Positions 1-64,000 of a stretch of 64,000 bases of DNA are shown one piece after another (position 1 is the first letter of the stretch; each line of letters opens with the position of its first letter). The translations under genes and the position numbers were made by a program. The notes below the pieces were generated by a model. It saw nothing but the letters and a program-made list of their open reading frames with translations, was not told the origin of the DNA and searched no databases. This DNA is from Stropharia rugosoannulata (lineage: Eukaryota > Basidiomycota > Agaricomycetes > Agaricales > Strophariaceae), in NCBI GenBank assembly GCA_028532985.1, contig JANCIK010000008.1:1116001-1180000 (forward strand), read 5' to 3'.

Positions 1-717
1 CCAATCCCAACATTGAAACTGATAAAGAAGTGAATGCGCTCTTGGTGCTCCAGCGACGGTTTCCAAGTCAATGTTACTTCGGCAAAGGACCATTTCGCGT
101 AGGTAGTTAATGCAATGGTGGGCTTCTGGAGAGACTCCACGAGGAGGTTGCGTAATGGAGCTGTACTGCTTAGCAGCCACTACATGCTTGCGCAGGATAT
201 TCAGGCATCGTAGTTGATGGTAAATGGATACCGTATACAACATTGTTCCTTTTCTCCCAGAGATTTCAAAGCCAACCTCTCCATTTCCTGGAATGAGGAG
301 GTCCCATTCATAGTCATCGCCGACGAGCTGGTAGTGTGCCGTGTCTCCAACATGTGTGCGGACTGGTTCCAGAGATGGAAGAGGTAGAACTGCCGGTATA
401 TCAGACTCTGTAACAAGGTGTTATATTAGCCCAAACGATAATCAGTCCAGTTACGATAACTAATGTAATAGCTTGCCTATTGTCAACTGGTCTGAATTTT
501 GCCGTCCTATACCTTGTATCGTCCAGAGTATGACCGTTATTTTACTCATACATGCAAGCAGAAGAACCAAGTGAAGAAGTGCACCTGGCATTTTGAGTAT
601 CAATACGAGGTCTGCAAGGTAAGACGCCGCCACCATTTGCAATGTATAAATAATTAAAACCCGATCCATTGTACGCGGAACAAATGATGGTTCTCTGAAA
701 GAACTATACATGGCCAA
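1..717 (-). CDS. UstYa-family (DUF3328-like) protein, partial, 3' end beyond the window
   Basis: Two-exon model. Exon 1 is 513-717 (possible inner start near 669), the intron is 408-512 (105 nt, GT-AG, CTAAT branch-like element), and exon 2 is 1-407, running off the window. The splice keeps frame and joins a hydrophobic N-terminal segment, likely one membrane anchor, to a lumenal domain. Exon 2 carries the family layout: YHQLRCLN, then EAHHCINYLREMVLC and NIDLE. UstYa proteins are oxidases that modify fungal peptides such as ustiloxins, and they normally show two HxxHC motifs. Here they read HQLRC and EAHHC, so one conserved His is replaced in each. The protein could be a diverged or inactive member. 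The C-terminus is missing. The start codon is uncertain. Confidence 0.75.
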
Positions 718-1071
718 TCAAGAACCTGAATATTCCATCAAAAGCACATGTCCGCGTCATGGTTGTCTTAATAGTTTTCTGATGGTGAGCTCTGACCGGA
801 ACCGGATATATCAAGCCGGGGAGATCCGTAGTTCAATGTGAATAAAGCTATTTGAGATGTATGGAATTCAATTTCTAATTTCACTTTCTTTGTCGAATAC
901 CTTATGGGGTACGTCATACTATTCTTGTATGTATTGTATGATCGGATATTCTCGCTTGCGTATATTTGTTACCTGGCAAGAGTCATTTAAATTTAGCAAC
1001 ATATTTCACACAATATCGTGTACTCATCGTACAAAGCAGTGGTTTTGAGTTTATGAGCGTTTTTCATTTGG

Positions 1072-1079
1072 TATAAAAG
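1072..1079 (+). promoter_or_regulatory. TATA box of the short secreted-peptide gene
   Basis: TATAAAAG lies 70 nt before the ATG at 1149, a normal distance for a fungal promoter with a short leader. Confidence 0.5.
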
Positions 1080-1148
1080 GCTCCGTTTGTCTCAGTACAC
1101 CTTCAACCCACAGACGCTCCCTCACTCACCACAACAGAGCTCTATCCA

Positions 1149-1412
1149 ATGCACTTTTTCAAATTTACCATTGCACTTTCCCTTGCTATATGGTCTGTTG
1201 GAGCATTACCCGCTACTCCAGCCCCAGACAGTGACTGGTATGTATAGTCAATATTTATGCATCGATTAATATACTGAAGCGATGAAGTCCCAACGATGTA
1301 CCAAATGGAGCTTCTACTGAAGCATCAAGTAAGACCTGACATCTAGTTACACCAAAAAAATATTTATCTGTTAAACGTAGAGAAAGTCAGCGATCTCGCG
1401 TGTATCTTCTAG
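1149..1412 (+). CDS. Candidate short secreted peptide, about 53 aa
   Basis: Proposed exons are 1149-1237, 1288-1328 and 1381-1412, with introns of 50 and 52 nt that start GTATGT and GTAAGA and end AG. The first exon encodes Met, two Phe, a Lys and a hydrophobic run ending VGALPA, which is a good secretion signal with cleavage near Ala-Leu-Pro. The mature part would be small and rich in Pro, Asp, Asn, Ser, with two Cys and one KK pair. A TATA box lies upstream and an AATAAA at 1587-1592 downstream. The intron 1 acceptor is ambiguous: AG at 1279 gives another frame and C-terminus. I do not recognise the product. It is divergently transcribed next to a UstYa-like gene, a typical setting for a peptide precursor, but it shows no repeated core. 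Confidence 0.4.
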
Positions 1413-4400
1413 TGCTATACTACGGCATACGAACTTACATTAGGTTAGTTGTATTGAATGCCACGCATCATTCAGTACTAATTCTTCCCACCCTTATTTT
1501 ACAGAGCAAAGTTGTTTATATAACCTGTTCTCCGAATATTGTCTGAGGTTACAGTGCTCTCACATGTACCAAGTGTTTTTATATACAATAAAGTATCAAA
1601 AATGTTTGCGGAATGTTAGATGTATCGTTATTCACGACGTAGGCATCTGTACAGGAGGTCAGTCTAGTGCCAACAGAGCATGAAGGTGATAAACACCGTC
1701 AGACCCATGCTTCGACCATGTCCTGCACTTCCGTTCCGTGGTGTCGACCGGTAAACCCTATGCATACCTTTGCTGCGGCCCATACCTCTTCCGGCTACCA
1801 GTTACATGGCCCGCATCTCGTCCCCGCCCCCCGCCTTTCGTAAGTATGGCCCTTTGGGTCGCATCTCCATGAATGTCGACTGCACCCTTCTCTCCTGTAG
1901 TGCCGCATCGTCGTCCGGTCCCCACCTTACCTAGTCGCCCACCCACTCCAACCACTGGCTTGGAAAACCAGGGTGGACTACTACTAGCCATTGACAATTA
2001 CATGCACTTTCCCTCTCGTGGGCCTACAATACACGTCAACCGTTTGTCTTGTTCAGCACTGGCTTGGGCGCATCTGCCCTTCAAAGCTTCACTCCCTGCG
2101 AGAATGTCTGCGCAATGCTCGCGCCGCTCTGTAAATGGCCGGCTAATCGTCCTAATATTGGTCCCCGTGCCTATGCCTTCCTATGCCAAACGGCTGAATG
2201 TCCGAACATCCTAACGTCCATCACGCCGGCTCGCATGCGACGCCCTGCCACGTATATGCCATGGAGGCCCTACTATATGCGTGGATGTCCCGTTTCTGCC
2301 GCCTTCGCGCCTTGCGTATCAGCGCATTCCTCAATGGCCCACCGCGTCTGCATCCGCGTCTCATTGCCCCGCCCGCACAACTGTCCTATTCCGCAAACTG
2401 TCGAGCCATCCCATTTTATCCTCATACATTCCTTTCCTCTACATCCTTCCAACGCCGACCCCCTACTGACCAATTCCAGCCCTTTTTTCCTCCAATGCAG
2501 TCATTCGCCCTGGCTATGCTCCCTGTCTCTCATCGTTTGTTTCTCGCATGTATATCCATCATTCATTACGGCTGGGCTGGGCACTTATTCAGTCCCAGAA
2601 ATCATCCGACAAGCCAGTGCGCATATAATTAATGTTGAATGTTAAACGTGAACCCGCACACATCCGACACCGTACTTCGCGCCCATACACACCTCCAACT
2701 CACTGCATTCCCACCTCGACTGAATATCGCTCTCCCCGTTCATGCTATTGACCAGAAACGCACATACATGCCTTTGCTTCACCCTGTGCCTCTCACCGCT
2801 CCCCGCGGGGTCATCCGCGCTGTTCACCATCCCTCGTTCCCCGTCCCTCACAAGCATTTAATATCCCGTCTGGTCACGTCCAGGAACGGCCCCTTCTCTT
2901 GTGCCGCCCCTCTTTCCTTTGCCGTGGCCGCGACGATTTAAAATCTCGTCCCTGATTAATCTTGCTCGCCTAAGCCTCTGGAGCCAGGCAGCAGAGTCAA
3001 ATTGCGCGTTGAGAGAGCCCAGTTGTGCATGAAGAAGAGGCCTGGAAGTAACCACGGTCCACGGACGTTGTGGGAGTCATGCTCCCCTTCTTGCTTCATT
3101 GCTTGTGGTCCACCACTGCTCACGATCCCGAGTGCACTATGAATTGAAATCCGTGCACTCGCTCCGTTCGCCTCACATCGCCGGGCTGCATATGCATTCT
3201 GCTACGACACTCCATCGCCTTCTAGCTGCGTCGTCCCCTTCTCATTTACGGGTCACGATGCCTCCGTGGTCCTCTTTACCACTGCCTATTGTGTTACCTC
3301 TTGCCGTCTAGCGTCCCTATCCCCACTTCATCTTCAATCATTGACCCGGGTCACTCAGTCCGTGCATTTTCGACAGAGTCTTCTGGTACGCAGTGCGCAG
3401 CGACCGAAGCGCAGTGCCCAATGCAAGTTGGAATTGAGATGCCTGATGTCGTTGCTCAGACATTCCTTACTACGGGCATGCTTCGTTCTGGTCTTGGTGT
3501 GCAAGCTGCTGGTGAGCGGAATGAAGGCAGACGCCGTGGTACCTCAGTTATTGGGTATGGCTGAGGCGCGATGTGCAGTACGTATTGAGGACTGGGTGGT
3601 GGGTGCGGGTCGATGAGAGTTAAGTGTACGAATGATGGTTGGGCACGGAGGTCCTTCATGTCTATGAGTGGCTATGATGGGTTGTTACATATAATTAAAA
3701 TGGGTAGTGCGGGAGGGATATTACCTTAATGTTCCTGAAACTGACTTAGATCAACAATATCCTTACCTGCGTGAGGGCCCCATTGCGCAGGCTAAGGGAA
3801 CCTCTAGAACGGTTCTCAGCATCATTACTTTATGTCCTCGAAGACTGAACTCATAAATCTATGTATGTACACATCTATTCAGTGTACGTGTGTCATCGTC
3901 CAAACATATGTATGTCAGCTCCATGTACATTTGTGAAATGTAGTTCTGGGCCTAGATAACCTCCTACTCTCTTTCTCCTGTACCGAGATCTTCTGATACC
4001 TCTACTCCACCATCATCTGTTAAATTTCCTTCCTCTAAATTTGGTTTGTCGCCTCTGGGTCAGCTTGTGTAGTCTCCTTGTATGGTGGAATAATTGCTAT
4101 AGAAGTATCAAGGTACTCAAATGGGTTGTGACTGTACATGTATCACTTGAAAAGACTACGAGCCTGTTAATTCTCCTCGTTCGTAAGCTCCAATTTCTAT
4201 GTCGCGGCGCTGAAGTCACTCGGACATGTCCACGAACCTAACTTGTAGTTTAAATTTAGAAACTGGAACTCTATTTGGTCTGTGTGTCTTTCCATCCCTG
4301 CTTCTAGTATACGCGTCATGCAGTTCATTGTCAGTTCAAGGCTCAAGCGCTCAACCATTATGACGCTGTATTTGTTGACCCATTGAAATAGAAACAGTGT

Positions 4401-4542
4401 ATATATTGAATGAAGGGTAGAACTCATCCTACTGAATTCAAGCTAACGTCCACTAGGGTACAGTGTTGTTATCATCGTCCTTTCAATTTCACGCTTCGTT
4501 ATCTCTCTGTCGTCTTAGTTGGCGAAGACATAACTGCATATT
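1413..4542. other. Gene-poor stretch, no supported gene
   Basis: About 3.1 kb. The part from about 1700 to 3650 is rich in C and T on the plus strand, so several overlapping ORFs up to 198 codons stay open. None shows a domain, intron pattern or start context I recognise. It may be a decayed repeat. An AATAAA at 1587-1592 probably belongs to the gene upstream. Confidence 0.5.
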
Positions 4543-6267
4543 ATGCCGGTGGACATTCTCAGCTCCTTTCCCCTTGATTTGATTCGTATGAATAGGGCAC
4601 CAAACGAAACCGAGCTAGCATCTGCGAGGGCGATGCTGCCGTACTTCGAGGTTGAAATTTCCGAGATTTCTGCACAAATTAAGGAGGCGGAGGCGCGACT
4701 TCGCAAGCTCAACTCAGCAAGGAGAACGTTACAGAGGAAAGAAGCCAGGCTCAAATGCGTTGTGGCCCCAATACGCCGTGTACCCCAAGACGTGATATGC
4801 CTCATCTTCGACTACTGTCTTCGTGAACGTTATGTTCTGGAAGATGATCTGGAAAGATTCTTGCCATATGACAAATTCGATCGACATGGTTTTTGTGATT
4901 TATCGCCATCCCTGTCTGCAAGAAGGTTGCCCTTACTCCTCACTCATGTGTCAAGCCCGTTTCGTAAAATTGTACTGGACATGCCTACGCTATGGAAAAT
5001 CGCTGAATTCAGGATTCAATCACCTAGCCTGTTGACATGGGCCAGTCGTGACTCCGATTATTACAAATATATGTGCATCTCTCAAAGGAATCGGATATCT
5101 GGCATGAAAGAATGGCTTCGCCGTTCCGGATCCTTATCACTAAACCTTGAAGTCCACTTCTCCAATTACGCACATGATGGTTATGAAGAATTACAAGAAT
5201 TGTACAACATTATGATCGACATTGTTATTTCATGCCATAAGCGGTGGAGAGATATCAGGTTTTCTTTCGATCAAGATCTCCCAGAGAAGATGATGTCAGC
5301 ATTGTTGGCTCTTACTTCAGAGGACCTACCGTTGCTTCGCACCTTAAGGTTCCACTCCTACGGATACACAAGGAGCTCTCAATATTTCAAGTTCATGCCA
5401 ATGTTTGCCTGCCCTAGCTTGAAGATTATGACCGGTGTTTCGCTGGATGATTCACAAATCCACAAGGACTTACTCTGTTTCTCCTTCTCCAACCTAACTC
5501 TCCTGGATTCATCCATTGAGACCCGCTCTATCACCATTGCAACAACACTCCGCCAATGCACTTCTCTCATTGAACTTCGCCTGTTTATTACTGGAAACGA
5601 TGACGACATTACTATTCCACAATTTGTGATAGAGCTGCCTTGTCTGCAAGACCTCTATGTAATCGACCATGTACTAGTGCCCGAAGGTGAACAATACTCA
5701 ATGAAAACTGTCAAATACATCAGCACTCCCAAGTTAAACAAATTCTACTATAGAAAACAATGGTCAAAAATTACCATGCTACCTGACATTTTCAAGCACT
5801 CCCACAACCTGACAACACTTGGACTTGCCTGTAATATATCTTGTGATCTCTTCATTGAAATACTTCGGTACTGCCCACAAATCACATGTCTGGTTGGCTT
5901 GCCAACTCTCACACATAGTGGCCTGGATCTTGCAGTGGCTTATGACAGGTTCCTCATCCGATTGGTGGACGCCGACGACGCAGGGGACATAATTTGCCCA
6001 AAATTAGAGCACATGTATGGAGAATATGATCCCATTCCGATCATAAATGTCAACACTCTTGATGCCATTGTTACACGAAAGGGCATGAACTCTTCTGCGA
6101 ACATGGCTCCATGGAGAATGCTGCGTGCCAAGATCACATGCATGCAGAAAGATGAGATGACGGTGCAAAAGCTACTGAGGAAGTGTAACCAGAACATATT
6201 TTTCCTGATACTTTGTGGCACTTATGACACAATAGATGACTATGTACCTATACCATTTCCTGCATGA
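4543..6267 (+). CDS. F-box-like protein, 574 aa, of the large Agaricomycete family
   Basis: Single exon. Residues about 35-70 form a charged helix (EISEISAQIKEAEARLRKL), probably a coiled coil. It is followed at about 76-115 by an F-box-like segment starting PIRRVPQDVICLIFDYC. The rest is leucine-rich with irregular repeats (LPLLRTLRF, CPSLKIM, CTSLIELRLF, LPCLQDLYVI), as in the LRR-like halves of these proteins. F-box proteins bring substrates to SCF ubiquitin ligases through Skp1; the substrate here is unknown. The Met at 4543 directly precedes the helix, as is usual in the family. A 13-base word (ATGACACAATAGA) occurs just before the stop and again just after it. No frame damage is seen. 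Confidence 0.8.
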   Translation: MPVDILSSFPLDLIRMNRAPNETELASARAMLPYFEVEISEISAQIKEAEARLRKLNSARRTLQRKEARLKCVVAPIRRVPQDVICLIFDYCLRERYVLEDDLERFLPYDKFDRHGFCDLSPSLSARRLPLLLTHVSSPFRKIVLDMPTLWKIAEFRIQSPSLLTWASRDSDYYKYMCISQRNRISGMKEWLRRSGSLSLNLEVHFSNYAHDGYEELQELYNIMIDIVISCHKRWRDIRFSFDQDLPEKMMSALLALTSEDLPLLRTLRFHSYGYTRSSQYFKFMPMFACPSLKIMTGVSLDDSQIHKDLLCFSFSNLTLLDSSIETRSITIATTLRQCTSLIELRLFITGNDDDITIPQFVIELPCLQDLYVIDHVLVPEGEQYSMKTVKYISTPKLNKFYYRKQWSKITMLPDIFKHSHNLTTLGLACNISCDLFIEILRYCPQITCLVGLPTLTHSGLDLAVAYDRFLIRLVDADDAGDIICPKLEHMYGEYDPIPIINVNTLDAIVTRKGMNSSANMAPWRMLRAKITCMQKDEMTVQKLLRKCNQNIFFLILCGTYDTIDDYVPIPFPA

Positions 6268-6571
6268 CACAATAGACAGAGTTACGCCGCAGAAATTGAA
6301 GAAAATTGCTGGGACAGCAAGCATATCAATGGTGATCTATTCTTAGCTCTTGGGCTTGAAAGACTGGGCTTATTCATGTATGTGGTGGATACTGGATAGC
6401 AGATACTGCCCGGGCCGAACTGCCTTATGTAGTAGTCATGATGTCATCAGTCTCATTTACCATTTTGGAAACAGCTGCATGTAGAGCATGCGTGAAACAC
6501 GGTGTATGCATGCGGCTCCCCCGAAGATACTGTTCACATCCCTTCTATTATAGCTCGCCGTCTCTATTCAC
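6268..6571. other. Intergenic, 304 bp
   Basis: No gene seen. It holds the terminator side of the F-box gene and the promoter side of the interrupted gene that starts at 6572. No TATA box was clear to me and no terminal repeat of a transposon was found. Confidence 0.4.
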
Positions 6572-9412
6572 ATGTCAGAAAGTGTTGGCTCCCTGTAAGT
6601 AATGTTCTAGGACAATTGTAGGCTATAATAACTTTGATTTACACTCAATTCTGGATTGGATTCAGCCTGCCCCGACCGCCCCATGTGGGAGTAAGCAATT
6701 CTCCCGACTCAAATGTGCCTGCTGCTGCCAGTGCTGCTCCTGAGTCTTCTGTACCTCGTCGGCATGGGAGACCTCCAGGAAGTAAGCGTCCAAAGGAAGC
6801 GGACCCCCCTAAACGTTGCGGAAGGCCGCTTGGGTCGGGCTATAAGCAGAAGCAGCGCCTTCTTGAAGGAGAAACTGATGTCGCTCCGAAGAAACCACGC
6901 GGGCGGCCTAGAAAGCATGTGTCACCATCGCCTTTAGTGACAATTGAATTTTCAGATAATGTACGTACCTTTATTAACAAATGAGGCCTATTAAAGTAAA
7001 TTCATGTTAGGCGAGTTCAATCTGGGCAACAGACATTCCCCAAGTGCGTAGAACGCTGCTTGTATACACTCCACCACCAGGGTCGCCTTTGCGACCTGAG
7101 GTGGATAATAATACACCTTCCGAAGGTGCCGTGACTTACCAGTCAATCTTGCCCCATGAAGACCCACAACGGCCCATCGATACTTTGGATATTGATGAAG
7201 AAGAAGGTGTTGGAAACGGACTCGGAGAGGAAGACAATGTTGTGGATGACATTGAGGACAAAGGGGAACCATCAGGGCCTGGTCCTGGGCCTACACAACG
7301 CCCACTGCCTCCATGGCTTATGGAACAGTTTCATGTGAAGCTAGAGGAAGCTGGGCAACTAAATTCGGACAATGTACCACTACTGTATGCCGAACATAAT
7401 ACATTCTGGTTTCCAAACAAATCAATTTGGTTTATTCTTCAATCCGGGAATGTATTGCCTACAGATCTGTATAACCTGCAGTTCTACCTGTGGGACCCGG
7501 AGCGACTATGCAAGAAACTTCCCTGTCCTGTTTGCAAATATCCTCTACAGCAGCATGGCCATATCTCTCATCCACGGCGGGTGATTGACATCGACTCAAC
7601 ATTCTGGATTATTGGATTCAGATACTGCTGTCCACAATGCATTCATCCCACATCCAAAAAGAAAACTGTGACATACCATAGCTGGGACAACAATATCTTA
7701 AAGATGCTGCCGCCTGAACTTGCAGCAGAATTTCCGGCCCGTCTCAGTCATCGAAGCAGCATATCTAATGCTGTATTTATGTTGCTGTGATTGTGTATGC
7801 AAAGTGGCATGGGCACAAAGCAATTTTCGGACTCCCTTCGAGCATCTTCTGGCATATGATCAACTGCAGTTGCAGTACTTGGAGCACATATACAGCCGAA
7901 AAGTGTCCTTAGATTCATGGATGGGGATCACATATGAAAGTTTTCTTCCATTTGATGATACCAGTCCCAAAGGTCGTCATGGGTACATTCCTAATGCTCA
8001 GTGGTTCGCAAACATGTATGACACCTACATAGAAAAACACCAAGATGACTTCAACCAGCACACTGCTATGCTCACTTGCGACATTGGAGCAATCGATCAT
8101 AGTCACAAGGTGCGTGTATATTTTATTTGTACTTAGTGTATTGCATTTTATTGATTCTCTACTTGAAATATACACTTAGGTAACCAAGCATATAGCAAGA
8201 GTCGAAGGAGAGCAGATTTTTACAGCAGTCTTCTCCATTACCAACCGCTTGGGGGAACTGCATGGATGTAATTTCGTCGCCACAAAAGCTCAAGCTCAAG
8301 CGGAACTGACATTAACTGGAATACGTGATTCGCTTGCCTTGTACGGCCATTCACAACCCCAAGTTCTATATACCGACAATATGGCGGATAAGGCATGGGT
8401 TGAGCAATGTTTTCCATCGCTAAAAATGGGAGTAGTTCCCATTGAGAAGTATAGTCATCTCCCTGCTCTTGAAATATCACCACAAGCTCAGGTTCTTATA
8501 AGAAGCGATGCAGTCTCTATCAACGACACTGCTCGCATAATACTCGATGATGTCCCAGTGTCAGAGGGTGCCATTGCGATTGGTTTTGACACTGAGTGGA
8601 ATGTTGATATTTCGTCTCGTGGGTCTATTGAAGGTCGATCCAAGACAGCCATTATTCAGATTGCCTATGATGGAGATAATGTCTACATTCTTCAGGTATG
8701 TTTCTCCAGTCAACTACGTCAGTTACCAGTAGTGCCGCGCTGACTCTATTTATAGATTGCAAGCATGATCGCACATGGAACTCTACTGCTTCAGCTGAAA
8801 ATTCTACTGGCTCATCCCCATGTATTAAAGGTCAGCAGGATGATTAATGCAGATCTATCATACCTTCAAGAAGCATGTCACTCAGATATGCCATTCACTG
8901 GAGCATTAGATCTCGCAAAGTACGCCAAGGACCGCTGTCTGATATCCAACATTTCTAAAACAAGTCTTTCGGATCTTTCTGCACTGGTATTGCACAAGCG
9001 ACTTAACAAGAATATCTCCGAGCGAATCAGCCAGGACTGGGAAAACACAAATCTCACGCCCGAACAGTTAGATTACACAGCAAAAGATGTGTATGCATCA
9101 CTGCTGATCTATCACAAACTGTCTGCACTTGATATTCCCCAGCCGTTATCACTCTCTCCTCTACCACTCACTCCAGTGCTCGTCTATAGTACAGACAATA
9201 CATCCATAATCGCTGAAGGCAAGATACCCGACTATCAACCTAATGCTCTCGATGGAATTACTATCTTGCCTGCTCGTATCTTGGTTGACATCCTCAAGGT
9301 TCTTGTTCTTGGAGCTATTATTGTGCCACATAAGTGTCTGCTTAGCAGCTTTGGATCAACGCCATTCTCATTGGTCTGTCTACGGAGTCACTTGCACTCT
9401 CAGCCATCCCGA
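6572..9412 (+). pseudogene. Interrupted gene, segment 1: AT-hooks, zinc-binding domain, DDE-like segment, 3'-5' exonuclease
   Basis: Exons 6572-6594, 6666-6960, 7011-8109, 8180-8695 and 8756-9412 join in frame at GT-AG introns of 50-71 nt. The order is: three AT-hook-like GRP motifs (6760-6920); a cysteine-rich domain with CPVC and CCPQC (7519-7640), which I recall as DUF6729; a DDE-like part with CDIGAIDHSHK and LYTDN (8080-8390); and a DEDD exonuclease with FDTEW (about 8585), an INADLSYLQ Asp and YTAKD. It may be a transposase or a captured exonuclease fusion; its function is unknown. Two defects precede the insertions: an in-frame TGA at 7788-7790 where relatives, from memory, have Arg, and a frameshift near 7840 before the AYDQLQLQYLEHI segment. 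LTR1 is inserted after 9412. Confidence 0.75.
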
Positions 9413-10627
9413 TGACAGGGCTGCTTTTTGGCTACGGGTGTAAACAGTTAGGAGGTCCGCTAGTGGGATAGCTGCGCGTGGGAAACACAGAGGGACTAGA
9501 GTTGAGCCTGCCTCATAGTCTATAGCTATCAGCGCGCGAGCATCATGACTACAAGCACCTGCGCGCACCGTATCGCGAGAAGGATTGGTCAGCGAGCTGC
9601 ACAGTCTAGAGTGCATAGTTTGGCCGTCTGTGCGAGCGATCAGGGAAGCGTAGAACGGTTAAGCACCAGCAAAGAGCGGTGTGAGTACAGCTGAGCGGAT
9701 ACCAAAGGCGGTGTGAAGGGCTGTGCGCGTATCTCATATGCGCACATCGCAAAGGCAGAATTTGTCTAAGTCCACACATCATGTGACCGTGGCGGCGCGC
9801 ATCAAAAGACGCGCAAAAGCCCGAGGGAATGAACGACATGCGCGCAGCGAATGCCAAGGGATCAGGACACTCGAAGGGAAGCCCGGAAGCGATGCGCGGA
9901 CCTTTGGCCGTGTGTTGCTAGTATTTACTTTACCTTATTATTAGTACACATGCGTGCATCGCATATAAACCTGTATCCTTGTCTATAGTAATCTAAGCAA
10001 TTGTCTACCCACTAGATCTGTGTGCTGGGTTCTGTCCCAGGCCGTCAGCAGGCTGTGTTTAGCTTTTGTTAGGGTTTTAACTGTGAAGTGTTTGTGAATC
10101 ATAGGAGTTTTGGATAGCTTCTGACCACCGGGTCATTTGGAGAGCTCAGTGAGGAGTCAGTACAACCGTGTACGGAAACTCGCACTGTAGTGTTTAGACT
10201 GTGAGACTGCACTGCCGGGTGAAAGACTTTGGAGAGTCTTGGATTATTGGACTTTGGAGAGTCCGCGCATCGTACGAGGTCACCGGACCCGGAAGTGCGC
10301 GCAGCGAAGCCGTTCGCTAAAAACAACTTATTTCATTTATCATTTTTTGCTTTGCACACGCCACTAGCAACCGGGCTCTATCCGAGATTTACTAGAATTA
10401 AACCCCTCCTTACAAACGAACTTGCAGGCACTACTTGCTGTTACAAAGACTAGAGGACACGAGGTGCGCGCATCGCACGCCCAGAACGGGAACCAGAGCA
10501 GAGCATAGATTATACTACCATTTAGTTGAGGGCATTCGCTCGATCTAAGGGATAGGATCTCGCTCCGCTGGGTGTGTGTGTGTTGTTGTTTCGCGATTTC
10601 GAGTCTAGCTACGCAGTAGATCTCTCA
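9413..10627 (+). repeat. LTR1 5' long terminal repeat
   Basis: It runs from TG to CA and is 1215 bp long. TATAAA at 9964-9969 is the likely promoter. About a dozen GCGC words are visible. Short ORFs in it are shadows; the same ORFs appear in the 3' copy. Confidence 0.93.
9964..9969 (+). promoter_or_regulatory. TATA box in the LTR1 5' LTR
   Basis: TATAAA lies in the middle of the LTR, so transcription would begin near 9990-10000. The 3' LTR copy is at 24630-24635. Confidence 0.5.
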
Positions 10628-10629
10628 TC

Positions 10630-10647
10630 TGGAGCCCACCGCGAGGG
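10630..10647 (+). other. LTR1 primer binding site candidate
   Basis: TGGAGCCCACCGCGAGGG begins 2 nt after the LTR. It starts TGG, as expected for pairing with a tRNA 3' CCA. I cannot name the tRNA. Confidence 0.5.
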
Positions 10648-10883
10648 GAAGGTTCAGAAATCTCAATTAGTGTTTTGGGAACTACGGCTTGCGCCTATTA
10701 CAATAAATTTCAAAAATTTCAAATAAAACGGGGACGAGTAACAAGCGAGGCAAATTTCCTGCGCCTTCATCGCTCGCCGAGCCAGAAGAAGCCAGACCAT
10801 CCTTTGGAACGGTGCCTTCACGCGAGAGAACCACAAGGAGCAAGAAAGACGCTGAGCTGGTAGAGCCGTTGGTAATTACACCG

Positions 10884-12764
10884 ATGCGAGATAGAAAAGC
10901 AAAGAAAAGAGCGAGGGAGGAAGCGCAGTTGCAGATCGAGACTCAGGGATTAGCGCAGCGCATCCCAGGTGCGCTCACCGAAAGCGACTTGGAATTAAGA
11001 GTAGGGGCTAGTGGATTTTGGGGACCACCATCTGGCATTGAATCAGAGGACCAATTAGTGGACGGTGATATTACACTTGAAACCGCACCATTCGGTACTT
11101 CTGATAGCCAAGCTACCCAAGACACCCCTCCTCCATTCTCGGAAGTATTTGGGACTGCTAAGACGTCCGTGCAGCGCACGGCGGAAAATAGCGAAAGTGA
11201 AGCAGAGCGCGTAGCAAGAGATATATTTGAAGGAGACTTGTCAGATCTTTCAGAAAGCGAACGAAATTCACCCCCACGAGAACCAGAAACTATGCCTAAG
11301 GATATGTCCATGCCAGTACGCGGTGCGCGCGGCGCGCCGAGCTTCGATCCTGCTGCAGAGCGCGATGAGCTACCGCGGTACTTCGAGGACCTGGAGGATT
11401 GGTTTAAGCGCGCGGAGGTGACGGAGGACGATGAGAAGAGAGGATATGTAATCAAATATGTACCCATGCAGACGGCGGAGGAGTGGAAGAATTTACCAGG
11501 TTATGATACCAAGGGGTACGCGGAGCTCAAGAAAATGATTCTCAACGAGTACCCGGAGGTGATCAGCATTCAGACAGGGTCCATTGCGCAGCTCAAGAAG
11601 CTCTGCAAGGAAAATCAGCGCATCTCGGAGGAAGACCTCCAGGTGTTGCTGGACTTCAAGCGCGCGTTCTTGGCCGAGGCCGCTAAGCTCACGAAGGCGC
11701 CTACCCTGCTCGCGAATCATACCTTGGTAACTTACTTCACCAATAGTCTCACTGCGGGGTTCAGGGATCGCTTGTTTAATAAACTGGACATTGATTACAC
11801 GACGCGCGCATTGTTCGACAAGTTCTTGACTGAGCGCAATATACAGTTCACTGCACCTACTGGGGTGACGGTAGAAGCGCGCACCGAGGACATGTACCCT
11901 CTCAAACAGGTAGCCGAGATGGCGGAACAAATGGCCCGTACTAAGAACCCGAGCACAATGCTGAGCCTAGGGCGCGAAAGCACTGATGGACTTATGCCGG
12001 TGCCTGCCATCAAGACTGAGGCCGCGGATGTTGGTTCGCTGCGCGGAGAGATTGAGGACCTGAAAGGGTTCGTTGCCTCCTTCAAGGATACCTTGTCGTT
12101 AGTGGAGAAGACAGTGGCGAAGTCAAAGGAGTCGAGTAAGAAGGAGTTGGAGGACATTATCCGCAATGTCATGGCTGCGTGCGCCGCACCAATGTCGGTG
12201 CCTGTGCAACCAGTAGCCCCCATGATGCCCATGAGCGCACCGAGTTTTGGTGGAGCGCAGCCTAGGCCCTTCCAATACCAACAACGCCCGGAGCCTCGCT
12301 GCTTCTACTGCAAGCAGACGGGACATGTGGTTGCTGAGTGCATCGTACGGCAGCAAGACTTGTCAGCGGGGAGGATTGTCATCACAGAGGCGGGGCGCTT
12401 ACAGCTACCTGATGGGTCATCGATACCTTGGGACCCTTCGCGCGCGATTAAAGAGCGCGTTGACGAATGGCATAAGAAGAACGGGCAGCCCGTGCAGCAA
12501 GCGTATATGGCACCTGTCCACCCTTCGTACATGGGTATGCCTCCTAGCATGGTATACTCGCAGATGTACCAACCGGCCAGTTCCTTGGACGAGACCTATG
12601 AGGAGCAGATATGCGCACTTCAGCAAGAGCTGGAGAGTAAGAAGGCGTTCCTGAAGGAGCGCGCATCGGCGAAGACGCCTGAGGAAGTGATAGAGGAACA
12701 GCGCCAGTTAATAGCGACTATGAAAGCCGAACGCGACGCTGCGCTCAGTCAGGGTTTCGATTGA
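10884..12764 (+). CDS. gag: LTR1 Gag, 626 aa
   Basis: Capsid/nucleocapsid protein that packages the element RNA. The frame is open from 10812 (GTG), but the first ATG is at 10884. The N-terminal third is acidic and disordered; the middle has a retrotransposon-gag helical region (PRYFEDLEDWFKRAEVTEDD, then helices to about 11950). A coiled-coil stretch follows, then a CCHC zinc knuckle CFYCKQTGHVVAEC at about 12298-12340 and a C-terminal charged helix. The frame ends TGA at 12762-12764. GGGTTTC at 12752-12758 is in the right phase for a -1 shift into the protease frame. Confidence 0.85.
   Translation: MRDRKAKKRAREEAQLQIETQGLAQRIPGALTESDLELRVGASGFWGPPSGIESEDQLVDGDITLETAPFGTSDSQATQDTPPPFSEVFGTAKTSVQRTAENSESEAERVARDIFEGDLSDLSESERNSPPREPETMPKDMSMPVRGARGAPSFDPAAERDELPRYFEDLEDWFKRAEVTEDDEKRGYVIKYVPMQTAEEWKNLPGYDTKGYAELKKMILNEYPEVISIQTGSIAQLKKLCKENQRISEEDLQVLLDFKRAFLAEAAKLTKAPTLLANHTLVTYFTNSLTAGFRDRLFNKLDIDYTTRALFDKFLTERNIQFTAPTGVTVEARTEDMYPLKQVAEMAEQMARTKNPSTMLSLGRESTDGLMPVPAIKTEAADVGSLRGEIEDLKGFVASFKDTLSLVEKTVAKSKESSKKELEDIIRNVMAACAAPMSVPVQPVAPMMPMSAPSFGGAQPRPFQYQQRPEPRCFYCKQTGHVVAECIVRQQDLSAGRIVITEAGRLQLPDGSSIPWDPSRAIKERVDEWHKKNGQPVQQAYMAPVHPSYMGMPPSMVYSQMYQPASSLDETYEEQICALQQELESKKAFLKERASAKTPEEVIEEQRQLIATMKAERDAALSQGFD
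12752..12758 (+). promoter_or_regulatory. Putative -1 frameshift heptamer, gag to protease
   Basis: G_GGT_TTC fits X_XXY_YYZ in the gag frame, with one sense codon (GAT) left before the TGA stop. A -1 slip leads into the protease frame, which is open at that point. No downstream structure was calculated. Confidence 0.55.
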
Positions 12765-14038
12765 GTCTGATGAAGGGAAACACGGGCAGAGTTATGCGTA
12801 GCAGCTCTGATAAACCCAAGAACCCGGAGGGTGCAAATAAGAAGCTACCAATCAGAAATATACCCAGAGCATCAGTTGAGGACGCGAGTGATGATGAGGA
12901 AGATGAGTTGCGAGAAGTAGTGGAGGAGCAAGGTGCGCGCAGCGCGCCAGTAAAGAAGAAAGTAGTGTTCGAGGTTCCTGCAAAGGCTGGGCCTAGTGCA
13001 CGACCAGCAGCAGTGCCATATGTAATGGTACCTCCGCTGCGCGTTCCGGAGAAAATAAAACCTAAGGTTAGGGAAGAACCCATACCTGTAGTAGAGAAGA
13101 GGAAGCCGGCCTATAAGCTGCGCGCACCTATCGAAGATGAGGCGCAGGCTGACGCCGTCCTCAAACACTTAGAAAACCAGAAAATTGAGATCACGCAGGG
13201 CCAGTTGTTAGGCATATCGACTGCAGGTTTCAGAAGAAAGTTCGTTGAGCGCATAGTACCAAGAAAGGTACCATTGGATTTGAATACAATGCGCGTATTA
13301 CAACTAGACTACGATGAAGAAGAGCGTGAAGTAGATGAGGCTATCGCACGGTTAGCAGAGGAGGAAGAGGAAGAGGAGTTTATGCAGATGGACGAGCTAC
13401 CAGTGGCCACTTTCCTTACTTGCTCAGATGAGCGCAGCGGACTGCAACCGGGGACCATCATCATGGAAGACCCGTACGAGCAGTACATCTCGACTCTGCA
13501 GCCAGGCGAAAAGCCTAAGGGACTTATTGTGGCGCGCAAATCACACCATCTGAAGGCGGTATTTCCGCTCATCAACGGCAAGGGACACGCGGAGACGTTG
13601 CTCGACAGTGGGTCGCAGATTGTGTCAATGGCACAGGACACCGCTGAGCACTTAGGACTTAGTTGGGACCCGGACTTCACTATACGGATGCAGAGCGCGA
13701 ATAAGCAGGTGGAATCCACCAAGGGTTTAGCGCGCAACGTACCATTTGTGTTTAACGGGCTGACAGTGTATTTACAAGTACATGTCATCAGCGCAGCGGC
13801 TTACGAGGTGCTCTTGGGCAGGCCGTTCGAGATCCTCACGGAGAGCAATGTCAAGACGCGCGGCGATGGAACGGTTGAGCTTACGCTCACCAACCCCAAC
13901 ACACAGCGCAAATTGGTCGTACCCACCTATAACCGAGGGTGTGGTCCCAAGATTGTGCAGCGCGAACCTAAGTTGCAGGACCCTGGCACAACGGAAAACC
14001 CTAACGCAGATCAGGATTTTCAATCCTCGATGATTTGA
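12761..14038 (+). CDS. pro: LTR1 aspartic protease ORF (Pro)
   Basis: Processes the Gag and Gag-Pol polyproteins. The frame is open across the gag stop and its first ATG is at 12770. The N-terminal half is charged and low in complexity. The protease lies in the C-terminal half: LLDSGSQIVSMAQDTAEHLGL at about 13589-13650 gives the DSG catalytic triad, followed by a hydrophobic segment and the VLLGRPF flap-end motif (about 13810). It occupies its own frame between gag and pol, which is unusual for Ty3 elements, where protease is normally fused to pol. It ends TGA at 14036-14038, and that TGA overlaps the ATG of pol by one base. Confidence 0.8.
   Translation: MSLMKGNTGRVMRSSSDKPKNPEGANKKLPIRNIPRASVEDASDDEEDELREVVEEQGARSAPVKKKVVFEVPAKAGPSARPAAVPYVMVPPLRVPEKIKPKVREEPIPVVEKRKPAYKLRAPIEDEAQADAVLKHLENQKIEITQGQLLGISTAGFRRKFVERIVPRKVPLDLNTMRVLQLDYDEEEREVDEAIARLAEEEEEEEFMQMDELPVATFLTCSDERSGLQPGTIIMEDPYEQYISTLQPGEKPKGLIVARKSHHLKAVFPLINGKGHAETLLDSGSQIVSMAQDTAEHLGLSWDPDFTIRMQSANKQVESTKGLARNVPFVFNGLTVYLQVHVISAAAYEVLLGRPFEILTESNVKTRGDGTVELTLTNPNTQRKLVVPTYNRGCGPKIVQREPKLQDPGTTENPNADQDFQSSMI
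14014..14020 (+). promoter_or_regulatory. Putative -1 frameshift heptamer, protease to pol
   Basis: G_GAT_TTT sits in phase with the protease frame, 15 nt before its stop. A -1 slip enters the pol frame, open from there on. The alternative is re-initiation at the overlapping TGATG (14036-14040). Confidence 0.55.
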
Positions 14039-17000
14039 TGCGTCAAGGAGAGGTCGCGTTGATGTTTGACAGAGATGATCGCACGGGAAAAATAGAGATA
14101 GCAGGGTACGCGCTACCAAAGAATAAGAAGCGGTTTGGGAGCGCTGAGCTCAGGGATGTATACATGGCTCAAGCAGTACATGAGGCAAAGATGGAGGATG
14201 ATGAGAAAGAAAGAATATACAAGTATTTTCAGCAGCGCGAATGGCGCAAAGAGGAAGTAGTCAAAGGAGAGCCTAGGGGGCAGTTCCGCGCATCGCATGA
14301 GGAACAGGTCCCTAGTAAGAGACAAGGAGTAACGCATAAGCGCTTGACTGGCAAGAATGCCACAACCGTTACGGTGCTCGCAGGAAAGAAGTATAAGCCA
14401 GTGGCTGAGAAAGTCAGGCCCGTCTATCAAGATTTACCAGAGAAGTTTAGAATAGTGAGGGAGATAAAAGGAGACCCACTAAAGGACATGCCGCAATTGT
14501 CACCACATCCGCCAGACTTTGTACCTACAGGTCGGTACACCGCTGAGCGCATGGAAGGGATTGACAAGGCGCATGAAGGGGATTTCCTGTGGTCCGAGGA
14601 GCGCAAGTTGGTGCATCAAGTTTTCATGCAGCAGAACGAGGCGTTCGCGTGGGATGACACAGAGAAGGGTAGATTCCGTACGGACTTCTTCCCTCCAGTA
14701 GACATTCCCACTGTAGAGCACACGCCTTGGGTATTGAAGAACATTCCGATACCACCTGGGATGTATGAGCGCGTATGTGAATTCATCGCCACCAAGATTC
14801 GCGCAGGCACGTATGAGCCCTCGAGCTCGTCGTACCGGTCGCGCTGGTTTACAGTGACTAAGAAAGACGGGGTCTCGTTCAGAATTGTGCACAGTCTTGA
14901 ACCGTTAAATGCGGTAACCATTGCACATTCAGGACTACCTCCAGCAGCGGAGAGTCTAGCAGAACACTTTGCAGGGCGCGCATGTGGCGGCATCCTGGAC
15001 TTGTATGTTGGGTACGATGAGCGGCTGTTAGCTGAGTCCTCTAGAGACCTGACTACATTCCAGACGCCGTTTGGTGCGCTGCGCTTAGTAACCCTACCTA
15101 TGGGGTGGACGAACTCTGTGCCCATCTTTCATGAGGATGTCGCATATATATTACGCGATGAAATACCCGAAATTACAGAGCCCTACATAGATGATGTACC
15201 TATTAGGGGACCTAAGACGCGCTATGAGTTAGAGGGAGGAGGATACGAGACGATACCAGAGAATAAAGGAATAAGGAGATTCGTATGGGAGCACATGTTG
15301 AATGTCAATAGAATCGTGCAGCGCATGAAATACTCAGGAGGAACATTTAGTGGGAAGAAGTCCATACTGTGCGCGGCTGAGATAGTAGTGGTGGGGCACT
15401 TGTGCACATACGAAGGGCGAAAGCCAGCACCTGATAAAGTGCATGCAATCCTCAATTGGGGGCCATGCAAGAACATCAGTGATGTGCGCGCATTCATGGG
15501 TACAATGGGTCTGCTCCATATTTACATCTCAGACTATGCGAAGCACGCAGAGCACATACAGCGGCTATTGCGTGGGAAAGAGCCCTTTGAGTGGGGGCCC
15601 GCTCAACAAGCTAGCATGGACTCGCTGAAAGACGGTGCGCGCAACGCACATTGCGTGAAACCACTGGACTACACGTTGCCAGGGCCGATTACTTTGGCTG
15701 CAGACACATCATGGCGAGCAGTAGGATTCTACATTTACCAGCAGGACCCACAAGATTCGAAGAAGAGGGTATATGCGCGCTTCGGATCAATACTGTTAAC
15801 GGAACGCGAACAGTGCTTCTCACAGCCCAAACGGGAGTTATATGGGCTCTTACGTGCGCTACAAGCCTGTTATTACTGGCTCATCGGTGCGCGCAAGCTG
15901 GTGGTGGAAACGGATGCCAAATACTTGAAGGGCATGTTGGATAACCCGGGCATGGGCCCTAATGCGACTATTAATCGCTGGATAGATAAAATACTTATGT
16001 ATCACTTCCAGTTGAAACATGTTGCGGGCAAAACCTTTGGGGCGGATGGTTTATCGCGTTGGGAAGGGCAATCGGGAGATGAGGCGTACGCGCACTCGGA
16101 AGAAGATAATGATCAAGAAGTAGGACCGCTCGAATATGAGAAAGTCTATGAAGAGGACCCGGATCCCCTGGACTTTGAGGAGTTCAAAGAACAGATTGAC
16201 GATCGCGGCGGGTATCTATACACAGGACTACTCAACGAGTTGTTTGAAGGTCCCACCGCGCGCAAGTTACCAGAAGCGCGCTCTATAGGCTGTTTCCAGC
16301 AGGAGCTCGAGCGCGCACGGAAAGAGACGGAAGCGGAAAAGCGGGCCGTGCGGGACTTCATACAGAAAGAGAGTGTGCCGCTCGCGCAGCGCGAGTATTT
16401 AGAGAAATTCATACTAGCACATGCGATACCCGACTCCAGAATAGAGGATCTGGAGGATGAAGAGTACGATGAGCGCAACAGGACGTCTGCAGGAAAAGAT
16501 ATGGATGAGAAATTGCCGATGATACACTACTGGTTGCAGAATCCAACCACTAGGCCTAAAGGCATGACGGAGCGAGAATATCAAAACTTTACGAGGAATG
16601 CTCGTAACTTCTTCTTAGACAAGGATGGGCGGATGTACCGGAGATCCATAGATGACGCGCATAAGTTGGTGATAGATCAGGCGCAGCGGACATGCATGAT
16701 GCGCTCAGCGCATGACAGCTTGGGGCACAGAGGAGCGTACGCTACGCGCAAACTGCTAGCTGAGCGCTTCTGGTGGCCGGAGTTGGAAAGGGATGTCTAC
16801 TGGTATGTGAAAACATGTCATGTCTGTCAGTTAAGACAGAAGACAATCATCCAGATCCCGCGCACCGAGACACACACGCCGTCTATCTTCCAGCAACTAC
16901 ACGCGGACACTATGCACATGTCCCCGGCCTCCAATGGGTATAATTACATAGTGTACGGAAGATGTGCGCTGAGCTCATGGGCGGAAGGACGGCCATTAAA

Positions 17001-17973
17001 GAAAGAGAATGCCCGTGCAATAGTGCAGTGGATATTCGAGGACATTATCTGCCGTTGGGGCTGTCTACAAGAAATCATCACAGATAACGGTGGACCGTTC
17101 CGCGCAGCGCTTAAGTATTTAGAAAAGAAGTATGGGATTACAGGGATTACCATCTCAGCGTACAACTCGCAAGCGAATGGCAAGATAGAGCGTCCTCATT
17201 GGGACATAAGACAGATGTTGTGGAAAGCATGTGGAGGGACAGAGGGCGCTCACAAGCGTTGGAGTAGATTCTTCTACCATGTGTTGTGGGCTGACCGTAT
17301 CACCGTACGACGAGGATTTGGGTGTTCCCCATTCTTCATGGTGACGGGCGCGCACCCCATACTACCATTCGACATAGCAGAAGCGACTTGGCTGGTGAAA
17401 CTACCAGATCGTGTGCTGACTACGGAGGAGTTAGTAGGGTATCGCGCGCGCGCACTAGCCAAACATCGCGACACAGTAGAGGAGATGCGCGCACGAGTAT
17501 CAAAGACGAAAAGAGATGCGATCAGGGCATTTGAAAAGAAGCACTCGGCTAAAATCCGTGACTATGTGTTTAAGCCAGGAGATGTAGTGCTAATGAGGAA
17601 CTCGGGCATAGAATCCAGTCTGAACCGTAAGATGCTCGCACGGTGGAACGGGCCTTACATCATTATCGCACGAAAAGATGGTGGAGCGTACTTAGTGGCA
17701 GAGATGGATGGCTCTGTGTTGAAGGATAAGGTGGTGGCGTTCCGCCTCATTCCTTACTTTGCACGGAGGCAGCTGCGCTTACCGGACGGTTTGGATGATA
17801 TAATTGATCAGACCAAGGAGAACCTAGCTAAAATGTTAGAGGCGCCGGACTATGAGCCAGCTATTCCCAAAGATTATATCTTTGATGAGCCCGGTGTACC
17901 CTCGGGTAGCGGTGCGCTTACAGTAGAAGAGGATGAAGAAGATGATGATGACTGGGGCGAAGAAGACACTTAG
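14035..17973 (+). CDS. pol: LTR1 reverse transcriptase, RNase H and integrase
   Basis: Copies the element RNA to DNA and integrates it. First ATG at 14038. RT: SFRIVHSLEPLNAVT, then GWTNS and the YIDD active site (15184-15195). RNase H: LAADTSWRAVGFYIY and VETDAKYLKGML, ending HVAGKTFGADGLSR. Integrase: HHCC zinc domain (AHDSLGH to CHVCQ, about 16710-16835), then D,D,E core residues in LHADTM, ITDNGGPF and NGKIER. A GPYIIIARKDGGAYLV segment follows; there is no chromodomain, only an acidic tail. The frame is intact. Charged linkers between RNase H and integrase are long. GCGC words occur throughout the coding sequence. Confidence 0.92.
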   Translation: MMRQGEVALMFDRDDRTGKIEIAGYALPKNKKRFGSAELRDVYMAQAVHEAKMEDDEKERIYKYFQQREWRKEEVVKGEPRGQFRASHEEQVPSKRQGVTHKRLTGKNATTVTVLAGKKYKPVAEKVRPVYQDLPEKFRIVREIKGDPLKDMPQLSPHPPDFVPTGRYTAERMEGIDKAHEGDFLWSEERKLVHQVFMQQNEAFAWDDTEKGRFRTDFFPPVDIPTVEHTPWVLKNIPIPPGMYERVCEFIATKIRAGTYEPSSSSYRSRWFTVTKKDGVSFRIVHSLEPLNAVTIAHSGLPPAAESLAEHFAGRACGGILDLYVGYDERLLAESSRDLTTFQTPFGALRLVTLPMGWTNSVPIFHEDVAYILRDEIPEITEPYIDDVPIRGPKTRYELEGGGYETIPENKGIRRFVWEHMLNVNRIVQRMKYSGGTFSGKKSILCAAEIVVVGHLCTYEGRKPAPDKVHAILNWGPCKNISDVRAFMGTMGLLHIYISDYAKHAEHIQRLLRGKEPFEWGPAQQASMDSLKDGARNAHCVKPLDYTLPGPITLAADTSWRAVGFYIYQQDPQDSKKRVYARFGSILLTEREQCFSQPKRELYGLLRALQACYYWLIGARKLVVETDAKYLKGMLDNPGMGPNATINRWIDKILMYHFQLKHVAGKTFGADGLSRWEGQSGDEAYAHSEEDNDQEVGPLEYEKVYEEDPDPLDFEEFKEQIDDRGGYLYTGLLNELFEGPTARKLPEARSIGCFQQELERARKETEAEKRAVRDFIQKESVPLAQREYLEKFILAHAIPDSRIEDLEDEEYDERNRTSAGKDMDEKLPMIHYWLQNPTTRPKGMTEREYQNFTRNARNFFLDKDGRMYRRSIDDAHKLVIDQAQRTCMMRSAHDSLGHRGAYATRKLLAERFWWPELERDVYWYVKTCHVCQLRQKTIIQIPRTETHTPSIFQQLHADTMHMSPASNGYNYIVYGRCALSSWAEGRPLKKENARAIVQWIFEDIICRWGCLQEIITDNGGPFRAALKYLEKKYGITGITISAYNSQANGKIERPHWDIRQMLWKACGGTEGAHKRWSRFFYHVLWADRITVRRGFGCSPFFMVTGAHPILPFDIAEATWLVKLPDRVLTTEELVGYRARALAKHRDTVEEMRARVSKTKRDAIRAFEKKHSAKIRDYVFKPGDVVLMRNSGIESSLNRKMLARWNGPYIIIARKDGGAYLVAEMDGSVLKDKVVAFRLIPYFARRQLRLPDGLDDIIDQTKENLAKMLEAPDYEPAIPKDYIFDEPGVPSGSGALTVEEDEEDDDDWGEEDT

Positions 17974-18100
17974 ATGTGCGAGCACCGTAGGAAGAAAAGT
18001 GACCACAATATAATATATTGGGTAAAGAAGATGGGGAATACAAAGAGAGCTAGCTACAGACGCCCCTTTAAGGCGTGCAGCGCACACTGAGCCGGGCTAT

Positions 18101-19416
18101 CTACTGGGCCGGTTTGTCCTCGGTGGCAGTAACGCCAGTAACGTCGAGGCTGCGCTGCAAGATGACAAGCTGCTCGACGAGGAGCGCGCAGCGCTTGAGG
18201 ATGAAGTCGACCTTGTGGAGATCACAAATGATCTCTGCTTGTAAATCACCAATGAGGCGGCGCGTCACCAACTCGGAAGGGTTACCCGTATTAAGGGGCT
18301 CCTTAAGGAGGTTAGCGGCGGCATCAAGACAAGCATTGACCTTGTCATTGTCCAAAACGAGAGAAGTGCCTGAGGGAGAAGGGTTAGAAAAGATTAGTAA
18401 GAGAGTGGTGCAGTGCGCGCACCTTGCATAATAAAAGAAGAGTCGGGGAACGTAGGAACGCCCTCTGAGCCCAGCCTGGCTTTCTTAGGAGAGGCTTCAC
18501 CTGCGGCGGCGTCACGGAATGAGCGACGAAGCTCGGTCTGACGATAAGTCATGCCTCGACCAAGGGGACGAGAGCAGTAACCAGGAGTGTCTCCGCGCTC
18601 GCGCTGGTATTTCTATAAGAATCTAAGTGCGTGCAGCGGAGACGGGTCAAACACACACCTGTTTAGGAGTATCAGGAGGCGCGGCGCGCTTCTTGTTAGG
18701 GCTCGGCTCAGGTGTATGCTGCCTGCTGGGAGGACCTCCCTCAGTCGCGGCTTCAACTTTATTGTCGAGGGCCATCTTTTTGAGGAGCATGTAAAGTTGC
18801 ATGTTAGTGATGTCTGGTAAAGAAGTGAAGGTTAGCCACACCTTGTCATCGTCAGAGTCAGGAGATGTAGTACCTCCAGGCGCGGAGGCGGTCTCAAGGT
18901 CCGCAGTTGCGGAACGCGTAAGAACGCGAACGTTGCGCTGCGCGCACCAAAAGGGATTAAGTGTAGAAAGGGTTAGGAAAGGAAAGATGAGCGCACAGGT
19001 CCAGTAGGGGTATGGGTGCGCTGACGAGAAGCGGCAGCCTTGGCCTTGAGGACTTGTTCATGCAAGTTGATAAATGCGTTGGCGGCAGGAGAGAAGGAGC
19101 GAATGTGGTGGTCAGCCTCGAGCGACGTATATATGGCTCGAGTCTCATTGAGTATCTCGATAGCCTCATTGTTGTTTATAACGCGAGTGATACCGCCGTG
19201 CGCGTCGCGCCAGCGGTTCTGCAATCGTGCCAGACGAAGTCAGTAACATACCACACGGGAATCGCGCGATGCACGCACCAAATCGACAGCAAGTAGCTCC
19301 AGACTGCCGGTGTAATTCGCAGGAGTGGCAGAAGCCAACCCACGAATGTCCTGGATCAGTGAGAGTTGATGCTTGACATTGGTGAAGTTAAACAGAGGAG
19401 CATGAGTAGTAGCCAT
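18101..19416 (-). CDS. LTR1 antisense gene 3, unknown protein
   Basis: Multi-exon minus-strand gene. The Met at 19416 (start MATTHAPLFNF) follows a TATA box by 60 nt. Exon blocks are seen at about 19416-19250, 19220-18990, 18910-18660, 18600-18430 and 18365-18101, separated by GT-AG-like introns of about 40-70 nt. The protein (roughly 330 aa) has a helical N-terminus, a central Ser/Pro/Lys stretch with a likely nuclear signal (NKKRAAPP) and a helical C-terminus (DNDKVNACLDAAANLL, then LVEQLVILQRSLDV). I recognise no family. Exon edges are approximate. The open frame over five blocks and the promoter argue that this is a real gene. Confidence 0.5.
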
Positions 19417-19474
19417 AGTGGTGGTTGAGGAAGTAGGAATAAAATGCGATGCGCTCATACAGAAACGGCGAGCG

Positions 19475-19482
19475 CTTATATA
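19475..19482 (-). promoter_or_regulatory. TATA box of antisense gene 3
   Basis: TATATAAG on the minus strand, about 60 nt upstream of the ATG at 19416. Confidence 0.5.
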
Positions 19483-19926
19483 GCATTCACTGGGATGATC
19501 AGCACTGCGCGCAGCTGGTGACCGACCGAACAGCAGGCCCAAGGAGTTAAGGAAGGAGGGACTTTACAAAAGGTCCAGATGGGTCATAGCACAGGGCTAC
19601 ACCTGTCTAACGTTACATTCACGGAGATTGAGGGGGATGGAAGGGACCTGAATACAAGAGCCCATATAGCAACGAGAAGAAGGGGGAAGATCGTGCGCGC
19701 ATCGCAGCAGAAGAGTGCGCGCATCAAGGGAGATGCAGGTCTTTCCCCGTTTGGCAAAATGATGTCTGTTTTTGGGATTGATGCCGAAAGTGCATAACAA
19801 TGTTACCCGACAGTCTTATTTCAAATACAGGGTCATGACACATGTACCAAGAAATAGATGCTAGCTATGAGTATAGATAGTTATCAATGGAAAGACAGCA
19901 GAGTGTCAGTTCGGGAATTAAACATC

Positions 19927-21017
19927 CTAAGAAGTGATTGTCAGGGTCAGCGCAGCGCATGGGAAGAAGAGGCCTACAGGAAAGAATTCCTCCTGATAAA
20001 AGACCTGGGCGGCATAGTGAAGTTGTTGGAAGTGTTCAGAGTGAGGGAGGGTGCTGTAGCGCTCTGCATCAGTAGTACCACACAAGCGCAGGACGAGCTC
20101 GCTATAGTGAAGTTGAGCGCACAAGTGCGAGATGCGAGGCGAGTGACAGGTAGCTTCGGTCAGTGCCAGAGCCCGCTACAAGGATGTTAGAGCCGTGCAC
20201 GAAAAGGCTGGAGAATGGGGACATGCGCGCACCGCGTGGTCTTGAACGTGATGCATCATGTCTAGGCAGATGGTCATGGGAAGCAGCGGTTCAGTTGCAG
20301 CCTCAAGAATAAAATGAAGGGCGCCTATGTAGATGCGGCAGACGCGCTCATGATCATCGAGCGGAATATCAGCTAGCGCCCGCTTGGGTAGAGCAGCTAG
20401 GCGCAGGAAGGAAGGATCGGACCTCGCGCGTTGAAGGAGATTACTTTCGGTATCGAAGGAGGGCATGATGACAAAAGACATGTTCATTGAGGGATCATAT
20501 ATATCACTAAACGATCCATCAGAGCTGCACACGGGCTCAATCGTAGCTAATATCATCTACTACAAGGGCAGCGTCGGGATCTAAGTCTAGAAGGGCGGTC
20601 CCTGTTGGTTCCGAGGGTGGGAGATTGTGAAAAGGCATGCCAAGATGGCTGTACCGATCGAGAATGTGAAGAGCAGCGTTGCTGAGCATGCGCGCATCGA
20701 AATGATCATCGCTGAATCTGCGCTGAGCGCGGCCTTCGTAAAACACGATTGTCATGACTAAAGACAGGAATTGGTGGTTGAAGTCGATAAAGCACAAAGG
20801 CAGTGTAATGCGATCCTGGAGGAAAACGTCAGTAGAGGAAGCGCTTGCATGAGCATAAGGACTTTACCAGTGCGCGCACGAGGGACTGAGCAGACTGTAG
20901 AGGAAAGTGAAAAGGGCCGTTGTTGCAGTCCTCTGCGAGCTCCGCATGAATGGCGAGTTGTCTCAGTAAAACAGTGAATTGGCGAGCGACAGCGGTGCGC
21001 TGATATTGGAGAGACAT
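19927..21017 (-). CDS. LTR1 antisense gene 2, unknown protein
   Basis: The Met at 21017 (MSLQYQRTAVARQF) follows TATAAAT by about 40 nt. Exon 1 ends before GTAAAG near 20870; the next exon starts DRITLPLCFIDFNHQFL and continues to about 20545. A third block (about 20530-20200) contains SDIYDPSMNMSFVIMPSFD, and a fourth (about 20130-19930) ends near LTITS. The join between blocks 2 and 3 does not keep frame with any intron I can find, so either a small exon is missed or the gene is damaged. The protein is helical, without cysteine clusters or membrane segments. The family is not recognised. Confidence 0.4.
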
Positions 21018-21055
21018 GTAAGGCAGTAAAGAAACTGTCAACTGGGGACAGTTGA

Positions 21056-21062
21056 ATTTATA
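21056..21062 (-). promoter_or_regulatory. TATA box of antisense gene 2
   Basis: TATAAAT on the minus strand, about 40 nt before the ATG at 21017. Confidence 0.45.
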
Positions 21063-21423
21063 GTGGGGGGGAGAGATGACCTAGCCAAGCACAGATAAAA
21101 CTAGGTGCTTAAGGAGATACGGCAGGAAGATCAGAAGCGCCGTTTGACGGGCAAAGACAAGCAAGCGTGCATCCCCTGCATGCGCGCTTCGCACGGACGC
21201 ACGTTCAAGAAGAGTCAGTTGCTAGGAACTCCCTTAAGAAAACAGAACACTTAGAATTAGGATCACACAAGAGGGAGACAAAAGAATCATTAGAAAGCAT
21301 ATAATAGTAAACATAACTATTCTACATATGCTAGATAGAATAGTAAGGAGGAGACAAGAAGATAAAAGTCAAAGCGCCTAATGCGCGCATCGCAGCACGA
21401 CCCAAGAACACATAACAAAACAC

Positions 21424-23525
21424 CTAGGCTCCCGTCGCGTTCTCCTCCTCACCACCAGAAGCCTCAGGGCTCGACTCGGGAACCACGGACGCGGACTTAT
21501 AAGGACGAGAGGGAGCTTTCCCTTTGCCTTTTGAAGGAGCTTTCCCTTTGCCTTTCGAAGAACTCGCTTTGGAGGCGGTGGGACTGGAAGTGCGCTGCGC
21601 GCGCGGGACGGCCTTGGTAGTGGTGGAAGGTTGGCCAATGGACTCCGAGTTAGAGGGCTCGAGACGGGGATGTGCGGGATCGTAAAAAGACGCGCGAGGA
21701 ACAAACTCGATGGGATACTTGGGATCCAAGGGCTGGCAAAGCGCATCGTACGACGTGCAGAGAGCTGCGACATCCATGGACCGGAGCGCATCAAAAGTCT
21801 CGCAGTCAGCAAAACGAGACCCAATGATGACGTTAGTAGGCATAGTTGTTGCCATAGCCTGGGCCAATTGCACGAGCTGAATAAGTTCAGCAAAGTGGAG
21901 ACGCTCGAGGCCTCGACGAGTCTCCTCCGCAGCGCGCGCCTGCTGGCGGTAGGCCTCGAGACGAGCGAACGATGCACGTAGCTCTAAAAAGGACAAGTCA
22001 GAAAGGAAGATGGAAGGAAAAAGGAAGCGCGCACCGGTGGGGGATGTGTGGTGCCAACCTGCGGATCCCTCTAAGGCGCGGTCGAGCTCGGGGCCAGTCA
22101 TTGCCTGGAAACAGGGACTGCGACTGTCGAGGCGGCATTTAGCGCACTTCTTACCAGGACCGCGCAGTAAGCAAAATATCCTATGAGGCGCTAACTTGCC
22201 AGAACTGTCGGAAGAACGATCGCACAGAGAACAGGAGAGGCCAGGCTGGATAAAAACATAAGTCAAGCAGAAGTAACCGAAAAGATGAGGAAAACTTACC
22301 ACAACTGCAGCCTCTAAGTGATTCTCAGAGGGGAGCTGAGCCATGGAAATGGCATCTGGAAGGGGTTGGCCAGCTAAGGCTAGAGAAGCCGAATAGACTC
22401 CTGGGAGTAGGTTGTACACAGGGTAAGTGGAGTCATAGGTGACCTTGGAAGAGTCAACTCCCTCGAGACGGGAGAGCTCGGCCACACCGCTAGAGGAAGG
22501 AACTAAAGGGACGACCTTGGTGCGCGCACCCTTTTTCGTCGGAGCCAATGCGCGCTTTTTAGAAGGCCCGGCAAGCGCCTGTGGGGCAGCTAAACGGGTA
22601 TTAAGTACAAGACAAAAAGCCAGGAAAGAACACATACCTGGGGGGGGAGCGCCTTTGCGCGCACGCGGGACCTTGGGGATGGGGGGAACGGGCAAAGTCG
22701 AGAGAGGAACGAGGCCAGTGCGCTTACGCTTGACGGAAGCAGCAATGGGGGTATCGATAACCTCGGGAGAAGCCCGCGCAGAAGGTGAGGGGTGGCGACG
22801 GGAGACGGGCGCTTACGCTTGGAGAGGGCCGTGGGCGCGGGATCGATGATTATGGGGGACGGGGGCCGAGCAGGAGGAGAAGGGGAAGGAGGCGGGGGAG
22901 TGGAAGATGCGCGCATCTGTTCGGGAGGGGGTGGGAGTATCGCTTCGACAGGACCGCTCACCTCCCCCTCCGGCGCCAGCATCTCGACGTTGCGTGCGGA
23001 CGATGCGAGGGGTATGAATTGCAGACGGGGCTCTGGTTGAGCCCTAGGCGACCAGGAGGAGGGGAAGGCGGTAGCAAAGGCGGCCTTATAAGAAGTCAAC
23101 TATGGAAGGGGGCGCTCAGCGCAGGTTATGATGAGAAAGGCGAGAAGGGAACTTACAGGTTCTAGCACAGGCTCTGTAAACCATAAAGCCCGCCGAGTAA
23201 TGTCCTCGGAGTTCCAGCCAAAGACAGGGTCGTCGTCATTAGCAGCCAAGTGGGACAATATGAGGGCGAGCTCGCGTGTTCCGGCGTGGTGAGTACCGTC
23301 GATGGGGAATGCGCGCACATGCCTCTCGACGGCGAGGCCGAATTGTTCGCGGAGAGATGCGAATTGAAAGACTTCTTTGGGGGTCAATTCATTCCGAGCG
23401 CCAAAGTCCTCGAAGGCATCGTATTGGGCAAGGATGGGGCGGAGTCTGTGGAAGTGATCAGCGCGATCCAGTGTGCGCTCGTCTTTCTGAGTCTTGAGGA
23501 ACTTGTTCACGCCGCAGAAAGCCAT
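21424..23525 (-). CDS. LTR1 antisense gene 1: six-cysteine, zinc-cluster-like protein
   Basis: The Met at 23525 (MAFCGVNKFLKTQ) follows TATATAA by about 100 nt. Exon 1 runs to about 23165, then introns start GTAAGT and GTATGT. The protein has a helical N-terminal domain, a Pro-rich linker with KRKRP/KRKRTG nuclear signals, a six-Cys cluster at 22102-22237 (CSLC, a lone Cys, CAKC, then C after seven residues), and a long charged helix (FARLEAYRQQARAAEETRRG). The basic Lys/Ser/Pro tail repeats GKGKAPSK. Cys spacing resembles a binuclear zinc cluster with an extended linker. A one-base frame change near 22790 between the two KRKR segments has no obvious intron. By layout it is the counterpart of the KDZ six-Cys genes, though sequence similarity is weak. 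It may bind DNA; that is inference. Confidence 0.55.
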
Positions 23526-23626
23526 GAAGCGTTTGTGATTCGGGGTAAGAGAAATGTGAGAGAAGCAGGGAGGACTTAATAGAGGGAAGCGAGAGAAAGA
23601 AAGAACGAGAAGGACAGAGGAACTTG

Positions 23627-23633
23627 TTATATA
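23627..23633 (-). promoter_or_regulatory. TATA box of antisense gene 1
   Basis: TATATAA on the minus strand, about 100 nt before the ATG at 23525. Confidence 0.45.
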
Positions 23634-24066
23634 GGCAGAAAAGAATAGCGAAGGAAAGTTCTGGAGTAGGGGAGAAGCGGACGGCGATGAGCGCATGTCG
23701 AATAAACTTACCGGCGATATGCTAGGACAGTGTGACGGAAAAAGAAGGTCCAACAAGGTCCGGAAAGGGAAAGAAAAGGGCCTGACTAGGGAAATGACCC
23801 AAGCAGGAGGTCAACGGGGAGCGCGAGGCGCATATGAGTGCGGTGGCGGTTGTCTAAAAATAAATTAGTCGAGAAAAATGGGCGGGGATACCTAAAGAGG
23901 AAACCAAGGGGGTTGGGTAGAGATAGTGTCTCGGACAGAGGTGTTGTAATGGACCACATAAGGCAGTAGCTGGGCCTTCTGAATACGGAAGTAGGGAAGC
24001 CTGGTGAATTGCTAGTGAGGATGCGATGCACGCACCTGAAATTGACTGAGGACAGTCAAGATTTTA

Positions 24067-24078
24067 GTGGGGGGGAGA
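24067..24078 (+). other. LTR1 polypurine tract
   Basis: GTGGGGGGGAGA lies immediately before the 3' LTR, the expected place of the plus-strand primer. Confidence 0.75.
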
Positions 24079-25293
24079 TGACAGGGCTGCTTTTTGGCTA
24101 CGGGTGTAAACAGTTAGGAGGTCCGCTAGTGGGATAGCTGCGCGTGGGAAACACAGAGGGACTAGAGTTGAGCCTGCCTCATAGTCTATAGCTATCAGCG
24201 CGCGAGCATCATGACTACAAGCACCTGCGCGCACCGTATCGCGAGAAGGATTGGTCAGCGAGCTGCACAGTCTAGAGTGCATAGTTTGGCCGTCTGTGCG
24301 AGCGATCAGGGAAGCGTAGAACGGTTAAGCACCAGCAAAGAGCGGTGTGAGTACAGCTGAGCGGATACCAAAGGCGGTGTGAAGGGCTGTGCGCGTATCT
24401 CATATGCGCACATCGCAAAGGCAGAATTTGTCTAAGTCCACACATCATGTGACCGTGGCGGCGCGCATCAAAAGACGCGCAAAAGCCCGAGGGAATGAAC
24501 GACATGCGCGCAGCGAATGCCAAGGGATCAGGACACTCGAAGGGAAGCCCGGAAGCGATGCGCGGACCTTTGGCCGTGTGTTGCTAGTATTTACTTTACC
24601 TTATTATTAGTACACATGCGTGCATCGCATATAAACCTGTATCCTTGTCTATAGTAATCTAAGCAATTGTCTACCCACTAGATCTGTGTGCTGGGTTCTG
24701 TCCCAGGCCGTCAGCAGGCTGTGTTTAGCTTTTGTTAGGGTTTTAACTGTGAAGTGTTTGTGAATCATAGGAGTTTTGGATAGCTTCTGACCACCGGGTC
24801 ATTTGGAGAGCTCAGTGAGGAGTCAGTACAACCGTGTACGGAAACTCGCACTGTAGTGTTTAGACTGTGAGACTGCACTGCCGGGTGAAAGACTTTGGAG
24901 AGTCTTGGATTATTGGACTTTGGAGAGTCCGCGCATCGTACGAGGTCACCGGACCCGGAAGTGCGCGCAGCGAAGCCGTTCGCTAAAAACAACTTATTTC
25001 ATTTATCATTTTTTGCTTTGCACACGCCACTAGCAACCGGGCTCTATCCGAGATTTACTAGAATTAAACCCCTCCTTACAAACGAACTTGCAGGCACTAC
25101 TTGCTGTTACAAAGACTAGAGGACACGAGGTGCGCGCATCGCACGCCCAGAACGGGAACCAGAGCAGAGCATAGATTATACTACCATTTAGTTGAGGGCA
25201 TTCGCTCGATCTAAGGGATAGGATCTCGCTCCGCTGGGTGTGTGTGTGTTGTTGTTTCGCGATTTCGAGTCTAGCTACGCAGTAGATCTCTCA
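24079..25293 (+). repeat. LTR1 3' long terminal repeat
   Basis: 1215 bp, no indel against the 5' copy and no substitution noticed by eye. Confidence 0.93.
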
Positions 25294-27005
25294 CCGACCA
25301 CTGTTCTCTATGCCTGAAGTTGCTCCTGTTAGCACCACCACCACAATTGGTTCTAGTCCTCCTACCACAGACCTGCTTGATGCACAATACGAGGATCTGG
25401 GACTTGAACAGCCAACATCTGTGGAAAGTGAGCTAACACAGAGTACTGATGCACCGGGAATAGATATTGCTTGCTTAGATCAAGACCCTGAGAGTATTGC
25501 ACTTGGAAGAGAAACTCTTGGGAGCAATCCTTTAGAGTGGGACTTTCAAATTCACAGTCGCGTTCTCAAGGACATCTGGCACGTCTTCCATATGTTTTAC
25601 ATCTCTGCCACCCACGGTTGTCGAAAGCAGTTTGCACGCGACTTATGTGATGCTATTTTTATCCCCGATACCGAGGACAAAGCAAGAATCAATGCATGGG
25701 GCGCACTGCAAAATCCTCCTACTACTTATGACATCTTGCGTAACACGTCCTCTGAATGGCTGCGCAAGCGATGCAAACATGTTGTCCCACCACTGCATTT
25801 ACTTTACCCTCTTGTGGCTGAGGTATTTCGAACATATGGACCGCTACATGATCCAGTCACAAAAAAGCCTTTATTCTCGCGTGTTAACTGGAAGACGGCA
25901 AAAAATGTATTGGAACTAATCAAGAATGGGTTTCTATCTGATCCTCCTGGCGTAGCACTATACACAGCAATCTCAGCTGATACCAAAGCACCGGGGCTTA
26001 TACTATATCGGTGTGCACGAGGTACCAACACAACCGAAGGAGGTATCCACTCTCACATTCGTTCACGCCTACCTAAGTTTGGAACATCTGTCCGGCACAT
26101 TCAAGCAGCATTGTTAGACTATGTACTCCATCATAACCTGCTGGTATGTATTCTTATATTTAACTCGTTTATTAGGTTTTTTTATTTATGAAGCTTTTAT
26201 AGACGGGTACATTTAACTCTACAGGCCAACATTACAAAGGTCACTTCTCTATATGGGTTACTAATCGTATTCAAGAACTACAGATTACTCTAAACGACGT
26301 AATGCGCAATAAAGTTCAGATTAGCAGTTGGATAAACGGCGACTTCTATGTTCCGACAAAGGAGATATTAGGTATTCTACCAATTCCCCCTGCCATCAGA
26401 ACTGCGAGTGCTATGTCACCCTTTTTTGGTGACTTTGACCAACCTCAGAAACATGGGTATCTCGCACGTATGCAGGGCACGCGAAAGCCCATTTTACCTG
26501 TTCACACGCCAACCAAGAAACAACTCTTTCGTGAGTTTATGCGCAATAATCCGCATTTCAGTCCAGAACGTGGCGAGCCACACTGGAAAGAGGCCGTCCG
26601 AGTGTGGAACTTCAATGCTGATCGTCTTGAAGATGTATATTACAAAGTAAGTCTTAAATTAATATCTCTTGATTGTTCAGTCCAGATTAACAACAGATTA
26701 TTTGTAACAGCTCATCAAACAACTCAAATCATACTATGCAAAGTGGAAGCTAATTTCACACGTAAAAGAAACTCTCACACTTTCGGCAGACGTGTGCAAG
26801 TCACTGTCCGCAATAATTCACAATCCCCAGCATTCGAGAAGAGCGCCTCCTGTACTAGATCGACTGCGCCAAGCGCCCTACGTTCCAAGTGGGCTTCGGC
26901 CCATTGCCCCTTCACAAACAGACTCGAGTCCATCCTCACTGTTATCACCATTAGTGCAGACGCCTTCGGAACCTCAATTTCAACCGCCCATGGTTGTTGT
27001 TGGAC
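25294..27005 (+). pseudogene. Interrupted gene, segment 2
   Basis: It starts with the CCGA duplication and continues the frame of segment 1: HSQPSR joins PLFSMPEV. It encodes a conserved helical region (RVLKDIWHVFHMFYISATHG, then RDLCDAIFIPDTEDKARI, FKTYGPL-like and LSDPPGVALYTAIS). Introns are 26144-26224 and about 26647-26710. The first intron leaves the frame wrong for the expected GQHYKGHFSIWVTN continuation, so there is either a third defect or an unusual splice. The later part has MQGTRKPILPVHTPTKKQLF. It stops at the LTR2 insertion (VVVG, 27005). The segment carries none of the CpG words that mark the inserted elements. Confidence 0.75.
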
Positions 27006-27468
27006 TGTAAGGGGACGCTGTGCGTCACCCTTTATTTTATTTCATTTCGTCTTCCTTCACTTTCTTTTATTTTATTTTATTTTTATTTCTTACGCCGCGC
27101 GCAGCCCGTGCAGTGTACACTATGCTCTGCAGTGTGTACTGTGCACAGGCGCGCGCGGTTTACATCATGTGACGTACTGATGGGACACGTCCATCATGTG
27201 TTGTGCATATGATGTATGATGCACATCACATGAGGACGTGATGTGGTGGCTTCTTGTGGCGGATCAACTGTATAGTTTATTCTCACGCATCAATCAACGC
27301 TTCTATTATGTACTGTGGCGCCCAGCAGCGGGTTTCCTTAGGCTTTTGTCTTCGGAATCCCTCTGCTAGGTGCGCTTCTATTGTATTTATAGTTTACAGC
27401 TTAATAAACTTCGGAATCCCTCTGCTAGGTCTCGTGTGAGCTCGACACTGCGCAGAGTCGCCCTTACA
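27006..27468 (+). repeat. LTR2 5' long terminal repeat
   Basis: 463 bp. It contains an imperfect inverted repeat (27186-27208 against 27219-27240), a 22-bp direct repeat (27350-27371 and 27409-27430) and AATAAA at 27403-27408. The likely RNA start is near 27340 if the element self-primes. Confidence 0.93.
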
Positions 27469-27470
27469 GT

Positions 27471-27480
27471 ACAAAAGCCT
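27471..27480 (+). promoter_or_regulatory. LTR2 self-priming primer binding site
   Basis: ACAAAAGCCT, 2 nt after the LTR, is perfectly complementary to AGGCTTTTGT inside the LTR (27340-27349). There is no TGG tRNA-type site at this place. Tf1/sushi elements are known to prime reverse transcription from the cut 5' end of their own RNA, so 27340 would be about the RNA 5' end. Confidence 0.6.
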
Positions 27481-27552
27481 CTGCCTGGGACCAGTTTTGG
27501 ACGCCTACTGCCTTCGGAAACGGCCTAGGACTCCAACACCCCCCCTGCTTCG

Positions 27553-28767
27553 ATGTCGATGGATACAGACGCCTCTGCGAGCCCTGAGGCGGGAAATACC
27601 TTGTCCAGACCCGCCCTCACCCTCACATCGCTTCTGGAGTACGTCGACCACAATAACGCGATTTTTCGGAAGGAATTGGCCGACGTTTCGAGCTCCCTTC
27701 ACACTATCCGCACCCTCCTCGAGACTACACTTGCCAGCTCGCATTCTGCACCTGCACCCGCCCCTCCTGCGCCTCGTGATCCCCCTCCTCATCTCGACGC
27801 CCACACGGCTCCTGCAGCTGCAGTTCCCACTGTCTCTCGCCTCAAACCTGCGTCTCCCAAACCATTTGATGGTTCACGCGAAAAAGGGCGCTCTTTTCTT
27901 AATTCTTGCACCATTTATTTCGCCCTGGCTGGCTCGCAGTTTCCTGACGAATTCTCTCGAGTTCTTTGGGCCCTTTCTTTCATGAACGAGGGCCGCGCTG
28001 CCCAGTTCTCGAAACGCGCCATGATGTCTGGATTTTCCGACTTCAATCTGCGTAGCTGGGACGCCTTTGAAGCCGTGTTCATTCGCGATTTTTGCGAGCA
28101 GCACGAGGCCGAGCACGCTCAGCTCGCCCTCGAGAGCACCTCCTACCATCAAGGCCGCCGCTCTGCTGAAGAATACGTCGACGCCTTCAAGGACCTTGTC
28201 CTCAAGTCTGGGTACATTGACGAGAAGGCGTTGATTATGAAGTTCCGTCGTGGTCTATCCCCTTCGCTGGACAGTCAAGTCGCCAACCTGCCCTCGGAGA
28301 GTCGACCCGCCTCGCTTCAGGGATGGTATGAACGCGCCGTGGAGGTTGCTCGCAACCGCGAGACCAACCAGCTCTTCCGTGCGGCACACCCTACGCCTTC
28401 TGGTCCCCCCGCGGCTTCGCGTTCATCCGCCTCCCCTGCGACCGTTCCACGTGCTTCTCTGCCCATTATTCCTGCCCCTCGCGCGCCCGCTGCCCCTGCT
28501 CTTCCTCTGGGCGCTCCCATGGACATTGATCGTGCTCGTAGTGCTGGGAAGACACCCCCTACCTGCTATCGCTGTGGTAAACCTGGTCACATCTCTCGAG
28601 ATTGTCCCCGGGCTTTCGACATTCGCCACATGACTCTCACGGAGCTTCAGGAGCAACTCGAGCACATGCGCGCTGCGGAGGGCCAGGAGGATGCTATTCC
28701 GCCGGTGGATGAAAGGAAGGAGGATGATGTCCAGGAGGAGGAGGATTTTGTGCATCGCGACGAGTGA
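27553..28767 (+). CDS. gag: LTR2 Gag, 404 aa
   Basis: Structural protein of the element. ATG at 27553 follows an 84-nt leader after the LTR. The N-terminus is acidic, then Pro/Ala-rich. Residues about 100-260 are a retrotransposon-gag domain (PFDGSREKGRSFLNSCTIYF, then FSDFNLRSWDAFEAVFIRDF). CCHC knuckle CYRCGKPGHISRDC is near 28563-28605. The C-terminus is acidic. The frame stops at 28765-28767, 55 nt into the open part of the -1 frame used by pol. Confidence 0.9.
   Translation: MSMDTDASASPEAGNTLSRPALTLTSLLEYVDHNNAIFRKELADVSSSLHTIRTLLETTLASSHSAPAPAPPAPRDPPPHLDAHTAPAAAVPTVSRLKPASPKPFDGSREKGRSFLNSCTIYFALAGSQFPDEFSRVLWALSFMNEGRAAQFSKRAMMSGFSDFNLRSWDAFEAVFIRDFCEQHEAEHAQLALESTSYHQGRRSAEEYVDAFKDLVLKSGYIDEKALIMKFRRGLSPSLDSQVANLPSESRPASLQGWYERAVEVARNRETNQLFRAAHPTPSGPPAASRSSASPATVPRASLPIIPAPRAPAAPALPLGAPMDIDRARSAGKTPPTCYRCGKPGHISRDCPRAFDIRHMTLTELQEQLEHMRAAEGQEDAIPPVDERKEDDVQEEEDFVHRDE
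28743..28749 (+). promoter_or_regulatory. Putative -1 frameshift heptamer, gag to pol
   Basis: G_GAT_TTT in phase with gag, 15 nt before its stop and inside the 28713-28767 overlap. GGAUUUU is a -1 shift site documented in some plant RNA viruses. It is the same heptamer as at the LTR1 pro/pol junction. Confidence 0.5.
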
Positions 28768-31700
28768 GCGGTGTGCCCTCGTTCGCGCGTGGCAGTCGTT
28801 ATAGTGTACTGTCGGTAGAGCCCTGCGAATCTATTTCTGTTCCAGACCTACCTTCACGACTGCCTGACACGCCTAAATCCCCTGCTCCCAAGTCTCTCTC
28901 CATTGCTGCGTTACGCATCCAGGCCCGTGCTCGCCGCTGGGAGCGCGCACTTCCCTCTCATTACACCATTGCCGCTACTCCGAGTCCCAACTCCCTTCAC
29001 CTTCCAGTGGAGATCGAGACCACGGACATGGGCCAGCGTTTTCGCCTCAGGCCCCTGGTTGACTGCGGCGCTGACCAGTGCTTCATCAGTTGCAAGTACG
29101 TCCAGCAGCACAAGCTGACAGAACGCCCTCTCTTGGTCCCCATTCCAGTCCACAACGTTGATGGTTCACTCAATGAAGACGGCTCTATCACGTCCATTGT
29201 GGAGCTCATCCTTCGCTACAAGGACCACACTGAACGCGCCGTCTTCCCCGTCACCAACCTCGGACGTCAGGATATGATTCTGGGCCACACTTGGCTTCGA
29301 GAACACAACCCTGAAGTGGACTGGATCACTGGAGAGGTGAAGATGTCACGGTGCCCACGCCGGTGCTCCACGTGCCGTGATGAGATCCGTGCGGAGAAGT
29401 CTAAGCTTCGCGCAGAGATCAGAGCGGTAGAGACCTGTACCCAGGGCCCTATGCCCCTCCTTATGGAGCTGGAGGACGATGATGACGAAGTCCCCGAGAT
29501 GGAGTTGGAGGAAGTTGAACCGCTGCCTGCTCCTAAGGACGCTTGCAGCTTACTAGAGGCCCTCCACTCTGTCTGGGAGGACGACGACAACCGGCTGTTT
29601 GCGGCGTCGTTACCCCCCGAGTCCCAGTTCATTCAGTCTACCTCCACCGTGTCCCAGCGGCTCGCAGAAGCCTTTGCGTCCAACTCTGGACAGAAGGACT
29701 TCCGCGACGACGTTCCTAACCATTTGCATGACTTCAAGGACGTCTTCTCAAAGGAGTCCTTTGATGTCTTGCCAGAACGTCGACCTTGGGATCACGCCAT
29801 TGAACTGGAACTCGGAGCAACACCCAGCAACTGCAAGGTGTATCCTATGACGCTTCCTGAGCAGAAGGAACTAGATGCGTTCTTACAGGAGAACCTCGCC
29901 ACTGGCCGTATTCGTCCCTCTAAGTCTCCGATGGCGTCTCCTGTCTTCTTTATCAAGAAGAAGGACGGGTCATTGCGCCTCATCCAGGACTACCGTGTGC
30001 TGAACGCCATGACCATCAAGAACCGCTACCCGCTTCCTCTCGTCTCTGACCTCATCCAACAACTCCGTGGTGCCAGCTACTTCACCAAGCTTGACGTGCG
30101 GTGGGGGTACAACAATGTGCGCATCAAGGAGGGAGATGAGTGGAAGGCAGCGTTCCGAACAAACCGCGGTCTGTTCGAGCCTACGGTTATGTTCTTTGGT
30201 CTCACCAGCTCGCCTGCAACGTTCCAGACCATGATGAACGAGATATTCAACGACCTCATTTTCGAGGGCATTGTCTGTGTCTACCTTGACGATATCCTCA
30301 TCTACACCAAGACCCTCGAGGAACATCGTCGGGTGACATGTCTGGTCATGGAGCGTCTGCGACTCCACCGGTTGTATCTCAAGCCGGAGAAGTGCGAGTT
30401 TGAGAAGCGTCGCATTGAGTATCTGGGGCTCATCATCTCGGAAGGTCAGGTGGAGATGGACCCGGTCAAGATTGCAGGTGTAGCAGAGTGGCCGGTTCCC
30501 AAGTCACGCAAGGAGGTACAGAGCTTCTTGGGCTTCGTCAACTTCTATCGCCGCTTCATCGAGGACTTCTCTCACCATGCCCGTCCGCTTTTTGAGCTGA
30601 CGCGTAAGGATACTCCCTGGTCGTGGTCCTCTGATGCTCAGGCCGCCTTTGACATGTTGCGTACTGCGGTGACTTCGGCTCCCATCCTGGCTTTCCCTCG
30701 TGACGACCTGCCCTACCGCGTTGAGGCAGACTCCTCGGACTTTGCTACTGGTGCTGTGCTCTCTCAGCAGTCGCGTGAAGATGGGAAATGGCACCCTGTC
30801 GCCTATTACTCCAAGAGCCTCAGTCCCGTACAGCGTAACTACGAGATCCATGACAAGGAGATGCTAGCGGTGATTCGAGCCCTGGAGGAGTGGAGACACT
30901 TCCTTGAAGGTGCAGCTCATCCGGTGGAGATCTGGACAGACCACAAGAATCTGGAGTACTTCATGACGGCCAAAAAGCTTAACCGCAGACAGGCCCGCTG
31001 GTCCCTCTACCTCTCCCGCTTCGACTTCACGCTCCGCCACCGCCCTGGCCGTTCCATGGGGAAACCTGATGCCCTCTCGCGACGAGCTGATCATGGAGAC
31101 GGCGCTGGGGATAACGCTGAGATGACACTCCTCAAGCCCGCCTTCTTTGCTATCCGGGCGCTCGAGGCAGTGGAGCTGGTGGGCGAGGAGAAGGACTTGT
31201 TGCATGAGATCCGGAAGGGAAACCGTCAGGGGAAACATGAGGAGATGGTGGCGAAGGCAGCAAAGGGTTTGTTGAGCAGTGGGGCCCGTTCTGTGCGATC
31301 CTCGGAGTGGAGGATGCAAGATGGTCTCCTCAGCTTCCGGGATAAGATCTACGTCCCCAACGACCCTGATCTCCGCCGCCGTATTGTCTCCTTACACCAC
31401 GACACCAAGGTGGCTGGTCATGCTGGACGTTGGAAGACACTGGAGTTAGTATCGCGCAACTACTGGTGGCCCCAGATGTCTCGGTACATTGGACAGTACT
31501 GCAAGACCTGTGACCTCTGTATTCGCACCAAGATCCAGCGTCACCGCCCGGTTGGTGAGCTTCATCCTCTCCCTATCCCTGAGCAGCGCTGGGCGGTTAT
31601 CAGTGTGGACTTCATCGTGGAACTCCCTCTCTCCAATGGACATGACGCCATCATGAACGTGATAGACTCAGTCTCCAAGCGCGGTCACTTTATCCCAACG

Positions 31701-32747
31701 ACTACCACTGTTAGTGCACTTGGAGCGGCCCGGCTCTATCTCCGTTATGTCTGGCGCCACCATGGTCTCCCTCGGATAGTCCTCTCGGATCGTGGGCCTC
31801 AGTTCATTGCCGAGTTCACTAGAGAGCTTTACCGGTTGTTGGGAATCCGCCTGGCGACGTCCACTGCCTACCACCCCCAATCTGATGGTCAAACGGAGCG
31901 CGTTAACATGGAGTTGGAACAGTACTTGCAGACCTTCGTGAATGAGCGTCAGGACGACTGGGAGGATCTCTTGCCTCTGGCCGAGTTCCAGTACAACAAC
32001 CATGTCCACGCCTCCACCCAGCATACGCCTTTCATGCTCGACACTGGACGACACCCTTGGATGGGCTTTGAACCTCATGAAGCTCCATCGTCTCTGGAGA
32101 CTGTGAATGAGTTCAAGGAGTGGATGGCTAGTACATTGGAAGAAGCCAAGTCAGCGCTGGCTAAGGCCAAAGATGACATGGCTCGCTTCTACAACCGGCG
32201 ACGTGACCCTCTCCCGGTGTACAAACCAGGTGACAAGGTCTACCTGGATGCGTCAGACATCCGTACCTCCCGTCCCTCCAAGAAGTTGTCCCACCGTCTC
32301 CTGGGCCCGTATATGGTCGAGGCTGCTGTTGGATCTCATGCCTACCGTCTCAAACTCCCGGTTTCTCTCAAGCGTCTCCACCCTGTCTTCCCTGTTGTCA
32401 AGCTCACGCCCTGTCTCCCTGACCCTATTCCGGGCCGCATTGCAGCGCCTCCTCCGGAACCTGAGCTGGTGGATAACGAGCTGGAGTACGAGGTTGAGGC
32501 CATCCTCAACAGCCGCATCCATCGAAACAGGCTTCAGTTCCTCGTCAAATGGAAGGGGTATGGGTATGAGGAGAACTCCTGGGAGCATGCGGAAGACGTC
32601 TTCTCACCTCAGCTGGTGGCCAAGTTCTACCGGGAACATCCTGATGCTCCGCGGGTTATTGGCTCCCTGGCAATTGAGCCTGGACGGTATAGAACAGTCA
32701 ATGGTGGCGAGTGGATCACCTTGCCACGCCAGGACGCCGTGTCTTGA
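28764..32747 (+). CDS. pol: LTR2 Pol with C-terminal chromodomain
   Basis: Protease, RT, RNase H, integrase and chromodomain in one frame. There is no ATG before about 29029, inside the protease region, so expression needs a -1 shift from gag. Protease: RPLVDCGADQCFIS, with Cys in place of the usual Ser/Thr after Asp. RT: KKKDGSLRLIQDYR and the YLDD site (30282-30293). RNase H: YRVEADSSDFATGAVL to HRPGRSMGKPDALSR. Integrase: HHCC zinc domain, then SVDFIVELP, LSDRGPQF and DGQTERV. Chromodomain EYEVEAILNSRIHRNRLQFL with VKWKGYGYEENSWEH at about 32482-32620, which should guide integration to marked chromatin. The frame is intact. Confidence 0.93.
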   Translation: MSGVPSFARGSRYSVLSVEPCESISVPDLPSRLPDTPKSPAPKSLSIAALRIQARARRWERALPSHYTIAATPSPNSLHLPVEIETTDMGQRFRLRPLVDCGADQCFISCKYVQQHKLTERPLLVPIPVHNVDGSLNEDGSITSIVELILRYKDHTERAVFPVTNLGRQDMILGHTWLREHNPEVDWITGEVKMSRCPRRCSTCRDEIRAEKSKLRAEIRAVETCTQGPMPLLMELEDDDDEVPEMELEEVEPLPAPKDACSLLEALHSVWEDDDNRLFAASLPPESQFIQSTSTVSQRLAEAFASNSGQKDFRDDVPNHLHDFKDVFSKESFDVLPERRPWDHAIELELGATPSNCKVYPMTLPEQKELDAFLQENLATGRIRPSKSPMASPVFFIKKKDGSLRLIQDYRVLNAMTIKNRYPLPLVSDLIQQLRGASYFTKLDVRWGYNNVRIKEGDEWKAAFRTNRGLFEPTVMFFGLTSSPATFQTMMNEIFNDLIFEGIVCVYLDDILIYTKTLEEHRRVTCLVMERLRLHRLYLKPEKCEFEKRRIEYLGLIISEGQVEMDPVKIAGVAEWPVPKSRKEVQSFLGFVNFYRRFIEDFSHHARPLFELTRKDTPWSWSSDAQAAFDMLRTAVTSAPILAFPRDDLPYRVEADSSDFATGAVLSQQSREDGKWHPVAYYSKSLSPVQRNYEIHDKEMLAVIRALEEWRHFLEGAAHPVEIWTDHKNLEYFMTAKKLNRRQARWSLYLSRFDFTLRHRPGRSMGKPDALSRRADHGDGAGDNAEMTLLKPAFFAIRALEAVELVGEEKDLLHEIRKGNRQGKHEEMVAKAAKGLLSSGARSVRSSEWRMQDGLLSFRDKIYVPNDPDLRRRIVSLHHDTKVAGHAGRWKTLELVSRNYWWPQMSRYIGQYCKTCDLCIRTKIQRHRPVGELHPLPIPEQRWAVISVDFIVELPLSNGHDAIMNVIDSVSKRGHFIPTTTTVSALGAARLYLRYVWRHHGLPRIVLSDRGPQFIAEFTRELYRLLGIRLATSTAYHPQSDGQTERVNMELEQYLQTFVNERQDDWEDLLPLAEFQYNNHVHASTQHTPFMLDTGRHPWMGFEPHEAPSSLETVNEFKEWMASTLEEAKSALAKAKDDMARFYNRRRDPLPVYKPGDKVYLDASDIRTSRPSKKLSHRLLGPYMVEAAVGSHAYRLKLPVSLKRLHPVFPVVKLTPCLPDPIPGRIAAPPPEPELVDNELEYEVEAILNSRIHRNRLQFLVKWKGYGYEENSWEHAEDVFSPQLVAKFYREHPDAPRVIGSLAIEPGRYRTVNGGEWITLPRQDAVS

Positions 32748-32755
32748 AGGGGGGG
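32747..32755 (+). other. LTR2 polypurine tract
   Basis: The purine run AAGGGGGGG starts at the last base of the pol stop and ends 3 nt before the 3' LTR. Confidence 0.7.
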
Positions 32756-32758
32756 TGA

Positions 32759-33221
32759 TGTAAGGGGACGCTGTGCGTCACCCTTTATTTTATTTCATTT
32801 CGTCTTCCTTCACTTTCTTTTATTTTATTTTATTTTTATTTCTTACGCCGCGCGCAGCCCGTGCAGTGTACACTATGCTCTGCAGTGTGTACTGTGCACA
32901 GGCGCGCGCGGTTTACATCATGTGACGTACTGATGGGACACGTCCATCATGTGTTGTGCATATGATGTATGATGCACATCACATGAGGACGTGATGTGGT
33001 GGCTTCTTGTGGCGGATCAACTGTATAGTTTATTCTCACGCATCAATCAACGCTTCTATTATGTACTGTGGCGCCCAGCAGCGGGTTTCCTTAGGCTTTT
33101 GTCTTCGGAATCCCTCTGCTAGGTGCGCTTCTATTGTATTTATAGTTTACAGCTTAATAAACTTCGGAATCCCTCTGCTAGGTCTCGTGTGAGCTCGACA
33201 CTGCGCAGAGTCGCCCTTACA
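32759..33221 (+). repeat. LTR2 3' long terminal repeat
   Basis: 463 bp, same as the 5' copy by eye; it is followed directly by the TGGAC duplication. Confidence 0.93.
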
Positions 33222-33355
33222 TGGACCAAGTCTCACTGTGCAGACTCAACCACCTGCACTTGGTGGATATCCGGGTCCATCACTACCTGATCCGTCCCTC
33301 GGATCAACGCACATGGTGCCGATGTTTTTCCAGCCTGGAGGTAGTGCTCAGGTCC
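33222..33355 (+). pseudogene. Interrupted gene, segment 3
   Basis: It continues the frame of segment 2 across LTR2 (VVVG joins PSLTVQ). It is a Pro/Gly/Gln-rich linker (QPPALGGYPGPSLPDPSLGS) and ends at GGSAQV with the CAGGTCC duplication (33349-33355), where KDZ-A is inserted. Confidence 0.7.
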
Positions 33356-34217
33356 CACATAGGACAGTGGCTGGGTACTGTAATCTATAGTGCTACAGTG
33401 AACTATTATTATACTGTAGATCACGGAGTTATTTTGAGCTAATGAAAACCTAGTATATTACCGTGCTACACGGGACTAATGGAAAGCTAGTATTTGACCG
33501 TGATTTACGGGGCCATTTTCAACAAATGGAATTGCCACTGGGGAGAACGACGACCGGCGATTGAAGGACGTGACCGCCGGTGTGTTCCACTAAATGTCGG
33601 ATTTCGAACCGGCGACTGCAAACATTTTTGTCGCTATATTCAAAAATTGTATCCATTGGCCGGCGAATGTCATTTGGGCCGGCGGTTTCATGTTCAGTAC
33701 CCGGCTGCCTGGTCGATATTCCATTTGAAACCGGCGATCCATTTAATTTTATGATGATCGACCGGCGATTGGCAGATACACAGCCGGCATCATTAGGCAT
33801 CAGCACCGGCTGCCTGGTACAAATCTGGCCGGCTGTCGTAAGCACAAATGCAACAGTGAATCACATGATCTGCTATGCGTATGATGGATTTGTCAGTTCT
33901 AAAACAATGTACACCGGCGGTGAGACCGGCGGTTCTGCCTCATCGACTAGTGTTCATCTTTGGTAGGTCATGCTGCATACAGTGAAATAACTAGTGTTTT
34001 ATTCACGCAAAGATACAGTCTGAACTAGTCTTAACAAAGTGTTTAAATCTAGTAGAAGGCTGGCAGTTTCCCATTACAAAGTCGGATTACCTGCTTTCTA
34101 GTAAATATACACTGTCACATATTAGGGTACATTTAAAAGACTTGTGCAAATCAAATGACTAACGGAGTATGCTGAGACCGCCGGTGTGGCCGCCGGTTTC
34201 ATTCGATCATTTTGTCT
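33356..34217. repeat. KDZ-A left terminal inverted repeat
   Basis: It matches the reverse complement of 45764-46644. The outer ~650 bp are nearly identical; the inner part has indels, for example near 34045. From 33541 to 33960 I count 13 CCGGC/GCCGG words, where about one is expected by chance. Confidence 0.85.
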
Positions 34218-34564
34218 TCAACCATATAAGTCTCTAAGACATCAAGGCCAAATGCATACAGGCTAATTCCTAGCCCATTAACCTTGACTAACCAAGTGGT
34301 GGTTATCCTTAGTTTTTTGGAGAAAATCTACATTTACAGATGTAACTGACTGAAAACCTGCTTGGGGTAATATAAACATGTTCAAAAAGATTCAATGAAA
34401 TTAATCATGCAAGTACATATGAATACACAACTACATAAATGGAGCAAAAAAACAAAACAAGACACAAGATGACGAAGGACGACCGGCGGTGCAATGCGAT
34501 GGGACAAATTTGGTCAGCAAGATGCTCAGACCTGCGAGTCCACTTCCCCATCTGCATCAGCGTC

Positions 34565-36292
34565 CTAGTCATCATAATCATCAGAATTGGAGCTTGAGTT
34601 GGGGCTCCAGGTGGAAGGAAGAGAAGTGCCTACCGAACTGGCATTGTCGTTGTCGAAATCAACGGGCACGTCTAATGATAATGGTCAAAACAATAGTTCG
34701 GTGTGGATCAAGGCACTTACTCATTGGTGGCGAGTCTGCATCTTTGCTGTCATCTTGCGTACGATAATGGCCCATGAGGGGCGCAGCCGGCACATTCATG
34801 GGTGGGTCGTCTTCATCACCACTGCTGATCTCAATAATGGGATCGGCGGCCACGGACATCGGCGGCTCATCTTCATCCTCGTCATCCTCGCCAGTGATCG
34901 CTGTTGCCTGACTTGCAGGTACATTCATTGGGGGGTCGTCCTCATCTGATGTGACATCTTCTGGTGTACTGCTTGCTGGTGGCTGTGCAGTGTGGATATC
35001 GGTGACCGGCGGGACTGTCATCGGCGGCTCGTCCTCTTCTTCGTCCGTGTCGTCTGCTGGCACCTCCATTGGTGCGTCATCCTCATCTTCTATTTCGTTC
35101 GCCTGCGGAACCTCCATGGGTGCGTTAGACTTCTGTGCCAACGCGTCCCCTTCAGGCACCTCCATGGGTGCATCGTCTTTGTCCTCAATGTCTTCACCCT
35201 CGGCCATAAGTGGATCGGCGGCCTGACCCCTTTCGTCGCTCTCCATGCCGGCTGCCGTATTCTGCCGGCGTTCCTCCTTTCGGCCACGCAGATATCTCAT
35301 CAGCTCGTCAACGGATGCTGTGCCATATTGAAGGATGAATGTCCTCGGTTCATCCGATCGACCGGCGGTGTCTGGCAATGACGAGGTGCTGATCGATTGC
35401 GGCAAGATCGGCTCTTCTGGCAGTGGGCTAATGTAACGTGGGAGAAGACAGTTTCTCCCCAAGACATTGGGGTTGGGGGCCGGCGGTGGGTAAACATATG
35501 TCGACGCCGGTGGCAGGCGCAGCCTCTCCCAAAGCATCTCTCTGGGCTCTTGGGGCCCACCTTCCTGTCCCCTCTCGAATTCAGCCTTCAACAACTCGAA
35601 ATAAAAATGTAGCCATGCGAGTTTTGCGTCTTTGTGTGCGCATGGTTCGCACCTCTGCTCGATAGTTGCATTGTTGCCCGCCGGTCGTCGTGCCAATCCT
35701 GGTATCTCCACATACGGCACCGGACTTCCTGGCAGATCAGGCATCAGGTTTGTAGCATCGTAGAAATCGAGCATGAAGGTCAGAAGGATGTCGAAGTGAT
35801 GCCGAATTGATGCGGCGGTGTCGTTGTAGTCGAGGATTTCGTCAGCCGGCGCTAACCACCAGACCGGCGTCGTTTCTGTCATTGACAAAAGAAGTTCATC
35901 TTCACGGCGCAAAAATTCGGGATCGTATCCCGCCGGTAGCATGATCCCATCAAACTGCCGGGCAATGCCATACCCATTGGAGGCGAGTTCGTCCAGCAGA
36001 TAGGGTTGGCGCAGCCGGTAACCTTTCATGACACACGTCGAGATGTGTATCAATGTGAATTCCTGTATACAAAATGTTAATAGTATCAATGAATGGATTA
36101 ATTAAAGCTTACAATCTCCTTCATTAGAAGGCGGGCATATGGATTGCTGTGGCGAAGCTCCCTCCCTTCGATAGAGTACCGCAATCCGCAGCGGATGCGG
36201 AACATGCACAGATATAGCAGGACATTGCACTGCACACTTTCAATACGTGCATCTTCGCTGAGCATGGGGATGGAGCTGGCGAGGGACGACAT
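34565..36292 (-). CDS. KDZ-A ORF-a: accessory protein with acidic PPMxVP repeats
   Basis: Start at 36292 (MSSLASSIPML). A helical N-terminus is followed by an intron near 36060-36110, then a large exon and a last intron starting GTAAGT (near 34710) before the terminal exon. The terminal exon ends with a run of Asp at 34565. The last splice is supported because it completes one more PPMNVP repeat. The middle part has a Cys pair (QRCEPCAHKDAKLAWL). The C-terminal third has about eight copies of an acidic unit, D/E-rich then PMxVP. It is the same position and plan as ORF-a of KDZ-B. The family is otherwise not recognised. It might act as an acidic adaptor. Confidence 0.65.
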
Positions 36293-36393
36293 GATGGTTT
36301 TGAAGGGGTAATTTTGTTGTCAATGGGGTAAAAATGAAGAGCAAGATCACTGCAGATGGGATGATGGTAGATTGATAAGGTCACATGTATTGG

Positions 36394-39300
36394 TCAGGCC
36401 ACATGATACCAATGGCTTATATAATTTACATGTGCTTTACTGAATCTGGCATCTGCCACCCTGCCTAATTCATTCCATAAATTGATCTGCACTTGTGCAT
36501 ATGCTTGGAAGCCAAGTGGATGGCATAGGAGTTGGCCGGCGGCATCATTCGATGTATGATCAATGTGGCCGGCTGCCTCATCCCATACAGACCGGCGGAG
36601 TTTCCAAATATTAGCCATATGCACGTAGAAGCGGACTGTCCAGTCCATTTCATGTTGGCAGAGTAGGACCTCCTCTTCCCAACGCATCTTTTGTGCACGG
36701 GCACGTAGCCAATGAATACGATAGACTACATTTGTATTAGTTGAATGTTGCGTAAATAAATATGATACTCACAATCATTAATTCTTTCCTGGTTAAGATT
36801 TCCATCGACCGCCGGCCCAACATTGTGCTCCACCCTCCAAATCCAGGACATTCTCGCACTGCTGCCCCCTCGAGTATTTGGGTCTGTAATGGACGAACTA
36901 GTATTTGTATCAGCTTTTGACATGACTGGAAACTGTGCTTCAATGTTAGCCCGGTCATCTTCATGCCGGGCAAGACGAAGCATTGACAATCTGTTCGCAT
37001 TATATTTCCGCCGGTGTGTACTAGTTGCCTGCGCGAGTAGCAAAACACGATCTTGTGCACGAGTGTGGTGAGCACCATCTGTTCTCCTGACGTCAAATGC
37101 ATATAGCCAAGATATCTGAATGATTTCTCCACGAATGGATTCCAATAAATCATCAGCATGTGCTTTCCTAATCTTCAGCTCTGTTTTCTGCAACCGGCGG
37201 AGAACAGATTTATCCTGGGCAGATGCTCCGGCGGCTGTCATGAGCTCTTCAGTGATTTCGGAAGGGAATGCCATTAGCTGTCTTTCAGGGTCAGCATAAC
37301 TGACTTCTTCATTAGCCACCTCTGCTTCTTCATCGGTTTGTGCACCATCCAGGATGGCAACTTCATGCTCATCATTAAAGGCATTCACAATGTCAATGCC
37401 CATGATGTCGACAGCATTGCGTGCAAATTTGTCCAGCTGCTTGCAAAGTGTGTGCCGGCGGCGTACCAGATCCTGACGCTGAGACACTGTTGGGTCTCGA
37501 GGCATACGACGTACATAGGACCGCAATTCATTTCTAAATAATGAATAAATTGGTTGGTAATAATGATTGAAACTACTCACTGCATTTGTTCAGCTTGAAT
37601 ACCCTGTGAGAGCCATACAGCTCGACCACCGGTCTCCCCATTTCGAATTTCATTCTCTGAAAGCTGCACCTCAATTTCTTGCATGGTGGCAGCCTTCTGC
37701 ACAGCCGGTCGATAAATGTCCATTGCTTCTGGGTCCTCATCTCGCCGGCGTTCAGCAGCCTCGATCTGTTCCAACCATTCTGGGAGTTTATCCGCCGGCA
37801 TACTTGCGGTAATATCGTTATAGTAGACAATAGCATCTATTTCTTGATTCACTGCTCGAATATATTTCTTGATGATTGTAGATGGCATATTGATGGTCTT
37901 CTTCCAATTAGAATCGCCCATGTGGTCATCGAGCACTTCCGCTCTATGGCCGGCGGTTGCAGTCCGCACACTGCGAGATGTCTTGTTTAGCAGGCTCCAC
38001 AGTGTTTCCAGAATCTCTCCGTCTACCATGCCAACACCAGGGATGTAAGTAGATGCCCATCTATATAGACATTCTGTCTTGTGGCCATGTACATGCCAGA
38101 GACCAACTGCGCGTATGCATCGAAGTCTTTGTGGCCAAGTGAGACCCTTCATTAGTCGAAATCGCCTAGTCATATTCTTGTAGAACTGACACATAATGTC
38201 ATAAATGAACATGACAGTCTCGATGCTGCCGGTGTTGGTATGCTTGAGTGCTTCAGAAATACTGTAGTCCATGCACATTTGACGTTTGCCCAATTCAAAG
38301 TCAACGAGACTGCCTGGACAGAAGCAGCCGTGTCTTGCACATGCCTGTACCCCAATCCCTCTGACCCGGCGGCCAGAAACAACCTTTTCACTGTCAAGCT
38401 GCGCACGATGAGAATGGCAAGTCGGCGGCTCTTTGAATTTCCTGGAATATTTTTTGGCATCCTTCAAATGCTCCTGGTATGGACCGGCGGCTGTCATGAA
38501 TGCCTGGCCGGCTGTCAGATCAATATCATCATGGGCATTCTTTTGATTTAAATGGTCAGCCTTGAAATTGCCATCAGCACAGTACTTGCGAATAAAGAGA
38601 AATTTGTTGTCATTGTCTTTCCAGTTGTCAGGAAGATTTATATCCGGCTGTGGGCAAGCAGGGCAGAAAATAGCCAGTATATCACCATACAATGATGGCG
38701 TGGTTTTCGGTGAACCGGCGGTTACACCGGCAGCTGCATCACTTGTTTCATCATCAGATTCTGATGCTTGCTCATCAACAATTGGTGCCACATTTTCTGC
38801 CAGCATTTCATTTGGAATTTCATTGTCAGCCAGAATGTGCACTTCTGGCACAACAGGTGGATCAGGTTCTGGTCGCCATAGCCCATGTGCTCTGCCATGC
38901 ATGGTCCACATCTTCATGTTGCGGAATTGCCTGCTGAGTCGCCGGAGTTCCCGGTATCGATCCAGTACTGCTTGTGGGAAGGCAGGGCATGTCAACCGGC
39001 GGAGCTTCGTGTAATACTGATATGCTGATGTCTTGCATTCCAGGTTAGACAGCCTGAAGTCTCGAAGAACAGCAAATGTGAAGACAGTCTTGATCACATC
39101 GAAGGACGTTGGGAATAGTGCCAGCTGCATGTATTGGTTATCTTCCGGCGGTTGATTGTTGCAGTGACATTTGACCGCCGGCAGATGATGGATCCCATTC
39201 ACCTCGACAATTGTAACAAATGGATTGCCATTTGTATCATGTTGGGCTGGCCTCGGTAACACTCGAGGGTAAGTAACATCAATATCAAACACAATTGTGT

Positions 39301-40088
39301 CTTCATCAATATATTCATCGGCGGCTTCCTCAGCTTCGGGTTGCAGACCAGCATTATACGCCCGGCGGAGGTCATTTTCATGTTCATCACCATATTCTCC
39401 CTCTTGTATTTCCTGTACATTGTTGTAATCAATCATTGTATTGGGACATTTATTTCCTTGATGCCCAAGATGAAGCTTGACACCCACTTGCCACAAGGCC
39501 GCCGGACAGAATGCAGTACCATCCCAACGAAGGATGCGATGAAATGGCATGAACTTGTGAGACCGCCGGCAGCATGTTGTGCACAACAGCCGGCCTCCAA
39601 AACAAGCTTTACATTTCCATTTCGCATCTGGTGCATTGCAGTTGTTGCATGTTTCAATACCTCTGGCAGGTGCATGTGATGCCATAACAATCTTCAAGTG
39701 GGTATTTCTTCTGGTAAGCCATTCCCTAAGGAAATCATTTTGCGACTGCTGGAATCAGTACATGCAGTGTGCAATTAATATTAATAATATACCACACCTT
39801 CCCTCTGTATATAGGTAGATTCATGTTATCCAGGTTTGCGATTACCTGGTCCTCAGTAATATCGCCTGCATACTCCAGACGCTCAGGTACTGCCTGAGGT
39901 TCAAAGACTGGGGCAGCAGCGGGAATAACAGGTGCGACAGGAATGGCCGGCGGTTCATTCTCTTCAACCGGCTGTCCTCCTCGTTTGCGTTTCTTGGAGA
40001 CAACCTTTCCTCTGTGGTCTCGTTCTTCTATCTGGATGTCGTCTGCTTCATTAGGAACATGGTGCTGGGTGATACAGACACAATGCAT
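36394..40088 (-). CDS. KDZ-A transposase with CxC2 cysteine cluster
   Basis: DDE-type transposase that cuts and inserts the element. The N-terminus (start near 40088) has a basic nuclear signal (KKRKRGG). An intron near 39735-39785 leads to NDFLREWLTRRNTHL and the CxC2 cluster ETCNNCNAPDAKWKCKAC, CTTCC. The KDZ core has DGNFKADH (38551-38580, first Asp), YDIMCQFYKN (about 38190, second Asp), a HVHGHKTEC zinc-type insert and GEILETLWS (about 38005, Glu). The C-terminal exons are helical (RRRHTLCKQLDKFARNA, and RIHWLRARAQKMRWEEEV after the intron near 36725-36770). CxC2 association with KDZ transposases is established. The frame is intact, except that the exact Met is uncertain. Confidence 0.85.
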
Positions 40089-40242
40089 TGGGAGAGGATG
40101 GCGGCACATGCACATTCAGTTCTGCACTTTATATTAAGAAATCAATGCCACATGTTTACTACCTCATGTCAATTGTACATTTATATCTCTACAGTTTATA
40201 AGCAGCATACCACAGGGGTTGATTCCAATCTCTTGCTCAGCT
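40089..40242. promoter_or_regulatory. KDZ-A bidirectional promoter region
   Basis: 154 bp between the divergent transposase and ORF-c starts. TTTATAAG lies near 40195 on the plus side. KDZ-B has a similar divergent gap (56059-56244). Confidence 0.35.
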
Positions 40243-42652
40243 ATGCCCACACCCGAAGAAACCCCTGCTTCGACCCAAATATGGACACCAAAGGAGATGG
40301 AGGTTCTTAGGGATAATGTCGAAGGTTATCGTGCTCAGGTGAAGGAAAGGAAGGGCACCTTTCTAGCTGAGAAGGTCATTAAGATGATCAAAGTACTGTG
40401 GGGATCAAGGTATAAGAAATCAAATCCAAATTTCAATGAACAGGTCCAGGCAGAGTGGAAGAAGAAGAAAAAGGTATGCCTGACACTACACTTTATATGC
40501 GAAACTGAGGTACATTCAAGTCAATATGCAATTGGTTCAAGAATAATGCCAAGTCAGAAAGGCATATGAAAATCAAGGGTTTCAACCTGGAAGTTACATT
40601 TGAATCTGTTCTCATTGCACGCAAAGGCAAGGAGATCGAGGAGGAAGCGAAGCGCCGAGCACGAGAGGCATTGGGTGAGGCAGATGCTGCACTTGATTTG
40701 CCGGAATCGGGACCGGAAGACAATGATGATGATGAGGCCGCCGGCCATACCGCCGGCACTGGTGTCATTATGAGTAGCCGTTCCTGGATCAGGTACTATG
40801 CAGGGGCGAAGAAGCATATAAAAGAGATGCTCACAGACAAGGAACGAGATGCATTCCAAAAGGAGGTTACTGAATGGAAAGCGAAGGGCGTGCCACCAGA
40901 AGTCCAAGCAAAGTGAGTTCCTGCGCACACCGGCGGTCAATCACTAAATGATTATTTAGACAAGCTATAAAGCATTGCCCAGACATTTGCCGTGAAGTCA
41001 ACAGAAAAATGTTTGATAGCATGGGAGTGAGGTCATTCTGGATTACCACATTCACCAAACCTGATGGAAATCCCACATTCACCGTGTAAGCACCAATTGC
41101 GCCTGACAATACTATAAATGTGACCGCCGGCCAGATACGATACCCAGGTCGTGCAAGCAAATGCACCAATGAATATTCCCAGTTTCCAAGAATTTGATCC
41201 ATCGGCTTATAGTGCTATCAGGTCCAGTTACATAAAATACATTTCCCATATTACGAAACTGAAATGTGGAGAGACCGCCGGTGTTACATCACCGGCTGAT
41301 CAGGGAACGACACATCCATCAGGAATGCCCTGGGTGCCTCCATACAGACCAGAGGTACGAAAGGAGAATGTCAGGGTTATGCAAGGAATGATTCGGAAGT
41401 ACTATGCATTGCACTATGGTAAGAATTCATTTTTTGATTATCCATCAATTAATGCATTTGCTGGCCAATAGCCCTGGCAACGAAATCATTGAGGGGCCCA
41501 CCTTACACATCAATACAAAGTAAAGGTGATTGGCAAGACTATGTGGACCCTATTTACATGCCTTTGGGGGTGTCGTTTCGGGACCCTTCATCATATAACA
41601 GGGACACGGCATTTGATATTCTGAATCTGATCTGCCGGCGTCAAGCAGCTAACCAAATTCCCTTCAAATTCCACGCTGTTCCTAATGCTAAAATTCAGCC
41701 AGTTCCTGAGATGTATCCAGCAGACATGTTCACCTTGTTTTCAATTCCACCGCCGGACACAGGCAGAGCAAAAGAGGAAGAAATTGACCTCGCTCAGCTC
41801 GAGCAATTGGCAGCAGCATACACTGACGATTCTGTCACATCAAAATCACTTGATAGCAAAGGTTGATCGCCGGCCACAACAAACCGGCGGTCTCGAAATG
41901 ATGACGACATGTCACTGAGCCCTGCACCCTTGAAGAGACTAAGACGCAAAGATGAAGCAATACAAAAGAGGCGAGAGCTATCCAGCTCTATCGACAACAA
42001 GGACCGCCGGCCAACTGGGAAACGATCAATGACGCAATTTATTGGACAGAACTTCATTCTGAAGACGAAGGCAGGCAATAGCAGAGAGAAACAATCAATG
42101 TCAGACTCTGATTCGGATCATGAGCATATACAGCACAGCCGGCGACTGGACTTAGACCGGCGATCGCAATCACTTGCATTCAAAAATGATGACCGGCGAT
42201 CGGAGCAGCATCAAAGTACAGATTCAGAACAGGAGATTGTTGTTACTAATGTCTCACGCCGCAAGCAACCTCGTAGACCTGGTGGGCTTCGAGATGTATC
42301 AAATGCAAGGGATAGAACCCAGTCAAGGGTACGAATTGTGGCACCAGATGGCGGAGGGGAAACTCAATCTAGAGGGAGAGCCATCAAAAGGAATGAACAG
42401 CAGACATCATTGGGTGGAACATCGTCTCATCAGATTGAAGCAAATCTTCGCCGGTCTTCTCGTATACAGTCAAAACCGCCGGCGTCTGCCAAAGAAAATG
42501 AAATTGAAGGAAAAAAACATAGGGGGCGATCACAGAAGAGGAAGCATGGCCAGGATGCACAAGCTCCTCGCTGGTCTTCACGGTTTGATGTATCACATCC
42601 GCGCACTCGCAGCCAGGGAAAAGCTATGTCAAATAGACGATCACGCATGTAG
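40243..42652 (+). CDS. KDZ-A ORF-c: protein with WFKN-type segment and basic C-terminus
   Basis: Exons 40243-40473, 40521-40912, 40960-41085, 41135-41418 and 41472-41866 join in frame. The ORF 41909-42652 is probably the last exon, because it ends with a basic RRSSRIQSK block matching RKSARISNSK in KDZ-B. The N-terminal helices end CNWFKNNAKSER, which resembles a DNA-recognition helix; the middle has YDTQVVQANAPMN and HYALATKSLR. The intron before ALATKS is at the same place as in KDZ-B (HYKVATGFK). It is known to me only as a neighbour of KDZ transposases. In the last exon the words CCGCCGG and CCGGCGA are read as DRR, giving many DRR/SRR tripeptides. Confidence 0.65.
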
Positions 42653-43198
42653 TATGATTGTGTATTGTAGAGACCGCCGGTCCAACCGGCGGAGTATTAA
42701 TTTCAAACCGTCTCTGCCAGCTAAGAATGATATTATTCTTATTAGACATTATGATGATATTACTGTTATCAGACATTGTGTGATCAGACATTGACATTGA
42801 CCGCCGGTGTGGCCGCCGGTCTACTCGTATCAACCCATTAGCTGTTAATTCAATTTAATCTGCAAGTCTTGGGTTATTAACACAACATTAAAATGAATTA
42901 GACTATACCTTTATATGGACCGCCGGTGTCGCCGCCGGTGTCCTCGTATTACCCAAACTCAAGTCATTGAAGCACAATTAAAATGAATTAGACTTTGACC
43001 TATAGTCAAAGCCTCTGCATATATACATTACAAGAAATATGGACCTTGACTTCAACAAGTCAAGGTCCTGCTGCTATATACATTAAGAAATAACCTCTTG
43101 ACCAACAGTCAAGAGGTGCTATATACAATACAAACGAAATAAAATAAAAGGCGGAGGCAGGAAGAGGGCGTTCGCACAAGAAGGGCGGGAGCAGTTGC
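42653..43198. other. KDZ-A intergenic region with paired CCGCCGG words
   Basis: No gene. It lies between the 3' ends of two convergent genes. It holds three pairs of the 7-base word, starting at 42674/42686, 42801/42813 and 42920/42932, each with starts 12 bp apart. Short AT-rich inverted and direct repeats surround the pairs (GACTATACC..., TTGACC..AGTCAAG). Confidence 0.7.
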
Positions 43199-45482
43199 TC
43201 ACCGGCGGGTTTTGGTGCGTTTGCGCTTCGAAGGCGGCTCTTCATCGCCTTCGTCTTCATTCGCCCGCTTTGTGCCCGCCGGCCCCCCACTCGCCTTCCC
43301 CTTTCCCTTCCCTGTCTTGCTCCTCGTCTTCTTCTCCTCGACTGCGACCTCCTCCTTCCCGGCCTGTGACGCAGACTCGAGTTCGTCCTCCTCGCTTGCT
43401 TCCTCCTCCTCAGGGGACGGCTCACCGGCGGCCTCTTGCTCGGCACCACTTGGCCCAGACTCAGCAGGGACCTCAAGTGGGGGGTCACCCTCACTGTCCT
43501 CTTCACTAACCACCTCGATGTCTTCGGCCTCGGGTGCTGGAGGCGCGGGAGATGGCACTGTGGGAGTTTCTGCTTGAGGAGCAGGAGGCGGCGAGGGGGC
43601 TGGGGTCGTGGCGGCGTGGGTGATAGGCCTGGGGGGGGTTGAAGGAAGTCCCCAGGTGTCTTCGGCCGGCAGTGCGGTCTTGTGAGAAGCGCGTCCCCAG
43701 CCCGGCGATTGCCTGTTAACCAGCGGTACGCTACTCACCTTCTCGAGGACCTTCTCCAGCAGGATCCTGAGATCCCGCTGTCCCTCCACGACCTCTGTCA
43801 GCACCATTCCGTGCCTTGCAACGACCAACGACAGTTGATCGACCTTTTCTCCAAGGTCACGCGCCTCTGCCCGTACCTCCGTCAACTCCTGAACGGCCTC
43901 TGTCGTCGTCTTCAGTGTCTGAGCGAGCTCCGTGTTCTGGCGTTGAAGTCCCTCCAGCTGACCGGCGGCGTCGTCGAACGCCTGCTCCACATTACACGTC
44001 AGGGCGCGGGTCTCCTCCAATGTCATCGCGAGGACGTCGCCGACATTTTCGGGGTCTGTGAAGATCTTTTTGCGATCTTCATCCACATACCTGTGGAGGT
44101 GATGGGCCCAGGGCGCGACCTTGTCGTTCAGCGTCATCGCGCCGGGCGTCTTCAGACACGGCTTCTTGTACATGTGTTGACATGTACTGCACGCGCGCAC
44201 GGGGTTGACGCGCATCTCCTCTTCGTGCTCCGGCGACTCGACCAGGCATTCCGTCCCCCTGTTGATACAAGACCAACAGGGGGTCTTGGTGGCGTAGCAA
44301 CCGGCGGGCAGTCGGGACTTAGCGCTATTTGACTTGGCGCGCGCCTTTCCTTTCCCCTTCGCCGCCGGTTTGACGTCCGACTCGCTGTCGTCTTCGCTCT
44401 TCTGCGCCGTCCTCGTCGCCTTCCGCCGTGCCTCGGGCTCGCTTTGTACGCCTTTCCCCTTCACTGCCTTGCGCCGCGTCCGGGGCTCTTCATCCTCTTC
44501 CTCATCGTCGTACTCGCTGTCCTTGTCGTCGCTGTCGATGACGTATTCGCGGGACTTTGCGACCACCCTGTGCTTTGATGGGCCTGCCACCGGCGGCTTG
44601 GCGACAGGCCCATGTGCTCCCTTGACTGGCACGCGCTTGGCAACACTCCTTTTCATCGCCGGCGCCCGGACCGCCGGCTTCTCCACGATCTCGATCTCGC
44701 TGTCCTGGATTGACTTCGCCCTCTTGATCTTGGGTACTTTTGATGGTGGCACGGCAATCACGACCTCTGTGACGTCTCTGAAGGCCGCCGGGTGTGCGCC
44801 TGTGGGGGAAGGCGTCTTCTCCCTCGTCGCCAGCTTTGTATTTTTCTTTGCCACTTCGGTGGCAGGGGCAGGGGCAGGGGAAGGGGAAGGGAGAGGCGCA
44901 TGATTGATGGGGGCCGGCGATGGCGCAAGGGGAGGGGCAGGTGCGGCAATACGAGGGGCGGGTGCAGCCTTCGATGCTGAGGCCGCCGGTGCGGCCGCCA
45001 GTGTGATCCCAACAGCGGCTGGGCGCTCAGCTATACGAAGTTCAGTAAACATTAGTGAAGATATTTTTGTCACTCACCTATTATCGGCATGGACTTCGTG
45101 TCCACCTCAACCGTGCTTTGCTCCTGCCGCCGGAGCACGTACAGCCCCGTCTCCACCATCTCCCTGAAACTCTCCCACTTGACGTTCTCGGCGTCCCTTC
45201 CGTCCGCATTTGCATCCTTCGGTAGCAATTTGCGCAGGTAATTGTAAAGGGTAAGACCCACTGCACGCCCTGCAGGGGTCTGTTTCCTTGCGCGAAGTTC
45301 AACCTATCAAATAAATAAGAAAGTATTACTTCAATAAAAGGAATAAGACTTACCAATGACTTCCAAACCCTTGTCCTTTCCTTCAAAAATGACTGGCTTC
45401 CTCCTTGCCAGACCTTGACACAGTCATGGTGAAAGGCGACGAGCGCCGCGCGGATGTCGAGGTTGCTGTGGGATGAGGCCAT
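43199..45482 (-). CDS. KDZ-A six-cysteine, zinc-cluster-like protein
   Basis: Start at 45482 (MASSHSNLDIRAAL). Introns start GTAAGT (near 45350) and GTGAGT (near 45085), both joining in frame. In order: a helical N-terminal domain of about 110 aa; a Pro/Ala-rich linker; acidic and basic patches with GKGKARAKS; the cluster at 44157-44302 (CYATKTPCWSC, GTEC, then CSTCQHMYKKPC); a coiled coil (LEGLQRQNTELAQTLK, then LGEKVDQLSLVVARHG); and an acidic tail ending in KRKR. Core Cys spacing C-x2-C-x6-C and C-x2-C-x7-C is like Gal4-type Zn2Cys6 domains, but the linker is longer. Gal4-type domains bind CGG triplets, and CGG is the core of this element's own word. DNA binding is inference. Confidence 0.65.
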
Positions 45483-45763
45483 TGTTTAATATGAGTAGAG
45501 AGGGAGTGGACGCGGTGAGCGTGTTTGCAAAGTGGGTGCGGAGGTGTGGGAGAGATGAAAAGTTCCGTTGATGGATGGTTGGTATTATAAAAATGAACAT
45601 TGTACAAATAATAGTCAACATTCTCACGCCGCCATTCAACAAAGATCCTCGTCATGTAAAGTTTGAAGGCAGCCGGCTGTTTCTGCCGGCCTCAGGTAGC
45701 CACAACATTTGCCATGGATGTAAAGACTGCTTGGTTAGACTAGTTCAGACCAAGTCTCCAAGT

Positions 45764-46644
45764 AGACAAAATGATCGAATGACACCGGCGGCCACACCGG
45801 CGGTCTGAGGATACTCCTTTAGTCAGACAGTGGAAGGTAAGTCATTTGATTTCCTCAAGTATTTCAGATGTACCCCAATATGTGACATTGTATATATACT
45901 GTAAAGCAGGTAATCCGACTCTGTAATGTGAAACCGCCGGTCTAACCGCCGGCTAGATTATAGATTTAAGACTAGTTCAGACTGTATCTTTGCGTGAATA
46001 AAACACTAGTTATTTCACTGTATGCAGCATGACCTACCAAAGATGAACACTAGTCGATGAGGCAGAACCGCCGGTCTCACCGCCGGTGTACATTGTTTTA
46101 GAACTGACAAATCCATCATACGCATAGCAGATCATGTGATTCACTGTTGCATTTGTGCTTACGACAGCCGGCCAGATTTGTACCAGGCAGCCGGTGCTGA
46201 TGCCTAATGATGCCGGCTGTGTATCTGCCAATCGCCGGTCGATCATCATAAAATTAAATGGATCGCCGGTTTCAAATGGAATATCGACCAGGCAGCCGGG
46301 TACTGAACATGAAACCGCCGGCCCAAATGACATTCGCCGGCCAATGGATACAATTTTTGAATATAGCGACAAAAATGTTTGCAGTCGCCGGTTCGAAATC
46401 CAACATTTAGTGGAACACACCGGCGGTCACGTCCTTCAATCGCCGGTCGTCGTTCTCCCCAGTGGCAATTCCATTTGTTGAAAATGGCCCCGTAAATCAC
46501 GGTCAAATACTAGCTTTCCATTAGTCCCGTGTAGCACGGTAATATACTAGGTTTTCATTAGCTCAAAATAACTCCGTGATCTACAGTATAATAATAGTTC
46601 ACTGTAGCACTATAGATTACGGTACCCAGCCACTGTCCTATGTG
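45764..46644. repeat. KDZ-A right terminal inverted repeat
   Basis: 881 bp, the inverted partner of 33356-34217. It includes word pairs at 45785/45797, 45934/45946 and 46078/46090, each with starts 12 bp apart. Confidence 0.85.
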
Positions 46645-46884
46645 CAGGTCCAGGCTCTTGCACAGCAGCAGCTTGCTGCTGAATCTTCAGAGCACGAAGT
46701 TGATGACTCTGGAAACACCCGGAAGCCTCGTACATGTAGGAAGTGCGCAAGGCCTGAATGCCCAGGAAAGGGAAAGGTGATCTTTTGTAGGAATCCATGT
46801 CAAGACTGCGGAAAGGTGAACTGCCGAGGGAGGAACAGCAGGAAGTCCAAGAAAACATGCTCAAAAGGATGGGAAAAAACATAA
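46645..46884 (+). pseudogene. Interrupted gene, segment 4 (C-terminal end)
   Basis: It starts with the CAGGTCC duplication and keeps the frame of segment 3 (GSAQ joins VQALAQQQL). It encodes a cysteine-rich tail, RTCRKCARPECPGKGK, then CRNPCQDCGKVNC and a last Cys, likely zinc-binding, and ends TAA at 46882-46884. The three insertions have stretched a gene of about 5 kb over 40.3 kb. Confidence 0.75.
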
Positions 46885-49242
46885 TTACTACAGTAGATAC
46901 AAGTCCTACAAGGCAACATGACATAATAAGCTCAAGCGCACAACCATGAGCAATGTGAGCTTAAGCGAGAGGTATCTTATGCTGATAAATCAAAAAAAAA
47001 GGCATAGAAAAAGGGTCATCACGAACTGAGCCGCAACCAAGCACAATCCCATTTTTAAGCGAGTGTCCGGCTCGCTAGACAGCACAGCAGCTCAGCACAG
47101 ATTAATAATAGACACGATAAGCATGATGGAGTGGTTCATTGGTAATCATGACAGTCTACATACGGTACAAGTAGTCAACAAACTTCCTTTCCCCTTTCCC
47201 CTCCCCTATTTCTTTTTCTTTTTCTTTTTTGCCCCACATACACCGCTATCCGGCCAAAAGACTGAACTCGCAGAGTGCACCGCTTCCCATGGGCCACCTG
47301 TTCACGCTGCGTTCACTCGCGGCCATTCACTGTTCCGCGTCTCACGTCTCTTGTATGTATATCCCATCTGCTCACGTTCAGGAGTAGCTACATCTTCTTG
47401 AACGTGCACCGCAAGGAGCAAGGAGGCCACGGGGCTGTATGGAACCTGCAAGCCGCAAGTCACGCTGCTGGGTACTGCCATGCCATCCGGAGATAGCCCA
47501 AATTGTGGCTTCGTTGCCTGCAATTTGGATAACTAGATCAGTGTGATGAGATTTATTAGTTTTTTAGACCACTATGGCAGTGGTACAATTCAATGGAGTA
47601 ATCATTGACTTAACTGAAGCCCTGTACATGCATAAAGATCTTCTCCTCAATAAGCGCCCACATTTCCTGATTAGTGCAACTCAGAGATTTGCTTACTGGC
47701 TTTCTCGAGCTCTTGCAGCCTTTTGCGCCTCTCATCTCACAGATAATTACCAAAATAACTACACAATCAAGGCTCGCAGTGGGTCTCCGCAATTTAAGCC
47801 TGCATGAATGTCTTATCTCGACAAAATTTGTCACTCAAATATGTGCTGCGTTGCGGTGGGGGATGCTGCAATTGGATCCTTTCCTGGAACTCATGCGGGA
47901 ACCTGTTCTCTGCATCATAACGCGCAGCATAATCACCTGGGGCCATTCATCGTGGACCCTGTGTCCCGTGGAAAACACGAGAATGCACTACATTGGGAGG
48001 CGCCTCATCCACACTTGACTAAATGTGGGATGGAAAATAATTTTTCATTGTCGCCTTTGGCATGTTATATTTATTTATATTCTCTTGATGCTCCAAACTC
48101 AGCACAACCGACCACATCCCGAAGTTATAGTAGTAATTACTACATACTAAACATCCCAGGGTAATAGTAGGAACCAGTGCATAATAAGTAACTTCTCTCC
48201 AGCGGTAATTAATTAGACACTTCATTATTGTCAGCTGCTATGGTCTGTGCACTAAAGGCACACATGTTCTGTTTAATTAAATCTCATGAGATGATGTTAG
48301 CATGGCAGCGGTCCTATATTAACTATTTTTGAGGAATAAATACGGTCTATAACGGACTCAGTACCTGTCGAAGACCCGAATCACATCTATCGAGTAACAT
48401 GTGATGCACCAGTGAGAATGCCTATATTGAAGGGTATGTAGTTTGGGTGCGAGCGGCGGCTGGTGAGGTCGCCGTGGAGTGATTTTTCAGGAAGTGGAGC
48501 GCACGTAGTGTGAGCGCGTGTATGTAGACTTTGTAAAAGAGTTGTGAATGAAATTAAATGTCCTGTATCGAATCTGACTAGACTTGTGGGGGAAACTATG
48601 CGGGGAGCTCTTTGCTGCCCTCCCATGTTCAGTATTCTGTGCTTAAATACATAGATGTCCATAATTCTACAAGTTTACTACGTGGCACACCGATCCCCTT
48701 TTTGGATGCTCTCATTCCTGTAGCTCCGTAACTCGCTTCTATGCTTGGAGACTTCCCATAATTCTCTATGTACGTCAAGTTCCGAGCTCCGTACCAAGCT
48801 CTTTAATTGTTGCTTATCTTTTAGTGACTGTTATGTAAGGTTCTTATAGTCAGGTACCGGTTCTGCATTTGTTTGTTGTTGCCTAAGTGTGTAGCGCCCA
48901 CATGTGGTTTCTATTCAATGGTGCACAATGTTTTCCAAATTTGATTGTTGGTTGTTCGGTGAGTGTCTAGGCTTGTAAATTTTCGTCAGGGCCCATGGTG
49001 CTAATGTGGTTTCTTGTGAGTGCTAGCATGTGCGATTAGTCTCGGTGTGTGCTGTGAGGACCGATTTGGAGCGTAGGTATGTTCCTTTCCTTACAATATT
49101 ATATATTAGCAATTCCAACTAATGATGTTATTCCTGGAATTATTGTCGAAGGCTAAGAAGACGAGAAGATGGAAGATGTAGGTCCCATGTTTGACCCAAG
49201 AACAGCAGTTCCGATGAAGAAGTACAAATGCTTCTCTGACTC
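46885..49242. other. Intergenic region, no supported gene
   Basis: About 2.4 kb. It holds a pyrimidine tract near 47186-47233 and short ORFs (up to 118 codons) without domains or convincing splice patterns. No tRNA or rRNA was recognised. Confidence 0.45.
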
Positions 49243-49250
49243 TATAAAAA
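49243..49250 (+). promoter_or_regulatory. TATA box of the secreted-protein candidate
   Basis: TATAAAAA lies 171 nt before the ATG at 49414. The leader ends in a run of CAA triplets directly before the start codon. Confidence 0.4.
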
Positions 49251-49413
49251 GGCATGGTGAGAAATCATCATCAATCTCCGGCTATTCTGCCGAGCCAAAG
49301 TATATGTAGTAGTTATTTGGCTGCAAAGCATATAAAGTCCAGCCTTCAAGTTGTTGGTTCAGCAGCACTCAGCAGTGTTTTTCAAGCGATCCCTCAACAA
49401 CAACAACAACAAT

Positions 49414-49689
49414 ATGTTCGGCTCCACTTTCTTCTGCGACGTTTCTGTAGTTGTGCTGCTCACAGCGGCCAACGTCCTCTCTGCTGCGACTCCTGCAGTC
49501 AGCAGCGTACCTCCGGCCAATACCACGTCGCCTGATGTTGGTTCTGATGTTCGTCCTCAATTTGCAGAGGGCACCTACAAAATCAATTTCGGTTATCTAC
49601 ACTGTCCCTCCTGTGCTGTCATTCTTTCTTGGTTGCACTCGTCACATAGTGTAGCTACACTGTGGTGTATAAGACGTACGGGGGGACGG
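49414..49689 (+). CDS. Secreted-protein candidate, 5' part, ending at the KDZ-B edge
   Basis: The ATG at 49414 opens a hydrophobic N-terminus (SVVVLLTAANVLSA) typical of a signal peptide, then a Pro/Thr/Ser-rich stretch with NTTS and EGTYKINFG. Further on, the frame TGT AGC TAC... reads CSYTVVYKTYGGTAPV, which looks like real coding sequence but needs a splice I cannot place (a candidate acceptor, ATAG, is at about 49650). Frames close just inside the KDZ-B terminus. The gene may therefore have been broken by KDZ-B. No family is recognised. Confidence 0.4.
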
Positions 49690-49933
49690 CCCCAGTGTAG
49701 TCGAATGTCTCGATCTCAGTGAATCTCCTGAGCCACTCAAGTTAAGCACCTAAATAGGTAGGTCTCTACTGTAGACGGATGATGCAACTAGGTGATCACA
49801 ACTACTGAAAGGGGCACAAATGGCCAGGCACGACACCGATGCCGATGAGTACAAGTATGAGTACAAGTACAAAAGCATTTGTAATGAGAGAAGCACTGTA
49901 ATATAATCAAGTATTAATATGTACAAGTTAATA

Positions 49934-51945
49934 TTAATCATCATCATCATCATTGTACATATCATCCCCCGACTCGCTGTAGTAAGATTCTTCCGCCGAA
50001 TTGTCATTGACTTCGTCACTTGCCTCATCGGAGTCGCTGTTCTCCAATGCCGACCCATAAGCTGCGTCATCCTCGGGAGCGACAACTTCGTCAAGATCTA
50101 TGTATTGGTAGAATTCACTGACACGCCCGGTAGAGTGTGTTGATGCTTCAGCATGAGGATGATTGTGTGGGCGGCAATCGACTTCCATTTCCTGAGTCTG
50201 CATAAGACTTTCGGCAACGTCAGATGCCGATAAAGAATCAAGAAAATCAGTCAGTTCAGGTATCTTTGGCGCAATAGGATCATCGGCTTGATAATGTTCA
50301 ATTGTCATCCTATGACCTGTGGCATCTGTTTCGCTGCCGCTGTCTGCAGGAGATAAGGTATTGAGGAAGTCAGTTAACTTGTTGGGATTGGGTTGCTTTG
50401 TGTCCTGAGAGGTGATTGTCGGCCTGGGCGCATCTTTCAAATGATGTTCGGCATCTGGCGAGCAGGCTCCGTCTCCAGGGGAAAGGGTGTTTAGGAAGTC
50501 AATGAGTCCAGTAGGCTTGGGTGGAATATTTAACCTTCCGAGCCTATGTTCCCGGTGCACATTTTCACGACCTTCGGGACCTGCTTCGTTGCCGGTTTCC
50601 TCATCCGAGGAGAGTGATTGAAGAAAATGAGTGAGATCTTTTGACTTTATGGTAGAATGGGCAATGGCGTCGGTCTCATTGTCTGACAGGGAGTCGATAA
50701 AGGCATTGAGGTCATGTGGCAATATCCTACGGTAGGGAACAGTGAGCTTCCATTTTGTCAGCATACAAAATGAAATGTTTGCACAAACCTGTTGTTGTGA
50801 ACTTGATCAACCAAGGGAATCGAGGGGGAACTAGGAATTGAAACATTATCTTCGTCTGAATCAACATTCAACTCGCGAAATCTGCGATCCCTTTGAAGAT
50901 CAGGATCTACATCGGGAATGATATGCTGACTATCGGCCTCTGACACCACCATGGAAGTATTGCGCTGAGCTATGCTTGCTTGCGGTGACCACTCCTTGTC
51001 AAACCCTTCAGGAAGAGATATATTGTAGTCAGAATGGAGATTGGCATGGATTGTGGCCGATGGTCGAATGCCGAGAATGTCAGCCGTAGTCAATGAATCT
51101 ATACCAGGTTTTCTAAGCAATAGGTCCCGAACTTCACCTGCGGCGACCATTGTTCGGCCAGCGAGGTTGTGATCAGCCTTCGAAGCCTCGATCATACCAT
51201 CGGCAAACTGTGAAATGGCTTCTAACTTGATGAACGCATTGTGACATAATGCTTTCAACTTGACACAATTCTTGCAGTTCTGGTCTGGAAGTTTCAAAAT
51301 TAACTGATCCGCATATTCTTCTGGACTTGCTGGTGTGTTGTACATTGCACAATATTTTTTCTGGGTTGCCGAATTGGCTTTGGCAATCTGAGGCGGCATT
51401 GTTGCCTTTCTATGGGCATTAAGAGCGGCTGGCAGATTGGATTCATCCAAGTACATTGCTGGTACGCCACCGTCGCTCCACCAGTCATGCGCATACTTGT
51501 TGGCCAGCTTGTATTCTTCTTTTGGATCCAATGCCGATGGGTAAAGGGCAATCAATTGTAACAGTTCCTCTCCAAACGTGACTTCATTAGATTGAGAAGC
51601 TGCGAAGTAATGGGCCAATGACCGCGTGATCATCGGCGTAGATATGCCAAGTGATAAACAAGTTGCCATGCCGATGTACAACACAGACAGTCTCTGAAGT
51701 AGATATAGTCATCAACCTTTCCTATCAGATGTAGTAGTTTAGTCACTTACGCTTTCCCGTCGTAAACGATCAACCATTACAGCTTTTCTTTTGCCATCGG
51801 ACACGGGCAAATTTGCAATAACAGGTATAATCGCACGAAATCGCGATTCACAATAAGCAATAGTACTGGAAATATGTCCGCGCAACAGATGAGAGGATAG
51901 GGCCTTTTCAACAGCAGGATTAAACAGATTGATTTGCGGGGACAT
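49934..51945 (-). CDS. KDZ-B ORF-a: accessory protein with LTDFL repeats and acidic tail
   Basis: Start at 51945 (MSPQINLFNPAVEKAL), with introns near 51690-51750 and 50760-50795. A helical N-terminus is followed by a Cys pair in QNCKNCVKLKALC, matching CEPCAHKDAKLA in KDZ-A. The C-terminal third has five copies of a unit like LTDFLNTLSPADS, and the protein ends in a run of Asp. The repeat unit differs completely from PPMxVP of KDZ-A, while order, position and acidic end are the same. It may be a fast-evolving adaptor. The family is not recognised. No stop codon was found inside the exons. Confidence 0.6.
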
Positions 51946-52204
51946 CTTAGATGACAGTAGAAGGAAGAAAGGATAAAGATCAAATTTATCATGAACATAT
52001 GTAATCAAATCAATTCTATCACGTGCGACCTTCGGCCAAGGGCGATTCATAGTCAGTGGACCCCTGCCGATAAAGCAAGTCTGCATTTTCGGCCATGGAC
52101 AACCATTGTCTATATTTCCTTTCACAATAGCTCTTTGCCCCTGGGGGCATATTTGAGTTCTTGCGCAATGCATTAGCCCAAAATGCACTTTTATGAAGGA
52201 AATA

Positions 52205-55200
52205 TCAGACTGTCCACTGCATTTCATGATTTACAAAAATGTGTTCTTCACGCCACCTGTCGTGACTGGCCCTTGCCCGAAGCCAGTGAATGCGCTTAAC
52301 TGTTCGGCCATCAGTTATCTCAACAAATTGAATCATTATGTCAATACTTACATTCTAGAACAGTCGCTTCGTCCTCTGTATCGGCACTGACAGTCACTCC
52401 TGTGAGTAGGTGCCGACTTATTGCCTGCCAAATCCATGACAGAGTAAGCCGTGTCGACCCACGATGATTCGGCTGCAGTATGGCCGTACTGCACCGAACA
52501 TCAGATTTCTTCAATTCTTTGTATATGCGCAAAGCATCATTATCAGTCGCTCCTAGTACCACCATCCTACTCTGCGTCCATGTGTACATTTGACACAAGT
52601 GCGATATTCGGTGGTTTAAATCCTGGATTGCAGTTCTTGCCCTGGTCTTCACACCCTTGCGAGGAGCTGTTCTAATTTGGTCGGTATACCTAAATGACTT
52701 CTCGGCAATGAGCTCTCTGATTTGCAACAGATAATGGTGAGCTCTTTTCCGCCGCATTGCAAGCTCAGCTTCCCGATGTACATGGGACACGTTCATATAT
52801 GACAGCAGATATAATTCAACATGCTCTGGAAGCATATCTGGGTTAATTTCGGGGCAGGTTGCTTGAGCAGGTAAAGTGTTAATCTGAGTTGACTTGGTTT
52901 TATTCCTTGTTGATGCACGAGGCTGCTGAAACGGTAAACCTTCGTTGATAGTGCTGAGCGGCTGACACAGTGTTGCAGACAATTGACCTGGTGTGGCAGA
53001 AGGTGTAGCAGAGGTAGAACTTGCAGACAATTGACCAGTAGTTGCAATGATTTCTTCAACACCCTCCCCGCCTTCTAGACTGTCCCAACGGCTGATGTCG
53101 GAATTGTCTGCAGTAACCCTACAAGTCCTTTTTTGTGGAGGGATTGGGACAACACCGACATTTTTCTCGTGCTGGGTAAGTAATGAAAATTGTGCAAGTA
53201 CGGCACTGCGGGCTTTCTGAATCGATTCAACGGACGAATCTCGTCGGTCTTTTAGGTATCGACGAATACTGAACTGAATCAAAAGCCTAACAGGGTACCG
53301 ATGTCAGTAAATTGCATTCAGGGTGTTCGGCAAATAATTATCAGCCATGCATAATATAGCTCCGGTGGAAACATGGGAAGACAAGTCATGGCCGACATAT
53401 GTGAGATATCGGCCACATGAAAGTCGGCATGTGAAATATATGAGAAGTACTTACTGTTGTTCTTCAATATTAAACACAAAGTCTAGCCATTGCTCAACGG
53501 GTGTTGGCATGTAATTGATGTCCCATTGGCAGTCTTGCTGGTTCCCCATATTGATTCTTGCTGCATATATGTCCATGGCTGAAATGTCCATTTTTCAGCG
53601 TGCCTCGGCATCAGAAATCATCTTCGTCCAGTCATTAAGTGTATCGGCATCTACACTTTGTGACAGTTCTCCAAAGTATTGAGCAGCATTTGAGAATTCT
53701 TGTTTCGCCTGCATGTAGCGCTGCACTAGAGAATCAACAATTCCAAGACATTTTTTGTGGTTTGCAACATTGCAGTGATCATCTAGGACTTCGGCCCGAT
53801 GAGCTAATGTTGCTGTTCGCACTGTTGGTGAAATAGAGTTTAGGGTGGACCACATAGATTCCAATATTTCGCCTGCAGTAATCCTGGCACCTGGAATGAA
53901 AGACGTAGTATAACGGAAAAAGCATTCATCTTTATGTGCATGGACGTGAAACAGGCCGATGGCTGCATCAATGTCAAGGCCGACTGGAAGCAGATGGCCG
54001 ATCCTTTCTTGAAGATAAACTTTGTATTGACATACAATGTCATAGATGATAAGAACCCCTTGATCGGCATCAACCTTAGTTGTCTCCAGTGCTTTCAGAA
54101 ACGAAAAATCGACATTCTTTTGCTGTTCGCCTTTAAACATGTCCACAAGACTGTTCGGAGCATAACAACCATGCCTGGCACAAGCGAAGGCAACCTTCCC
54201 TGTTCTGTCACAAGCTGAGGATGCAAGCAGGGCCGTCATGATGGCTCGGAAGGAGTTTTCACAAGGTGCTTTCTTTGTGCATACACATCAATATGAGATT
54301 ATCGGCCAAAATTATCATGTAGCACTGACTGTCTGTCGTTCCAGCGCATTCTCCAGGAAAGCCTCGTATTCTTTTTGAATAGGATCCATTAGTCCCCCTT
54401 CAGATAACCAAATGTCATCGCCCGATCTGTCATTTTTGACATGATCGGCCTTGAAGTTCCCATTGGCCACAAATATTCTTCGGAAAACAAATCTGTACAG
54501 AGGTCAGATGAATTTCAATGCACTATATCACATATTGCAACATACTGATCATGTTGCTGTTCTTTCCAGTTTGTCAGTAGGTTGACCCCTGGAGTTGGAC
54601 AAGCAGGACAGAATATGGATAGCTCCCCAGGGGTTACATTCATTGCATCTCTGTTGTTGTGGCCGAAACCATTCCACTTCAGCTTTTTCAACCAATGCCA
54701 CAGACGTGTCATGCACCGAAAAATATTATATACATTAATGACTGATGCGGGGCTCATTGGTTGCGTAAGTCGCCGAAGTAAAAGGAAAAATTGATATGCC
54801 GATGCTTTGAGCTCCAGATTACAAAGTCGAAAGTGATCTAATACTTGTGCACTGAAAATAGTGCGAATTCTGTGAAAGCTGGCGGGTATCAAACCTGCGG
54901 CAACAAGATCGTAAGGAATGTTGTCTGAGTTATTCGTCTTACATGAACAAGTAATCATTGCCAAGTGATGGACTCCATTCATATGAATGATGCGAACATA
55001 TGATTTGTGTAGTTCATTCTGATCAGAACAGTGACCGAAGCCCTGCAGTGTGCCTAGATATTCTGGCAGATGTCGAAATTCATTGTCGAGGTCATCATCA
55101 TCGCCGAAAAAGAAATCTTCCTCGGCCGCCATGTTTTCTCCTGTCTGCTCCTCGGGTGAGTCAGGTTTCATAGCATGCAAAAATGCTCTGTCAAAGTATG

Positions 55201-56058
55201 TGTCATATTCTTCGTCACGACTATTCAAGTCATGTAAATCATCGGCCATGTCAGAGTCAAAAAGTGCTTCGGCCTCGTTCATGTAATGTCTCTTTGGCGC
55301 CGATGATGGTCCATGTTTTGTACCACGAAGTGCATGCTGTTCGGCCAAGTCTGTATTTTTTTCGTGCCTTTCAAGCCAGTCTATTTGCTGCTCCATGCAT
55401 GTGCAAAAATGAGGTTGATCGTGATGTTTGACCACAAGGTACCCTCCAGCTTCCCACAAATCGGCCTTCCGAAAGTATGAACCCTCCCACCGTTCCACTC
55501 GATGCAGTGGGTTTACTCTGTGCGCTTCCCGCAAGCATGCCCTGCATAAGACATTCAGTAAGAGACATTCTCGGCAGCGCCATATTGCCTGATTTGATTT
55601 ATTGCATGATTTACAAGTTTGGATGCCGAGCAGCAGCGATTCCCTTGACAGCAACGCAGCCAAAATGGGGTTCGTGCGCTGCACAAATTCGTGAATATAG
55701 TGATATGTAGTCTTCGAAGATACATTAATGAGCTTGGTACATGTCTGCCATTTGATGTGTAACTCACCTTTCTGATCCTCGGTTCTGGCATATCAATACC
55801 AAGTGGCCCTTCGGCCAAGCCTTCGGCATCGTGATGGGAGGGTTCGGCATCTACATTCAACATCCTGGCCTCCAATTGACTCGGCATTACAGCAGGGCTT
55901 TCAGCGCTGCGTACAATGAATGCCTCGGCCTCTCGGCCACTTCTGGTAGTCGTCTCGGATTGATAGAAAACTTCATCATTCATGGAAACATCGGTTTCTA
56001 AAATAACAGCGCCTCTTCGACGAATTCGCTTTCGGGGGCACTCAGCGTTGGATGTCAT
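52205..56058 (-). pseudogene. KDZ-B transposase with CxC2 cluster, probably inactive
   Basis: Start at 56058 (MTSNAECPRKRIRRR). An intron follows RIRK at 55768. The CxC2 cluster is QTCKSCNKSNQAIWRCREC, CRAC. The KDZ core has YDIVCQYKV (about 54040), HVHAHKDEC and GEILESMWS (about 53860). The first motif reads NGNFKADH (54450-54470), where KDZ-A has DGNFKADH, so the first catalytic Asp is Asn. Near the C-terminus, TGA at 52205-52207 follows HEMQWTV where KDZ-A has Arg; the frame stays open for about 60 more codons. Both changes fit C-to-T at CpG (GCCGAT to GCCAAT, CGA to TGA). Exons match KDZ-A in order and intron position. Confidence 0.75.
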
Positions 56059-56244
56059 GATGGATGTGGGGGGATTATGTGGAATTGATGCCCGTTTGAG
56101 CATTTATAATAGTTGGGCACATGTTAGTGTCATGGCTCAGTGGTGTTACTCTCCTGTTGAACACATGTTGATATATTAAAAGTGCATGTTGTTACCTTTA
56201 TATACATAGCACACGACTTGATTGTTGACTGGCCCCATTCTCTA

Positions 56245-58951
56245 ATGCCTGCACTGCAAACCACAGACACAGTCTATCCCCCTTGTCGGCATGGCCCAAG
56301 TCGCAACAATCGCAGGTACTCAGATGAGGAAAAGGCACTAATGGAAAAACATAGAGCTGAGTACTTTGGGGCGTCTAACACTATTGAACGTCGAACAGTC
56401 ATTTGTGAAGGGATGTTGGAAGATTTGTTTAAGCAGTGGGACGGTGAGGTCCCAGGGGGAAGGGACAATATTGACAGAAAAAATGTCTCCAAGGTGCGTT
56501 CCTCTCATGCCTTCAACAAACTTTTCATTAACCTTACAACTTGTATAGACATTGCTGGATTACATTCGCAATAATTGGAGATCAAAAGCGGTTCAAAAAT
56601 TGTCGAAGTTGTCTGTAAAGATTTCAGAAGTCCTTTGGCTGAATCATCGCAACAAAGTGTACGAAGAAATATACAAAATTCAAGGTGTTGAGCCTGTTCA
56701 TCAGGAAAATGACTTTTGTCCCCAGGGGCTTTGTATCTCCCTGGCACTGCCTTAGAGATCCTAAGGCTCAAGGTGTATGTCCAGACAATTTCTTTCGTTT
56801 CAAATCCATAGCTATCGGCAACTTGTTGAAACAAATGTCGGCCGAAGATCTGGAAAATCTGAAAGCCGAGAAGCATAAGCTTGCCGATCAAGGACTGCCA
56901 TTGGAAGTCAGGGCCGAGTACGTCATTCAATTGATGTCAAATAATGTTCATATAAGTCAATTGTTGATCTACATTTGTTGAAGGCGCTGCAAAAAATATG
57001 CTTCGGCCAGAATTGCTGATGCCGATCGCCGAAACTGGCTTGAAATGGGTTTATTATCCTTGACATTTACGGCAGGACCTTACAATGGGTATCAACTTGG
57101 TTTTACAATGTCGGTAATTCGATCTTTGTTTGTGATGTACCAATTGCTAATCAAAACATAGTCAAGATAATATGAGCAAAGTTGTCGGCACAAGATCACA
57201 GTCATTTGAAGCCAAGCATCCCGATCTTTGTGAGGATGTTCTGCGTAAGCTAAAGGCGTATGTCCGCAAAATCAATAACACAATTGCTACGACGCAAACA
57301 GCTGCTGGACATGCGCAAGGGGATATCGCGGTAATCAGGCCGGATAATCTACTTCCTGAGATAATAAATGTCCCATCCATCACTGAGTTGAACAAAATGC
57401 GGCAGAAAGAACTTGGTGACATATATCGGCTGTACATCAATGCCCATTACAGTATTGTTGCCGAAATTTTTGAATTTTATCAGAACTCATTTTTATACAG
57501 AAGTTGCGACTGGATTCAAATATGCATCGGCACCGTGGTCAGATATGCAGAAGGATACAAATGCATATGTGGAAAAAAGTTGCCTACCTCATGGTTTCGT
57601 GCTTGTGAACCCGAACAAGGCAACGAAGGATATCTTGATTAAGTTTATTACTTGGATCAATGATCGGCAACGGGTGCATACACGAATTAAGGTCTTTCGT
57701 TTTCAATTTGTGAACGAGACTTGGAAGGCTGGCCAGAATTTACTAATTCGAGCAACATACCCCGGTGACGAGAATTACAATGTTGAAGAAGTTAATAACG
57801 CCAGGAAGACAGCCGCAAAAAAAAAAAAGCAAAGCAAAGCGTGGCGCACCAGAAGTACAAGGGCCGATACTCAGGACTTTATTAGTGAGATTATTTTGAT
57901 TTGTATTGTCAAAATTGATCATTTTATTAACGATTACCACAAGACAGATGCTCAGCCAATTACAGGCAATGGAGGGACCTGGAAAGATTATACATTTACC
58001 TTTCAAGTGCAGCATGATACTACACCTGCAGTCGAGGAATCTCTCGCATCGGCCAGTGTTCCATCTGATTCTGCTGCATCATTGGCACAATCCTCGGCCA
58101 CACAATCTAATGAGAGTCTTCCATCGGCCAATAATCTATCAGCCCCGCAGCAATCACTTACATCTATGTCGGCAGATATGCAATCCACAATTCCCGACGT
58201 CTTTACTGAACTCCCCCAGTCATCGGCCAAACAACCTGTCATAAACTACACATCGGTCAATGAAACACCGGGCTCTTTCAATTCTCAAATGTCAGGCTCT
58301 GTCAATCCTTCGTGCGGTGGTGTCACTTTGCCAGCAATCACTGCATCGGGAATGGATGCCTGGGGTATGGCCGATTTTAATATATCAACAAATGTACCTC
58401 CATCCTGGAACACTTCAACATCCGCTGTGGATTTGGCCACAATGACATCTTCATTTCAAACATCCTCAAATTACCAGTGGGATTCAAATATGATGCCGAA
58501 TGCTATTCAGCAATATGATCTTCGGCCACATTCATCAGGTGCCAAATTGATCCATGTGGCCGATCCCTTGACGAATTATTGGGATAATCTTAATGAAAAT
58601 CAATTTCGTAATACTTTTAATTTTCCTGGCTCCCCACCGCCGGCATTTGGCACTGTTCCTGGTTCCTCAGTGCCTTCGGTATTGGAAGGAGACATGCCGA
58701 CAACAATCCCGCATCTTTGTCACATGCCTCACAATGCAATATCTCGGCCAAGCATGAATCATTTACATGACAATCCAGGTGGTTTACCGACCCCCCGACA
58801 GTCAGCATCCCCAGCACCTGGACCCATAGCAATGCGCAAGTCTGCCAGGATAAGCAATTCAAAATTGAGTGCCAAAAGAAACACTGCGAATAATGGTTCG
58901 GCAACAGATTCTAATTCAAAGCAGACAAAAAAAGGGAAGCGGCGGAAGTAG
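56245..58951 (+). CDS. KDZ-B ORF-c: partner of KDZ-A ORF-c
   Basis: Start at 56245 (MPALQTTDTVYPP). Several short exons with introns near 56495-56545, 56655-56680, 56920-56985 and 57450-57500. The helical N-terminal part has DYIRNNWRSKAVQKL. HYKVATGFKYASAPWSDMQ matches HYALATKSLRGPPYTSIQ in KDZ-A across an intron at the same place. The last exon (to 58951) is Ser/Asn/Pro-rich, with many SA and SAT from TCGGCC words, and ends in a basic block RKSARISNSKLSAK and KKGKRRK, a likely nuclear signal. Exons in the middle are approximate. Function unknown. Confidence 0.6.
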
Positions 58952-58995
58952 TTCATGTCATAGCCATATATCATTCATTACATACATGGTATTAC

Positions 58996-59519
58996 TCATT
59001 TATCTCCTTCGGCAATGATATCGAAAATTTCTGTCTTGTATGCATCGGCCATCACTTTCAATTGGTTCCAACCTTGCTTTTTTTCCTCAGCAAATTGTAG
59101 TCTTTGGAGCTCTTCAAAATACACCAAGGTTGTAGCTGTCAAGTACGAACAACCGTCGAGTTGCTGATAAGCCAGTATTCTCGCATGAAGGGCAAGAAGT
59201 TCTTGGTCTGTTAACACCTGCAAATCGTGATCGCAGGCCGACAACCAATGAGTCCTTAATCATTATCAAAAAAAAAATTGTGTACTGGGTCATTCGGGGT
59301 CCGCACACGCATCGGCGATACTTCAACATATCCCCTGTCAAGGGCAGGTTGTGGCTGCTTACAAGTCATTTTCGGCTTAAATAGAACATATAAGTATTAT
59401 GTACTTACTACAGTGCTTGCCGAATCTACTTGCAATTCCTGTCTGGCTTCGTGCAGAAACCGTGCCAACTTGTTGGCCAGTGCAAGAACGGCTTTAGATG
59501 ATGCAGTGTCGTCGGTCAT
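58996..59519 (-). CDS. KDZ-B small ORF, helical protein of about 120-130 aa
   Basis: Start at 59519 (MTDDTASSKAVLALANKLAR). An intron starting near 59405 leads to a second exon ending at 58996 (LTDQELLALHARILAYQQL, then a helical tail). It has no cysteine cluster, signal or membrane segment. There is no counterpart in KDZ-A. It lies between the 3' end of ORF-c and the six-Cys gene, divergent from the latter. The family is not recognised. Confidence 0.4.
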
Positions 59520-59713
59520 TCTGTATGTCAAGGTGCCAGAAGAAACAACTTGAGTGCAATGCGTTGCCGACAGTCCGAACAATCACGAATAAACATGATC
59601 ACGTGATTTTGTTGAATGATTTCGGACCTCGCAAGGCCGGCTGGTGCATCGTCATTTTGTACTCTGCTTCCTGCCCACGCATCATTCTCATTTTGCTACC
59701 GATCACCTTCAAC

Positions 59714-62700
59714 ATGTCCGACCTAATTCACGATTATAGCAAGGACCTGGCACAGTACAAAGCCTGTCTTGCCCGCATGGACGCGCTTTTTCGGCAGAGC
59801 GTAAAGGATCGCAACCTGGAATTCGTAATCAAGAGGGAGAAAAAGGAATTGGTGAGTTGTTTTGTGTTCAATACTGGCTTGTCATACGTACCAGTTAAAT
59901 GACGCATCTCCAGGCAGCCATTACCACACACTGTCTTGCAATAACTGTTGATTGGGATGACTGGTCGTTCATGTCCCTCGTTATGCGCTTCCGGGAGTTG
60001 AAGGAGAACACAATACCGAAGGAATTTCCTCTCGCACTGGAACTCTTCTGCGACAGGGAAGCTGCTGCGGCCGAGCCTGAAAGCGTGCCAACCAGGTCAG
60101 ATAACTTGAATATAGGCCGAGAACGAGATGGCTCCACAGCAGGTACTTCGGCAGCAGTTAGGCCGTCCGCAAAGCCATCCAAGCCAGCTACCGACACGCG
60201 GCCAGTGCCAACTGATTTGTCGCAGCCTCGTCGCACACATCGACCACCTCAGAACCTGAACGCGTCTGCTCAAGAACAGCAAGTAACGTCACTTGCTTCA
60301 AGTATTCGCGAACTCTCAATGGGGCCTGTAGTGGCAAAACCGCCACAGACCGAAGCTGTTGCCCATGCCGAAGATGATACGCGGCCGAAGAAACCGAAGC
60401 GGAAAGCAGCGCCTGTTGAGGAAGTTGAACGATCAAAGAAGCAGAAACGCTCAGAGATGTCTGCTGAAGACGTATCCCAGAAGCCAGTACGAGAGAGATT
60501 ACCCGCAAAACCTCAAAAAGGACTTTTCTGGTCCCCACAATGTGCATGGTGTGTCAAGTCCAACCAGCAGTGCCACGTCAAGGAGGAGAAAGCCACGGCA
60601 CGTAACAAGAAAAAAGCATGCCTCGAATGTGCAAACCGAAAAACAGTGTGTACATTGGGGAATTCAACGGACGCCACGCAAGTCACAAAGCCCGACCTTC
60701 GGCGTCGGCCAGATGCAATGGACGAAGGCGACGATGATATTGAGAGTGAGTAGTCATCGGCATCAAACATTAAGGCGCATCACTCACCACAGTCCGTCAA
60801 TTCAGGTATGGACAACAATTCGGAATCAGAAGATGAAGTAGAGGCCATACAGCTGCCTGTCCGCAATAAGTTGGAGAAGAGAAAGGAGATGGAGAACGCA
60901 CGCCAGTCCATAAAGGACATTGTCACAGAATGATCATTGGCTGCCCCTTCAAAACCTCCGCCGACAAATTCAACTCAGCAATCGAAGGGTAAGGGGGTCA
61001 CTTTACCATCACAACTGATGAAGGAACTTCGGGGTGCACATGCCACAAAGGTGACCCTGGCGACGTCGACTTCGGCCACAACAATTGTGGTTCGGCCACG
61101 GGAACAAGGTAAGTTTGTATTCTCAAGGTATACTAATCAATTACACTGATTTTAAATCTTAGTTGCACTTCCTAAGGAAAGTCAGTGCACAGCCGTTGCA
61201 ACAGCCCAGGATACGCAACGAGACAATATCTCATCTTCACGGCCAAAAGAACCCGCACCCCCAAAAGTAGCCGAACCACAGCGTGCACCACCAGTTCCCT
61301 CCTCGATACAGACAGGTACGAGGGCCGAGCTACAACACAATGCGGCTAACTTATACGTACCTCAAGAGAGCACCATGGCTGCAAATGTACCCACCCCCGT
61401 TGCGCAAACGACTCATGCAGCTTCATTGTTGCCGACGACAGCGAATGCCAAACGTGGGATCGCAAGTCAGAGTACATCGTTGCCGACACACTCTGTTGCC
61501 GAACATTCGGCACCAATGACGACTAGACTTCGTAAGTACAAATTTCCATTTCCACTTTCAATAAATCAACTCAAAATGCATTGAAGCTGTAGAGCAAGTT
61601 TTCTTTCAAAGCCTAGACGGTCGGCTTTGGGATGTTGAGCGCAAGGTCGCGTTCTTCTATGCAGACAAAGGCAAGACTGATATGAAGCATTACACAACGT
61701 GTGCATACCTCCAAGACACCATCACGAATGTTCAATCTGATGCAAGCAAAATGAAAGAAACATACGATAAGCTTGAGGAGAGACTGCATAGCTTGGAAAC
61801 AGATGTTTCGGCACGCCTAGCTGTGATTGAGGCTGTGCTTGGCTTGTCATCCAAAAAGCGTATGACGACTTCGGCAATGCCATCGGCCCCTCCTGCTGCC
61901 GAACAAATCCAGGAGGCAAGATCCATAGCCGATAACATCATTCAAGATGCACAGAAGCAGGCTCAGGCTATATCGGATGCTGTCTTTGCACAGTCATCCA
62001 GTGTCATTGCAGCTGCAAAGTCCCGGGCCAGGTACATTGTGGCACACCCAGAGGAGGTTGCCTATGAGGAAGGCTCCGCTGATCTCACTGCAGAGTTAGG
62101 CGATCTCGAGGATCTTCGAGATCAATTGACACTTAATAGTAAGTTTTACATGATTTGCAGTGTAACCTGCAGTTTAATCGTCATATATGTTTCTAGATTA
62201 TGATGACTACGGTGACGGAGAGAATATCAGGCACATTGTGGATGCCGAACCTGATTTCGAAGATGTCAATAACGGTTTGCTGGAAGTGTTGGAAGCACAA
62301 ATTTACCGAAAGGATCCACGGCGCACCAAGAAAAAGCGTCTGCCATCACATTATCCTCAGGCTGAAGATGCTGATATCCCTCAAGATGAAATGCTCCAAG
62401 AGCGTGTTGTGTCCCCCATGGAGTCTAAGCAAGCAAGAGTCACAACATCGGCAGCTCTTACTTCTGGGGCTGCACAGACTTCTTTGGCCGTGCAAAGCTC
62501 TTTGGCCGCACAAAGCTCTTCGGCCATGCAAAACTCTTCGGCCACGCAAGCCACTTCGGCCACGCAGGCTTCCTCATCTACAGCTCCCGACAGGTCGTCA
62601 AATTCTTTATCTGCACTTGTTCGCCGTTTTCCGATAGGACCACTGCGTTGTTCCTTGTCACCAGTGACTGAATTCAGTGCCGAAGGGGCAACATGTGATG

Positions 62701-63287
62701 AGCATGAGGCTGCTGAGCAAGTTGGCACCGTTCACATGGATCTTCCCCCCATAGCTGTTTTGCACTCCCTGGCCGAAGATCAACCGATGGACCTGGAGGA
62801 ATCTGTGGCCGAACCTTTGTCATTGCAACCACCGCTTCCTAAGAACTTCAACAGCTGGGGACCGACTTGGGGTGTTGACGGCACCGCTGCTGAGACTTTC
62901 CCTTCGGCCGCACCATTTGTTGGAGATTGCAATGCACCATTGGGAGCCAGGTCAATGCCAGTCGAGGAGAACAGGGCTCCCAGTACGCCCTTGCCGAAAT
63001 CTGCTGCCGAAAGTCAAGCAGATGTTCAAGTAGGTGACAATGCTCAGGAGAATCCCGTGGATGTAGATGCACCAAACGTGGTAAATCCCTTTTCGGCACC
63101 TGAGGAAGGCGATCATTTGGACAAAGGTATGAATGCGCAGCAGCGGCCGAATACGAGGTCGGCTTCCAACACGTTACAGGGCACCTGCGGACGTAGCACC
63201 TTGGTGAAGCCGAAAAGTCGGGCTCGCGATCCCTCTGAGAAACCGAAATCTCGTGCATGTGCTCCCTCAGAAGAATGTAACCCATGA
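59714..63287 (+). pseudogene. KDZ-B six-cysteine, zinc-cluster-like protein gene with an in-frame stop
   Basis: Exons: 59714-59851, 59914-60745, 60806 to about 61110, about 61163-61530, about 61588-62140 and about 62198-63287, with GT-AG introns. Order: helical N-terminus, linker, nuclear signals (KKPKRKAAP, RSKKQKR), cluster CAWCVKSNQQC then CLECANRKTVC (60540-60652), coiled coil (MKETYDKLEERLHSLETD), disordered Ser/Ala/Thr-rich C-terminus. The spacing C-x2-C-x6-C twice is that of Gal4-type clusters, with a 15-residue linker. TGA at 60931-60933 interrupts exon 3; the same frame continues open behind it, so a CGA-to-TGA change is likely. It has the same plan as the KDZ-A six-Cys protein but the opposite orientation in the element. 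Confidence 0.6.
62480..62585 (+). repeat. 18-bp tandem repeat inside the six-Cys gene of KDZ-B
   Basis: About five units of 18 bp encode six-residue units of the SSxAxQ type. Each unit carries one TTCGGCC, or TTTGGCC in which the CpG is lost by C to T. Confidence 0.7.
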
Positions 63288-63591
63288 ATGTTCGGCCCCT
63301 CATCTTCATCAGCACATTGTTCTATGTACCCTCTATTGTAATTAACTTTAATTAATAATGCTCAAATAAAGTGTGTCATCTCCAGGCCGATGAGTCAATA
63401 TAGTCAAAATAATTTATACATCAGACTTTCTAACTGGCCACTATATATGTCAAAGACTTATGAGCATATCCATAATGTATTATGAATTTACTACATGTTT
63501 ACTACTAACTAAAATAGTTCATCGGCCTCGGTCATGGTATATGGCTAATCCCAGTGAGATCCCCCGAGCGCCTCATACGCCTACACTGGGG

Positions 63592-64000
63592 TAAAGCTAA
63601 TTTGGGGGAAAAGACTGAGTAGTTGAGGGAATTCCCCTGGATCGACTGTTTCGACTACAATGGGGGTGTTACCTGGAACGTATCATACAGTGAAGTGTGG
63701 TGACACTACCTGCACTCGTCGCGCCGTCCTTCCTGTCCGCTCCGTCATACCTGCTCGAGACTGGTGTATCCCCGATGACCGGCACTCTGCCTTTATACAT
63801 TGCACCCTCCTATCCTGCTGCGGCCCAAGATCAATATACTTTAATTACTCTTACTACTCCCGCTAGCAGTTGCCGGCTGGTTCGTTCCTTATTACAATGG
63901 AATTAATCTCTGTTGGTTTCCAATAAATGCGATGTATATTTAAAGTTTACAAACTAAAAAAAAATGCGTAAATGCATATCCCATGCTAACCTCGAATTCT
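63592..64000 (+). other. Flank right of KDZ-B with a possible broken 3' exon
   Basis: An open frame from about 63697 to 63909 reads LPALVAPSFLSAPSYLLETG and ends LLQWN, with AATAAA near 63921. Just upstream, another frame reads YNGGVTWNVSYSEV and stops one base out of phase. This could be the damaged 3' end of the secreted-protein gene at 49414, split by KDZ-B. Homology was not tested and the family is unknown. Confidence 0.25.

Follow-up and report, generated by a model that had tools for sequence, protein, structure and literature searches.

The window, a 64,000-nucleotide stretch of Stropharia rugosoannulata DNA, contains two LTR retrotransposons, LTR1 and LTR2, and two elements with KDZ transposases, KDZ-A and KDZ-B. 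Their features are collected in Table 1. KDZ-A has CA..TG ends (CACATAGG..CCTATGTG) and is flanked by a 7-bp duplication, CAGGTCC. An initial annotation of this DNA had ended KDZ-B at position 63591; its imperfect inverted repeats probably extend it to about 63698. LTR1, KDZ-A and KDZ-B each encode a protein with a cluster of six cysteines, as that annotation had noted. The LTR1 gene sits downstream of pol and ahead of the 3' LTR, and is read from the opposite strand.

Table 1. Positions of the elements and their features in the window
Feature	Position	Strand	Basis
LTR1, Ty3-like LTR retrotransposon	9413..25293	.	identical 1.2-kb LTRs, 9413-10627 and 24079-25293
LTR1 pol	14005..17973	+	RT_RNaseH, Integrase_H2C2
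LTR1 six-Cys gene	21424..23525	-	
LTR1 six-Cys cluster, C-x2-C-x16-C-x8-C-x2-C-x7-C	22111..22233	-	
LTR1 helical stretch behind cluster	21853..21975	-	judged by eye
LTR2, chromodomain Ty3 element (comparison)	27006..33221	.	
KDZ-A transposon	33356..46644	.	679-nt identical inverted ends, flanks, word counts
KDZ-A terminal inverted repeat, left arm	33356..34034	.	679-nt identical inverted ends
KDZ-A terminal inverted repeat, right arm	45966..46644	.	679-nt identical inverted ends
KDZ-A word doublet with 12-bp spacing (example), CCGGCGG-N5-CCGGCGG	33914..33932	.	
KDZ-A transposase main exon (KDZ + CxC2)	37577..39754	-	PF18758 E 1.9e-43, PF18803 E 2.1e-21
KDZ-A six-Cys gene, ATG 45480-45482	43199..45482	-	exon structure inferred
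KDZ-A zinc cluster (predicted), C-x2-C-x6-C-x18-C-x2-C-x7-C	44156..44278	-	AF2 and Foldseek also used
KDZ-A long helix/coiled coil behind cluster	43730..44041	-	AF2 model, helix 99-185
KDZ-B transposon, ends approximate	~49657..63698	.	imperfect terminal inverted repeats, word counts
KDZ-B transposase exons (KDZ, CxC2)	53595..55792	-	PF18758 E 7.7e-39, PF18803 E 9.1e-17
KDZ-B six-Cys gene, several exons (inferred)	59714..63287	+	
KDZ-B zinc cluster (predicted), C-x2-C-x6-C-x15-C-x2-C-x6-C	60541..60651	+	
KDZ-B helical/coiled-coil-like stretch	61751..61846	+	judged by eye

Words within the elements

The same three elements are each filled with a short private word that runs through exons, introns, spacers and termini, as first described. 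CCGCCGG/CCGGCGG occurs 65 times in KDZ-A, against a mean of 1.19 and a maximum of 6 in 200 dinucleotide shuffles; TCGGC/GCCGA occurs 133 times in KDZ-B (shuffle mean 19.2, maximum 30). LTR1 is filled with (T)GCGCGCA: counting GCGCGCA on either strand there are 73 occurrences (shuffle mean 3.9, maximum 11), which reduce to 46 distinct sites because 27 are the palindrome TGCGCGCA, counted twice. The KDZ-A word has C or G at its center (CCGACGG and CCGTCGG both score 0), and ten 7-mers that match its composition occur 0-1 times each. LTR2, proposed earlier as an internal negative control, serves as one in part: neither a six-Cys gene nor a strong word was seen in it, but CGCGC is mildly raised (33 versus 13 expected) and GCGCGCA is present at 0.64/kb.

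CCGGC occurs at 12.0/kb inside KDZ-A versus 2 and 2 per flanking 2.5 kb, and TCGGC at 9.5/kb inside KDZ-B, with 2 in the 2.5 kb to its left and 0 in the window's last 409 bp to its right. For LTR1 the border is blurred with the short word GCGC (15.9/kb inside; 1 in the outer 2.5 kb on the left, 16 on the right); the longer GCGCGCA is absent from the left 2.5 kb and from the 1.7 kb on the right up to LTR2. Within the elements, densities in coding versus non-coding DNA, using a hand-drawn exon mask, are 4.47 versus 5.69/kb in KDZ-A, 9.81 versus 8.64/kb in KDZ-B and 3.65 versus 5.85/kb in LTR1, and all three frames of the KDZ-A transposase hold words. The KDZ-A words are divided evenly between the strands (31/34), which points to DNA rather than RNA as the substrate; the words in LTR1 gag-pol show some strand bias (16 versus 8).

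Identity of the six-cysteine domains

Zn2Cys6 domains have the consensus C-x2-C-x6-C-x5..12-C-x2-C-x6..8-C. The domain of KDZ-C, a family represented here by one element, fits this consensus (PF00172) with spacing 2-6-8-2-6, and those of KDZ-A (2-6-18-2-6/7) and KDZ-B (2-6-13/15-2-6) resemble it except for a longer middle loop. The cysteine domains of KDZ-A and KDZ-B align with each other, and both elements have KDZ transposases, so the three transposons are not, as had been supposed, all unrelated. All 8 of the aligned A4 members match PF00172 weakly (best E 1.1e-4; KDZ-A0, 2.9), and some Pfam Zn2Cys6 matches span just half the cluster. The Pfam cut-off of 21 bits is reached by one locus only, L048 (21-22.5 bits), which is not near a KDZ; KDZ-C falls below it, at 7.9 bits. 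Among structures, 7 of the 8 Foldseek matches to the KDZ-A model are Zn2Cys6 regulators, including Pho7, Put3, AlcR, Ppr1 and Hap1, and the eighth is CBF3, which includes a Zn2Cys6 subunit (E-values 0.43-8.9). A sequence search of the PDB returned AlcR (E 0.75) and Leu3 (E 1.4), both weak and outranked by unrelated zinc proteins. In the KDZ-A protein a charged N-terminal part is followed by the predicted zinc cluster and then by a coiled coil. The helix that had been reported behind each cluster is borne out by the model for KDZ-A; those of KDZ-B and LTR1 are judged by eye. Overall, the KDZ proteins resemble Zn2Cys6-coiled-coil proteins of a divergent kind.

The LTR1 domain cannot be recognized as Zn2Cys6, and a Gal4-type reading of all three clusters is not supported. 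The LTR1 spacing is 2-16-8-2-7, the Pfam search returned no matches, Zn_clus included, and the predicted model is poor. All six cysteines are invariant in 6/6 aligned sequences.

Words and genes across the genome

The six-Cys genes of KDZ-A, KDZ-B and LTR1 have, respectively, 41 and 21 (self included in both) and 107 matches in the 48-Mb genome. Compared with shuffled sequence and with family copies, the words are far above the shuffles and family-specific. CCGSCGG occurs at 3.6-4.9/kb in four KDZ-A groups versus 0.00-0.09/kb in KDZ-B/C, TCGGCM at 3.4-8.2/kb in KDZ-B groups versus 0.38-0.59/kb in KDZ-A, and GCGCGCA at 4.5-4.6/kb in two LTR1 groups. There are 35 copies of the LTR1 pol, and a six-Cys match lies 0-9 kb downstream of 27 of them. 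One KDZ element, L004, was picked out by a new word alone, CCGCGGC; a six-Cys gene, with Gal4-type cysteine spacing, was then found in the adjoining 7 kb. In the one wordless KDZ family examined, no six-Cys ORF was found in 10.6 kb of one flank.

KDZ relatives retain both the zinc domain and the word, and the word positions shift. In a 5.4-kb block with the transposase exons, three KDZ-A subfamilies hold 25, 25 and 26 words, of which 14 positions are common to all three, 12 to two and 10 are private; two of the shared positions carry the word in opposite orientation. Words are retained exactly in 58-76% of cases versus 33-48% for other 7-mers. Doublets at exactly 12 bp number 9, 3 and 5 (N(N-1)/L gives an expectation of about 0.2-0.3), and none was found in L029, an A3 copy. 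The KDZ words consist of CGG half-sites, arranged differently from family to family: everted with one spacer in KDZ-A (4.89/kb versus 0.03 in the control), everted with none in KDZ-C (1.49 versus 0.15) and inverted with none in B7 (1.25 versus 0.05). Doublets are not enriched in KDZ-C (22/24 versus 53/48), and those of the short KDZ-B word are enriched just 1.9-fold genome-wide (487 versus 258).

Word and domain also change together among the LTR retrotransposons. A relative of LTR1 with a Pol 89% identical has a cysteine domain only 34% identical and a different word, TCAGCKGA (CAGCGGA 12 versus 0.7; GCGCGCA 0). CAGCGG doublets span this whole element, including pol and both inferred LTRs, and are in excess genome-wide (610/602 versus 196/205 for the control); in L067, CAGCGG shows some strand bias (5 versus 14). 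Another relative, L051, has an 83% six-Cys match and no GCGCGCA; it looks decayed, being depleted in CpG (o/e 0.52). Old element copies show heavy CpG loss, which destroys words. Local protection of word CpGs was not seen in decayed copies (26% versus 30% lost, pooled by hand). Of 33 KDZ loci where a six-Cys gene was detected, 14 have a TET/JBP match alongside. Neither the KDZ-A1 and KDZ-B loci nor KDZ-C nor the LTR1 of the window has such a match inside or next to it, and KDZ-A0 shows none.

Interpretation and known systems

Self-recognition by the six-Cys proteins, proposed from the start, is well supported at the level of sequence: word and gene are found in the same elements, persist as a pair and switch as a pair, and the KDZ words are built of CGG half-sites, the sites that Zn2Cys6 proteins read. 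An anti-silencing role is plausible, given the TET/JBP matches beside KDZ loci and the heavy CpG loss of old copies. We consider it probable that each family encodes its own sequence-specific, probably dimeric, zinc-cluster protein, that selection holds its binding word throughout the same element, and that the outcome is self-marking or anti-silencing of the VANC kind. The KDZ proteins, as divergent Zn2Cys6-coiled-coil proteins, would read CGG half-sites: everted with one spacer in KDZ-A, everted with none in KDZ-C, a single TCGGC in KDZ-B, and inverted with none, plus TCGGC, in relatives of KDZ-B. The Ty3-like LTR1 family would use a different six-Cys protein on near-palindromes, TGCGCGCA or, in the sister subfamily, TCAGCKGA. 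Coated by its own protein, the element would be marked as self, and its chromatin would most likely be kept unmethylated or open; in TET-bearing KDZ elements the bound protein would probably direct the element's own TET/JBP demethylase. The broadest form of this proposal we hold about as readily as we doubt it: that in two transposon classes of fungi, cut-and-paste KDZ elements and LTR retrotransposons, elements have each evolved a private pairing of protein and word, with their full length, coding parts too, turned into a dense array of binding sites for their own zinc-cluster protein, that these pairings diversify when a family divides, and that in TET-bearing KDZ the protein targets the element's demethylase.

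The proteins might instead bind the words for transposition itself, in synapsis, transposase recruitment or DNA compaction, and leave chromatin state alone. The KDZ-A words are indeed densest near both ends (15 CCGGC in the first 500-bp bin and 17 in the last full one, 3-9 elsewhere), and its terminal repeats contain word doublets; but words spread evenly over exons and introns, and the pattern recurs in an LTR retrotransposon, an element that moves without excision. We think this reading unlikely. We give a similarly low probability to the proteins being ordinary activators of element genes, with the non-promoter words as spill-over. Zn2Cys6-coiled-coil proteins are usually transcription factors, as are most of the fold matches, yet coding word density is close to non-coding, all frames are used, and private words lie inside the transposase block.

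Two further explanations seem to us very improbable. Mutation, repair or codon bias, with the gene as a passenger, would suit words that are G+C-rich and mostly CpG-rich; the shuffles, the scarcity of 7-mers of the same composition and the use of all frames speak against it, as do the unrelated words of neighboring elements in one genome and the breakage of words by CpG loss in old copies. Nor are words likely to steer new insertions into or beside marked elements. LTR1, LTR2 and KDZ-A do lie within 38 kb, and a KDZ-A2 is nested in an LTR1-like element on C3, but nesting is common in repeat-rich DNA, and the words of the host elements differ, so that a private word would not guide insertions there.

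If self-marking by zinc-cluster proteins is true, sequence-specific self-recognition of transposons would extend beyond plants and to two element classes, and the selection behind it would be powerful enough to place words in codons. A testable function would be gained for the antisense ORFs in LTR retrotransposons, and a targeting partner for transposon-borne TET enzymes. The elements would also provide a natural series of Zn2Cys6-like domains, among which several half-site codes are represented. Our searches of open-licence PMC papers turned up no report of such a system.

The closest parallel is VANC/VANDAL of Arabidopsis MULEs. According to two papers (PMC5735166, PMC10398659), each family there is enriched in a short word of its own, the word differs between related proteins, its density matters, and the words are mainly non-coding and often in tandem repeats; VANC binding and demethylation have been shown. 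The elements here likewise pair an element-encoded protein, of the six-Cys kind, with a family-specific short word. They differ in that the words are scattered singly, codons included, at similar density in coding and non-coding DNA, and in being fungal elements with a KDZ transposase or Ty3-type pol; Pfam scans of the elements returned no VANC domain. Kyakuja elements, according to PMC12730594, have a 7-bp duplication, CA..TG ends and no terminal inverted repeats. KDZ-A agrees in the first two and differs in its 679-nt inverted ends, and KDZ-B has imperfect terminal inverted repeats and approximate borders. In the text of that paper, which concerns TET/JBP-bearing KDZ transposons, ‘zinc’ and ‘cysteine’ occur 0 times, and its excerpts include no self-word or partner protein. 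In its place between pol and 3' LTR, its antisense orientation and its conservation, the LTR1 gene resembles the aORF-3R of LTR retrotransposons, the function of which is given as unknown in a review (PMC7264820); for LTR1 we propose a candidate function and a DNA word.

The KDZ proteins resemble Zn2Cys6 proteins of the AlcR/Leu3 type in cysteine spacing (exactly in KDZ-C, apart from the middle loop in KDZ-A and KDZ-B), in the coiled coil behind and in the CGG half-sites of the associated words. They depart from Gal4-type factors in the loop of 13-18 residues between cysteines 3 and 4 of KDZ-A/B, in being transposon-borne and, we propose, in having the element itself as target; AlcR also has a long loop. 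TnpA of En/Spm binds repeated motifs of its own element and is linked to demethylation. Binding to motifs of the own element, as proposed here, is common to both; TnpA belongs to a different protein family, and its motifs are subterminal only.

Word excess and its distribution across the genome

Three transposons of the window, KDZ-A and KDZ-B (both with a KDZ transposase) and the Ty3-like retrotransposon LTR1, are, according to the initial annotation, each filled with a private short word and each encode a six-cysteine protein proposed to recognize it. The excess of words is borne out by comparison with dinucleotide-preserving shuffles (200 per element). KDZ-A has 65 CCGCCGG/CCGGCGG (shuffle mean 1.19, maximum 6); KDZ-B has 133 TCGGC (mean 19.2, maximum 30) and 32 TCGGCCA (mean 1.55); and LTR1 has 73 GCGCGCA (mean 3.9, maximum 11), which represent 46 distinct sites because 27 are palindromic. 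At the centre of the KDZ-A word stands C or G, with 0 occurrences of either CCGACGG or CCGTCGG. Word density drops at the borders of KDZ-A and KDZ-B (409 bp being available right of KDZ-B), and GCGCGCA is absent from the flanks of LTR1, whereas the shorter GCGC also occurs there. With an exon mask drawn by hand, coding and non-coding DNA have similar word densities, and words occupy all three reading frames of the KDZ-A transposase. TCGGC in KDZ-B displays no clear fixed distance; many of its commonest distances are multiples of three.

The source genome (48 Mb, 20 contigs), of which the window is C8:1116001-1180000, yielded 41 matches to the KDZ-A protein, 21 to the KDZ-B protein and, with 92 of 227 candidates scored, 107 to the LTR1 protein. 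Among loci whose sequence was read, the words around these homologues follow the family. CCGSCGG occurs at 4.89, 3.77, 3.58 and 3.83 per kb in four KDZ-A groups and at 0.00-0.09 in KDZ-B and KDZ-C (a single further element, at locus L004); TCGGCM at 8.17, 5.86 and 3.43 in the groups of KDZ-B, compared with 0.38-0.59 in KDZ-A; and GCGCGCA at 4.60 and 4.52 in LTR1 groups. Off the diagonal, LTR1 relatives hold 10 CCGSCGG (0.31/kb), and TCGGCM reaches 1.56/kb (L048) and 1.04/kb (L006+L066) in control groups. These groups are selections. They omit L008, L014, L027 and L046, which belong to elements represented by L059-L064, together with L051 and the loci L018, L022-L026, L028 and L033-L038, which are degraded or incomplete. 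Degraded copies outside the comparison have few words or none (KDZ-A copies L018 0, L024 0, L023 1; LTR1 copy L051 0 GCGCGCA, CpG o/e 0.52). Plus-strand CCGSCGG doublets number 171 genome-wide versus 51 for a backward-pattern control, and 43 of the 50 listed (from the 171) fall in four KDZ-A elements. KDZ-C doublets show no genome-wide excess, and KDZ loci L001-L003 have no word. Candidate protein-word pairs number at least five.

Locations of the elements and associated features (C numbers, contigs of genome G000)
Feature	Location	Observation
Flanking pieces	window 6600-9412, 25294-27005, 33222-33355, 46645-46870	around LTR1, LTR2 and KDZ-A; DUF6729 and 3'-5' exonuclease fragments to the left of LTR1
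LTR1, internal	window 10628-21400	plus strand purine-rich (0.58), strong G and A skew
LTR2	window 27006-33221	chromodomain Ty3 element (PF00385, E 8.2e-15); 5-bp TGGAC duplication
L048	C1:5013824-5017672	KDZ-B-like zinc cluster meeting Pfam cut-off; no KDZ near, no strong word
LTR1-type pol copies	C11:891668, C5:299963, C6:3267364, C13:1537583, C3:3568231, C7:419097, C1:4014805	no six-Cys match 0-9 kb downstream
LTR1-type pol copy	C3:1923701	no six-Cys match 0-9 kb downstream; match 19 kb off, KDZ-A2 in between
LTR1-like element	C3:1904218-1927663	six-Cys gene separated from pol by a KDZ-A2 element
KDZ-A2/A3-type loci (3 of 14)	C13:1386185-1399738, C3:1907692-1918868, C8:120723-130973	transposase, six-Cys gene and TET/JBP hit together

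LTR1, LTR2 and KDZ-A possibly lie nested within an older element that bears genes, and LTR2 may use its chromodomain where LTR1 uses its six-Cys gene.

Linkage of gene and word

Locus L004 was chosen solely for its KDZ transposase. Its sequence proved to contain the word CCGCGGC and, at first, no known six-Cys gene. The adjoining 7 kb contain a 733-aa ORF with C-x2-C-x6-C-x8-C-x2-C-x6-C, the canonical Zn2Cys6 spacing, and a helical-looking tail. In L006, a KDZ without a word, neither the 3.6 kb of the locus nor the 7 kb upstream of it (one flank) shows a six-Cys ORF. In a sister group of LTR1, represented by one copy of which 3.4 kb was read (L067), Pol is 89% identical and the cysteine domain 34%. 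GCGCGCA is absent from this copy; CAGCGGA occurs 12 times (0.7 expected), CAGCTGAG is also enriched, and the word is best written TCAGCKGA (2.35/kb versus 0.05 in controls). CAGCGG doublets extend along the whole element, pol and both inferred LTRs included, and the word thus changed element-wide together with the protein. Among LTR1 copies with Pol 94-98% identical, six-Cys matches range from 54 to 97%, mostly <83%, in part because introns were read through; this suggests that the gene evolves fast or is exchanged. Eight of 35 LTR1-type pol copies have no six-Cys match 0-9 kb downstream (92 of 227 candidates scored).

A 5.4-kb block common to three KDZ-A subfamilies (A0, A2 and A3), 81-86% identical, contains 25, 25 and 26 words. 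Fourteen positions are common to all three, 12 to two, and 10 are confined to one. Two of the shared positions, at alignment columns 5066 and 5298, carry the word in reversed orientation. Words are retained exactly in 58-76% of cases, other 7-mers in 33-48%, other CpG 7-mers in 26-44%, and the few with two CpGs in 20-54%. Words are therefore both retained and gained or lost: to judge from these alignments, the word is kept and its place is not. Doublets exactly 12 bp apart number 9, 3 and 5 in three KDZ-A elements against ~0.2-0.3 expected from N(N-1)/L; four of the 9 form two mirror pairs in or near terminal repeats. L010 has 4 such doublets and L029 none. In the transposase block A2 and A3 are the most similar pair (86%), but in the six-Cys region A0 and A2 align over 1.9 kb (67%) and A2 and A3 over only 0.6 kb (64%), and so, on sequence comparison, the subfamilies may have exchanged modules.

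Predicted zinc clusters and CGG half-sites

The cluster of the KDZ-A protein is spaced C-x2-C-x6-C-x18-C-x2-C-x7-C, that of KDZ-B 2-6-15-2-6, and that of LTR1 2-16-8-2-7. All six cysteines of the two KDZ domains align (HHalign E 0.0022, but probability 13). PF00172 (Zn_clus) is matched by 8/8 members of their alignment, most under the curated cut-off. The KDZ-A structure model has block pLDDT 78-89 over the cluster, a short helix at each CxxC and, after the cluster, a long one. Of its eight Foldseek matches in the PDB, none significant singly, seven are Zn2Cys6 regulators (Pho7 twice, Put3 twice, AlcR, Ppr1 and Hap1); the eighth, taken at entry level, is CBF3, which includes a Zn2Cys6 subunit. 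The best VIA row, a microtubule-doublet entry, was rejected, as it matches the long helix only. The KDZ protein is probably a divergent, coiled-coil-bearing member of the Zn2Cys6 class. A search with the KDZ-A protein gave no homologue outside this genome at E <= 0.001; L048, with its KDZ-B-like cluster, is possibly a host or domesticated relative. Profile-profile comparison of the KDZ and LTR1 domains gave E 0.13 and probability 0.5; common origin is therefore not claimed for the LTR1 domain, which has no Zn_clus match in a Pfam scan and is regarded as an independent invention. An AF2 model of it was poor (pLDDT 54.6) and was set aside.

Everted CCG-n1-CGG occurs at 4.89/kb in KDZ-A (0.03 in pooled controls), everted n0 at 1.49/kb in KDZ-C (0.15), inverted n0 at 1.25/kb in B7, a KDZ-B relative (0.05), and TCGGC at 9.53/kb in KDZ-B (1.13). 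Zn2Cys6 proteins read CGG half-sites, arranged as direct repeats in the case of TerR and everted in that of Leu3 (excerpts of PMC4360782). They differ in half-site arrangement, and the words of the KDZ families vary likewise; no other observation hints as strongly that the element proteins bind these words.

Proposed anti-silencing and comparison with known systems

In old KDZ-A copies up to 96% of the CpGs have decayed to TpG/CpA. Pooled by hand over 16 non-independent copies, the loss is 152/577 (26%) in words versus 838/2803 (30%) outside. Decay of a copy thus erases its words as well, and no lasting local protection of word CpGs was found, as judged by decay to TpG/CpA in these 16 copies. 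An A- or B-type six-Cys gene was detected within 9-9.5 kb at 33 of 88 KDZ loci, 14 of which, all A-type, also show a TET/JBP hit; of the other KDZ loci, 13 have TET without a detected six-Cys gene, and 42 have neither. A KDZ is present within 9.5 kb of 27 of the 32 TET loci; window KDZ-A0, KDZ-B and LTR1, and KDZ-C, have no TET hit.

Beyond sequence recognition, we infer every step of the proposal. The protein most likely dimerizes through its coiled coil, and the dimer would occupy words along its own element, on average one per 80-350 bp from word counts. Occupancy would block or undo methylation of this one element, by analogy with plant VANC, the model for this step (excerpts of PMC5735166 and PMC10398659); where TET is present, the protein could guide it. 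The chief alternative is that the protein acts in transposition or transcription. As a sole function, this is opposed by the even coverage of exons and by the presence of the pattern in an LTR retrotransposon too. If coverage has to extend over the entire element, words in coding DNA are understandable. In open-licence PMC literature we found no such system reported from fungi or from LTR elements, nor one with zinc clusters or with words placed in codons; as a kind, sequence-specific anti-silencing encoded by the element itself is already known from plants.
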